From Owenia fusiformis (taxonomy: Eukaryota; Annelida; Polychaeta; Sabellida; Oweniidae), in assembly GCA_903813345.2 (NCBI GenBank), contig CAIIXF020000006.1, forward strand, positions 27,225,936-27,289,935: a DNA stretch of 64,000 nucleotides, written 5' to 3'. Of the stretch, positions 1-64,000 are shown piece by piece. Made by a program: the position numbers and the translations under genes. How positions within the stretch are numbered: position 1 is the first letter of the stretch; each line of letters opens with the position of its first letter. Below the pieces are notes generated by a model. It worked only from the letters and a program-made list of their open reading frames with translations. It did not search any database and was not told the origin of the DNA.

Positions 1-2200
1 CAATTTTTAAGAATATCAGACTTGTGGACGTAGAGAACTGCCCAGTAAATGTTGACATGATCAAACGCTTCATAAGTTATGCGTTATACTAAAATGCTAT
101 TAGTGAGTTACGAAATCTCCAATATGACGCCATTAAAGTTGTAAAGTTGAAAAATAGGCATTTCATGAATTTTCAAGATGCAATTTTTACAAAATGATTA
201 AGATTGACATACCGTTCCAATTCTGCATATTCTTGAACATTTTCGAAGACCTAGAGTTCTGCATTTGACTTTAATGGTCCATATTTTGATGGTTTTGATG
301 TTAATCCTAAACAGTAAACATAGATAGCAAGCATTAGATGTATTAGAGAGGTTTCGCAAAAACACGTCGCACGAAACTGGGGACGATTAGCGTAACATTA
401 TCAAAAAAACAAGACAAAACAATGAGCAGCATAGGGCGCAAACAGCCTTACAACGTCAAAAACGACAAGCGTCACATTTTTGTTAAGTTTAGTCAACCTA
501 AAAATAAAATACTTTATCCTTATCTTATCATGACAAAATTCACAGGGTAGCAAGATCTCGAGGACAATATTTCTATAATGTTTTTGAATTTTGGAAAACG
601 GTCAAGAAATCCACTTGGGGCGTTGGTAAAAATTGATATGTATTGAATTTGTGGTAGAAAATCGATGCGTCACATTTTTTTCAAGTCTCGAAAACCAGCT
701 GTTATTTTAATATTATTTGCAAAATAAACAAACTGGTTATTGTTTTGTAAATTTCGCCATGACAATATTGTGCAGTTAATTTTTCTTTCAAATCAGACTT
801 GAATTTGAAGGTTAAATGAAGGTAAACTTATTGCTCGTCCCATTCGCCTTCAAAACCTTACACAATTTTGAAAATTTTAAAAGCGTTCATATATGATAAT
901 TTGAACTGAAGCCGTTAAGTAATTGTGACGTCATAAATGAACACGTTCCATTGAATAAATTGTGAAATTTTAGTGGGATTTTGATCATTATTTCAAAAGT
1001 TATCCCAATTTCAACGAGCCCTGTAAGTGTAAAGTGTTACGTCTTAACAGCGTATTTGACGATTTTGGGATATGTTTAACTTTAAAAATATGTTGGATCC
1101 CATCAAAATTTTGAAGAAAAAATAATTTCATTGAAATGCGAATAAAAAATACTTCAAAATGATATATAAAACACATAGCTAGCTTTTTAAATAAGGCAGA
1201 GATTAACGCTCAAAGCTGAAATCAGCCCGTATTTCCCGAATTGTCCCCAGGTCCGTGCACGTCATAAAACGTTTTTTAGCTCCACGGATCTGTATCCGTA
1301 ACGTATTTACCAGATTTATGCGTAGTCAGTTCAATGTATACGTGAAATAATACGGAAAACACGAAAAACGAGGCTTTTGTACGTTGATCATTTACCTATC
1401 CGATTTTACCCTTCGTTTATATTGTTTTTAGTTCTAAAGGTATCACTATATGAACAAGCATAATTTGACTAAAATCTGGTGAATGAATTTGTTTATTGTT
1501 TGAAATAAATCGAGTTTTTGAAATGGTATGTTCAACTCATTTTACACTGTATGGAATGGTATTGCAATAATTACAGTGTACATGTTTCGCACAACGTTTT
1601 AGCTACCCGTTTCAAAATCCGTAACGCATCGATGGATTAAAAGTGTACTCAATACGTTTGAGATACCAACAGCAATACCGAAAGTACGTAAACTAACACT
1701 TTCTGTGCGTAGTTGTCTCCGTATCTTTTTTGTCCTTCAAATCTTGATAAATTTTTCCCTAAATGTATAATTTTAGTAACCCACATATGTTTTCATGTGA
1801 ATCTTGCTAATTTTGATGAAGTAATAGCCTTATCTGCAGATAAATTTGATTATAAGCGAGGGGCCTGCAATTTTTACGAATAAAGCTTTAGTCACATTGC
1901 TGATAGGCAGATATAAGGTCTTTCGTTTCTGGGCTCAATAGTAATACCGTAGTCAATTTCTTAGGGACATCAAACCAATGGTTAGCAGCTAGGCCACCTG
2001 AATATATATTTTGTGCTTAAGTCACGCTCCGAATTCATAGATGATATAGAGCAGGGTATTGGGCTTAGTTTGAGTATAGTAGCTTGGTCCTGACCTAGAC
2101 AATGAATGTGATATTGGGTCTAAAGATGGCGCCCCGCATCACTCTTGCCCGTATCCAGCTTGTGGCAAGGGGAAGCTTTTTGGCCCGAAAATTGATCAGT
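1..2200. other. Non-coding, no gene recognised
   Basis: AT-rich sequence without a convincing coding exon on either strand. The first roughly 45 bases (TTTTTAAGAATATCAGACTT and onward) recur almost exactly at 8081-8125, so the window starts inside or beside a short dispersed repeat. Nothing else here could be assigned. Confidence 0.6.
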
Positions 2201-4470
2201 ATGATGAAAAACTGAATGATTTGGAAAAACTTTCTAGCCAGGTAGCTTCTTCCCGTGTTATGACTTGAACACACATCAAGTCGTGCGATCTATGTCAAAT
2301 AGTAAGCGGCCTCGTTTGGGGGTCCAGGGAGACTAGTGCCATAAAGCTTAGTGCCCAAGCTTCCCCGAACCACCGTCAGTGATTATGTAACAGGTAGAGT
2401 ATATTTCTTTGATCCTAGGATGATGAGATTTTCATTTTTGTAAAGACAGGCCTGACATCCAGATCCTGTAACGGATCTTCTCTCTTGCATATGAGTCACG
2501 ATAGGAGCCCAAGATGTTCCTAACTCTTGGGTAGTGGTCCATGATGTGTTCTTCATTAGCAGCCTTGTGATGATAGGAAAGGGGAGTTGTAATTCAAGTA
2601 CATATTCAGTAGATATCGGTTGTCCCCGATTGTTTTGTGATATTGTCTCCAGTTGGAATAACTTAGTTGAGTAAATCGGTATCAACGTTTCGTTGTGGTT
2701 TATTGGTTGTGCCTGATTGTGTTTTGATGAGTTGAGTAAATCGATTGAGTATTTGGTTAAGCCTGGTTGTGTAATGATGGGCTAGTGTCAAGTAGGTATA
2801 GGTTTTGCCGAATTGTGTTGTGTACGTTTGAGACTCGGTTCTCTTTTGATGGTTGTTAGTTTGGTGATTTAGTATCGGGTTGTGTCCCATTGTGTTATGT
2901 TAATCTTATGATGGGTTGTTTTCTCTTGTGAATATGTTATGTTGGTTGGCTAGCGGGTTGTGGCTAGTCGGGTGAGGTATCTTGTTGTGTCTGATTGTGT
3001 TGTGTGATTGGCGGTGTCTCCAATTGGGTTAAGTAAGTTGTGTATCTCGGTATTACAATTTTAATGTGTTTTTTTGCCTGTGCCTGATTTTGTTTTGATT
3101 GTTTGGTTTTTGGTTTTGAAAAATTGTGTTGTGTTACTTGAACAATGGGCTGTGCGGTCAAGCCAAGTAACTTAGTCAACATTCGATATTCGTATGTTCA
3201 TCAATATTAACTAAGAATGGTGCCACAATTGAAATAAAGCTCTGTTAAATTATTTTCAATAAACCTTTCAGCAAACGTGTAAATGATTATTTTGATGTTC
3301 TGTTACATATTGGTGAAGCAATCTTGGAGATATGGCCTAAATTTCTGAATTTCCACTATGTCCCTGTATACCCCTACTTCAAAAGATGTATGTGTTTTGT
3401 CATTTTTCATTATGAATCAACCATAAATGTATTTTTTCTTGTTTACATACAGAATGAACTTTCTGTTTTCAAATATTGAAAGATGGTACTGCATTATTTT
3501 TTCATTATATGGAGCAAACAAATGCGTGTCAATTTATACTGTAATATCCCACATACTTATATTTCAAGGGTAGTTTTGAAGAATAATCAAGAAAATCCAT
3601 GTTTTCAAATGAATTCATCATTGCCAAAGAACGTTAATGAGGATTTGCGGTTTAAAAAACTAACAACATGTTTTAAGTTCTTACAATTCTTGGTTGAAAC
3701 AAATATTTCGAAAGTTGCGATTTCGAATGTAATATCTAAATCAATGAAATTTGTTGATATTTGTGAATTTTTTCTTTCGGAATGCACACTGCTGGATCAC
3801 AGAACCTTGCCTTGTTCGTAATGCACGAAAAGTTTAGTGTTAATACTTGACGTCGTTTGGATATTTGGATGTGATTGACGTTTTCGTTAATCTCCAACCA
3901 CTGTCAGTTCCAACTTAATTTTTGAAAGCCAAATATGATAGTCACGAATTGATATTTAAGTCACACGTTGATGCATACATCATGTGTGTACATTAACGGT
4001 CGAATACATGCCGACTTATATTTTATATAAATATCCACAGTTAACTCAAATCATCAATTCTCAAAACGGTTTATCATGTAACCTGGTGAGTTTAATGTTT
4101 CATTTTAATTTATAATTATGGTATCGGATTTGAGTATGATATTAGTCGAGGCTTAAACAAAGCAATAAAACTGCGTGAAACCTTTTTTGAAAATTCGAAC
4201 GATTTTTCAAGAATTCTCCTTCAAAGTGTTACCACAGTGCTCTCCGGGAGTTATATATGTCGAGTTGTTGGCTATGTCCGATCAGGTTGTGGTGTTTATT
4301 GGGTTAAGAAACAAATGGCCGGTTTAGGGTATTATGTTGTTGGTTTATCAGTTGATTCTGTGTAGACCACATAGGGTATTATGATGGTGAGATATTCAAC
4401 TGGTATGATAGGTGTTAGCTTCGCGTCGTTCTCTGATGAGCTGGTCCCCTGTTGTTCAATGAATTTAAGA
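2200..4470 (+). repeat. Composite dispersed repeat with GT-rich tail, copy 1
   Basis: The head contains a conserved block (AGCTTCCCCGAACCACCGTC, about 2355-2380) followed by a block ending in a fragment about dates of TGATGTGTTCTTCAT type near 2540. It then runs into an irregular GT-rich minisatellite built from GGGTTGTG, GATTGTGTTGTG and similar words (about 2690-3180), and ends near a block around 4400-4470. The same order of blocks recurs in direct orientation at about 58.79-61.45 kb and partly in inverse at 61.64-63.0 kb. The reading frames inside it are compositional artefacts. It looks like a transposable element or satellite-associated repeat of unknown class. Confidence 0.6.
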
Positions 4471-5390
4471 AAAACAATGCTAATTCATCTTTTTACATAA
4501 TATGTTTTTTGTTGATTTCTCATACAAAACATACTTTTATTACATAAATGATATATTTGTGTCGCCTTCTATCATCAAATATGTTACTTTGCTCCCCTCC
4601 ATAATGAGGCATGGGTTTTCAACTAAAGCACATGTGGTTTCCGAATGTCTTGGCCTTGCCCAAGTCGCTATTTTTTTACTTATTTGATCTTGAATTATTA
4701 CCAAAATATACAGCTGCAAAAACATGAAATTAAAGGTCCATGTGCAATATGGCAAGTGATTTTAGAAATGTTTACGCATTTTGTGGCATAATGCAGTCAC
4801 TGGACGTCACTTAATGACCACTATTCAGCCTATCTGTTTTCAAACCCTTAAATATTCCCAAAAGTATAGTTTGGCACTGAATTGGTTTTTGTAAACCTAA
4901 AAATAAACTTTTCTGGCCTAAAGTATATTCTTCATTTTGAAATTGATATCATGAAATTAATAAATGACACATTGGGGATGAAAGGGTTAATATGTATTTT
5001 TGCACTCACCAAAAATACTTTTGGAGTTGTGATTCTGAAACCTGACACTCCCAATTTTGAGTTCTTAGTGCAGATGAAGCCTTTTATTTGACCCTAGTTT
5101 TCACTACTATTAAACACGATTGAGATGCGTTTATAATAACATACTTCAAAAAACGAACTGCAAAACGAAAATTATCGAAATACGTATCCGTAAACGTAAC
5201 GAGATACGGATGCGGATAGGTTTTAGCTAATTCGTTTTGCGAAACCTCTCTAATATATTGTATAGAACCCATCGCACGTATATAATCTAGAAGTTCAAGT
5301 GTTTCATTCGTTTTCCACGATTTTTTTACTGGATCACAGCGTCATTCAGATGTCGGTAAGGAATATCTATAAAGTTCTGGTTGCTATGGA
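4471..5390. other. Non-coding, no gene recognised
   Basis: AT-rich spacer between the composite repeat and a GC-richer repeat beginning near 5391. I see no exon with splice signals and no recognisable protein. Confidence 0.5.
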
Positions 5391-5545
5391 TCAGAGGCCT
5401 CATCACGCGCTCGTCGCAAGATTTGCGTTTGCGTCTGCGTTGCGTTTGCGAATCGACAATTTTCTCAAGCGCAACTCCTGAGTTGCGTCTTATCACGCGC
5501 TCGTCGCAACGCAGATCGCAACTTAAGTGGTAGTTTACCACATGC
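5391..5545. repeat. GCG-rich repeat, inverse partner at 7.5-7.68 kb
   Basis: Contains two copies of a word like TCATCACGCGCTCGTCGCAA followed by TTGCG-rich runs. The reverse complement of the same word (GAGGCCTCATCA, CGCTCGTCGCAACGCAGA) ends at about 7672. The two could be terminal repeats of one roughly 2.28-kb DNA element, but I could not find matching target duplications, so this pairing is tentative. Confidence 0.4.
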
Positions 5546-5778
5546 GATCGCAAAAATGTAGAATTCCAATAATATTTTAATATATAAATTGGCAGGAAAA
5601 TCATATTAATAAAATACAATGTCCGTGTCACAGAACCTTTTTGATGCCCAATGACTCACCTGGCTTATTCAAATACTTATCTCGAGTTGAGTTTTACTTT
5701 TAAATATAGAAAGTGATTATTTCAATCAACAAGGCACAGACGTAAACAATATCTTACCTAAAACACAGCAGTGTGACA

Positions 5779-6590
5779 GTGAAGAATTTAGGACGGAAAA
5801 TCAAAATTGGCCACCTTAAAATTTACCCAGAATGCCCAAAAACTAATCAGTTGTTAACGTTGATATGTAGAAACATCCCTGAAAATTTCAGATGAATCCA
5901 TCAAATGGTTTGGCTGGAAACCTGTAGACAAGTCTTGAAAGTGAAGATTTTAGGACGAAAAATCCAAAATGGCCACCTTAAATTTTACCCAGAATGCCAA
6001 AAAAACTAATCAGTTCTTAACTTTGATACGTAGAAACATCCCTGAAAATTTCAGATGAATCCGTCAAATGGTTTGGCTGGAAACCTGTAGACAAGTCTTG
6101 AAAGTGAAGATTTTAGGACGGAAAATCCAAAATGGCCACCTTAAAATTTACCCAGAATGCCCAAAAACTAATCAGTTGTAAACTTTGATATGTAGAAACA
6201 TCCCTGTAAATTTCAAATGAATCCGTCAAATGGTTTAGCTGGAAACCTGTAGACAAGTCTTGAAAGTGAAGATTTTAGGACGGAAAATCCAAAATGGCCA
6301 CCTTAAATTTTACCCAGAATGCCAAAAAACTAATCAGTTCTTAACTTTGATACGTAGAAACATCCCTGAAAATTTCAGATGAATCCATCAAATGGTTTGG
6401 CTGGAAACCTGTAGACAAGTCTTGAAAGTGAAGATTTTAGGACGGAAAATCCAAAATGGCCACCTTAAAATTTACCCAGAATGCCCAAAAACTAATCAGT
6501 TCTTAACTTTGATATGTAGAAACATTCCTGAAAATTTCAGATGAATCTGTCAAATGGTTTGGCTGGAAACCTGTAGACAAGCTGAAAAGT
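5779..6590. repeat. Tandem array, five copies of a 162-bp unit
   Basis: The word GTGAAGATTTTAGGACG recurs at about 5779, 5941, 6104, 6266 and 6428, giving a period of 162-163 bp. Units contain CAAAATGGCCACCTTAAA, CCCAGAATGCC and GGTTTGGCTGGAAACCTG. The array is followed by a GCCCGCC run (about 6595-6622) and a short perfect hairpin at 6641-6665 (TATCGTACCT, loop, AGGTACGATA). Copies differ by only a few substitutions, so the array is recent or homogenised. Confidence 0.9.
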
Positions 6591-6640
6591 GAGACGCCGC
6601 CCGCCCGCCGCCCGCCCGCCACCTGTCAAGCTGACGACAA

Positions 6641-6665
6641 TATCGTACCTTTATTAGGTACGATA
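6641..6665. repeat. Short hairpin after the tandem array
   Basis: TATCGTACCT and AGGTACGATA are perfect inverse partners around a 5-nt loop. It directly follows the GCCCGCC run that closes the 162-bp array, so array, GC block and hairpin probably form one repeat unit boundary. Confidence 0.6.
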
Positions 6666-6719
6666 AAAAATATCAACGTGTAACGGTAGGAAACACATTA
6701 ATAGTTGAATTACAATCAT

Positions 6720-7135
6720 TACACATTCTCAGCCGAGTGCACCCTCGTCATCATACTCTAATCCGAGTGCACCCTCGTCAGTACATACACTCACCCTAGT
6801 GCACCATCATCAGACACTCTCACCCGAGTGCGCCTTAGACTCAGTACACACTGTCGTGACTCTCATCGTTTTTGAGTGTGCTATCACGAGGGTGCACTGT
6901 TTTTTATTAGAGTAAAAGTATTTACTGCCGAGTGTGCACCCGGGTTGGAGGTTAGAGTATGTATTACTTGGTTTCACACGGGTGGGAGTGTATACTGAGA
7001 AGGATGCACTCAGATGAAAGTCTGTACAGAAGAAACTTTGACTCGGTTGAGAGCATGTAATGACAAAGGTACACTCGGATGAGAGCGTGTACTGACTGAC
7101 GAGTGTACCTTGACATAATAGTTGACACCTCTCCC
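6720..7135. repeat. Foldback repeat built from GAGTGCACCCTCG words
   Basis: The left part carries repeated CCGAGTGCACCCTCGTCA words (about 6733, 6760, 6795, 6823). The right part carries the inverse (CGAGGGTGCACT, GGATGCACTC, GGTACACTC) to about 7110. The region can fold on itself and looks like a palindromic MITE or degenerate minisatellite. The long minus-strand reading frame over it is composed of these repeats and is not taken as a gene. Confidence 0.6.
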
Positions 7136-7489
7136 ACCACCTCGAGACAGATGTTTGGGTTATTCCAAATAAGTCCCTATTTGTCATTTGTAAGTTGCCT
7201 TTTGCAAAGTTATGCCCATTTTTAGCGATGTCAGAATGAATGTTGCGTTTCGTTTTCTTGAATTTGCGATCAGAATTTGGATTTAATTATAAAATTCGAA
7301 GGTTTAAACACCCTCCATATCATTAACGATTCCTTTGATTTAAGCACTTTCGAAAAACATAAACTAACTTTTTATTACACAGTCACCTTGAGAAAAGAAC
7401 ATACTTACGTAATCAATAGAGAAACCCCTAGATTGACACATTTAAAATAGATAACAATTGTCTTAAAGATGTGTAATATTTGCGATTGA

Positions 7490-7680
7490 TTTGCGGCAGG
7501 GTAGGAGCTATCGCAGCTTTTTGGTCAGTTGCGATTGAAACATCTTCCAAATTGCGATTGCGTTGCGTTGCGCCGAGGGGATGATACAAATCCTGATTGC
7601 GATTCGCCAAAACTTGCGTTGCGTTGCGGTGCGCTTGCGAATCTGCGTTGCGACGAGCGGATGATGAGGCCTCAGGGTAA
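7490..7680. repeat. GCG/TTGCG-rich repeat, inverse of 5.4-kb copy
   Basis: Irregular runs of TTGCGATTGCG and GCGTTGCG end in a block whose reverse complement matches 5391-5440. No coding potential is evident. Confidence 0.4.
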
Positions 7681-8325
7681 TACTTGTAAATACTTCCTTT
7701 GACAAAATGATAAAATTCCATTGCAATGCTGTTCGATTATACACATTATATTTTTAACAACATTGTAAACATTGAACAGAGGACATAGTACGAGGGTTGA
7801 TTCAAAAGTAATGGACAAAAGTTTATAGGCATACTTAACATTGTCCAATCAGTCTAATTTTCTGACAGATATTAGGTCATTTAATTATCTACCAAGTGTC
7901 ACATTCTTATCTAACTTCATTCAATATTGTATCAGCTATGCGTAATCATGGTTTGAATGAGAACTGATTGCAAAATAGGATCAGTTGACTGAGCATATTT
8001 CAAAACTTGGCACAAAGGCCTTTTTGGGACGCACTGTACGTCCATACATGTAGGACGTTATTTCTTACGCATAGACGACGATTTTTAAGAATATCAGACT
8101 TGTGGACGTAGATTAACTGCGCAGTAATAAATGAGAACTAAATTTTAAAATGCATTTTTCTCTGAACGACAAATCTAAAATGAATGCAAATAAAGTTCAT
8201 TTTTCAAAAGTTTGGAACCTCTCATGGCCCATTACATGTGGAATGAAATCGATAAAAATGTTCGTCTAATGACCTTGATTTGTATACGAATTAATGTTTA
8301 AGCTTGATTAAAAATTGTTACTTAC

Positions 8326-8377
8326 CACTCCCTAACAGGGCTATAGCAACACAGACCGCAAAGCAAGTGTGTTCCAT
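8326..8377 (-). pseudogene. Orphan signal-peptide exon, copy 1
   Basis: A 52-nt exon reads MEHTCFAVCVAIALLGS and ends in a strong donor (G|GTAAGTAAC) in phase 1. Length, phase, orientation and sequence match the laccase first exon at 20707-20758 and the copy at 35416-35467. The hydrophobic core and small residues are those of a secretory signal. No downstream coding exon on the minus strand was found between here and the left end, so it is orphaned or its partner lies outside. The 5' flank also keeps a GAAATGTCT(G)GT word shared with the other copies. It lies inside the mariner-bounded interval. Confidence 0.7.
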
Positions 8378-9381
8378 TATCGTGAAATGTCTGGTCTGAC
8401 AAGGAAATACATTTATAATGAAGTTTATAAAATAATAAAGAAAATATGTTTCAAAATGACTGATAAGGCCCACGTGGGTGTTAAATTTAAAGGCGCTGTA
8501 TAAAGTTTGAACAATTTTAACTAATTTTATAGTACTCCCCAATGTTATCAAAATATGCTATGTGAAACTCTTCCGTTTTATTTCAAGTTGAACTTCTTGT
8601 TTAAATAATCTTGAATTCATTTAAAACACGAGCAAACTTATTTTTAACCAAAAGAGGCCAATAGAGTGACATCATAGACATCATAATTTAAAGCAAATAC
8701 GTTAACGTTTGTTTACGCATAGAACCATGGATTGAACGATTAAAATCCTATGAGTATTGCCTGATCTATTGTTAATTGTTGTATTTGATGTCGTATTTGA
8801 AATCGTTTGTTTCTAAAACAATGGGGAATTCAAATGTTTGAAAATTATGAGAACAATTTTTTTTGAAAAATATCTCAAATGTTTTCAAAAAATTTGAATG
8901 AAAAACTATATTTTACACAGGGCCTTAAGATTAAATATACATAGGCATCAGCTCATTAGGTGTGAATAACCGGATAAACATATTTACACATCAACACATT
9001 TAATATATAAAATAACATATCAATCAAATAGAATAAATGTGTTTATGATTTTAGTCAAACAAATTGTGACCGATTTTCACGTCACATTGTTCAAGGTCAA
9101 TTCTAAGATGACGAGAAATCTCGTCATTCTGGGTAGTCAAGAGGCAGTATGAGTACAATTTTCCAATATATCATGTGTAACAAGGTTACGCATTATTTAC
9201 TAACTAATTTCCCGAATCATAACTGGAATACGATACTTTTAAGCATATTAATTTTGTATATAAAATGTAATATACAAATGTATTATCATAACAAGTACAT
9301 TTTCCAATATTCGAAGATCGTAGCCATTAAGTTCAATCATAATTACACACATCATTTATAATTATCCATTTGTTTAATATT
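8378..9381. other. Non-coding interval
   Basis: AT-rich. The stretch around 8490-8580 (ATAAAGTTTGAAC, CCAATGTTATCAAA, GTGAAAC) resembles 22450-22530, upstream of the laccase, and may be duplicated promoter flank. No exon was recognised. Confidence 0.4.
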
Positions 9382-12300
9382 TCAATCATATAATATGGCA
9401 CAGATTTCCCGCGGAGTCAATTTTTCATATGTATTTAAGATGGCGTCTGCAAGATTAATTTTGTTATCAGTGCGGTCAGTCTTTGGTGTTCCAGATCGCT
9501 GAAGGTACTGTTCATTCTCATCACCACAACTGAAGTGATTGTACCACCCTTCAATGGCTTGCCTTGTCAATACTTTGTCTCAATGATTGCACGTCTTTGA
9601 CTTTCCCGCTTACTGCCTGTCTCACGGTGTATAACCCAAACGCTCCTACATGCACGACGGAGCGTTTCTTTACTGAAATTAAACAAAGAAACGCTCCGGA
9701 GTAGGAAAACTGACTGGCGGGAATGATGAGCCGTCTGACAATTTCCCCAATAATGGGAATAAGATGTATGAGATACATATTTCGAGTATACCATTCGATG
9801 GGTGTGATATTCATGTTGTACGTGGCTGGCTGTTGACGTTTGAAGCAATTAGGAAGAGCTGTACGAAGCAGTATAGTTATCAAAATTCAAAAACGTATTT
9901 GTCATTCTACCGGTCAAAACCCCTTTTGTCGATACATGTGATTAGTTGAGCCAAGATTAGAGCACCAACGTATATTTTAGTCAAATTCCAATGCTTCAAC
10001 GCACCATACATTATCGTAATACAGTGAAAACAAATAAGTGTTAAAAATTGACATTTTTGATGTAATTGAACATAGCTGAAACTAAACCTATTTTTGCTCA
10101 TCATTTTATGTATTCTAAAATAGAATGCCTTTATCTGAAGTACGTCAGCATACTTTTTGATCGTTTCTATTGTAAGTAGCGTTGATATCTGGCTCCAAAA
10201 TTGTGAATTTCGGTGAAATTGTCAATGTAACAGGACAACACGCTTTTGAAAACATGTCATAACTCAATAATAAATGGTCGCATCTTTTAATTCTGGTTAT
10301 GCTGATATAGAGAACATTCATTCAGAGTGTGATGAGAGCACCGGAATTGATCTCCACCTATAACCGAATATATAGACTCAATAAAGTAAATGTAAAATTT
10401 ATTCTGTGAAAATCGAAATGGTCGTTTAAACACACCAAAACGGCATTAGGGAAATCCGAGAAAAATAAGTTATATGTGGTTAGCAAGTCCTTGATTCAGT
10501 TTATCAGACCAGCATGTTCCAAATCGTGATAATAATTGCGATTGAATTATAATGAGCATTATCTGAACATTTCTGAAAATTCACCGTTTAAACGACCAAG
10601 ATGTAATTCACACATGGGCAGCATTCTAGTGTAAAGAAGGACACTATTCAAGAAAACAATATATCCACTCTGTTTTAACGAAAACATTTTACGAAATAAC
10701 CAGCACGACCCCATCTATGAGCGAATATGGTATGAAACTGTGACAATCGACATGCGTGAAAATCGACATGGTTATACCATTGAATTCAAAGCAGTGAATT
10801 AGTCATTTCTATAAATCGCAAATGGATAGATTTGATTTTATATGATTACCAATACACTGATAACATATGCATAACAGTTTTCCGATAATTACGCATAAAG
10901 ATCAATTGATAGACAATGAAAAGATAACAGCTAAAGAGTTTTCTCTTTGTTCAGCGTACCTTTTTCCATTTTATACGTCTTTACAAAAATACGTTACATG
11001 CAAGCAGATGATAAGTTATTTGAAACTTCCATAAGCATAATTTACCGAAAGATTTTCACTACAAAAATCATTATGAAGACCATTATAGCCCAAAATGTGT
11101 CAACCTCTCTAAATGACGTTTCGTTCAGTGCATTCCCGGGGATTGTTCACTTCAATTATAAAGTCTATTAACGTTTGGGTTCATTTTCCTTTTCAATGAA
11201 TGCATCATTCTCAATGGTGAACAGCATAAACAGGCATCTCTTATTTGTAATATGAAAGAATTTATAGCTTTTCAACGATGTTTATTTGCTTATCATTACT
11301 TTTTAATTTCATTATTACGATCTGATCTACTAGATACATTACGATCTGATGTACAAGATTCGGAATGCCTTCGTCAAACGTAATTCGTTGCAAATCAATG
11401 CCCGAGAAATAAATAAATCAAAGATTCAAGAGATGAGGTGCATAAGATTACGTCCCTCATTGAAAAATATCGCCAATCCAATTTCCCCTCTTCGAAAAAT
11501 AAAACCGTGGGTAGACCACTAAAATATATAGACTTCAAGAGCTTCAAACAAAACATCAGAAGAAACACATTTAATAGCGAAAGAGATGTGAAATCAGAAA
11601 TCCGGAAAAGGGATCGAGTCTGACAAGAAAGAAATTTGTTTCTCTAAAGCGGAAATTATAGCGACTAAAACAAAAATCTCAGAATGAAGCAAAGCATAGT
11701 AATAAAAACACTTCCGGTGATAATGGAAAAAAGTCTTGTGATAGGAACTTCAGTGGAGAGGGGGGAGGGGGTTTATAGGTGAAGCGCTTCGCAGATAGTG
11801 GTGTCAAGAGAAACGTCTCTACACCGTTGCAGATGATTTTTATGATTGAACTATACGTATACGTCAGCCTTACTGGACTCGACTCGACATCAATATCATA
11901 TTATGTTTCAATTGATAACGTACACTCGAGTAGAATGAGGATCGGGTTCTTGATTTGAAATATGTTAAAGGGACATTTCAGATCTAGATAGATGCTGCTT
12001 GTACTCCAATATTACGTTAATAGTTGTCCTGTTGCTGTGATGCATGCAGGAAAAACGTCACTACGTCAACCTGCAACTGGTCTAAGCATGCATTAAAAGC
12101 TAAACCCAAAGGAAAAATTACTCAAATTGTAAAAACGAGGCAAAGTACCATACCTGGTATATGAGTTAAAAGGGAAACATATACCAAGGGTGTCAAAAAA
12201 TATTTTAACGACATGGCATCTGTCATCCAATTATCATTCAATCTAAAAATGTAAACCCTTGTCTCGTAAATCAGTGCAATGTTTTGGTAAAGTTGGTGTG

Positions 12301-14144
12301 AAAAGGATGTAGAAAAGATGTGTTCAGTGCATATAAACTTTGCGGACGTAATACGTACATGTCCTAAGTTTATTTTCTTTGACGATATTTTAGAATAAAA
12401 TGTGAAACACGACATGATTCTCCAAATCATGTTTTACGTATGTCGGGTTTTGACGGGAAATTTTACATAAACGTGGTCATATTTGGATACAAATACAAAC
12501 TGGATGTTTCTCAATTCAGCTAGTTATATCCTACATATCAAAAATGTCGATTCGTGAAGTAAGCGTTCCCTAAAATGAACTTTCTAAATCATTGCCATTT
12601 GTTTCTAATTGTCTTGTGAAAATCGACATGCGACTGAATAGTGAAATAGCGTAATGATCAATTCTTCCCAAATAAAACTGTTATCATTTTTTATCGTCTT
12701 TAGGATCATTTTTCATGATCGCATCTAGTCATGTTTCAATAAAGTCGACCCTTTCAATTTTATTCAAATGAAAAACAAAAGGTAAGTAAAAAAATCGAGA
12801 AAAATGATAGATTTTATTGGTTCATGTTGACAAGTGATGCACATCAAAAAGGAAAAGCTTGCAGTCCAAATCCATTTGCGATTTTAAAGGACAGTTAAGT
12901 ACCATGAAGAACTTTCTTGGTTTTTTGAAAATGTTGCATTCTAATTTGAATAGCTTGACATATTAATCAGGGGGTCAAGATGTGAAAATGGAATGTTGAG
13001 ACGGACCCTAATTTCAATTTGAAAATTCGCCTATTTTTCCTTGGAGTTTACTTCAATGCCTTGGGTAACGAATGTACAATTGTATACAGATATATACTAT
13101 ATGTCTATTTGAAAAAAAACATTTTAGAATTTTTTTCACTTTTTAACAAAATTAATTTCACACTTAAGTGGTTTTGAGTGAATAGTGATTTGATGACCGA
13201 AAATCCAGTCTTAAAAATGATGACATTCTCATATTCAAGAAACGCTCCGATCTGGTTAACACAGTGAATTGGAAACGCTCCGGTAGTCTAGATCAGTTAA
13301 GGAAATATAAAGCTTGCCTTTCCTTTTCAGGAAGAGAAAGAAAGATCTATTATACCCCTTGACATCAACAGAAGAAAGATTAATTCACATATAACTTTTC
13401 GTTTTTTTCTATAGTTTTATGATTTAGCACATATGTAGGCATGACATCATCTAATGTATAGGCTTTAATCAGCTAGTTGCACGTTTAGCACCACCAAGTT
13501 CAGATGTTTCAATTTGCCTAACAAATACAACACGTTTTTGAGAGATAGATTCGATTCGGAACTCTTCTCTAATAATCTGAAAATGATATCAAAACAAAAT
13601 GGTAAGAGCGTTTCTAAAATTGTGGTCTAAATCGACGGAGCGTTTCGAGGAAAACAAGCGATTTCTCGAGAACAAGTAATGGATTTGGACTGGGATTTTA
13701 GGAAATGAGAATATACGAGTTTGTGATCTACTACTTAAACAGAAAGATTAACGTTTTCATAGAAATACTAGTTTAATTCGTAATTTGTGGTCAAATCGTC
13801 ATCTTCAGATTCGTTCGATCTACACTACGGAGCTTTGATCAAGCAAATAACAGTTTACCACCAGAAGTTGAATAAATAAGATCTTTGCTCACGGTATTGT
13901 TCATCGAATGGTACATAATATATCACCATGACATATGATATGTAAGAGAAACGAGAGAAACAATACTTACGGTCATAGTAGAATCTTCATTAGCCGCCAT
14001 TTTATTTCGCTCCGGAGCGTTTCCGCGTAAATGTAACGCTCCGTCGTGCATGTAGGAGCGTTTGGGTTATACACCGTGTGTCTTGTCCCTCCAGTTGCTA
14101 CCAACTATTTTGTAACAACTCTTTGTTTTTTGTAGAGCAGTCAT
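9382..14144 (-). pseudogene. Mariner transposase N-terminal relic, split by insertion
   Basis: An ATG at 14144 opens a frame (MTALQKTKSCYKIVG...) that reaches the insertion site at 14079. Across the insertion and after removing one 5-bp duplication, the frame continues from 9617 (KRESQRRAIIETKY) to a TGA. A +1 shift then continues with AIEGWYNHF, LQRSGTPKTDRTD and LTPREICAILYD, a helix-turn-helix and linker like mariner transposases (compare the usual RSGRP motif). The DDE catalytic part is missing. The gene is dead through a stop/frameshift, truncation and the nested 4.46-kb element. Confidence 0.7.
9623..14078. mobile_element. 4.46-kb CACGGTG-ended DNA transposon, 5-bp TSD
   Basis: A perfect 44-bp terminal inverted repeat (CACGGTGTATAACCC...) occupies 9623-9666 and 14035-14078. 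It is flanked on both sides by the same 5 bases, TGTCT (9618-9622, 14079-14083). Removing the element and one TGTCT restores a continuous mariner transposase frame, which fixes the boundaries independently. GAAACGCTCCG and its inverse recur as subterminal motifs (about 9686, 13241, 13272, 13605, 13637, 14013). No transposase was found inside, so it is non-autonomous. A 5-bp duplication with a CAC-(N)-GTG terminus is what is known for Transib/RAG-type elements; CACTA-type elements also start with CAC but make 2-3-bp duplications. Superfamily assignment is inference. Confidence 0.85.
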
Positions 14145-14559
14145 TTTTGGATATGTGTGAGTCTTTGAGCCTGACTCAATATGACTCACTATTCTAAAAA
14201 TCCATTGTGATGTTACAGCACATTTAGTTCCTGAATTTAAAGCGCACCGGCATACACATGACAGGTGACCCTTGCTTAATACTTTTGCAAAAGCATTCTG
14301 TAGACCTTACAAGTGTGTTATAGTTTTAAGTCATAAACATAATATCAAACGGAAATGACAAAAATGATAGATCCCGCCCATGTAAAATCTAGTTAAAATG
14401 ATAGTGAATAGCTGAAACGATATAAAATGCCTTTAAAATAATTTTCCAATTAGTGGATTGTTCAACGATCTAACTTCAGTGAAAAATCAGATCGACTGGC
14501 TAATGTTTAGAATACCTACAAACGTACATGTATGTTCATTCCTTTTGAATCACCCCTCG

Positions 14560-15060
14560 TATATATTTTATGAAACACGGTTACAACGTTCCATATCAAC
14601 GTTACCAGAAATTTAGATTGGCCTCGTATATATGACGTAATGTAAGTACGTTACAGTCTCGTTATTTTAGCGACGTAATTGTTTAGGTCGCTATACTACG
14701 TTCCTGACACGTGATATTTAAGTCAAATGTAACGTTCTTTAAACATCTGTGCGAGTCCACACCTTCCTGTACCTACAACGTTCCATATTAACGTTGCTAC
14801 AACTTGAGATATATATTCTGACGACGATATCACAACGTAAATTTGTTAGCTGGGTTTACTATAAAAACAAAATAAGAATGCCATTAGAGCAGACGTCAGT
14901 CTCCGATCACAGGGCTTCAAAATTGATACAAGGCAACATTGCAAGTGTGTAAATGTTTTATTTTACGTAGGTTTCATGCTTATGGCTCATATGCCCTACA
15001 TCTCTAAATAGCATAATATCCCAAGCTTATCTCATTACGAATGAAGTGATTAAACTTAAG
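14560..15060. other. Non-coding; start of local duplication
   Basis: No exon recognised. From about 14930 the sequence matches 16440 onward (GCAAG..GTGTAAATGTTTT, ATAGCATAATAT, CTCATTACGAATGA), the 3' flank of the laccase. Confidence 0.5.
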
Positions 15061-15062
15061 TA

Positions 15063-15701
15063 CGGGATGTCCCGAAAGTACCCCCCCCCCCCCCTAGGCA
15101 GATATATACCAATGTCTCCATAGTATGTGTCATATATCATTTTAAAGTTCATCCAAAGTTACATTGATTTGCCAACTATCATGCAGATGCAGGTTCAACT
15201 CACAAATGGGAAAAAGTAAGAGGCATTTCAAAAGTTAGTGTTTGGCTAAATTAAAGTCAGTACCAAAATAATAGTCGGGGTGTCTCCCTGGGCCATGTTA
15301 ATAGCAGAAATGTTTTCTATATATGGCCTTAAACGCGCTTCAAATAAGGATGTGGCATTTGTAATCCTCATCCTTTTTAAGGCATTTTAGAAGAGTTTCT
15401 TGGAGTATCTACCCTCAATATCCTCTTTTAAGAACTCAATATCCATCCTATCTTCGACAATAGCACCCATATTTTTGATCACATTCAGGTCGAGCCTGTT
15501 TCCAGGATACTGAAATGAACTATATTTTGGCCAAACGCTACGTTTTGAAATGCCTCGGTGACGTTTTATCATTTGTAAGTTGAACCATGATACTTGGCAA
15601 ATCAATGTAACTTTGGAAAGAGTTCAAATGATATATGACACGTAATATGGAGACATTGGTATATGTCTGCCTAGGAGGGCCTTTACTTTCGGGACACCCT
15701 G
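15063..15701. mobile_element. Tc1/mariner-type element with ~150-bp inverted repeats
   Basis: The left end (CGGGATGTCCCGAAAGTA) and the right end (inverse of CAGGGTGTCCCGAAAGTA) lie next to TA dinucleotides, and about 150 bp at each end are inverse copies (GCAGATATATACCAATGTCTCC). A poly-C tract lies just inside the left end. Between the arms the minus strand at 15387-15605 keeps a degenerate Tc1-like C-terminus (YPGNRLDLNVI, VEDRM; compare WPxxSPDLNPIE). The related site near 16722 lacks the insertion. Confidence 0.8.
15387..15605 (-). pseudogene. Tc1-like transposase C-terminal relic
   Basis: The frame contains YPGNRLDLNVIKNMGAIVED, which lines up with the D-containing catalytic block (WPxNSPDLNPIENxW) of Tc1/mariner transposases, with substitutions at key places. 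It lies between the arms of the 15063-15701 element. Only this fragment is visible. Confidence 0.55.
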
Positions 15702-16857
15702 TATATTCATATTTATTTAACATCTGAAATAAAACAATTAGTTTAGCCACTGAAAGTGTCAAAGGATGGCAAAGGATTGTCGATTTTCAAAAATTCATCA
15801 AAATTGAGAAAATTTGGAGGTATTGGAAATAACGTCAAGTTACGTTTCCATCAATAATAGTATAAGTATTTTCATCGCAGGTAAAGTAAATAAAAATTCA
15901 AAGGTAAATAGGCTTTAACACGTAGTTCAATGGGGAGCTAAGGTTACCAAACTTATGGAGGGGAGTGTATCGATATGCAATGATGAATAGATAAAGACCA
16001 AACACATTTTAAAAAACGGATTCATCGAATTAATTTTTAAACCCTTATTTGTCTCCCGATTTAAATTAAAAAATCCCCCTTTTCTCCAGATTTTTTAGAA
16101 AAAATATCCCGATTTTCTTATAACTTGACAGGTATGTTACGAATGTCTATCCGTGTCAATAATAAGGCGGATCAATGGCTGTTACTTACCAGAGTCTACA
16201 AGTGTCATGGTAACGAATACTCTAGGAAAGTTGATAAAATGTGTTCATTTTTAAATTGTTCAGAATGCAAATGAAAAATCATTTAACTATATCGTAGAAT
16301 CGTAGCATGTTTCGAATGATTAGTAGGTTAAATAACAGCAGATCAATATTAAAAGTCAATAAGTGTTTATTGCTTAACAAAGGAAATGAACGCATGTGAC
16401 AAAACCCTTTATAATCCTTTACTTTATCAATCAGGTAGTAATGCAAGGAAACGTTGCAAATGTGTAAATGTTTTCATTGACAGGCAAATCGATTGAAAAT
16501 ATGGACCTGTATTTAAGATAATGGCAAGAAAGAAGTTTGTTATATATTGGGTAACCGAATGTCATGGTTACACGCAAAGTGCGATTGATCCCATCTTAGG
16601 TTAACTGGATTGGTGGACATTACAATGTACCATGTCTTTGGCTCAGGGATGTACATCGTAGATCATGAATTTTCAAATAGCATAATATTCAAAGCTCATC
16701 TCATTACGAATGATGATATTCAATTAGGTACATTCATGTTTATTTTATATATTAAAATAAAACAATTAGTTGAACACTGAAACTATCAAAGGATGGCAAA
16801 GGATTTTCCTCTCAAGTTTTGTATTAGACATAACTGTGATATGTTCTTTTCTCTCTA
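15702..16857. other. Laccase 3' flank with duplicated segment
   Basis: 16440-16815 matches 14930-15062 joined to 15702-15790, without the transposon (shared AAAACAATTAGTT, CACTGAAA, TCAAAGGATGGCAAAGGATT). This part presumably holds the laccase 3' UTR (read on the minus strand). No other exon was seen. Confidence 0.5.
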
Positions 16858-19800
16858 TCACATATCACCTTTACACTGTTGAACACACCTAGCGAGTAAT
16901 TTCCGAGCATTTGGATCCAATGCAGCGGTTTCTGTACATTTCACCCAGCAGGTTTCTCCAATGACATCACCCTGCAGGACACAAATCAATACAATTATTA
17001 AAAGGGACATGTTTTCAGTCAGTAAGCTTACGTGGGGTCGGATGGGGAGGGTCAAGGATTAATGTTATAAATTATATTAGTTTTATATTTCCATTAACAT
17101 ACATATTATTTTAATGCTGCATTTTGTATCACAGCTGTCAATCATTCACAACAATTTAATAAATAACAATGTTTTCATCTGTAATTATTCTAAAATTATT
17201 ACAAACATACTTCTGTCACACCGCATGTTTTTGAACATTTCTTTATGCCAAGCTTATTGCACATCAAAGTACAGGGTCCATATGTTAATTTTGGCCCTAA
17301 AATAAACATCAAAATCTAGAGTTAAAAGACAACACCTCTTTATATCACGTCGATATCATGTGATACTATAACGTTGCCCAATTAGAACTCACTGAATTGT
17401 CTAAGGCTAATATATAGTACTATATATATTTGTTTTTGATAAATAAAATTTTTATATCATACTAAAGATGCTAAAAATAGTGTCATATGCCTAAAACGCC
17501 AAATATTCCATGTACAGTGTATTAAAACTACACGATTCCAAAACTAGTCTTTACCTTATTGGACTAACGTAAATAGACTTCAAATGAATTATATACACAC
17601 TTACCAATTCGTTTTTTTGCGGCCTTATCTGTATTTACAGCCCTGTTATACTCCGCAGAAGACCAATCAAATGTATTACATGTCGGGAACCCCTTAGGCG
17701 GTTTTACTTGACGCTCCCCGGCGATGTTCAGTACAAGAGCCATTCCCTCTATAAGGTGTGATAAGGAATGACAATGTAGCAACCAGTAGCCTGGATTGTC
17801 AGCTACAAATTGTATAATGACGTACCCGCCTGCTGGAACCAGTATGGTGTCCTTCCTTGGTGGGTGATTGAAGTTTAAATCTATTGGCTTGCCTTCTCTC
17901 CAATGTACTCTGCTACACGATGGTGTATCACACACTATGTCCGGGTTGTTCACGATTTTTCCAGTAGTTTCATCAAATAGAGGGTATCCCATTTTTAGGA
18001 CTTCGAACGTAAAGCCGTGAAGATGTATGGGATGGTGACCATATGTTTGCGGTTCACTTTTACTTAAAAGTGTCAGTCGAACAACCTGGTTGAATTTGAA
18101 GTTAAGTTCATGGGTGCATTTGCAGCCGCTGTCAATATCGCTACAATCACTTGCGCATGGTACGGCGCCATTGTTTGACTCAGTCCATGGGGCACTAGGA
18201 AATACGAATCTAATTTTGTTCACCGAGGAACCAATGTCAAAATCAAAATCTAAGAATTCTTCTTCATAAACGTCGTTTACGGAAAACATCGATGATCTGA
18301 TGTCTTTCATCTCACTGATTGGAATGCAGAGCAGGTGGTTCGAATTAGGATGATTTGGAAAAGGACAGTTCAGAACTTTACAGGGGTTTGATTGCGAACA
18401 TTCTCTTTGAGTAGACACTGGATCTAAATTTGATTGAACTCCATCATATATTAGTTTAGCATTTATTTCTTGGTTATTATCCTCAGAACCAAGTCCATCC
18501 GTCAACGTTTTTGCTCTGATCCAATATTTTGAACTTGGTTGAACTCCGTTTATCTTAAAGTCAACTTCCTCACCTGGGAATAAGATAATAGACTGTACGG
18601 TAAATGGTTCTATTTCGTTTCCGTCCAATGACAATATGATCAAATCATGGCCATCGATTGAAATCCTGTACGGGTATTCAGCTGCCGCATTTACCGTTCT
18701 AAATCGTTTTGTGCTACCTGACTTGATTGTTGTCTCGAACAAGGGAGCTTTGTTGTTGAAACGTCCCCTTCCGTTAATCAATCCACTTTTGTATTTCAAT
18801 GCTGATAACTCTATACCGTCTAAAGAATAATCTCTATTTTTAGCGTTAAACCAGAATTCGCCAGTTCCCGGAGGAAAGTCCAACTTGTATGGACTTGTCA
18901 TATCACTTGTGGCCCCTTCAATATGCAACCAATCAGTCACAAACAATGGAACAGAATCTTCGATTTCAGCACCGCCTTTTGTTTCCCTCTTATGGACGAT
19001 CATCATCCCAAACAGTCCATCCATTCGTTGGACTTTCATATGTGAATGATACCAGTGGGTCCCGCTAGGTGCCGCTGTGAACCTGTATGTAAATGTCTGC
19101 TGTGGATGTATTGGGCAGTTCGTGATATATGGCATGCCGTCCATCCAGGGAGTGTATTTTTGATGTATACCATGCCAATGTATGGATATAGCTTCGGCTA
19201 GCAATTTGTTTGTCACACGCACAACAATCTGGAAAATTAGATATTTTAGACCTCATTTGGAATGTCGACAGAATACAAAAATTATTGCTCATTCTAACTA
19301 TGTCTGATTACTATATAAAACATTACTAACGATAATTGTTTGTAGAATCGCTATAAAAAGTATTAAAAGGAGCGGGCATTTCGAAATAATTTTTATCATT
19401 AACTAACCTGTGACCCTTCTCCTACTTCTATCGTTGGACCCGGAAACAAGCTATTGATGGTAATGATATTTCGGGTGATACCATCTGCTGTTATCACATC
19501 ACTAGCATTGACTACTAGATCTTCAACGTTGTCGTAGTATCCATTTGGAATTAATTTAAGTGTTCCGTCTGACATAAGCGTCACTGAATTGCTCACGTAA
19601 CTATCATGGCCTTCAGCAGATTTGTATGTGTAAACCATCGTTCTTTGATGTTGGATCACCATCTCATACTCGCAGACATCGCTCCAACAAATCTCAGAGA
19701 GCACATATACATTTCCTAACAGGCAAAGGCATTGAATACATTCAGATGCATTTTACTTTTTAGTCAAAGTAAATAATATAGGGGGCTAAATGTTGGAGGT

Positions 19801-20758
19801 AATCTTTCAAACATAATTGCAATATTTTTCTTACCATCTACATTTACATTGTCTAAAACATCTTGAAATCTGAATAAATATCAAGTTTATATATGCGGGT
19901 GTCATTTTCTCAATAATTGAAAAGAAGATCTTTTAAGCTTTGCCCTTCTAGTCTCATGACATAAAATATATCTTGGGAAATGTTGTTTTAACATATTTGG
20001 GGCAGAGCTAACACAGTACCAGTACTATTCTTGTTACCTTTGAGAAACCCTGTCCATGGTTTAAGTAAAAATAAAGTAAAGAATACAAAGCCAAATATCA
20101 ATGACAAAATAGTCCTGTTTTTGCGATCCTGACATTACGTTTTTAGTATTTTTGGCGTACGGATACCCAGAACTCTTATTGTAAACTATTGTAAGTTCTT
20201 CAAGAAAATAATCTTACATTACATTATAGAAATACATCCACATATGAGGAATCTTCTATTAAATCCTCTATTAAATTTTGTTTACCCCATATGAAGGTGA
20301 GCAATACAAAAAAACGTTTTAGGAACTGGTTATCGATATAATTAGAGGTACTAATAAGTTGGATTAATCTCAGATGATGCCACGTGAATTTATTTTTATT
20401 TTTAACAAAGAATATGATCTCCTTTTTTCTTATATAAATCCTAGAATAAAAATTATTTTCTTAGTGTCATGTATGATATGAATAATTTGAATAAACTTCA
20501 CTTATCACGACGAACCTAAGCCCTCCAATCAATCCTATTAATAATCGATGTATCTCAAACATACTTTCCTTGGATAAGAAAACGTCTATGACAAAAACAT
20601 AAAAATACAAAACATAAATCCATGAATCTGATAATACAATTCCTTATAATTATCTTGGCATTATTTGCGTACATATGTACAATGCTGATTAAGTATTGTT
20701 ACTTACCATACCCTAAAAAAGTTATAGCAATGCAGGCGGCAAAAAACGTGTTTTCCAT
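16858..20758 (-). CDS. Secreted laccase-like multicopper oxidase, complete
   Basis: Exons, minus strand: 20758-20707, 19715-19408, 19228-17605, 17296-17211, 16971-16858 (stop TGA); all junctions are GT-AG and phases agree (1,0,1,0), giving about 727 aa. Exon 1 is a signal peptide (MENTFFAACIAITFLGY). Three cupredoxin domains carry all copper motifs: HWHG (137-140), HSH (181-183), HPIHLHG (about 517), and HCHSLSHLIEGM (about 604), which holds the type 1 Cys-His site with a Met axial ligand. The family oxidises phenols and diphenols with O2 reduced to water, outside the cell; in invertebrates it serves cuticle, periostracum or shell tanning and defence (known), and the role here is inferred. 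The two last exons add a tail of about 65 residues with CTLMC, CSKTC, CWVKC and CVQQC pairs that ordinary laccases lack. The start ATG is the only one in a signal-like exon in phase with the domain. Confidence 0.93.
19835..19852 (-). other. Candidate 18-nt microexon of the laccase
   Basis: Between laccase exons 1 and 2 the minus strand reads TGTTTTAG, then 18 nt, then GGTAAGAA style donor. Both splice signals are good. The 18 nt begin and end in phase 1, so inclusion would add DNVNVD without shifting the frame just after the signal peptide. It may be an alternative cassette; RNA evidence is needed. Confidence 0.5.
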
Positions 20759-20859
20759 CGTGTGATAGATAAATGAAATGTCTTGTCGATAACAGTTTAT
20801 TACTTGTGAAATAAAAGAATCAATAAGCCGTACAATATTTTATTTATAATTCAATAAAT

Positions 20860-21955
20860 CAACTTCAAATCAGGATAAAAATAGTTACATTCAATATGGT
20901 ACATTACATATCATCAAGGTTATACAATTTCAAACAATTTGGTATATAACATTATATCATGAAATCAATAGTAAAGTTTTATTATACTTATTTGGGAGGC
21001 CGGGTTGCTATTTAAGGTCTCCATATTTAATTAAGGGAGAAAATAGTAAATCTGCGGAATTATGTTAATTTTTTATTTATAGAATATCATTCTTTTGTTA
21101 GGTGAATACATGCTTGGATATTGATATTTGCATCATTGTGTGACTAAATTTATTGTTTATCAATTTCAGTATTGTTTAATAACATTTTACACTTTGTTTA
21201 TTTAAAGAATTTTAACAATTGCTCAATATACCCCCACCCCCTCCTCTCTGCATCAACAATAAGCTTCAAGTGGTAGCGCAATCTATCAATAGCCTCATTG
21301 AGAGGTTTTTGTTACAATTCATTTCAGCACTTTAGGATTCTGTTTCAGCTCATCAATGCTGTTTATTGGATGCTTTTGATTGTACCATTTCCTCGAGATG
21401 GCTCCATGTATGGAAATCAAACACATTAGCATCGGGGCTGTTAGGTGGCCAAGCATCGAGATCAATCAAATTGACACCTTGTTTGCAAAGAAATGCCAAT
21501 GTCTCCTTTGATCTATAGTACGAGGCAATGTCTTGTTGGAAAATAAAATCCTTGTCACATATCCGTTTAATGTCTTTTAACAGACCCCTTATTGAGTACT
21601 TATTGATAATAAACAACACTGAAATTCATAAACAATAAGTTTAGTCACACAATGTGCAAATATACAAGCATGTATTCACCTAACTGAATGATTTGGTATA
21701 AATAAAAAATTAACATTATTCCGCAGATTTACTATTTTCTCCCTAAAATCTAGATACCTTAAATACCGACCCGGCCTCCCAAATAAGCATAATAAAACTT
21801 TAATATTGATTTCATGACATATTGTTATATACCAATTTGTTCGAAAATGGTTTACCTTTAAAATGATATATAAATCAATGTATCATACTGAACATAGCTA
21901 TTTTCATTCTGATTTAAAGTTGGGTATTGTTTTTTTGGCCCACCCTGTATATGGA
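20860..21955. mobile_element. Tc1-like element with ~320-bp inverted repeats
   Basis: 20862-21175 and 21625-21955 are inverse copies (TTTGGTATATAAC, ATTTGGGAGGCCGGGT, GGTGAATACATGCTTG). The right end carries a Tc1/mariner-type terminus (inverse of TACAGGGTGGGCCAAAAA near 21950); the matching outermost bases on the left are eroded. A transposase fragment lies between the arms. The element sits upstream of the laccase first exon, and the duplicated site at about 27.83 kb lacks it. Confidence 0.8.
21353..21619 (-). pseudogene. Tc1/mariner transposase DDE relic
   Basis: The frame includes KDFIFQQDIASYYRSKETLA and WPPNSPDANVFDFHTW, recognisable as the second Asp block (FQQDxAxxH) and third block (WPPxSPDxNxxE) of Tc1/mariner transposases. 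The His after the second Asp is replaced by Tyr and the expected final acidic residue by Phe/Asp, so activity is unlikely. It is flanked by the long inverted repeats of the 20860-21955 element. Confidence 0.7.
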
Positions 21956-21985
21956 ATAAATGAGAAATGAAAAAAAAATCAGGCA

Positions 21986-23379
21986 ATGCATCAAAAGTGT
22001 TTTCACGTGTTTTGTGGACTTTGACTTTGAAATTCCATGGGATTATTACTTGACTAGGCCCTATGTCATATTTAAATAGTTCGTCTGAATTATTATTAAT
22101 TTGATCTGTTGGATACATTGGCATGTCCATAACTGATTTAGAATACTTAAAACATGTGACATCAACAGTAGACATAATATTCCATGTTGCGTGCATTTTG
22201 ATGAATAAAGAATCGGGAAAATCTTTATTTTTAAACAATTCCAAGGTATTCAGAGTCAAAATAACAAAAATGAAATGTTGAAATTTGTCGGATTGCAAAC
22301 TGAAATGGCTTTGACCCCCCCCCCCCCCTGGACTTTCAATTGCAGGGGGCGAGTGTCCAAAATCGCCGTTTGTTTTCGATAATCCGCCGTTTGATAGAAG
22401 TCAAATAGTCTTTCCAGTGGGTGTAAAATTGTGTTAATCAGTTAAAGGCCCCATATAAAGTTTAAACCACTTTGGCTTATATTGTTGTCTTATCCAATGT
22501 TATCAAAGTGTGAAATGTGAAACTTTTTGTTCAAAATATCGTGGATTTATTCAAAACTACCTTTAAGAGGTCACACTTATCCTTTGAAGTGATAATTCAC
22601 ACCGATGCATAGCAATCATCCTCACTTGTTTTTTTTGCCGACAAAATCAAGAAAATTGGTTGATAGATGAGCGAGCAATGAACTCATACATGCATGAAAG
22701 TGGTTCAGGGAAAGATGCATTTCAATATTTTAATTCTCATCAGAAACCAATGGTAAAATAATATTAAAAACATAATATATTCATCCTTTTAACCTGGTTA
22801 GACAGTCAAAATTGGTTTATTTTTTAAGTTTAGCATATTAAGAAAAGATTTACATTGAAAAATGTTGCCACCTAAGTGATGTCACGATGTGGTCACTTAG
22901 GTTGAAAATATTTTCGATATGCTAAATCATTGAATTGGCACATCAGATATAACATGTTTAACATAGTGTGTCCGTTTTTCAATCTTTATATTGGTTTTAT
23001 AAAGATATAGAGGTTCTTATATGAGGACCTGTGCAAGATCGTCCATTCTTGATGAGCTTTGATAATTCTTCTTTATCGAGTCGCAGACGAGATAAAGAAA
23101 TATTATCAAAGCGACAATCGGATAAATTATGAATGTTCGCACAGGTGTCAACGGAACCAAACAAATAACCCCGCTTTCCCGAACCCGAGTTTCCAGGATT
23201 CGCCTCGCATGCCTTCGACTCTTTCTCAAGATTTGGGCCCTATATTGTACCCCTACCTTATCATCCTGGTGTCTCGTTTATAACACCCTTGTATTGTATT
23301 TTGTTTACCACCAATGAAGGTGAGCAATACCTCTTGGGTATATCCCGCATATATACGGTCGTAATTTACGTAATTAACC
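21986..23379. other. Laccase upstream region, no gene recognised
   Basis: 21986-22090 matches 27850-27955 (ATGTCATATTTAAATAGTTC) as part of the 20.5/27.1-kb duplication. A poly-C tract lies near 22313-22328. Short hairpins occur at 22869-22905 (CACCTAAGTGA / TCACTTAGGT) and at about 23056-23122 (TTTGATAAT...GATAAAG style). No convincing exon. Confidence 0.45.
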
Positions 23380-23620
23380 TAGAAGATAGACCCAGAAACG
23401 CCTCCTTGAAGGAGCCCTGTGTTCTTTTATGTGCACTTATACATAGACATACAAGTACACACCACAGCCTTTTTGTACGAGTTGCGGGCCACTCAGTCAA
23501 ACACCCTGGAGTACTTCACGCAAACAAGCAAATTTAGTCTTGCCTGAAGCGGGGATCGAATCCGGGACCTATTGCGTAAGAGGTACATGCGCTACCGCAG
23601 AGCTACACGGGTGGACTTGT
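23380..23620 (-). repeat. tRNA-derived SINE
   Basis: Read on the minus strand, an A box-like TAGCTCTGCGGTAGCGC (23605-23589) and a B box GGATTCGATCC (23563-23553) have tRNA-like spacing. The anticodon stem does not pair properly, and about 150 bp of non-tRNA sequence follows, as in a SINE rather than a working tRNA gene. The family was not identified. Confidence 0.6.
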
Positions 23621-25690
23621 AATTACAATGCGAAGTTACTAAAGCATGATAAAAGGTGTATGTGTGGATTGGGAGGGGGGGTATGTCCCCCACTTACCAA
23701 AAGCTGGGACATGTGTACCTTTATATACTCAACCGGCCAAGTATTAACAGTACAAAAGGGAGAAAAAATCCATCAGGTCAATAATTCTACACGTTCAGGT
23801 ACAAGTTAAAAAAACGTGTATCTTAGATTTATTTAGAACTACGCCTTTATACCAGCGACACACTTTCACGGGTGCGTCTTTACAATGAAACACAATAACG
23901 AAAATTGCAACTTTAGGATCTTGAAAAAAGTTTCAATATCCTTCCTGGTTAGAATAGGTTTCCACGTACAACTAAAAACACTATATAAAATAACTATCTA
24001 TACACCATCAATGCAAATATATGCTTTCGTCCATTCTGATACTCATAGCATCTTTCTGTTTCACCTGAAACACAGGGCTTAGAAGAAATGAGATGTCATG
24101 GTTTATCATAATGGCTTTCTTCGAGAATACATAATGCGGGCCCGGGAATGCGGGGTGTCACATAAATTGCAACACACCTTGCAACAATGTCTTATGAGGG
24201 TAATTTCTTATATTGAGAAGTTTATCATCTATTGAAATTAAATACTTGTAGCTACAAAAAGCGAATTTGTTTGAGCAGTCCCAGCTCAATATATTATAAA
24301 GAAAACAATATTTACAACATGGTATCCTTAGTAGACTGTTCAATTTGGAATTTCGAAGCTTAGCCAAACATCAGCATTATAACAAAAATCATCAAAAAGG
24401 ATTTTATCAAAGTCTTCCATGTAAATGAAGGTGCGAATTCACATTAACAAATTAAGATAAGATCCACAATATGTTATCAAATGGTTAAATGCGCAAAATG
24501 TGTAGATATGTTTTCCTTAATAATGTGTGAGGAGGCCTTTCAGGCAATTTTCGAAAGCGTAGTGAGAACAAGTTTGGTGTAGAGGGGAGGGGGATATCTC
24601 CCACCTCGGTCTCTCTCTAATGCCTAGGCCACATATGCACCGGGCGCTGGCCGATGAGTAGTCATCGGCCGATTTCTAAATCAGTTTCGACAAAAACCAT
24701 GTAATTCGGCAATTTTAGTTACAAAACATGAAGGTACATTATGTAAACTTTTGAAGACAATTGGTGTATATTTAACAAAATACGAGCACCAGTCCTGTTA
24801 CTTTTGGAACACCCTGGACCCTCTGGAGGTGTTAAAAAACTAAAATGAATCTGATATACACATAATCACAAGTGAATCATCTATTAATACATCACTCATT
24901 TTAATAATGACAATTCTAGATTTTGATTTATATCAAAAGTGTTCAATTCAACAGGTGCATTTGGATTTGTATAATGCAACCTGTGTAAGGGTAAGTTATT
25001 TTATAAAAGGTAAATGACATTCTATATAAGTTGCCCTAGTCATTCCACAGTTCCAGGTGTTATTTTGTGGAGCCTATGTCTTGCCACATCACACGTGGAA
25101 ATGACTTTGACAAACCTTGCCTGGACATCTTTCTTTCAGTCCATGGACTCTAAAATAACAAGAATTTGCAAAGTCGGGAGCGTAAAATTGGTTAATTTGA
25201 ATGCCGCCTCTTGTATTTTTCATCTGCCTCTTGTACACAAAGTTACTGAAACCACTGCCCCCCCCCCCCCCCCCAACTAGATTATCAGACAACGAACTTT
25301 TGATGCCACATTCTTATGTTATTTGTTTTATTTAAAAATACTCTTTATCTTGTTTTTAAAGGGCATACCGTAAAGATTCGTAGATTAATAAATTCAAATA
25401 AAAATTGTAATATGTATTTATTTTTATGTTTCTTTGTTTCCTCCGTGTTGGGGAGAGCATAAAATGTACATCAAATTAAATTACATAATTTAAAAAGGTT
25501 AAAAGTATAAAAAAGAGATTCAACATATTTACAGATGCATTTTCTTCAGATGTTCTATTTACATTGTTTAGGATGAAGGTATATTCAAGTATACTCCCCA
25601 AGACTCGTGGAATCTTGTGAAACAAACCTAAAGAAACCGTTAATATCAAACAGGCTTACGCTACACATCATTATGAATTGCTCAAACATC
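23620..25690. other. Intergenic, no gene recognised
   Basis: AT-rich. Contains a lone Tc1-type terminus near 24800-24812 (inverse of CAGGGTGTTCCAAAAG) and a poly-C tract at about 25258-25275. No exon with splice support. Confidence 0.5.
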
Positions 25691-25693
25691 AAA

Positions 25694-27121
25694 TCATCCA
25701 TGAACAACTCTGACCAACTGCCTAGAAGTGTGTGAGTTTTCATCGGTGAGATTCAACAGGTTTATACCCACAATTATAGGTAGATGGTCGATGAGTTTTT
25801 CAAAGAAGATGTTCCTATGCATTGAAAAATACCCACACTGCAAATAATGCACAATGATACGTTCACATAACCTGTGGCAACTGTTACAACGAAACATTTT
25901 ATAACTTGGATCTGTGGCCAGGTTAATGAGCTTATAATACCAAGTGACCACGTGTATTTTGGAAACTTAAGACCTATTTGCCATGCGAAACACGGTTTAA
26001 TATTTTGATGAATATGTTGAAATATAACAAGGTTTGAGTTTGCTTGGACACCATTTTCCTAATATCTTTGTCATTTTAAGAAGTAACTTTGCACATTTTT
26101 ACATCACTCAATTTTCTACCTGCCTACCTTATTTCATGAACATCAGATTGATAGTCACAGTGTTACAGCACTTAAAAGAACATTCCCGGTGGCCACTCTT
26201 GCGCTGTAGACCAACCTGCATATGTCGTCCAAAATGTCCTTACCTATGGGGATGTGGCAAAGATGAACTGTATAAGAATGACCTCAGGACAATACAATTG
26301 CAGACCTCAAAAGTGAGATCATCTTTATCATTCAGGCCATACCTGCTGAGGAATGCATTTGGATCATTGAGAACTGTGCAGGTTTGCCTACAGCGCATTG
26401 ATGGCCAAACCTGAAGCATGTTGTTCAAAGTGCTGTGAAATTGTGACTATCAGTCTGATTGTCATGAAATATGGTAGGGTAGTAGGAAATTGAATGATTT
26501 ACAAATGTGTGAAATATTAGGGAGTAATTTTCTAAAATGACAAAGATATGAGGAAAATGCAGGGTTTCCGTTTTTTGACCACCCTGTAGTTGTGCTCTGC
26601 GAAAATACTCATAATATCGCTAAATGAAGCCTGAATAAAGATTAAGCCGAAATGGTGAACAGAATGAAGAATGAATTATGATCGTACTCCAAATTTTTGA
26701 AACAATCAGTGTACCATAAGCACATTTTTGCATTGAGTTTCATTTTGGCCGATGTGGCCAGAGGTTTTGAATCGAAATTTGGAGTAACATCGTTACCAAC
26801 ATATGTGACCTTTCTTGTTTCGTGATCTGACTCAGCTCCGATGTGCCATTTACGCAAGCCTTGATTTCTTCCAAATTTTCTTTTTGACTCGTTAAAAATT
26901 TCAATATTTCTTTTGCTGCATTTTCCTGCATGATAAATCATGCGCCATTTTGTGCTGTAAGAAAGAACTATATCTAGTAGTGCTTGTAATGCATTTAGGG
27001 TTGTTGAAATAAGAGTGGTGTCATCGGCAACGAGTATACATTGTATATGTCGATCCCATAGCTGTAGACCAGCATTGGAGTCAATTAGGTCATGTATTAT
27101 TGTCATGTATGATATGATCAA
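25694..27121 (-). pseudogene. Non-LTR retrotransposon (LINE) relic, split
   Basis: The minus-strand part at 27121-26642 shows the reverse transcriptase core (GLQLW...IQCILVADDTTLIS, then ALQALLDIVLSYSTKW), where the catalytic YADD/FADD box reads VADD. A second part at 25951-25694 has a C-terminal Cys-His motif (CNSCHRLCERIIVHYLQC) like that after many LINE RT domains. The two are separated by a Tc1-like relic (26035-26588), which suggests insertion into the LINE. The 5' part of the LINE is missing. The right edge meets the duplicated segment at about 27.1 kb. Confidence 0.65.
26035..26588 (+). mobile_element. Tc1-like relic with long inverted repeats
   Basis: 26040-26250 and 26330-26588 are inverse copies (ATTTTCCTAATATCTTTGTC; CACTCAATTTTCTACC). 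The right end has a CAGGGTGGTCAAAAAACGG-type terminus beside TA (26587-26588). The plus strand near 26229-26272 keeps PYLWGCGKDELYKND, matching the LWGYLK block near the transposase C-terminus. A related relic is at 54.43-54.66 kb. It lies within the LINE relic. Confidence 0.7.
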
Positions 27122-27955
27122 TTTGAAAAAAATATCACTACGAACTTGGGTTATTGAATGGTATTTTTCATTCTAATAACTCCAATTAATCTTTTTTTAT
27201 TTATCGATGTATTTCAAACATACTTTCCTTGGATAAGAAAACGTCTCATATGGCAAAAACATAAAAATACAATACATAAATCCATGAATCTGATAATACA
27301 ATTCCTTATAATTATCTTGGCATTACATTCGTACATATGTACAATGCTGATTAAGTAATGTTACTTACCATACCCTAAAAAGTTATAGCAATACAGGCGG
27401 CAAGAAACATGTTTTCCATCGTGTGATAGATAAATACTCTGCACTTCTTCTTAACAGATGCACCGGAATCCATGAATCAATTTTATATCTTTCAACTATA
27501 TCCTGTTAAACATTTTAATTATACTGTTTACCGGCTTACTTGATTTAAATTTTGATGACACATTGTAAATTCAAAAGTATATGCACCTAAATTTAAAACA
27601 ATTTATAAAGAATTACAACTTAATGATATGCAATTTTGAAATGTTCTAGCTTGTGATAAGTCATACACCCCCTGGGGTGTCTTTATCATTATTATGTAAA
27701 TATGTTAATATGATTTTAATAAATAAAAAAATGTCTAGTCGATAACAGTTTATTACTTGTGGGATAAAAAATCAATAAGCTAATAAGCCTGACAATATTT
27801 TATTTATAATTTAATAAAATCAACCGAGACAGGCGAGGCATCAAAAATATTTTCACATGTTTCCGTGGACTTGGACTTTGGAATTCCTTAGGGGCATTTC
27901 TAGACTAGGCCCTATGTCATATTTAAATAGTTCGTCTGAATTATTATTGGTAGCT
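27100..27955. repeat. Segmental duplicate of the laccase 5' region
   Basis: 27100-27440 matches 20470-20780, and 27731-27955 matches 20783-20860 joined to 21980-22090. This copy lacks the Tc1-like insertion at the junction (after TAATAAAATCAAC) but has about 290 bp (27440-27730) absent from the other. It carries the broken signal exon. Confidence 0.85.
27369..27419 (-). pseudogene. Broken signal-peptide exon, copy 3
   Basis: It starts MENMFLAACIAITF, then a TAG stop: a T-run one base shorter than in the laccase exon shifts the frame, making the exon 51 nt instead of 52. The donor (G|GTAAGTAAC) is intact. It belongs to the duplicate of the laccase 5' region, and no laccase body follows it, so it is a pseudo-exon. 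Confidence 0.85.
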
Positions 27956-27959
27956 GAAA

Positions 27960-28255
27960 TTCAAAATGGCCACCATTTTTCATAAAAAACTGTTATCTTT
28001 GATAAATCAAATACCACTGGATGTTTGGTTCAAATGTCATATGCTGATACTTTAAGATAAAGGAGGTCTTCTCAAGAAGATATTTTCAAGATGGTTGCTA
28101 TTTATCAAAATGACTGCCATTTGTTATAAAAAATGTGATCTTTGATAATTCAAATACCAGTTGACAGTTTTGGTTCAAATTGTATATGCTGCTACCTAGG
28201 CCTATGGACTAAGGAACTCTGTTCAAGAAAAAAATATCAAGATGGTCACTTATTA
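27960..28255. repeat. Two tandem copies of a ~130-bp unit
   Basis: The words AAAATGGCCACCATTT/AAAATGACTGCCATTT, ATCTTTGATAA and TTTGGTTCAAAT recur with an offset of about 130 bp, downstream (3') of the propeller gene. Confidence 0.5.
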
Positions 28256-28478
28256 TTAAAATATATTTTGTTCGGTGGGATTTGCTACTCCTTGGAGTTG
28301 CTGTTTGTCTAGTTGTGAATAGTATACTAATATTTACTGGATCATGCTATTAATTTCACTTCGGTATTTATTGTTTTTTCAACTAAGTTTTCTGATACAA
28401 TTTTTCTACTGGCCGCTCTATACATAAAACATATCATTTCACTTTGGCCTTCTGTTGGGGAACTTTTCTTTTTTACAT

Positions 28479-31400
28479 CTAAAATGTCTCGCAATATTGC
28501 TTCATTCCTTTGTGTTTCCAATGAATCTTCCACAAACCATCAAATTCATGCTCAGTCATATAGAGCTCATTAGAGTTGGGTGTGAAGACAATATTTGTAG
28601 CGTTAAGAAAGGGCAAGTTTATTCGACACATTGGTGAACCGCCATTTGGACCGAAGACATACATGGTACCCGACTCATATTCCAAAACGATAAGATTCCC
28701 TTCTTCGTCCAACTCCAAACCATCTACTACACTGTTAGCTATAAATATAAGAGTTGAGATTTAATAATAACTTTAAACACATTCTTAACAGTTGTCAATG
28801 TATACTTGTATATAAGCAAATCAATGTTTATCCAATTAATTGTGTTTCCTGCTTTCCTGTGAAATCATATTAGATGGATGGATACATGACAAATATTTGT
28901 CTTATACCAAACTTTTACATTTAAAATGGATAGTGTATTTCCTTGACCATTACATGTCGTCTGGATTAGATAACTTCTTCTTTTCTTAATATGAAACTAC
29001 CGCGTAAAAGCTGTGAAGGTGTTCATATTTGTTAAGAACGACTCATTTTGAAAATAAGTCAATTGTTATCTATACTAGTCATGGCTACCATAACAATGAG
29101 GGTAAAAATCTAGAGGTCTGCCTCACCAGGAAGACTTCCCCATACTTGTTTGTTTCTAATCTGACAAGGGCCGATGATATCGAAACTCCAGAGAGGCGAG
29201 TTCTTATTGTATGTCACTGCAAAGATGAGTTTCACTGGATTCCCGTGATCATCATGTTTCACTACTATGCCATTCGGGTATATAAAACCAGAAGTCACCT
29301 TCTTGAGTTCATCGGTCGTCTTGTTGTAGCAGTACACACTCCCAAATGCCTCCTAAAAGTGAAAGCAATATACATCGTAAAACTGAAACAAAATGCCAAA
29401 GTCAGTCACTCCTTGTCTAATTGGTAATAGCGGGCAGAAATATACTTCTCATTCGCAAACAAATGCGATATGCCCCTGTCCATTTTATCTACATTTATTT
29501 ATTTATCTATCTATTTATTAATTTATTCTATGACTCAATTGGTGACAGAGTAATAGTCCATTCCCTAACACCTACATGTAAGGAGGAAATCAATTGTATT
29601 CTGCTATTTCAACTTGTCTCAGTTTGTAAGTGCCCTATGTGATGAATTGGAATAATTATGAATTATTAGGGTAAATCAATTCTCTCAAAAACATAGTTCA
29701 TAATCAAGTATGCTTGCCTCATTTCTTAAAGTATGCAAAAAATTGTATACTAACTAACTTGAAGCGGAATTGTCGTAGTGTCATGAATTCAAGAATTGTG
29801 GTGTACCTCGGATGACTCGGTGAATGTGTTAGGGGCGATGGGTCCATATGGGGCAGTTATCCACAGGTTGCCTTGATAGTCAAAAGTACATGTAAGATCA
29901 TTACAACCTTGTACAACATCACCTTGGCTGTCCTTGGTTGCTACCTGTAATAGTTATAGTAATCGTTTTGGATACTGGGGTCTGGGTCTGTTTTCCTTAC
30001 GACTCATTGCACTCTAAAGGTTTTTTTGTATTACTATTCAGTATTCCCATTTTTGATGATTTATAGATTCAACATGAAGAAATAGCTGTTTTGCGAAATA
30101 AGCCCTTCGTTGCGGTATAATGAATATCTTAGCATCACCAACATAATATTACTTCAACTACATGGATTTTAAAATTTATTGGTTGTTTCTTAAAGGCTTC
30201 CTCTATCAACAGGGTCGACACAATCATCATTAATTGTAACAAAGCATTTTATTGCATGTTTAGAATTTCAGCGGGTAAAAGAGTGAAATATTGGACCTTG
30301 GGCCTTCGTCTCTTGGTCCAATATTTCACAATAGTGCCCTTTGACATGAGGTTGAGTTCTCATTGTATGATAAAATCGGAAAATGATTTTGAAATAAAAC
30401 TATTGATAAAAAATAATAAACAACAGTAGATATCAGTACTCACTTGCTGGAAAGAACCATTTTGGTTCACCTTTAATAGGCCAAGCCTCACATCAGCTAC
30501 CCAAATATTGTTATCGAGGTCACATTGAGATCCTGCCGGCATCCCAACTAATCCATTTACCGATAAAGTAGTCAAGACATTGGACTGCAAATAAGAGAAT
30601 AAAATAATGGATATAAAATATACCGGTGTACATTTCCCGTGGCAAATTCTATAATATTATTAGGCTATTATTATAGGATAGATATCCCAAAGTAATAAAT
30701 GAACACAACTTTCATATTCTGTATTCAATCTATATTTCAAAACAAGGCTGATACTAGTGACACCTATCGACAACTATTATTGGTTGTGCTAACACAATGG
30801 AACAATCACTTAAAGTCGGGCCTCTCTCCGATACGCAATCTTAGGTTGTTCCTAGGGTCTCTGGAAATATTTTGTGCTTTAATGAGGAAATATACAATAA
30901 TGAACAAATGGAGCAAATACTGTGAAGAAATACTCACAATAAAGATGTTATTTTGACGATTGTTCATTCAATTGCTCAGAGGTTCGCCGGTAAACAAACT
31001 TCTTCGAGGATTTCTAAATTCAGAATGTCACGTGACTAACTAAAAAGAAGTTTAAATAAATCCCCTTAAATCACACGCGCGTATGACCAATGCCTGGTTA
31101 GTACAGAGTGCTCGCCTGCCAGCGCGGCGGTACGAGTTCGAACCTGACAGCGTCTTTTTTTATTTTTTAAGTTAATGGTTATGCTTTGATTTTACGCTTA
31201 AAAAACGTTTATGTCTACGTCAAATTTAGATTTAAGCATTTATTATCCCTTCAGTCGTATGAAAATGGAAAAATAATTTATGTTCACATATTGCGTTTTG
31301 GAGAGAGGTATAGGTTTAAATCAATCAAATATACAACAATTATCAGTTGTAGTGAAATGAACACGGCTTTATCATTATGTAAATTATCAAATGTAAAATA

Positions 31401-32209
31401 ATATGACAATTAGGCATGTCACTGGAACGACTAAAACTTTGGGAATTTATGCAAGAATAACCTTCCTATTTTCCAAGTCGATTTTTCGGATTTCCCCCGC
31501 CATATATGCAGTCGTGTAGAGATTTCCGTTCCTTGTAAATACAGGACTTTCGGGACTCCCCAGGCCATCTATTATTAGTTCGAAATCCGCTAAAATAAAA
31601 TAAAATTTAAACTACTACATGCTTGAATAAAGCTCAGATTAGTAAAGTCAGTACTTCTCGGATGTTTCGCATTATTGCACTTGATATATCAATGCTCATC
31701 TGATTTAATCGATAAAAGCGCTATCTTTCACTTGTGATATCCAACCGAAAGTCAAAGTATTACCACTGATTGGTGAATGTCAGCGGGCCTTTTTAAACAT
31801 ATGGCCCGGTTTTGACCAATTATACAGCTGCAAGCATGACAATGATGGGATATTCGACGGTATATAGATCCACAAATTCAATTAATACATCACTTATCAA
31901 GATGCAATACACTATATTGTTTGACTTTACTACAAATACTAAATACATAAAACGATGTATACTTTGGGTGTTAATAAGTCGTATTTGTTTGTAGCATGAA
32001 CGAATTATTTTGTTTACCCTAGATATATTATCAAACACAAATAATTTATAAAATGTAAACTACTATAATTGTACTGTACCTGGTTTGGTGTGTGTTTCAC
32101 AGTTTTTAACTTTACAAAGTTGAATGCATCCACTCAGAATTGATCCATCTTCAGAGCCCACTGCTGAGGCAGAGCAATTTTTCCAACAAGACTTCATAAT
32201 TGCATCACT
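28479..32209 (-). CDS. Secreted SMP-30/gluconolactonase-like propeller protein
   Basis: Exons, minus strand: 32209-32080, 31589-31462, 30584-30444, 29944-29807, 29352-29127, 28738-28479 (stop TAG). GT-AG junctions and phases 1,0,0,0,1 agree; 340 aa are visible. The first exon encodes a Cys module (CWKNC...CIQLC). The rest is a six-bladed-propeller type sequence with the family repeats: ADFELIIDGLGSPESPVF, GNLYTTAYMAGEIRKID, GMPAGSQCDLDNNIWVADV, CTFDYQGNLWITAPYG, YPNGIVVKHD, GLELDEEGNLIVLEY. SMP-30/gluconolactonase and related NHL-like proteins hydrolyse lactones or bind ligands; the substrate here is unknown. The 5' end is incomplete: the candidate signal exon at 35416-35467 ends in phase 1 while this exon starts in phase 0, so at least one short exon is missing from my model. 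Confidence 0.85.
30283..30329. repeat. Perfect 15-bp-stem hairpin in an intron
   Basis: GTGAAATATTGGACC (30283-30297) and GGTCCAATATTTCAC (30315-30329) are exact inverse partners around a 17-nt loop, between propeller exons 3 and 4. Function unknown; it could be a small foldback repeat. Confidence 0.6.
31088..31161 (+). repeat. tRNA-like sequence with poly-T end
   Basis: TGGTTAGTACAGAGTGC (31095-31111) resembles an A box and GAGTTCGAACC (31134-31144) is a B box; a T-run follows at 31154-31161. The middle resembles a Gly-type tRNA (CTCGCCTGCCA), but acceptor and anticodon arms do not pair well. I take it as a tRNA pseudogene or SINE head within a propeller intron. Confidence 0.5.
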
Positions 32210-35200
32210 CTGTATAAGGGTGTTTCATTTTTTAAGAATGTTCTCAAATCACAACGGCTTTAACACGGGATAACAAATGGTGCTGATAGTTCACCGATTT
32301 TTTCAATAAAATCGGATGGTTAAGACTGGTCACGTTAGCCATTCTTTCCGTCCGATTTGATTACATTTCGAGCAATGTCTAATTTTCAATGGAAAACATT
32401 GTTTCGCACTTCTTTGCTGCTCATTTGCCGGGAAGGATTGGAACCAATTTTCCGGTTTGGGAATGCACAAAGACTCTCAAATGATGAAAACTAGATTGTT
32501 CTAGCACATTTTACGTAACGTCGAGATATTGGAGAGGTTAAGCTAACGATGTTTTTCACAACGTAACCGTGAACGCAAAGTACAAAAATTAACAAAGGAA
32601 TGTATCGAGCGCTCATAGTTTTATGCGCGCTTAGTCTACTTCAGATACTCTTTCAGCTTCAGAGTTTCGGGTTTAGAACGGGAGATTTGAATATTTGACG
32701 TTGGGTCAACGGGAACCATTTTACTCGTGTCTATTGAACACTATGCTGTCAATTTTGATTTCGATGCACAGTTGAATTCTTGCTGAACACGATGATGTAT
32801 GTCATGCATGATTTAGCGCCAAAAATCTTACGAAACGAGCTCGTTTAAAATATGTATATAGAAAACCAGCTATAAAACCGCATCAATGACATACTATAGA
32901 ATCATTACACGCTATGGTGTAGTGACGTGTCGCAAAAAGGTGGCGCATTTGTTTTTTAAGGGTATCGCGTGAATGTAACTTTGATTCCCCGGATTATAAG
33001 ATAATATTCTAATTAAAGTTATATATCATTTTAAAGCTGTTTCGATGAAGATTTTAGATCAACTACACTCCGTTCACATTTTTTTGCGCGTTCGTTTTTA
33101 AAAAAGAGTTTTTTACCAAAACATCTGGCAAATATCCTATGTTGACACGTTACATTTTGAATTATTTTTCGTCTTTAAACGCTCATAACTCAAACAATCT
33201 ATGACTATTATACTTATTTTTCGTCTTGATAAAGGTAGATGGAAGTTTTATTTTAAAGGATGAATTTTAGTAAGCGTCCCATATTGTGACGTCATAGAGT
33301 CTGAAAAATAGAATCTGTTGACAGCGACCTTTTTTGCTCATTTTTTGGTACCTTCAACTTTTCAGGTGTACATTAAACAAAAAATACGAGATCAATTTTT
33401 AATAAATCATACATGATTATTTTGCTCCTAAACTCTAGTTTATTAATAAATAGTTGATTTTGTTCACAAAAGTATGTGTTTTCTGTTGTATGTGGAAAAG
33501 TGGAGGACGAAAGGTTTTCAAAATTCATTAAAATAGGGCTAATTTACGCCATTCGCCTATTTTCAAGCACAGCCACACGTATATTTATTTCACCTAAAAT
33601 ATCAATTGATTCGTGTTTTATGATGCTCCTAGCCCATTAACAATATATATATATGATATCAGAGTTATTCGTCTAAAATGTTTTGAGATATAGAGATAAA
33701 TGTGGAGGACGAAAGGATTTTCATGTGTGTACATTTTTCTCAAAAACGTCACATTCTATCATGTTAAAAGTGTGAGGTGCGAGCTTTTTGCGACACGTCA
33801 GTCTAAACAAACACTGGATTTGAACGGCTATTTATATGAGAAGGCTACATGAATTTGTATATGGTCGAGTGATACGTACAGGTTCAGTTTCGATTATATA
33901 TGCAAAGCTTAACCTCTCCATTGCCAGTCTACTAACCTGTGGCAGATAAAAAAAATGGAAAATGATTTCAGCCACTTTAGTTATAGAAAAATATTTTTTG
34001 ATTTTATGATTAAAGATTCTAAAATATTCAAATTGTTGAAAGAAAAAAATGTCGTAAATTCAACTGGCCGATGTGCTTTTTAATCTTTCGATTGTTTAAC
34101 TTCCCTGGGGTCAGGGTATATGACTCTGCGATAAATAAAAAGTCCTAGAACAGTAAACTAAATAGTTTGCATCAATTGAGAGTGTTTTGATGTATTCCAA
34201 AATGCTTAAAACAGGAAACAAGGGTTTTGGGTTTTCCATTGAAAAGTGGGCGTTGCCCGCATTGTAATCCAACTGAACGGAGAGAATGCATGACGGACCA
34301 GTTATCCAATGTTGTTCGGTGAATACCAGCACTATTTTTAACATCGTGTTAAAGAGCCGCTGTGATCTGAGAACATTCTTCAAGAAAACACTCTAACCTG
34401 TATACATTAAAGCAATTATAAATAAAACACGTGAAAGGTACATTACTTAATTATAACGTGTATGTGTAAATATATATAATTTAAGCCCAAGTGTTAGATA
34501 TTATCAAAGTCTAGTGGAAATAAAATGAAGTGTAATTAATTAACCACCATGTGGAAAGAAAACTCATTGAACTATTATACTATCAATGCACATACTGTTT
34601 CGATCCTACACACTCGTGAACATTTTTCTATACCCAGCTTTTTGCATGCAAACTTACAGGGCCCATATTTAGAACCCAATCCTGAAAATTTAAAATATAG
34701 AAAATACTGTCATCAATTACAAATATTACATTTTGCAAGCTTGATTCAAGATGGTTAAAACAGGGCCCATATTTAGAACATAATCCTGAAAATTTAAAAT
34801 ATAGAAAATACATACCGTCATAAATTACATATATAACATGTTGCAAGCTTGATTCAAGATGGTTAAAACAGGGCCCATATTTAGAACCTAATCCTGAAAA
34901 TTTAAAATATAGAAAATACATACCGTCATAAATTACATATATAACATGTTGCAAGCTTGATTCAAGATGGTTAAAACGGCGTGGTGGGTTCTGCAAAAAG
35001 ACTACGCTACTCGTCGATGATCATAGAAAATGGCTGTTACAGCTTGAATCATTTTTTACTTGAATATTGCATTACCTGCCTTTACACAGGTGAATAGTGA
35101 ATATACTCAAGGGAATTCAAATTTCGGATTCGAATTAAGGAATGAATCTCATCAAAATGGCCGTCTAATGACCTAGATTTATATAACGTATAACCCTGAT

Positions 35201-35415
35201 TATGTATTGGTATGGTACTTAGTAACGTTTTGACGAACGTAAAAAAAACGCCGATATATCATTTTTCCAATTTTTTCAACTTTCAAGATCGAACATGAAG
35301 ATTTCATTTGAAATTATCAGTTCAAATTTCCCGCCGGTTAACCGACTTTAACAGGTAAAAACCCCCGGTTAACCGGTTAATGCTCAAGCGGTTAATTGAC
35401 ACCACTAGTACTTAC
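32210..35415. other. Propeller 5' intron or flank, repeat-filled
   Basis: Holds nested inverse pairs: TTGGAGAGGTTAAGCT (about 32530) with its inverse at about 33907, and TGACGTGTCGCAAAAAG (about 32921) with its inverse at about 33786. These look like one or two non-autonomous elements, but target duplications were not found. GTGGAGGACGAAAGG occurs twice in direct repeat (about 33497, 33701). A 121-bp tandem array lies at 34650-34975. A short inserted piece with GGTTAACCGG words (about 35230-35400) interrupts similarity to the 8.3-kb copy. The missing exon of the propeller gene may be here. Confidence 0.4.
34650..34975. repeat. Tandem array, three ~121-bp units
   Basis: CAGGGCCCATATTTAGAAC begins units at about 34658, 34761 and 34869. 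Each continues with CCTGAAAATTTAAAATATAG and ends in GCTTGATTCAAGATGGTTAA. The last two units are nearly identical. Confidence 0.85.
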
Positions 35416-35467
35416 CACTCCCTAACAGGGTTATAGCAACACAGACTGCAAAGCAAGTGTGTCCCAT
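35416..35467 (-). CDS. Signal-peptide exon, copy 4
   Basis: A 52-nt exon encodes MGHTCFAVCVAITLLGS with donor G|GTAAGTAC in phase 1. It is nearly identical to the 8.3-kb copy and homologous to the laccase exon. It is the nearest such exon upstream of the propeller gene and in the same orientation, so it is the best candidate first exon for it, but the phases require an intermediate exon that I did not find. If it is not joined to the propeller, it is another orphan. Confidence 0.6.
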
Positions 35468-36478
35468 TATCATGAAATGTCTAGTGTCTGAGGTAATGAA
35501 ATATTGCCCCGGATAATATAATATATATATGACAGGAAATCATGTTTCAACATGATGTATTGATAATATGTGTTAAAGTAAAATTAAACATATATTTGCA
35601 CCAGTGCATTGGGTTTGAATAACAATAAATACACACTTATCATTTTATGGATTGAAGTAGTGTCGTGATTTAGTATGCGCCAGACGTCGCTTCCAAAGTG
35701 GCTTAGTTAGTCTAAACCGATGTTGGGGTAGAAATGGCGGTGATTATAGATTGGTTCATTGACTATTCATTTTCACTTGTCCACAGTCAAAAAGGTGTCA
35801 CGAAAAGGCTAAACGGCTTGCCCCAAGGTGCAACTGTCAAAACGATGAGTTTGAAAAAATCTTCTTTTTTCAAATAATAGCAGCAAGTATATGGAACAGG
35901 AGGCAAATTTGATATTGATATGTATGATAGTCCATTTGAGTGTGGTCATTTTTATTAAAAACAATAGTAGTGAAGAATTATTCGTTGCTAACATTGAAAT
36001 GCCATTTTAATTCATTTTTCCTATTCTACTTATTCAATGTTTTCTCAATCATTCAATTACCATTGTGTTAGTTTTTGGCAAAATGAATAATTATAGGGCC
36101 CACACAAGGATCCACTTTATTAAGAACTTTTTCATAATTAGTGATGTTTTGAAACAATACTATGTTAACACAATTTTATTTGTTAAATATTAAATAAAAT
36201 AATAATAGTGTGTTTGTTTCAACTGAAAAACCACAATACATTTTAACTTACTTTGTTGTCACAGGCAGGGGTCATAATCAGAAACATTCAAGTGAGAAAA
36301 CATACTAATATAAGTATTGGGTCACCTTGCTTTTAGCATGATTATACCAAAGCACGTCGCAATACTTTGATGTAAGATAATATATCATCACATCGAATCA
36401 ATTATACATTCGATTCATAGCTATGGGGGTTTGATAACATTTGATTAATATGAAACCATACAGTATCGATGCTAGAAT
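35468..36478. other. Upstream non-coding region
   Basis: AT-rich, with an (AT)n-like stretch near 35515-35530. It contains CGATTCATAGCTATGG...TTTGATAACATTTGAT (about 36411-36452), repeated directly at about 37226-37272 on the other side of a foldback element. No exon was recognised. Confidence 0.5.
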
Positions 36479-37222
36479 GTAAAGGAGTGGTATCGATATG
36501 GAGATTTTTTTGAACACACGTTTCTCTTAAACCAGTCATAAAAAATCTAAAAATTTAACACATCGTCAATTTAATGGTCATCTTTTGGGTGGTAAAAATA
36601 TAATTTGAAAAATATATATATACGTTCATTTATATTGTTTTAGAAAACACATCAAACACTTGTTTTGTTCTTGGTATCATGTTTCCAGAGTGAAATGAAA
36701 CATCTTTCCGAACCTCATTGGAACAAAACGACATAAACACAACATGTTTAACTCATTTAGGTCTCTCAATATTGTAATTGTACAAAGGAAATTTTTGTTG
36801 AATTTAAAAAAGTATCTTGTTAATGAAATAAAAGATTTATCTTGATTTTTATCTATTTTGGGGGGATTTTGTTTTCATTTTTTGAATACTTTTGTGAAAT
36901 CAACCAAAAATTCCTTTGTTTAACTATAATATTGAGAAGTCTTAAAACATGTTGTATATGCTATTTTGTTCCAACAAGGCTCGGAAAGACATTTTATTTC
37001 ATTCTCAAGAATTGGTAGAAAGGAGCAAAAACAAGTGCACTAAAACAAAAAATGTTAACAAAAACAGGCTTATAAAATATTTCTAAATAATTGTCGCATT
37101 AAATTGTTGTCAATCAGTCAAAATTACATAAAATACCGTGTTTTTTACAGAATGTTTTCGATGATTGGTTTAAGAGAAAAACATTGTTGAATTCGATTCT
37201 CCATATCGACACCACTCCTTTA
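36479..37222. mobile_element. ~740-bp palindromic foldback MITE
   Basis: The ends AAAGGAGTGGTATCGATATG (from 36481) and its inverse (to about 37219) lie beside TA. Internal words also mirror each other (TTTCCGAACCTCATTGGAAC at about 36706 versus the inverse at about 36965), so most of the element is one large imperfect palindrome centred near 36850. Flanking sequence is itself directly duplicated. No coding content. Confidence 0.75.
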
Positions 37223-38519
37223 TTTAATTTCGATTCATAGCCATGGAGTGTTTTTGATAACATTTGATATATGAGAAACCACACATTGTAGATACTAAAA
37301 TTGCATTCAAATTATTGAAAGCTCGAACAATATCATAAGAACTTTCACGTTTCAATGACATAACGAAATATTGTCCAATAATTATATTCTACAGAAGGAA
37401 GTCATGTTGTGATATAGAGAAGCCGTTTTTCCGTCTGTCCGTTCGTGCGTGACTAATTCAAGACACCATGTAAATAAAGTATGAAGAGAAACAATTCAAG
37501 GTTTCTTTATATCTGACCAACTTATGATCGAAGCTTAATTTTAAATTATATGAACTGATAAAAAAAAAGTCAATGAAGAAACCAAATAGTGTGCCCTCGT
37601 GCAAGCGGATAGCACACTATCCACTGGGGGCTATCGTGATGCAACAACACCGTGTTGTTGCATCAAGATGGCCAGACTTCCGGTGATCGATTTTCGTACG
37701 ATGTTTTGTTTTCCCAATTTACACCCATTTCTAGGACGAGTTGCTCAATAATCATACACATGCAGTTAGCACATGATCTATATTTTAAAAAACTGTCATT
37801 GGTATACATCTAGCATCATCAAGAAGCGATAAATTCGTGGTTTTAATTCCTCACTATTGATGCAACAACACCACTCTGTTTCTTATCGATGATGCAACAA
37901 CACCAATGTGCTGATGCAAAAACGCCAATATAATGTATCATTGAACAACAAGAGAAACTGTTTTATATTCTGTTTACAGGTGTAGGTCGGGACATGAATA
38001 AAACGCGTGAGTCAGTGGTCCATGAACGAAACGTATTTTGTTTGGTCTCTTTGTCTATATCAAAGTTAAAAGGATATACAAGACAAACTAAATAAAGTAC
38101 AGAATCCCCGGGAGGCAATCTCATTGATATTGTATCTGAAAAATAAAGATTATACATTTTCTAAATTAATTAAATGCCCTTGATTTACCGTATGGAAATT
38201 GCTTACAAATAACTAATATAATTTTGGAAAGACAACAGATATCAGTCATTTTGTGTTGTTAGTACCTCAATTGAAATACTCAATTCTGATTGGTTGATGA
38301 GCGGTCAACAAAATGTATTGTTAGTACCTCAACTGAAATACTCGATTCTGATTGGGTGATTAGCGGTCAAAATTATGTACTGTTGACCGCTACTAGGTAC
38401 TGTTGACCGCTACTTCTGAAAAAAAGTTTCATGACGTCACAAAAAAACATGGAAGACGTTACTCACTTCGAGAGCCATGTTAGATTTTGAAACTTATGGC
38501 TCTCAAACGGAGAAGTGAA

Positions 38520-38997
38520 CAGCTGATCAATAGTGACCTTTGAAATTGAATTAAGTCGATCCGCGGCTTACTTTTGGTCTCTAACTGTGTCTTACATCAG
38601 TATCATCAATCCATGTAAGTATTGGAGCGCTGGAGTACTTCTTTTTCGATCAAGACTTGTAAATTGTCCATCGAGTTAAAGTTTTACAGACCTATTTCCA
38701 ATATGGCGGTTTGCTAGGTGCGAGATACGCAACGAACGAAATGAATTTTGAGAATTAGTTAGGTTCGGACAACCTCCGGAGATTTACGAAAATGTCCGAG
38801 CAGAAACCGCCATATTGGAATTTGGCAGTAAAAGGATTCACTCGACTAACGAATTACAAGTCTTGATCGAAAAAGAAGTACTCCAGCGCTCCAATACTTA
38901 CACGGATTGATGATACTGATGTAAGACACAGTTAGAGACCAAAAGTAAGCCGCGGATCGACTTAATTCGATTTCAAAGGTCACGATCATTGAGCTGT
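38520..38997. repeat. Foldback with ~145-bp near-perfect arms
   Basis: 38520-38665 and 38853-38997 are inverse copies (GTGACCTTTGAAAT, GTCGATCCGCGGCTTACTTT, GTATTGGAGCGCTGGAGTAC, TCGATCAAGACTTGTAA). The spacer of about 190 bp holds CCAATATGGCGGTTT and a near-inverse. It is nested in the 3.54-kb element. The arms differ by only a few bases, so the insertion is young. Confidence 0.85.
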
Positions 38998-39330
38998 CCA
39001 AGTGCTCCGTGGGAAAGCTATTAGCCTATATCAAAATCCAAATAGCTTTCGCAGGAAGTAAGGAAGACGGACATTTTGTAAACGTTAATGAAAATGACTT
39101 TACTAGGCGACAAGTATAGCAAAAATACAAGTAGAAACTTAAAATTAACATTAATTCACTAACGAGTACGCCGTGATGTGCCAAATACAGAGTTAAGCTA
39201 CTTGCACTGTATCCAGATTTTCTAAAAAAAATATTGCAAACGTGGTTCGGAGAAAAGTTTGTTAAATGAAGCCATGCCGATTAATGATTGTCGTCTATAT
39301 GTGTATTATTAGTTTACTCCGACTAACAAA

Positions 39331-39885
39331 ACAATTGTAGACCTCTCCATTCGACCAACCGTCAAAATCATATACCTCGACTGTAAACCTCGAAACTACT
39401 GTTGACCCCGACCTTCGGTCTCTGTCAACAGTAGTTTTTCGGTTTACAGTCTCGGTATACAATTTTGCCGGTTGACCTCTGGGGAGGTCAACAATTGTAA
39501 ACTGTTGACCACTACTAGGTACTGTTGACCCCTATTTTTGAAAAATTGTTTTTTAATGTTGAAATTTTTTTAATTTTGAAAAAATAAGTTGTGTAAAAAA
39601 TTACAAGTATTCGACGGTTTGGGGATTTTTTGCTAAAATATGATACCTTTACTTATCAAATATGTTCACGTGATATTCAATTATATATTCGTCCAATTAT
39701 TATATTATTTGGACTAACAGAACAATTGTTAACCTCTCTTTTCGGTCAACTGGCAAAAGTGTATACCTCAACAGTAAACCCTGAGAGTACTGTTGACCTC
39801 GACCTCCGAACTTTCAAGGATTACAGTATCGGTATACAATTTTGCCAGTTGACCTCAAGAGAGGTCTACAATTGTATATTGTATA
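39331..39885. repeat. Two related ~180-bp hairpins
   Basis: 39331-39413 and 39424-39505 are inverse arms (ACAATTGTAGACCTCTCC, ACTGTTGACC) around TTCGG. A diverged second copy with the same words (GGTCAACTGGCAAAA, GTATACCTC, ACTGTTGACCTCGACC) spans about 39720-39880. Both are nested in the 3.54-kb element. Confidence 0.7.
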
Positions 39886-41689
39886 TCCTTTGTTATCCCA
39901 CCCAAAGTATGATGTCATATATCAAGTTGAAGAGTTGTATACGCTGCTCAGGAGTTTACGCTATCCAGGAGTTGTACATAGTTCTCAAGAATTGTATAGG
40001 ATGAGTGTTGGTTTAATGATATTGCAGTTATACAATGCTATTATATAAAGGTTATTTACTGAGAGGGATTCAATATTGGTTTTATTCCGAGAGACAATAT
40101 GATATTTCCCGAGGGCCCGGGATATCTGGAATAACTGTACCCCTATCAATTTACCTTTTTGGCCCCTTAATCTTATCACTTTTGTTTACCTTTTTACACA
40201 GTCGGAGAAAAGGAATCCAAAGAGATCAATAATTCTACATGTGCGTCGTGCAAGATTTCCATTAAACGTGTAACTAAACGGCCTCTCTAATAAAGTCAAT
40301 TAGACGTTTTTACACGTTGGCTCTCCAAATTGGAGGAAATACAGAATCATATCATATTATATCATAGATGAAGCAATCATCCCATCAACATAAGCTCACG
40401 AATGTCACAGTTAAACTGTTTTAGTTATAATTTGATAAACAGTGGTAACGTACATCTACTAGTTTATCACTGTTCCACAGATGGATGACAGATAATTTCC
40501 AATAGCTCATCATGTTTATCGAGAACGAAAGATGTTTGGCCACCATTTTGAATGATACTAACTGGAGTCAGGGTCATCAAGCTATGGAACAGTGGTTTAT
40601 GAAAATAGATTGGGTTACTAAAGCTTGCCATGTTAAAGTCGATTGAACTATGTTATAGAACAACGTCCAGTACATTATAATATTTAAAAGTATAAATTTT
40701 TGAAAAAACATATAAAGGATCTTCGCCCGCATAACGTGTATTTTGAAAGCCTTGAGAAGAACGCAAATATGGGTAATGGGTAACGGTGTTGCAATAGTAG
40801 CATTTAAAAATCTGTTCCTCTCGAGATTTATGGTCTTCTGAAATTATACTATTAATTGGTGTTGCTGCATCATTGCTCAAATCTAGAGGAGTGTTGTTGC
40901 ATCTTCGGTTTGGTGTTGTTGCATCAATAGTGAGGAACTAAAACCGTGAAGTTATTGCTTCTTGGTGATGGTACATGTATACTAATGACAGTTTCTTTAA
41001 ATATAGATCGTGCGCTAACTGCACGTGTATGGTTATTGAGCAACTCGTCCTAGAAATGGGTTTAATTGGGGAAACAAAATATCGTACGAAAATCTATCAC
41101 CGGAAGTCTTGCCATCTTGATGCAACAACACGGTGTTGTTGCATCACGATACTCCCCAGTGACTATCGTTATTCCTGAATGTGCAATTGTACATCGAACC
41201 TTCGCTATTATGGCATATTTGGACTCTTCAGAATATGCTTTCGGTTTTTGAATCTGACCTCTAGGTGACCATGAAAAGGTCAGAGAAATCAAAAGGTCAA
41301 ATTGATTCCGTGTTGGTATTATTGTATTAAACAAGAGGGTGGAAAACGACCTGTGTACACAAAAAATAATAAAAATGCTGGTAACAAAGTAACTGAATTC
41401 CAGTCTTGCGTAAGATATATATTCGCTAACATATTCATTATTTACATTTACGTGTGTTTTTTCTCGCTTGCTATTTATCAACTTAATATCGTTAATATAT
41501 ATCTACTTCTACAATGTGAGTTCATATCTCCATTTACATCAGATATTACTCATTGATTTAGCAAACTACAGTTTTCACTAGTTCCGTAAAGGAGACTATT
41601 TAGTCGATTTTTTTCGCTTTAGCGAAATACCTCATCTTTTATGTTTTTAAATATGGCATTGATTTACTTCTTCTGGAATTTTGATGACA

Positions 41690-41940
41690 AGAGCGTCCAT
41701 CCGAATGCAAATATGCACGTCCATTAGAACAATTTGCACTCCCATCAGCACAATTTGCACGCCCATCAGCACAATATCCACGTCAATCAGCATTATTTGC
41801 TTCTTCTGGAATATTGATGACAAGATGTTTCTGGTACCCACCTGCTTGCAAATATGCACGTCCATCAGCACAATTTGCACGCCCATCAGCACAATTTACA
41901 CCCCCATCAGCACAATTTGCACGCCCATCAGAACAAGGCA
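41690..41940. repeat. 21-bp minisatellite
   Basis: TTTGCACGCCCATCAGCACAA-type units repeat about ten times, interrupted around 41790-41850 by a sequence itself related to 41660-41690 (TTCTTCTGGAATTTTGATGACAAG). Because 21 is a multiple of 3, open frames with 7-residue repeats run through both strands. They have no start, splice or family support and are not called as genes. Confidence 0.85.
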
Positions 41941-41990
41941 ATGACAATACAGCATTTTTGAAAAAAAGGAAAAAGTGGCAGGTTTATATA

Positions 41991-42287
41991 CAGGGTGTCC
42001 ATGAAAAAAGTATACACATGTTGACGGTTGACACACGTGGTTAGCCGAAATGATTGACACATCACTTAACGGTATAAGCTTAGATGAACTGTTTTTTAAA
42101 ACAGGTGACCATGTAAGTAGCACATTTGGGTCTTATTGTTCTTTTTCGTAATACCTAGAGGAAATCTCATTCAATATTACGCAATTCACTAGCAACGCGG
42201 GCAGTTCAAAAACGCGGTCTATATTTCAAAAATATTGTTCAGGATTCTAGTTATCTGCATTTGAAGCTTTTTTTAATTGACACCCTG
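41991..42287. mobile_element. ~300-bp Tc1/mariner-type MITE
   Basis: Both ends carry CAGGGTGTC (the right one inverted) beside TA (41989-41990 and 42288-42289), followed by A-rich AAAAAAG. The interior has no coding content. It lies just upstream of the putative signal exon at 42422. Confidence 0.75.
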
Positions 42288-42421
42288 TAGAGCACCTGAA
42301 TTGAATACAATAGATGAAAACACAATTCACTCAAGGGAAATACAAATAGACGTGTTGGGAAATTAAAATCTCTCTCAATCTGCAAGTCAACTATAACACC
42401 AAGACAAGAGAGAACAAAACC

Positions 42422-42494
42422 ATGATGTACATTTTGCTGAATTTGGCTGTCAGCATGATGATGTTCTCTTACATCAATGCACAATGCTATGAAG
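42422..42494 (+). CDS. Candidate signal-peptide exon of the F5/8C gene
   Basis: The plus strand reads MMYILLNLAVSMMMFSYINA followed by QCYE and a donor (GAAG|GTATTT) in phase 1. A hydrophobic stretch ending in N-A before Q fits a cleaved signal peptide. It is the only such exon upstream of the F5/8C exons. Because it ends in phase 1 and the exon at 44487 starts needing two preceding bases, an intermediate exon is required and was not found, so the link is inferred. Confidence 0.6.
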
Positions 42495-42969
42495 GTATTT
42501 AAAGACTCATCAAAGAAAACATTTATTACTTCTTGCTGAACTTCATGAGATATATTTTTGAAAATTCTAATTTTCTTTTTTGTTCATTGATAGACATCAA
42601 GAATTCCATTATGATAATAAACGTAAATGCTGCAAAACATTCTATGACATATTTCTATATAACCCATTAATTTTATTATACAAATTTACTGTTATTCTTA
42701 TCTTTACTACAAGTATCTCGATTTAAGAGGACTACACTTTAACGTTTTTTGCACAGTTATTCTGCTTGTAATTTATCATTAAATTGTATTGCAAGTTGTT
42801 AAATTTCCAAAAAAATTTCAAAAGAGAGATATGTAGGTGTTCAACACCCCTCTTACACATGACATGAATCAAAACAAAATCCTTTTGATTGTGGACTTCT
42901 AACTGTAAAGATTCTAGGAAAAATGTAAAATAATTTTGATTCAGTAGTGCACTTCATAATTGATATAAT

Positions 42970-44246
42970 CACGGTGTTATAGCATGACGGTTACGACACC
43001 TCTGAAAACGAGATTAGACGACTACGATCACTGATTTATCCAATAAAATGACCGCGATGGAACAGAAAACTAAGGTTGGTGCATTTCTTTCTTCTACCGT
43101 GTATCAATGAGAGGATGAACGATTTTTGTAGATATCGCATTCGGTGATGCATTTAGTAATGTATATTTTGAACGTATTCTTTGCAAATTGATGCCCAGGG
43201 ATATCATGAAATAAGCGAAAAACTGCTGAGTTTGAAATTCAAAACTACACAAAATTTAGTAATTTGTTTATTTTTGTCGTTAGGGCATGGTCTACATTGT
43301 CTATCGACCTCGGGGTATACAGATGTAACCTACATACGATCATAAAAAGCCAAATGAGCATTGGAAACCACTTAATATGTTCTACTTAAGCCATAATATT
43401 GTATTTTTAATTTGCGGTTACGCCAAAAATTGATTGACGGTTACACGAACCTCGTCCAAATATGTATCCAAGATTCATTGTTATTAATTTTGTCATATTC
43501 ATCAGTACTTGATGCTAATTCTTCTTTTGCCTCTTCATTGCTATCTTTTTGACTTAAATTGGTTTCATTTATAAAGCAAGACACATTTTTTTCCTTGCCC
43601 TATAGAGGCTCAAACAAGAGCGTCTCTTGCGAGTCCTGAAAACAAATATAAGCAATTCGATCAATATTCCATTTCTTACCCATTATAACAATTACATGGA
43701 AAGAGGCTATCAGAACTAGTAACCTTAACTTGAAAGATGTACATGCACGTAACCGTCCGCTAAATATCTAATTTACATCTAATACAATACGTTACCGTCC
43801 ATAGAATTCATACGTAGTCGTCTAACGACATTACGTTTGAAACCTTACTATTTACAATATGACCATGTTCCTGTTCTGGATCTGTCATTTTATGGCTTGT
43901 TTATACACAGTTTACTTACTGTTAATAGTTTGAGTGGCTCTGAGGCACATATTATACTGAGAAATCACGAGAATGGACTAAAAAATATGAACTTGGACAT
44001 CTCAGTCGGTAAGTTTACAGCTTATATTCCGCTTCTAGTAAACCACATGGCAGATTTGACCCAGTCTTTAGAACCATCCATATATACGTCATCGAATGGA
44101 ACTAGTTAAAAAGGAAATCTTATCTGTGAATCTTGCCTACAGGCGAGAAAGAGGACATGTTGTCTTTCCCATTCGCCATTTTTTGTTATCGTTACCGCAA
44201 AAATTTGCAAATCGCCTTGTCGTAACCGTCATGCTATAACACCGTG
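42970..44246. mobile_element. 1.28-kb CACGGTG-ended transposon, ~5-bp TSD
   Basis: A 29-bp terminal inverted repeat (CACGGTGTTATAGCATGACG...) occupies both ends exactly. Flanking bases are ATAAT on the left and ATCAT on the right, a 5-bp duplication with one mismatch. The GACGGTTACG word and its inverse recur internally near the ends (about 43430, 43747, 43791, 44200). No transposase. It shares the terminal heptamer and organisation, but not the rest of the TIR, with the 9623-14078 element. It lies between the putative signal exon and the F5/8C exons. Confidence 0.8.
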
Positions 44247-44486
44247 ATCATGAAAAGTGAAGGATACACCCCCTGTATATCTGGTTCTACTTTTAATACA
44301 AATTCAACCATTTATTCGAAAGTGCTGGCTCAAAATAATTTTTTTTACCATAAAGGACAGTCACTCTTGACTCCCCATGTGTCTCTAATGTTTACTATAT
44401 TATCACTGACAAATAGCAGACAGAAAGAAGGAAGGTAGGTGATTCCGATAACTCCACATGTTCTGTGTGTATTTATTGAACCACAG

Positions 44487-45642
44487 TCTTAAACAAATTA
44501 ATGCATTAGACGAGTGTATCGGTGAATTGTTGGTTTCTGGACCGAAGTACAGGGTTCCAGACTCCGCTTTCAATGCATCAAGTGTATGGGACGATCTGTA
44601 CCTGCCATTTAGAGCAAGACTTGGCACAAAGGATGATAGGTTAGAACATTTTACTCAGGCCCGTAGCCAGGGGGGGTTCGGGGGGTTCGGACGAACCCCC
44701 CCCCCCCCCCTGGCCAAAATTTCTTTCAAAATCATGCAGTTTTTCACCATTCTGACTAATTTTTGAGTGATTTTTGGCCATATTTTCCAAAGTGAACCCC
44801 CCCTAGAATTCTTTAGAAAAACGAACCCCCCCTTGGAAAATTCTGGCTACGGGCCTATAACTTTTGTACCGTTCTTTGTCATTAATTTGTCATTTGACTA
44901 AAACACCGTGTGATACATAAGCCATGACTGTATATAATTATTGTGAATTGTAGTCCTTATGGTCAAGGAGGGAGCTGGGTAGCTAATAGTGAACAAGAAA
45001 ATACTGAACAGTGGATTCAGGTAGACCTTGGCACAGTGAAGAGAGTCAGCGGTGTTATAACACAAGGGAGACATGTTCTTCATTCAAACGACGAGCAGTG
45101 GGTGATGACAGAATACAGAATACTCTATAAAAGGAAACGACAGGAAACATTCAGAACTGTACGAAAGAACAGAAGCGAGGTAATATATTCAAGGCATATA
45201 ATTTAGCAAAGAAAATCTGTTATGAGGAATTTGATAATACATGTATACCAGGACCAAGGTCGTTGAATAAGTTCGCGGGAAAATGCTGCTATATGCAACA
45301 GATAATGTAGTCATTCTATACAGTCCTTTACTACAAGGTCACACATATTTTGAGGAAAAATACGTGAAGTATATGGCAAATATCATTTTTAACAAAAGCT
45401 AGCCAAATCCTGTTTAGAAAGTGTTCGTCACTAAACATCAGTTTAGCTGATATACTGATGACGATACAAAACTTATTTTATTTCAGAAGTTTCAAGGAAA
45501 CTATGATGCAGTCACCCCCGTGCTCAACATGTTTAAAAGTGTAAGAGCCAGATTTATACGTATCAACCCAACAGCTTGGAAAGGCCATATCTCATTGAGA
45601 TTTGATGTCATTGGTTGTAAATATTATAGGCCTCAACCATGA
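44487..45642 (+). CDS. F5/8 type C (discoidin) domain protein
   Basis: Exons 44487-44639, 44954-45179 and 45487-45642 (stop TGA) join with GT-AG sites and phases 2 and 0, giving about 177 aa. The domain starts at ECIGELLVSG and ends at DVIGCKYY, the two Cys that form the family's terminal disulfide. Recognisable blocks are IPDS-like VPDSAFNASS, QWIQVDLGTVKRVSGVITQG, YRILYKRK and VRARFIRINPTAWKGHISLR. Such domains bind carbohydrate or lipid on cell surfaces or in matrix. The protein is almost only this domain, plus probably a signal peptide from 42422-42494. It converges with the vWD gene, about 620 bp apart. The ligand is unknown. Confidence 0.88.
44657..44856. mobile_element. 200-bp MITE with AGGCCCGTAGCCAG ends
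   Basis: The ends AGGCCCGTAGCCAG and CTGGCTACGGGCCT are perfect inverse repeats. Inside are GGGGGTTCG and GAACCCCCC words and a poly-C run. It starts 17 bp after the donor of the first F5/8C exon. Clear target duplications were not seen. Confidence 0.75.
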
Positions 45643-46260
45643 TATGCTAAAAAAGATGAAATGTTGTTGTCTTGTACTCCGCCACAAAAAAATGAATAAA
45701 ATGTACTGTACTGACTTCCCTAAATATGTTTCGTTATCACTGTAATATGGGCTTTTGTCTCTAAAATGGGGCGACACGAGGTTGCTATCAAAAGATTTTT
45801 TTTACATAACTGCATTTTATGTAATACTATGATATCAATTGATTTTGATAAAAATTAAATACTTTTGATTAACAAGAGAATTGGAAATGTCAAAAAGATG
45901 GTCCAAATAAGATGCAATGCTGTAATACTAAAACATTACAAGGCAACCAGCGGATCGAATTTATATTGGTAAAAAGGCTGAATCGATTGCCAGAATAAAA
46001 GAAAATAACCATAGATTTTTGAGGTCTTTTATTGATTATAAATGGCTCTAAGCTAAGGTTAATAGGCGGTAATTTTCAAAGCATTTTTATCCTCTTCACA
46101 TCTTTTCACATCAACTATTTCCTGCAATCAAAGCAAAATAACGTTTTAACATGTTTAATAGTGATATCAGTTGTAATTCATTATCTAAGTAAAATTAGAA
46201 AAGAGAAAATACACGTGCGTATAATGCGCATCAAAATTGCGAACTGACAGCCATTTTAGA
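45643..46260. other. Convergent intergenic spacer
   Basis: Separates the stop of the plus-strand F5/8C gene from the stop of the minus-strand vWD gene and presumably holds both 3' UTRs. No further feature was recognised. Confidence 0.6.
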
Positions 46261-49200
46261 TTAAATGTTGGCAAGCACTAACCCATAAAGTCCATGTTCA
46301 AATATAGCAGAACAATTGAATTCCTCTCTCCAGCATTTAGACTTGGCAAATACATTTGTTTCGAGTATATGACACTGATGCTCAACAGACTCCGCATAAT
46401 ACGTGTCAGCAACACACGACTCCCATTTGTGATGCCCGACCTCCCCGAGACAATCCGCGATCTGGCAGTACAGTTTAGTCAGCATCAGCTTGTTTATATC
46501 TCTGCGTTTTTTATGCCAACCATGCAAGTCCCTCCAAGGTCGGTCTATGTTAAATGAATCATCCATTACGGTGGATTTACATTCATGAGACGTTTTCCAA
46601 CTATTTCCAATTAAAACGCCGTGGTTTTTCTCGTTGCCTCTATAGACATAGAAAGCGTCGCTCCTTGTTCGAATATCATTCTCTGGATTCCCATCGTAGT
46701 TACCACAAACACCTAAAAATGTGTTAATTTCAATCAATCTGAGTTATTTTTTTTTCGTCAGTATTACTTTAGAAAATTATATGTAGCCGATTCGGTCGTA
46801 CCTACCATCAACATTCAATTTCCAATAGTCCGCTAATCTTACATAAGTGCGTCCGTTCGCAGGATTACCGTCATACTGCACGATAACGCCAACATCTTCT
46901 TCCATGTTAACTTCGACGAAATCAGTACTGTCTCGTGTGATTATGCTGATTATGTGATGTATCGCATATGGCTGACCCCCAATCGTGTAGATCACAACTA
47001 ATGTCTTTGGAAATTTTGAAACTCGCACGCCATCGATCTAGTTAGAAAATTTTAGAATCAAATGGGTTCATCAGTAAGTGATGAACCATGAATATAATAT
47101 TCTCTATCTAATAATCTCAGAAATACCAAGGAATGGTCTCGAGAGACTGGACGAAAGTCATTAGTTATGCATACAACTCAGGAAGTGCAATAACACCTAC
47201 ATTTAGAAAAGATTTAAACAGCTTTAATGGTGATTTTTTGACAAAATCAAATTTTGCTATGGAAACTCGGACAACATAAAAAATAAGTACGTCGATAATT
47301 TCTAACTGGTTAATAAAATATGTTTCCAACCATCTCTAAAAAGGGGTTGTTTGATATGTAGTACTCATTAAAAAATAACACGTTTTATAATGACCATGTG
47401 TATCCTCCAACACATGTTCAACATATTGAATATACTAAAAAATTCGATAAAATTGAGATTTTATATAATAATCATTTAAATACTAAATTTTAATTAGTCT
47501 CATTTCTGAAAAACATGTTTGAACTCATTTGTGTGCATTGATGAAATATTAATGTTTGGAGGATACAAAATATCGGACAGCAAAACCTAAATCCACCACA
47601 AAAATAACAATATCTCGTCTGATGTTTTCATTGTCTGTCATTTAAAAGGTAACCCTTAAGGGCACTTTCTGGCGAAATCTTAAACAAATGATGCTACGGC
47701 AAAGTTGATTTAAACAGTGTGTTGGAGGATACAAAATATTAGACAAATGGTATATGCATAGGAAAAGTATTTCATTGTATGGGTTTAACATCGCATTTTT
47801 AAGAGCTGATGTCAAACATACTTTTATGTAGTATCAACGCAATCGATGCTCTGTACACTGTATGTGCTGTAATCTGGTTTTGTATCACCACAAACAAAAC
47901 AAAACTTTGTTTTTTGACAAAAAATCATCATTTATGCTGTTTTTGAGAAATAATAAGCAATATTTTCAGTGGACATCGCATGATTATGATAACCAGTTGT
48001 GATGACTTTAGAATAGAACTCATCAATTGTCCCTGGTATCAATACGCACGACGTAGGCTTTAGTAGAACACCTGATTTTGGAGATATCAGTAATCGTAAT
48101 TTGCCTGGCTACAGTTTGTACTTACCTTTACACGGTGCCCGGCGCCATCTTTATGAAATATTTCGATTAAAGTGTCTTTCGTGTCGTCTCTTGTTATAAC
48201 GGAAATACGTTTAGTGTAAGAAACATGAGCACCAGGACTTTTAAAATATGGTAATAATTTAACTTCAAAATGCGGCACAGCTCCGAAACCATTCACCAGT
48301 CTAAGTTCGCACTGATTCTGAATTTCAAATTTGGCTCCGTCGAACGTAGTAAAATGCACGTCTCCCCAGGCTGTACATTCTACCATTTCACTTCCTTAAT
48401 CAATTAATATTATGTTATGTTAAGATTATACTTACTGGATCTGTAAACAAACATGTCTATGTTACTTTTGATTTAAGCATGTGATTTCATTTTGGGACTG
48501 TTACATATTTAAATTATCATGATATTATCATGCTTGCTTTAAATATGAAAACTGTTTATCTATCGTTGGCAACAAACCAAAGCAACACAATGTCAAATAA
48601 TTGCATACGAGGGTTACAATACATTGACGCTGATATTTCAAAATGTAGCCCGACTCAATTTTGTTTATACAATGGTACATCATTATGCATAAATCATAAT
48701 ATTTAGATTTTCGTTTCGCATTTCTATAAATTCTTACTTTCGTACTTGGAGTAACAAAGTTCACCGTGATACATTGGGTTACATTTGCAAAAGTACCTCC
48801 CCGATGGTAATTTAGCACACGACCCATGTTCACCACAATCTGGGCATCCTGGTGGAAGGAGGGGTGGTGGACAGCTCAGTCCACATATTGATCCCCGTTC
48901 ATCTAAAAAAAGTGTACTTGTCGTTTTATTAAGTAAGGATCGTCTCTGTCTCCGCCCCATAATTATCCGAAATTTCAAAAATTTAAAATAATAGCCTGCA
49001 CTTTAGCCATCGATGGAATTTGAACGAACCGATTGTTTTCTATAGTTAGGCCTTCGACACGACAAGTACTTGCCCGATGTAAAGATGCATGACACGTTCC
49101 GGATGAAAAGGGTACATAAAAGAAGTATGCCAAAAACATGGGTAGTGATTCGATCATTTACCTCTTATACTTCTCGCACTACGTCTTACAGCGGATCTGC

Positions 49201-49855
49201 ATGCCTTTTTGATCTTCTTGAATCCTTTGTTTATTTGGCCATAAGCTTTCCAACCCGTTCTCCCAGATTGCGTCAGTGGTAAAATGCTTCTGCTGAGTTG
49301 ACTAAGTATCGACCTCTCGTCGGAATTGGATAGTCTCGTTGCATTTTTCACCATTTTTGAAAGTTGTAAGCCAGATTTAAGAACACTTTTCAAAGCATAT
49401 GATGAAATATCTTCAAATCTTAACTTCTCAGATCCGTGTGTATAAAATGGAAGTGAAGAATTCATGAAATCGAGACCTTTATTTCTAACAGCGTTATTGA
49501 ATGTGACTTTAGTCAATGCGTCTACCATTTTAGGACGTGCGTTGTGAAACTTAACCAAGGAATCCGCCAGTGCCTTCACATTGGCGACAACATAATTTTC
49601 AAATACGCTCACATACGTCTTCATGATGGGATGCGCCGTATAATTTTGCATTAAAGCAGAAACAGTCGTAACATCGAAACTCAAGTCAGCAATGGAAAGA
49701 GTTCTGTATTTCTTTGCCAACTGTTCAAGTTTATCGAAGCATGTACATTGGTTTAACACTTGAGGCAGTTGTCTCACTACTCTGGTTAAGTCTTCCTCGC
49801 CGAAAACAACCGAACATGTGAGGGAAAACAAAGACAAAATGACCAAATGCTTCAT
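46261..49855 (-). CDS. Secreted EGF + vWD domain protein, complete
   Basis: Exons, minus strand: 49855-49162, 48902-48738, 48394-48126, 47037-46806, 46712-46261 (stop TAA); GT-AG sites and phases 1,1,0,1 agree, total 603 aa. Residues 1-19 are a signal peptide (MKHLVILSLFSLTCSVVFG). Residues 20-231 are a mostly helical region of no family I recognise, with one close Cys pair (CTCF) and a basic end (KKACRSAVRRSARS). Exon 2 is a phase 1-1 EGF-like module (CPDCGEHGSCAKLPSGRYFC). Exons 3-5 form a vWD domain from CTAWGDVHFTTFDG to LNVDGVCGNYDGNP (CGNYDG at 456-461), followed by a Cys-rich end (YCQIADCLG, KWESCVAD, KCWREEFNC). vWD domains mediate multimerisation and calcium-dependent packing in matrix and mucus proteins; the specific role is unknown. 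The start follows an acceptor (TTTTAG|G ATG), so a 5' UTR exon lies upstream. Confidence 0.92.
47038..48125 (-). other. Intron of the vWD gene
   Basis: About 1.1 kb between exons 3 and 4. It contains short related words TTGGAGGATACAAAATAT at about 47558 and 47722 and an inverse TATCCTCCAACACATG near 47400, probably remains of a small repeat. No other exon. Confidence 0.6.
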
Positions 49856-49930
49856 CCTAAAACATAGATTATGCCATATGATGCTTGCTATTTAAGAAAT
49901 GTTTAACGTAGCAACCCGCGAGGAACTTAC

Positions 49931-49985
49931 TTGCTTCGCCACTTGATCAGCTTCTTGTCGAGCTCCAGCTGATAACAATGTAAAT
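49931..49985 (-). other. Possible 5' UTR exon of the vWD gene
   Basis: On the minus strand a good donor (AAGCAA|GTAAGTTCC) ends at 49931, about 75 bp upstream of the acceptor that precedes the ATG. The upstream edge is not defined; 49985 is arbitrary. Confidence 0.35.
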
Positions 49986-50304
49986 GTAAGACCTGATGTC
50001 CCTGCACTTATTCGAATTTAGAAATGCACTGCATCATGTACGTTCCCTTTGAACGCTGTCGTAGAAGCTAATACGTGCGAATATACATAGTGTAACATTA
50101 ATTCAGTTCATTCAAAAAGTTCTGCGCAAATATGTCTAACTATGATAATAATTAACTGGTTCAAATTTGGTCCCGAACCCGTATAACGACAGCTGTGGAG
50201 GTTTCAATGAATGTAAGTCTGTTACCTAATATTTTACGGTCACAATAGTCACCTAGATAATGACTATGGTTTCACATCATGAATGTAAAAAAAGGCGATT
50301 GTAA

Positions 50305-51113
50305 CCCCCCTATCACACCAAACTAGTTCTTACCCGTTCTTGCCAGTCCTACGAAAACGTCGTCAAACGGGCTCAATCTGGCTGTGGTCGGGAAATATGT
50401 CTGAAATAATTAGCTTCTTCGTTCTTAAACAGTCTTCAATACGTCCATCTCGTTCGCAGTTCGTTCAGGTCGCACCACGTCGGAGTGCAACGTCGTAGAA
50501 CGCGTCCCTTAGTCTAGAAGGTCAACATGACCTGATTACAGAACGGTATGGTCGTCATCGAATTTTGAATCGATTCAAAATTCTAAAATCACATTCCCGT
50601 CTGAGAACGTTCATAAAGTTCGTAAATAGACCTTAGAAAGTTGCAGCTACGTTCATTCCGTTTGCACACAGTTTAAAACCAGTTTTGAAGAACGCAGTGG
50701 CAACTTGTTTGGTGTGATAGCTATATTTTTGCTAACTCGTTCATAAGCAGTGTTAAATACGTTCTTAATCAGTTTAAACCCGTTTGCAATTAATTCTACC
50801 TCGTTCTCAACACGTTCGCAGACAATTCAACTCGTTGTTAAAACGTCCCTAGTAGGATTGAAGTACGACGGTTCCGTTCGTAGTACGTCCAGCTCGTCGT
50901 TAGTACGTTGTCACTCGTTCTAATTGTAGAACGTGACGACCACGAGAACATTTTGAGCATTGTCTAAGTTCTAGAGGACCTGCCCGTTCGAGTACGTTCG
51001 ATGAAGTTTGTAAATAGATCCCAAACGATTCTTAGTAGGTCCAATCCGTTCGTATACAGCTGAAGCCCGTTTTCGAGAACGCAGTGAGAACTAGTTTGGT
51101 GTGATAGTAGGGT
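50305..51113. mobile_element. ~0.8-kb non-autonomous element with TATCACACC ends
   Basis: CTATCACACCAAACTAGTTC at 50310 and its exact inverse at about 51087-51107 bound the region. A third, diverged copy of the right end (CTTGTTTGGTGTGATAG) lies at about 50710-50726, so it may be two nested or tandem copies. CGTTC and ACGTC words are frequent inside. No coding content and no clear target duplication. Confidence 0.7.
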
Positions 51114-51333
51114 AAGTAACATATCGAGTTCGGTAATTTCAATTATTGCCAGTTTTTCCTACATCAACTGTATTCTTTAAGTCAAACATGACAACACTGC
51201 CTTAACGTACAAAGTTTCCCCTCTTGTAATCTTCTGTACAATATGGCCTTAAACATACTCTGTATTATATTCAGACATTTCCTGAGGTTTCCAATTGAAA
51301 GGTATCCAATTAATTAATGAAATCATCGGAGGA

Positions 51334-52050
51334 TGTGTTTCCAAACAGTACTTTATCAAAAAAGAAGCAGAAAACATTTGTTGAACGCATGGCAAAAATT
51401 GGGCTAATTTTGGCCTTTAACTAAAAACTTGACAATTTTCCGAGTATCCCAGTCACAAATAAAATACAAGACTTGGTGATTTCGGGCCATATCTAAATGA
51501 ATTCAATGTAAAGCTTGATGACGTCGATTGAATTGTGGACCATTTGGTTTATAAAATCAAATGAAATCTCAAATAGTACATCGGGTTTCTAAACTGTACT
51601 TTATCAAAACAAGAAGCAGAAAACATTTGTTAAACGCATGGCAAAAAATTGGGCTAATTTTGGCCTTTAACTAAAAACATGACAATTTTCCGAGTATCCC
51701 AGTCACAAATAAAATACAAGAGACTTGGTGATTTCGAGCCATATCGAAATGAATTCAATCTAAAGCTTGATGACGTCGATTGAATTGTGGACCATTTGGT
51801 TTATAATATGAAATGAAATCTCAAATAGTACATCGGGTTTCCAAACAGTACTTTATCAAATCAAGAAGCAGAAAGCATTTGTTGAACGCATGGCAAAAAT
51901 TGGGCACATTTTGGCCTTTAACTAAAACCTTGACAATTTTCCGAGTATCCCAGTCACAAATAAAATACAAGAGACTTGGTGATTTCGAGCCATATCGAAA
52001 TGAATTCAATCTAAAGCTTGATGACGTCAAGTACAAATAGTGCATTGGGT
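51334..52050. repeat. Tandem array, three ~250-bp units
   Basis: GTTTCCAAACAGTACTTTATC-type starts occur at 51337, 51585 and 51837 (periods 248 and 252). Units contain AAGAAGCAGAAAACATTTGT, TTTTGGCCTTTAACTAAAA and CGAGTATCCCAGTCACAAAT. The third unit is cut short. Open frames along it are repeat artefacts. Confidence 0.9.
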
Positions 52051-53688
52051 TTATGGTCCTGAAATCGTAAATAAAGGAAGAGTGAATTTGTATCCGTCCG
52101 TATCAAATTATGTAAAAATAAAAGAGTCTCTTCTCATTAAACGTTTTTTGTGCAAAACCTTTTGAACAACCCTAATATTATTTACTTGAACTTGAAGTTC
52201 CAGCTACACTGCACAGTATTTGATTTAATGCTTAAATCCCATTAAAGTTTCAAACCCACGTGGAACACGTATACACTATCATACATTGAATGAGCACTAA
52301 AAAATCCAATTGAATAATATTGTTCCTAATCATTGTTAGAATTTTCAACATCATAAAAGTTGTATAAAAATTTTAATAAAATACCACCTGGACAATAAAA
52401 TTCATGTATGTATAATATTTTTACAAACCACTGCAAACTATATCAATGAACAAACTTTAATCAAAATCAAGCGTCGAAAAGAAATTGATGAAACGATGTT
52501 TAATGCCCACAAATTAGATGCACAACGCACCCTATGCCACCATGAACGCTTGAGAGTTAAAGATGTGAATGTGTTCATTGCATCAGAACAGACCACGAAA
52601 GGTACATATGTAAAGCTAATCTGAAAAAATCCGTTTTATCACTCTAAAATGCCATAAATGATATTTAGTTTTTTGTTGGAGCTATTAACGATAAAACATT
52701 GTGTTAACAATTAAAGTTAATGTTTGTATCAAATATTACTTGACAAAATTACATTTACGATTAAAGCTCAATGGTTTAGGATGATGATATTGAAAGGATG
52801 TACTGTAACTGACAACTACTTACTAGATCTGATAGACCACGCAGTTCCTTATAACAGATTATTCATTGAAAAATTGGAAATGTATCTGCAACAAGCAAAA
52901 CCTTTTTTTCATTGTGTTTTAATACGATCAGATGTAAAGTAATATTGAATCAATATACTTTTGTTAAAAATCGGTTATTGGGTAAAACCAAACATTATCA
53001 TTCATGATGGGGTATATTTAAATACATATTTTATGAGATTTGCGATATATACAAATATGTACAAATCCCAACAATAAACTATATCAAACAAAGAATATGA
53101 TTATTATGAGCTTTATTTATAAAATATTCATATTTACAAATAGGAAGTTACTGCATTGAAAATACGAAATCTCTGAAAACAACAAACGTGCGTGATCTCG
53201 AATTGGACAACATCAAAATAGTACTGAACAATACAATACACAAATATAAAGAAAAATGAACAATCCAAGGATTTCTTTCATACCTTCTTTTTGAAGAATA
53301 TACACGTAAAATCCGTTGACTAATGTGCAAAAACAGTAACATTAAGAAAAAACATTGACTTGTATTTCAAAATAGCCTATATTTACATTTTTCCTTTATG
53401 GCTTCACTGTCGCCATGGAGTCCGAACCCATCGGTGGATACATTTTAGTGTCTACAGCACATTTATTGTGAAATCGTGTCTCAAACATTTGGCACAAGAT
53501 TCTACCTACAATCCACTTCTTATGTATTAAAACCACCATTGAAACTTGTCAATAAAACACACTTTTAAAATAATGATATTTTTGTTATAGTTAAGGAAGC
53601 GGACGCCCAATAAAGGAAATATAGGTCGATTACTTGTAGAATAGTACGAAATAGATGAGACCGCGCCTAATAGTTATTAATCTCCGCT
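52051..53688. other. Intergenic and tetraspanin 3' region
   Basis: AT-rich. The minus-strand tetraspanin 3' UTR presumably occupies the right part (a TTTATT, i.e. AATAAA on the minus strand, lies near 53112). An open frame at 52724-52942 (plus) has no family or splice support and is not called. Confidence 0.45.
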
Positions 53689-54290
53689 TTACACCTTCAT
53701 TCCTGGGTTTGATCTACCCTGCATCTCGAGAGCATCATTTTCTTCTTGTTTAGATTTCTTGATACGATGGATGAGGAAACTTGTGAATGCAATTCCAAAT
53801 AACTGGAAGTTAAAAGAAAACAGTGGATAAAATTATTAAAAGGACGTGTATGTTAGTGTCAAACTGTTACATTTTGTCTACAGCAACCGTACGGCTGTAC
53901 GGCAGCCGTAGCCTCCCAAAATTGAGAGAAATATTCAGCATAAAAAATATCGATTTTGTGAAGCTACGGCTGCCGTACGCCTGCCGTACAGCTAATGTGA
54001 ATGGGGCTTCAGCCTTCTTGGATTGATAATGAACTTGCAGTGTGCATTTCATTAATATTTACATTACACAAATGCCAATATATAATTATAACAAAAAAGA
54101 TAATGATCAAATAATAATTTACTAAGTTAACAAGAATCATAACATATCTTATATAATGTAGTATTAGATCATACATGATGTTTTTTATAATATCCGTAAT
54201 GTTTACCTGAATTGCAGCGACTGCTCCGAGACCTGCGATGATGTACACTCCGTATTTCTTGATGAATTCAAGCAACTTATCGTAACATCC
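53689..54290 (-). CDS. Tetraspanin, last two exons (partial)
   Basis: Exons on the minus strand at 54290-54207 and 53802-53689 (stop TAA), with GT-AG sites and phase 0 joins. The first encodes GCYDKLLEFIKKYGVYIIAG, the end of the large extracellular loop (final Cys) and the start of the fourth transmembrane helix. The second completes the helix (LFGIAFTSFLIHRIKK) and gives a short cytoplasmic tail (QEENDALEMQGRSNPGMKV). Tetraspanins organise membrane microdomains. The upstream exons were not found between 54.3 kb and the right end, so they lie beyond it or are hidden by a very large, repeat-filled intron. Only 65 residues are visible. Confidence 0.8.
53887..53995. mobile_element. Small MITE with GTACGGCAGCCGTAGC arms
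   Basis: CTGTACGGCAGCCGTAGC and its inverse (GCTACGGCTGCCGTACG, extended by CCTGCCGTACAG) enclose about 55 bp in the last tetraspanin intron. The flanks TAATGTGAATGGGGCTTC look like part of the element. Open frames on both strands here are artefacts of the palindrome. Confidence 0.7.
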
Positions 54291-54429
54291 CTAAAATGAT
54301 GGAAACATTATATCTATCAATACGTGTAATCAAGCTAAATAGCGATGAAAGTCAATCCACACATATTCATGTACATGTAATCTTGAATAAATAACACCAA
54401 TAATACCATTACAATATTGTTTATGATTG

Positions 54430-54660
54430 ATGTGATATTTCCTCTTATTTTTGTCATTTTAGGAATTTAATTACTCCCTGATATTTGGCACATTTGTTCC
54501 GAAGAGCATCGGACTGTCACAATATTACAGCAATTTAAACAACATGCATGCTCCAATGGGCACTATCGGGCTATGAGCAAACATACACACGTCGTCCAAA
54601 ATGTCCCTTCCTGACTTCTACCTGTGGGGATACGCCAAAGATATGGTGTAAATTCTGTGT
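54430..54660 (+). pseudogene. Tc1-like transposase relic
   Basis: TTTTTGTCATTTTAGGAATT, GTCGTCCAAAATGTCC and FYLWGYAKDMV match the relic at 26.04-26.28 kb and the LWGYLKD block of Tc1-like transposases. Only a short C-terminal part remains. Confidence 0.55.
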
Positions 54661-54704
54661 CAAAAGTTTACAGACATAATTTCGCAATTTAGGTGCACGA
54701 AAAT

Positions 54705-55090
54705 GTACGATTTCGTGTGCTCTTTATTCCAGACGCTCTAAAAGCGAACGCTCTCCATTCCTGACGCTAATGTTCTATTCCAGACGCTATTTACCTATTC
54801 CCGACGCTATCTATTCTGGACGCTCTGAAACCGAACGCTATCTATTCAGGACGCTCCATTCTGGACGCTCACTATTAAACCGGACGCTATCGATTCCAGA
54901 CGCTCTATTCCAGACGCTCCATTCTGGACGCTCTATTCTGGACGCTATTTAACCGGTCGCTTTCAGCAATCAGGACGCTCTATTCTGGACGCTATTTAAC
55001 CGATCGGTTTCTGCAATCAGGACGCTCTATTCTGAACGCTACTATTTAACCCGACGCTTGTATTCAAGACGCTCCATTCTGGACGCTCGA
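54705..55090. repeat. Irregular GACGCT minisatellite
   Basis: TATTC(T/C)GGACGCTC and related words recur more than 20 times with variable spacing (11-20 bp), including CCGAACGCT and ACCGGTCGCT variants. No fixed period. No gene. Confidence 0.8.
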
Positions 55091-55739
55091 TGACATTAAC
55101 CAAAAGCTCTCCACTCTTATTCTGATTGATATATTATGAACGTATTGCATTAACCCCGACCTCAACATATCACATCAAGGGCAATACAATATTAAACACG
55201 CGCTTCTATCATATCGTAGTAAAGTTTCGAACATTTTCAAAAGATGGGGCGTATATTAGCACTTTTGATATTAAGTTTACGAATTTAATTTATAGATCAT
55301 GAACGTAAATTGCATTAACACTGTCTACAACATCTCACATCAAGAGCAATGAAGTATTTAACGAGCACATCTTACATATCATATCATTTGTTGCGGTAGA
55401 CCTTCGGATTTGTTTTGTTTAGTAACATTACATAATTGGATTAGCTCAATATATGTAAGCTAGGGGTGGTAGCATATATTTTAAAATGGCTATGGCAATC
55501 ATTGGTAAAAAATCTTAGGAAATATATGCCATTTTCCTGGGGCTAGTTTACCCACAAACGATTTATTTTGAGCAATTTAAATGCATACTCATTACAACTA
55601 TTCGACAGATATGCTACTTTGAAATTAAGAACATAAATAAACATACTTTTGCTTTTTTAGTCATTTATTCATGGAACAAATCTCACGTTACTGCCAACTC
55701 GAAAAGCTAGTTTCGCATTCGTCAGGTCTAAGGTGGATA

Positions 55740-57060
55740 AATGGGTTTTTGGTGGTTCAGGTGATTTGTTTAATGTTTCAGCTTTCCTGGTAGGTATATG
55801 TATTATGTTGGTAGTATATCTTGTTGTTGAGATATTAACTTAAATGTTCCGTTTAGTGGTCCGTATTTCAAATATTTCGATTTTATTGTATTTGGTTTTT
55901 ATCAAATGGGTGTATTGGTTAATTGTATTGGGGTATGGACAGTTCGGTGTTGGTTCGGTTGTTTTGTTCATTGCGCTTCATTGTCATGTGTATTTTGTGT
56001 TGATATCGTGTGTGTTCGAAGAGGCATTAACTTGTTCGTGTATGGTTGTATTTTTTATTTTTCCGCATTTTGCAATATTTTCGATTTGTTAAGTTGGTGT
56101 GAGTTTGACTGTGTCTCGGGTAGGTCTATTGTGTGTAAATTACATTTTGGTGGTTCAGGAAATCTGCTTGATGTTTTAGCTTTCAGTTGGTATATGTATT
56201 ATGTTGTTAGCATATCTTGTTGTTGAGATATTAACTTGAGTGTGGGGTATGATGGTCCGCTTTTCAAATATTTCGATTTTCTATATTCGGTTTTTATCGA
56301 ATGGGTGTAATGCGTATTGGTTAATTGCATCAGGGTATGGTCAGTTCAATGTTGAGATTTAATTTGTTTGTTTTGTTCATTGTTTTAGCTTCATGGTCAG
56401 GTATATTTTATGTTCATATTGTGCGTATGAGAATAGTTGTTAACTTGTTCGTGTTTGGTCGTGTTTTTGGTGTTTTCCGCGTTTGCGGTATTTTCGATTT
56501 GTTAAGCTGGTGTGAGTTTGGTGGTGTCTAGGGTGGGTCTATGGTGGGTGAATTGTTTTTTTATTGGTTCAAGTGGCTTGTTTAATACTTTAGCTTTCTA
56601 TTGGTGTGTGTATTATGTTGGTGGCATATCTTGTTGTTGAGATATTAACTTGAATGTAGGGTTTAATAGTCAGAATTTCAAATATTTTGATTTTCCCATG
56701 TTTGTGTTTTATCGGAAGGGTGTATGCGTATTGGTTAATTGTGTCTGGCTGTGGTTGTTTTATTGTTTAAGTTTGGTTTGGTTGTATTGTTTTTCTTAAG
56801 CCTCTATTGTGAGGTATTTTTGTGTTGATAGTGTGTGTGTTGAGGGAGTTATCAACTTGTTTGCGCATAACCCTTTTTTGGTTTGATCTGAGTTTTGTGG
56901 TGTTTTGGTTTGTGTATGTGGTGTTGGTTTGATGGTGTGTGTAGTACGCATGTGGTGGGCTAATTTATTTTTCGATGGTTTGGTTGTTTTACGATTTGTT
57001 TTGGCTTCGTGTTGCTGTGTGTGTTGTGTTGGTGGCATGTCTCGTTGTTAAGATATTAAC
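55740..57060 (+). repeat. ~405-bp satellite, about four units (left arm)
   Basis: Units begin at GTGGTTCAGG-type words at about 55748, 56147, 56560 and 56968. Each contains TATCTTGTTGTTGAGATATT, CAAATATTTCGATTTT, GTATTGGTTAATTG and TTCGATTTGTTAAG. The inverse copy at 61640-62470 has about two units. Open frames here (for example SMLRFNL...VLFIVLASWSG) are conserved only because the DNA repeat is conserved. Confidence 0.85.
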
Positions 57061-57246
57061 TTGATTTTGGGTGCCGTCTTCCCGTTTATGGATATTCTTG
57101 TTTTCCGTGTGTTGCGGAATTGTTGTCGGTTTTATAGAAAGATGTCGCTCTTTGTTAATTCGTTTGGTTACAAGGGGCGATATTTTTTTAAGATTGGTAG
57201 TAAGGTTGCTTTCGGTGAGTTCGAAGTGTACACGCATTGTTCATGC

Positions 57247-57620
57247 AGTCTGTGAACAAGTGGTGAGGGGTCTCTGAATGGGGACCTGGAAGACATAATC
57301 TAGTCGCCTTAGTTTCCCTAAACTATCGCATGTCTAATATGTGACAAGAGTAGTATATGTCAGTAAATAAGGCGTAAGATACTAGTATTGTTCGTATACC
57401 CTAGAGATAATATTGTTTTTGTTTTGGGGGTAAGGTTGCCAAACTTCCCCTAACCACCGTTAGTACTCATGTGACGGGTAGTCTATATTTGGTAGATCCT
57501 AGCTATAGTGTAATGACGTTGGTGTGGTATTTTCTATCTTAATGATCATTTACGTAGGAGAGACAATCTGAACCCGGGATTTCGAACATGAGAATATGAG
57601 ATGGAACTGTCTGAATGGAA
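57247..57620 (+). repeat. Composite repeat head, partial copy
   Basis: GTGAGGGGTCTCTGAATGGG, AACTTCCCCTAACCACCGTT, TTTGGTAGATCCTAG and AATGACGTTGGTGTG follow the same order as at 2.3, 58.9 and (inverted) 62.9-62.7 kb. It joins directly to the 405-bp satellite. Confidence 0.65.
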
Positions 57621-58690
57621 TACATAGGCCTGACAAATCAGATCAGAGGGGCAACCCCCCCCCCCCCCCCTGGAGTTGACTTTTTGTTGATATGAAAAAT
57701 GCATTTGTATTAACAGGGTACCTACTCACTCATCAACTTCATGTTAAGGCTCCTTTTTAATATGGCACATACCTCATCAACCCCCTACGTAGGCTTTACT
57801 TTTAATAGGGTACCTACCCCCACAAAATTATAGATAAATCCATGGGCTTTCAAAAGCTTTTGAAAGCCCATGATAAATCTAATTTCAAAGTTATTCAATT
57901 CATGAAAGCGTCTGGTCTGGAACAGAAATCTCAATGACTAAGATAAACAAATCGAGTTCAATGCACGAGAGGTTTATCCTTACAGGAAATAAACAAATGG
58001 CGTGTTTTGATAACTTATTAAGAATAAACCCCGGGAATAAACAGTGTATCTGATTGCTAAAAACTTGGTAAATGAATCAGTCCATGTACGTTTTACCTAA
58101 ATATAATAAACTAGATACAAACTATTTCATTAAAAGTAAATAATTAAAACATAAGACGGGATCATATCAGAATTTCACTCAGGGAAATAAGAAATGTTTT
58201 CTTTTGGCAAATTATTGGGGATTATGAAATTGTCTCTCCAAATAGCTAAATATCTGCAACTTTGTCTCATTTGCTTGTTTTCCTCTTTTATGAAACAGCA
58301 TCGTGTGTTAATTTATTATAGCTCACCACACATCTCTAAAAGTTTTTTTATTTTGGCAAATCAATTTCACATTTATGGGTGAAGTTTCGAGATCTTCCAT
58401 TTGTGTACGAGAGGAAAACTTAACATCCAAATTCCCAGTAAATACCCCCATAACGTATTAGTATACAGCTTGGCATATGAAATATTCTCCAAATGAAACA
58501 AAGCAGTTCTAAGAAGGACTTACATGTATGTTGGCCGTTGTACATGTATTCTTTGAACAACCACTCTCTCAATAATGTTTTCAGAATCATTATAACGGAT
58601 TACTTTATCTCCAAGACAATTTCAACAAACTGGAATTTACAAAACTTCCCTTATTTCTTAAAAATGGACTGGTCCAGTTGACTCACCTGG
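57621..58690. other. Non-coding spacer
   Basis: Includes a poly-C tract (about 57655-57670) and a perfect 32-bp palindrome at 57841-57872. No exon was recognised. Confidence 0.5.
57841..57872. repeat. Perfect 32-bp palindrome without loop
   Basis: CATGGGCTTTCAAAAG is followed immediately by its exact reverse complement. It contains the AAGCTT site at the centre. No neighbouring gene explains it. Confidence 0.85.
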
Positions 58691-58699
58691 AGCCGCTAT

Positions 58700-61450
58700 A
58701 TTGTTAGCTCACATGGTGAGCTATTGCAATCATTCGCTTGTCCGTTCGTCCGTCTGTCTGTCCGTCTGTCCGTGGACAACATTTCCGGTTTAGTTTTGGG
58801 AGTGATGACTTAGACCCTGTCTTGAGACATCACCCGTTGTGAACACGCATTAAGTCATGCAATCTGTGTCAAATGGTGAGCGGTCTCATTTAGGGGACCT
58901 GGGAGACATACCTGTAGTCTAGTGTCTAAGCTTCCCCGAACCACCGTCAATGATTATGTGACAGGTAGAGTATATTAAGTTGAGCCTAGGATGGTGACAT
59001 TGGTAGTGTCACTCCTATTGCCATTTTTTGTAGAGAAAGGCCGGACATACCGATCTTTTTTTTCTTTTTTTATTGGATCTTACACATACATCACACATGA
59101 TATACACACATGTTCACATAATTCTTTTACATTTTACAAATAGGTACTGTTTTAACAGCTCATCACCATGTATGAGGATTTCCTAACAATATGGTTTACA
59201 AATGTTTACAGCATAATGTACAATGGTCTTCAAAAACATATAGATTACCACAGTTTTATAATATATAACTCCATACCTTAAATATAATACATACCGTAGT
59301 TATTGGCTTAATATGTTCAATAAACGATCTCCAAGTATTGAAGGTTTCTTGCATACCATTTGAATTTGCAATCCAATGTTCTGTTCATCTTTGATTTTAT
59401 ATTTTATGATTTCCTTTGTTTGGATAAAGGTGATTTTAGTTTTTAGTCAGTCTGGATTTATGTATTAATTTTTTTATATACATACATACTGGACATCTCC
59501 CTTACTTGTGAGTCACAGTAAGGGCCCAAGATGTTTCGAACTCATGGTTGGTGGTCCATGATATGTTCTTCATCAGCAGCCTAATGAGGGGGAGGGGGAG
59601 AGCGGATGGGTTGTCCCCGATTTGGTTTTGTTTTGGGATTGTCTCCAGTTGGAGACAGTTAGTTGGGTGGTAAATTGGTATCATGGTTTGGGTTGTGTTT
59701 GCAGATTGTGCCTGATTGTATTTTAATTGATTCAGTATTGGGTTGTGACTGACTCCGTTAACTTGGTTGGTGTCAGGTTGTGTTGTGATGATTCAACAAT
59801 GGGTTAATTTGAGTTTTGTCTCGTTGGCTATGTTGTGTTGTGTTGGTTTGTTGTTCGGTTGCTCGATTGTGTTAGTTTGATAGTCGATTGTGTTTTGGTG
59901 GTTGTTTGTCTGGTTGAGCCTGGATGTGTTGTGTAAGTTTGGTATCGAGTTGTGTCTCATTAAGTTATGTCAATTTCAAAATGGTTGTGTTATGTTGTAA
60001 TTACTCAGAAGCGAGTAGCTAGTTACCAGTTTCGCCACCAGGTGGCTGATTCGGGGGAAATAACATGGCAGGGTATTACAAAGTTCCCTTAAATTTGAAT
60101 TTACATCAATTTTAGTGGTTTACAAAACTATATTACCCTTGTGTATGTTATATTTATACAAATTAAAATATTTCCAGTAAAGGAAAATATTATCTGCCCA
60201 ACACAAGAAAATATATTTCACTTTTTGTGATTTTACAACATGGGGTCTATGGATAATCTTCCCGACCTAGAAGCCACAAGAAATTTACATTTTATAGTTG
60301 ATATACTTTTTTCAAAACCCAATTCTAGATGTATTTTTTATGTAGATTCCAAATATGACATCAGATTGACTGAGTTTTGAATTTTCGTTGACAAAAATCA
60401 AGATTTTTCCTACTCGCATCTAGTCTTTATTGTGTTGTGCTGGTCGGGTAGCGGGTTGTGCCCAGTAGGATGAAGTATCGGGTTGTGTCCGATTGTGTTG
60501 CGTGATTGGTGTTGTTTTCAGAGAGTGTTGGTTGGGTGTTTTGGTATTCCAGTTTGGTTGTGCTTGGTTGTGTTTTGATTGTTTTGTGTAAAATTGTGTT
60601 GTGCTACATCAACAATGGGTTGTGTTTTGGTTTTGTTGTTTTATTATTTGGTTGTACCAAATTGTGTTGCGTATATTTGACAATTGGTTGTGTTTTCGGA
60701 TTTTAAAATAAGGTTGTAGTATTTGGGTTGTGCCGTATTGTGTTGTTGGATTGTAGTTGGATTGTGTTGTGTGGTTGGTTGTGCCTGATCGTTGAATGAT
60801 GGGTGGTGGCGAGTTGTGCCCGATTATGTTATGATAGGTGGTCGGTTGTGCCTAGTCGGGTGAGGTATTAGGTTGTGTTCGGCTGTGTTGTGTGATTGTT
60901 GCAATCTCTAGTTCAAGAAAGCTGGTTGTGTGTGTTGGGATTTTTATTTTGGTTGTTCCTGATTGTGTTTTGATAGTTTAGTTTTGTTGTGTGGTTTTGC
61001 CAAATTGTGTTGTGCTAATTTGACAGTGGGTTGTGTTCTTGGTAATTGTGAGTTAAGTTGCGTTCTCATTCTTCTGACACTGGTCGTGTTGCGTTGTTGG
61101 TGATCTTATGGGTTGTGCTTAGTTGTAATGGTTGGTTGTGATAGGTTATGTATTAAGTAGCAGGTTATGCCGAATTGTATTTTGGTGTATCGTGGAGTTT
61201 AGATACAAGTAGGGGTATTATGGTGTAGGTATATTCGTTAATTCTTGGTAGAGTCAATAATATAAATGTATTTGTGTACATTATTAGTATATGCAATAGG
61301 TTTGGTACACTGTACTGTACCTATTCATACACAGTGAGATCTCGTGTAAGAAGTACACATGGTATGATGGGCGTTAGCGTTGCGTTGTTCTTTGGTTCTG
61401 AAGAGATAGTTTCTCGTTGTTCATTGAATCTCAAAATCTCAGAATGTGGC
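58700..61450 (+). repeat. Composite dispersed repeat with GT-rich tail, copy 3
   Basis: Starts with a mollusc-type AGCTCACATGGTGAGCT and GTCCGTCTGTC run (58705-58775). The shared head follows (TTTGGGAGTGATGACTTAGA; GCTTCCCCGAACCACCGTCA), then GATGTTTCGAACTCATGG and GATATGTTCTTCATCAGCAG. A long GT-rich minisatellite of GGTTGTG/GATTGTGTTG words (about 59690-61170) interrupts around 60000-60420, and the end is a block like 4400-4470. Same order as copy 1, 56 kb away. No gene. Confidence 0.7.
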
Positions 61451-61639
61451 AGTTTAGTTCGGCGCTCCTCTTTATATTATATTGCGCGGACGTTAGAGAA
61501 CAAGCTTCCGGTTTTTGGGAATGCCTGTAAAGTGAATGGTTTGCTCGGAAATTTGTGTTTCTTGCCTGTTTTGTATATTTTATAGTTTCTGTTGTGGTGA
61601 GTCAGTTCAGATGAAGTTTGTTACATCTTATTAGTTAGG

Positions 61640-63000
61640 CTTAAAACTTAAACAATAAACCAACCACACCCAGACACAATTAACCAATACGCATACACCC
61701 TCCCGATAAAACACAAATATGGGAAAATCAAAATATTTGAAATTCGGACCATTAAACCCTACATTCAAGTTAATATCTCAACAACAAGATATGCCACCAA
61801 CATAATACACACACCAACAGAAAGCTAAAGTATTAAACAAGCCACTTGAACCAACAAAAAAACAATTCACCCACCATAGACCCACCCTAGACACCACCAA
61901 ACTCACACCAGCTAAACAAATCGAAAATACCGCAAAATGCGGAAAACACCAAAAACACGAACAAGTAAACAACTCTTCTCATACACACAATATGAACATA
62001 AAATATACCTGACCATGAAGCTAAAACAATGAACAAAACAACCAAATTAAATCTCAACATTGAACTGACCATACCCCAATACAATTAACCAATACGCATT
62101 ACACCCATTCGATAAAAACCAAATACAAGAAAATCGAAATATTTTAAATACGGACCACTAAACGGTACATTGAAGTTAATATCTCAACAACAAGATATAC
62201 TACCAACATAATATATATACCAACGGAAAGCTGAAACATTAAACAAATCACCTGAACCACCAAAAAGCAATTTACCCACCTTAGACCTACCATAGACACC
62301 GCCAAACGCACACCAACTCAACAAATTGAAAATACCGCAAAATGCCACAAAATACTACGGTACACGAACAAGCCAACAACCCTTTAAATACACACAATAT
62401 CAACACATAACACACATGACCATATGGCTTAACCAAAAACCAAACCAAACTTTAACAATAAACTGACCACGCCCTTATGCAATAACCCAATACGCCTAAA
62501 CACCCCCCCCCCCCCGCCAAAAACGAATAGGGAAATAGGGAAATTACAACTGAATGATAGATCTAAAACAGCATCCATTATTCACAATCAAATCACAAAT
62601 AACATTCTTTCGGCCGCTGAGGAAGAACACTCATGGGATACCCCCATGAATTCGAAACATCTTGGGCCCTTATAATGACCAACATATAAGGGAGAAGATC
62701 CGCTATGGATCAAGATGTCCGGCCTCTCTCTACAATGAAGACAGGGAATAACACACCAATGTCATTACCCTAGGATCTACCAAATATACACTACCTGTGA
62801 CATGAGTACTGACGGTGGTTAGGAGAAGCTTAGCTACCAGACTTTGTCTCCCAGCCCCCCCCCCCCCCCCCAGAACGGGACCTCTCACCATTAATACAGA
62901 TAGCATGACATATATGCGTATTTACTACAGGTGATGTCTCAGGACATTGTCTAAGTCACCACTCCCAAAAACTAGGCTATAATTCACAAATGGGCCGGGT
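61640..63000 (-). repeat. Inverted copy of satellite plus composite head
   Basis: Reading leftward from 63000: head (TTTGGGAGTGGTGACTTAGA), CTTCTCCTAACCACCGTCAG, GATCCTAGGGTAATGACATT, GATGTTTCGAATTCATGG, then about two 405-bp satellite units ending at 61640. It mirrors the plus-strand order at 55.7-57.6 and 58.8 kb. Two poly-C tracts (about 62502-62515 and 62856-62871) break it. Confidence 0.75.
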
Positions 63001-64000
63001 TATAATAACTAAGATTGGTAAAAAGTGCTTTCATTCTACAATATGCCCATGATCAATGGATACGACTCGGCAGTCCTAATTTTCATCAGTTGAGAGGATA
63101 AGATTCACATTTTGGACGACGAAAAGCTAAACCTGAACGCAGAAGAAGTGAGTAGCTCCCATGATGGCATCTCATTTCTTCTCAGCCCTGAGATATTTCA
63201 AGTGAAACAGAAAGATGCTATGAGTATCAGAATGGGATTCCCCTTAGCCATCCTATATGGCCATACAAGCCTTATATGGATCTATCACTTGATATTCAAA
63301 ATAGCGGACAACGGTCAGTTTGATTCCTAGTATATGGTCATGTAAGCCGAATCGAATACGAAGGCTGAACTTCGGGAGATCTCCCCCCTGACCTGAACGT
63401 AAAGTGCGATGCGCGCGCAACAAATTATGTAAACTCTTTAAGTTCGACTCAGGGGGGGGGGAGATTTCCCAAAGAATGCCTATCATATTAGCACGTTCGA
63501 AAACAAATTTTATAAACAGGCCTCAATTTGACATTGAAATGGATCTCTAAATGTTTAATGTTGTTTTATGACTATTCTCTACAAGTATGGATCGAGTAAC
63601 TTCAATAGTATTACCGAAGGTTTGAAATGATGATGTTGAACTGATGTAAACGCCATTCCCACGATTTCAAATTTAAATTTGCGCATGCGCAGCACTGAGA
63701 GAGCACGTGCTCATGATTGTCCACGTGATCGAATCCTGCAATTTGATTGGAGATGATGCAAGAGATGATGTAATGGGGAATCCCTGAATACGATAGAATA
63801 TGAAAGAATTATGCGGGCTACTCACTCCTCCTGAGTTCGACTCGTTTTATAATCCCATCGACGTGTAGATTCAATGTAATTTCAATTGGGTTAGTTGGGT
63901 TTTAGTCTTGCGATGAACCTGTAACACGAGGGATTGTGAGTAAGGTTGAGATAACATATAACTTTCTAGTACTTATTTCACGGTCTCAATCATTTTATAC
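63001..64000. other. Right end, no gene recognised
   Basis: A short hairpin at about 63374-63472 has GGGAGATCTCCCCCCTGA ends (right one with extra G). No convincing exon on either strand. Confidence 0.5.

What the first reader, a model, noticed from the sequence alone, without database searches (positions are those of the whole stretch)
8326..35467. One signal-peptide exon reused at four places, in front of unrelated genes
Seen: 52-nt phase-1 exons at 8326-8377, 20707-20758 and 35416-35467, plus a 51-nt broken copy at 27369-27419, all minus strand, all with a GTAAGT donor and a shared GAAATGTCT-type 5' flank. One is the laccase first exon by phase-consistent splicing. Another is the nearest such exon to an SMP-30-like propeller gene. 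Inference: a secretion cassette (promoter flank plus signal exon) is being duplicated and placed before different extracellular domains, a local exon-shuffling system.
Basis: partly seen in the sequence, partly recalled or inferred. Interest (0 to 1): 0.85.

Follow-up and report, generated by a model that had tools for sequence, protein, structure and literature searches.

The report
Laccase nested in another gene's intron
The look-alike signal-peptide exons are mostly the ordinary first exons of a tandem family of secreted SMP-30-like genes, but one family member has a laccase gene sitting in its first intron that appears to have taken over its signal peptide and cysteine-rich tail, a clear case of exon shuffling still to be confirmed with RNA.

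Summary
The four exons exist as described and are homologous. Extending left of the window shows five tandem minus-strand genes of one plan: signal exon, two Cys-rich exons, SMP-30 propeller exons. The 35.4-kb exon opens the propeller gene in the window. The 8.3-kb exon is no orphan: it is the only signal-exon candidate found for a member whose exon 2 is at 213-306 and whose body lies outside the window. The surprise is the laccase. It is flanked, in order and orientation, by an SMP-type exon 1 (20707-20758) and SMP-type Cys-rich exons 2 and 3 (17211-17296, 16858-16971). Frame, splice sites, phases and eight tail cysteines are intact; a stop and AATAAA follow; no propeller exon was found there. 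A phase-1/phase-1 laccase core seems to have entered intron 1 of an SMP-30-type gene, giving a predicted 727-residue chimera. The broken 27.4-kb copy is a duplicated 5' end with no recognised body, and the 8.3-kb gene pairs an exon 1 of one lineage with a body of another, so 5' ends have moved more than once. The process (phase-1 exon shuffling) is known; this is a clean new instance. Splicing is predicted, not shown.

The parts
35416..35467 (-). Exon 1 (signal peptide, 52 nt, phase 1) of SMP-30-type gene G5
34596..34681 (-). G5 exon 2, Cys-rich; tandem 108-nt copies of its acceptor and first codons lie just upstream (to 34977)
32080..32209 (-). G5 exon 3, Cys-rich
28479..31589 (-). G5 propeller exons 4-8: 31462-31589, 30444-30584, 29807-29944, 29127-29352, 28479-28738; the spliced G5 reads 386 aa with one stop at the end; Pfam SGL (PF08450) E 4.3e-21. 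Some donors are weak (GTACAG, GTTATT, GTACAC) and were chosen by frame.
27369..27419 (-). Broken exon-1 copy (51 nt, shifted frame, stop); part of a duplicated 5' segment within about 27097-27948 that pairs with 20461-20863 and 21980-22097; no recognised body follows; a reverse-transcriptase-like fragment (below Pfam's cut-off) lies at 26645-27172
20707..20758 (-). SMP-30-type exon 1, predicted exon 1 of the laccase chimera (phase 1)
19408..19715 (-). Laccase exon 2 (starts phase 1, ends phase 0)
17605..19228 (-). Laccase exon 3, four copper motifs; ends phase 1 at a GTAAGT donor (start corrected from 19225 to 19228)
17211..17296 (-). SMP-30-type exon 2 (4 Cys), acceptor phase 1, GTATGT donor; predicted exon 4 of the chimera
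16858..16971 (-). SMP-30-type exon 3 (4 Cys), ends in a stop codon; predicted last exon of the chimera; AATAAA begins at 16744
16190..16248 (-). Decayed exon-1 copy of a further SMP-30-type gene, 79% (53 of 67) identical to exon 1 of a C12 member (L014)
8326..8377 (-). Exon 1 of SMP-30-type gene G4 (body mostly left of the window)
213..306 (-). G4 exon 2; carries a frameshift relative to G3
20916..21858 (.). Element with long inverted-repeat arms and a mariner-like ORF (family name recalled, not tested), in the flank upstream of the 20.7-kb exon; lacking in the 27.4-kb duplicate

Best explanation
The repeated exon is the signal-peptide exon 1 of a tandem family of secreted proteins: signal, two small Cys-rich exons, SMP-30/gluconolactonase-type propeller. 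The laccase arose when a genomic segment holding a laccase core (two exons, phase 1 at both outer ends) came to lie in intron 1 of one family member. Because that intron is also phase 1, the host promoter and signal exon splice into the laccase, and the laccase splices out into host exons 2 and 3, where a stop now ends the protein. The propeller exons were lost. Predicted product: SMP signal, laccase, eight-cysteine SMP-type tail, 727 aa, secreted. Shown: order, orientation, homology, open frame, splice sites, phases. Inferred: that these splices are used, that the laccase moved in rather than SMP exons moving around it, and that the protein is made. Separately, array members have exchanged or duplicated 5' ends (8.3-kb gene, 27.4-kb copy), most simply by unequal recombination or conversion in or near intron 1.
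For: Five array genes with one exon plan. A scan that uses no family sequence (ATG exon of 40-81 nt, phase 1, hydrophobic, GT[AG]AGT) gives one exon per gene, laccase included; over 123,935 bases and both strands it gives 8 distinct exons, 6 of them these. Profiles built without the laccase copy find SMP-type exon 2 at 17.3 kb (26.0 bits) and exon 3 at 16.97 kb (26.2 bits); best in 20 random sequences 4.5 and 6.1 bits. The five-exon splice is one open frame of 727 codons with 8 of 8 tail cysteines and four copper motifs. No AATAAA or ATTAAA in the intron after laccase exon 3; AATAAA 114 nt past the chimera's stop. The C234 relative (72% over the part compared) has a pacifastin-like exon there instead; L011 ends without a tail, and L010 and L011 start with a different signal-like peptide of their own.
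Against: No transcript was seen, and laccase exon 3 could simply read on to a stop about 12 codons past the donor. The tail is only 10-13 of 27-28 (exon 2, five paralogs) and 11-14 of 33-34 (exon 3, six paralogs) residues identical to any one paralog compared. Codon positions show little sign of selection: exon 2 differences 10/10/15 against G5 and 10/13/15 against G3; two ungapped parts of exon 3 against G3 7/6/8 and 5/4/5. The genome-wide protein search with G5's exon pair did not list these two exons at E 0.01, and blastn at 1e-6 between the laccase and G5 stretches gave nothing (exon 2 appears at 3.5e-5). C234's upstream exons are not on its contig, so its signal could not be compared. I identified no insertion scar.
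Confidence: 0.78

Rival explanations
1. The laccase uses the SMP-type exon 1 but ends with its own exon 3; the SMP exons 2 and 3 behind it are unused leftovers of the disrupted host gene.
For: Exon 3 reads about 12 codons past the donor to a stop. Tail identity to paralogs is low and codon-position differences are near even.
Against: Both tail exons keep frame and splice sites and all eight cysteines. In a neutral-decay simulation (frame, stops and cysteines only, splice sites not modelled) all were kept in 1.8% of 20,000 runs at 0.1 substitutions per site, 7 of 20,000 at 0.2 and none at 0.3 or 0.4; a recent insertion would still allow it. No AATAAA/ATTAAA before exon 4, one after exon 5. C234 has, read by eye, a phase-1 donor near the same place.
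Confidence: 0.15
2. One reading: a mobile secretion cassette (promoter plus signal exon) that is copied in front of unrelated extracellular genes.
For: 27.4-kb copy without a recognised body, G5-type exon 1 on a G3-type body, SMP-type exon before laccase.
Against: The matches found in the genome lie in this one array (lower bounds). The laccase is flanked by SMP-type exons on both sides, so the laccase entered the SMP gene rather than the cassette entering a laccase gene. Two of the four copies precede members of one family.
Confidence: 0.12
3. Wholly ordinary: the exon is the family signal exon, and the laccase has a different, unrecognised first exon; its closeness to a relict SMP exon 1 is coincidence of position.
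For: No transcript evidence for the 20707/19715 junction.
Against: The scan finds no other phase-1 signal exon between the laccase and G5 (other phases and donors were not scanned), and laccase exon 2 begins about where the signal-like peptide ends in L010 and L011.
Confidence: 0.1

Closest known systems
Phase-1 exon shuffling of extracellular modules and the phase-1 intron at the signal-peptide cleavage site (Tordai and Patthy 2004 and Patthy, seen only as cited in passages of PMC1626468)
   Same: Phase-1 intron inside a Gly codon at the signal/mature boundary; symmetrical 1-1 module inserted
   Different: Here a whole enzyme core is the inserted module, inside a still-readable tandem array that preserves host exons on both sides
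Schistosoma japonicum gene family with shared signal sequence and core promoter (PMC3434034; abstract and passages read)
   Same: One promoter-plus-signal 5' end before different genes, ascribed to duplication
   Different: There genome-wide and tied to flanking repeats; here found only in one tandem array, and the laccase case is nesting in an intron
SMP-30/gluconolactonase (SGL, PF08450) proteins
   Same: G5 scores E 4.3e-21 for SGL; one exon plan in five genes
   Different: The N-terminal Cys-rich part of G5 has no Pfam match above cut-off; in one member no propeller exon is found and a laccase is nested
Laccase-type multicopper oxidases
   Same: Three Cu-oxidase domains and four copper motifs
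   Different: SMP-type signal exon and Cys-rich tail instead of an own signal-like start (L010, L011) or a pacifastin-like exon (C234)

Membership tests
Exon shuffling by a symmetrical phase-1 module | Module bounded by introns of the same phase, inserted in an intron of that phase | tested here: met
   Exon 1 ends phase 1, laccase exon 2 starts phase 1, laccase exon 3 ends phase 1, SMP-type exon 2 starts phase 1
Exon shuffling by a symmetrical phase-1 module | Flanking exons derive from another gene | tested here: met
   SMP-type exon 1 before, SMP-type exons 2 and 3 after, in order and strand
Exon shuffling by a symmetrical phase-1 module | Chimeric transcript is made | not testable with these tools
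   no RNA data
Mobile secretion cassette | Copies dispersed before unrelated genes across the genome | tested here: not met
   DNA searches with the 8.3-kb exon (3 matches), the 20.7-kb segment (3 matches) and G3's exon 1 (1 match, itself) hit only this array; each missed known diverged copies, so counts are lower bounds
SMP-30/SGL family | SGL propeller | tested here: met
   G5: PF08450 76.1 bits, cut-off 26.3
SMP-30/SGL family (laccase chimera) | SGL propeller | tested here: not met
   Profiles of four of the five propeller exons match only G5 in the window; no SGL match in the chimera
Laccase-type multicopper oxidase | Three Cu-oxidase domains with copper-binding His motifs | tested here: met
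   PF07732, PF00394, PF07731 above cut-off; HWHG, HSH, HPIHLHG, HCHSLSH present (motifs recalled)
Laccase-type multicopper oxidase | Enzymatic activity | not testable with these tools
   needs expression and assay

The most novel reading that the evidence does not exclude
Intron 1 of this tandem array is a recurrent exchange point where a promoter-plus-signal 5' end is re-paired with different bodies: a G3-type body (8.3-kb gene), a laccase core with an SMP-type tail, and a stand-alone duplicated 5' end (27.4 kb), making the locus a natural workshop for secreted chimeras.
Probability: 0.25. Interest if true: 0.75.

Novelty: new member of a known kind. Interest (0 to 1): 0.52.

Why it matters
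Exon shuffling is usually inferred from old domain combinations. Here host exons, insertion place, intron phases and what looks like the half-dismantled host gene survive side by side, so the route by which an enzyme can gain a new signal peptide, promoter and cysteine-rich tail can be tested directly with RNA and with related species.

Tried and rejected
Cassette dispersed in the genome: not supported, three DNA searches stayed in the array (lower bounds). Retrocopy origin of the laccase: argued against, since the C12 laccase has an intron at the same place between exons 2 and 3. Transposon-carried laccase: not supported; the intron before exon 2 matched only itself, and only a 49-nt dispersed piece lies in the intron behind exon 3, at 17339-17387. 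A second laccase behind the 27.4-kb exon: the exon-2 peptide matched only the known place in the joined region. An SMP-type exon 1 at other laccase loci: best profile E 0.31 in L009, L010, L011, L016 and C234 together. Exon 2 of the C234 laccase: no real match on the fetched part of its contig, which holds all its upstream sequence. Exon 1 of the second C6 cluster: not reached by the stretches L012 and L013. Papers: the listings (15 of 23 shown) showed nothing on a laccase nested in an SMP-30-type gene; that is no proof of absence in print.

Full report
What was checked. The four exons are at the stated coordinates, minus strand, 52 nt (8.3, 20.7 and 35.4 kb) and 51 nt (27.4 kb), each followed by GTAAGT; the 27.4-kb copy runs into a stop. 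The window is G000:C6:27225936-27289935 in a 498-Mb genome of 525 contigs. A DNA search with the 8.3-kb exon gives 3 matches, the three intact exons; it missed the 27.4-kb copy, so it is a lower bound.

The array. One propeller exon of the window gene, used as protein query, gives 18 matches; five lie on C6 between 27.17 and 27.26 Mb, all on the minus strand. I fetched 60 kb to the left and found five genes, G1 to G5, with one plan: signal exon, Cys-rich exon 2, Cys-rich exon 3, then propeller exons. A scan for an ATG exon of 40-81 nt, phase 1, hydrophobic, ending at GT[AG]AGT, run in the stretch upstream of each gene, gives one exon for each of G1 to G5 and one for the laccase, with a second in-frame ATG for G5. 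Over the 123,935 joined bases and both strands it gives 8 distinct exons, of which 6 are these. So 35416-35467 is exon 1 of G5, whose eight exons read as one frame of 386 residues with an SGL propeller, some donors being weak. 8326-8377 is the only signal-exon candidate found for G4; G4's exon 2 is at 213-306, with a frameshift relative to G3, and the rest lies left of the window.

The laccase. Its body at 17.6-19.7 kb has three Cu-oxidase domains. Downstream on the same strand, profiles built from the family without this copy find an SMP-type exon 2 at 17.3 kb and an SMP-type exon 3 at 16.97 kb, 26.0 and 26.2 bits; the best scores in 20 random sequences with the window's trinucleotide make-up were 4.5 and 6.1. 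Profiles of four of the five propeller exons match only G5 in the window. Exon 1 (20707-20758), laccase exons 19408-19715 and 17605-19228, then 17211-17296 and 16858-16971 splice with GT and AG ends and matching phases into one frame of 727 codons and a stop (one search corrects the start of exon 3). Four copper motifs and all eight cysteines of the two tail exons are present. An AATAAA lies 114 nt after the stop; neither AATAAA nor ATTAAA lies in the intron after laccase exon 3.

Other laccases. The closest body relative, on contig C234 (72% over the part compared), has behind its core a pacifastin-like exon (PF05375, 28.5 bits, cut-off 27.9) and an ORF with what looks by eye like a membrane segment. 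L010 and L011 begin with their own signal-like peptide, judged by eye; L010 has an in-frame stop; L011 ends soon after the core. The window's laccase exon 2 begins about where that peptide ends. The Cys-rich exon pair of G5 gives 30 listed matches of 43 scored candidates, none at the other laccase places; but the search also failed to list the two laccase tail exons, so absence elsewhere is weak evidence.

Moving 5' ends. Bodies, as six exons' peptides without one propeller exon and with only the part of G4's exon 2 behind the frameshift: G3 and G4 220 of 294 (74.8%), G4 and G5 162 of 294 (55.1%), all nine other pairs 54-61%. Exon 1 plus 10 nt: G4 and G5 57 of 62 (92%), G3 and G4 36 of 62 (58%). 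So G4 carries an exon 1 of one lineage and a body of another. The 27.4-kb and 20.7-kb regions share the blocks 20774-20523/27435-27180 (92%), 20863-20765/27824-27719 (82%), 22097-21980/27948-27830 (87%) and 20515-20461/27145-27097 (78%): a duplicated 5' region, later split by insertions. A decayed exon 1 at 16190-16248 suggests that yet another member stood here.

Reading. The simplest account is a laccase core, phase 1 at both ends, that came to lie in intron 1 of an SMP-30-type gene and took over its signal exon and, by prediction, its exons 2 and 3; the propeller was lost. Against it stand the lack of transcripts, the low identity of the tail (10-14 identical residues per exon), codon-position differences that are near even, and the silence of the less sensitive searches. 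In a neutral-decay simulation frame and all cysteines survive in 1.8% of 20,000 runs at 0.1 substitutions per site, 7 of 20,000 at 0.2, none at 0.3, so a recent insertion with an unused tail is not excluded.

Literature. PMC1626468 (passages) describes the excess of phase-1 introns at signal-peptide cleavage sites and the exon-shuffling debate. PMC3434034 (abstract and passages) describes different genes sharing a core promoter and signal sequence in Schistosoma japonicum. Both concern the same kind of phenomenon; in what I saw neither describes this architecture. Searches with laccase, SMP-30, annelid and Owenia terms listed nothing on it.

Noticed in passing
34656-34977: A 108-nt unit in about three copies repeats the acceptor and first codons of G5 exon 2, giving possible decoy 3' splice sites upstream of the real one.
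   Followed up: partly
46264-49891: Minus-strand gene parts with VWD segments, an EGF-like exon and an ORF with a hydrophobic, signal-like start (by eye); perhaps a further secreted protein beside the array.
   Followed up: no
55724-62500: Inverted repeat pairs up to 293 nt and 97% complementary, with related GT-rich repeats at 2343-3161 near the other end of the window.
   Followed up: no
5774-6592: Tandem array of a 162-nt unit, about five copies.
   Followed up: no
17339-17387: 49-nt piece in the intron behind laccase exon 3 with 19 other listed matches in the genome.
   Followed up: no
213-306: Exon 2 of G4 has a frameshift relative to G3, so G4 may be a pseudogene or the assembly may err there.
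   Followed up: partly
G000 C6:38.99-39.16 Mb, C12:31.23 Mb, C4:9.0 Mb, C7:14.99 Mb (outside the window): Further members of the same SMP-30-type family, including a second cluster on C6.
   Followed up: partly
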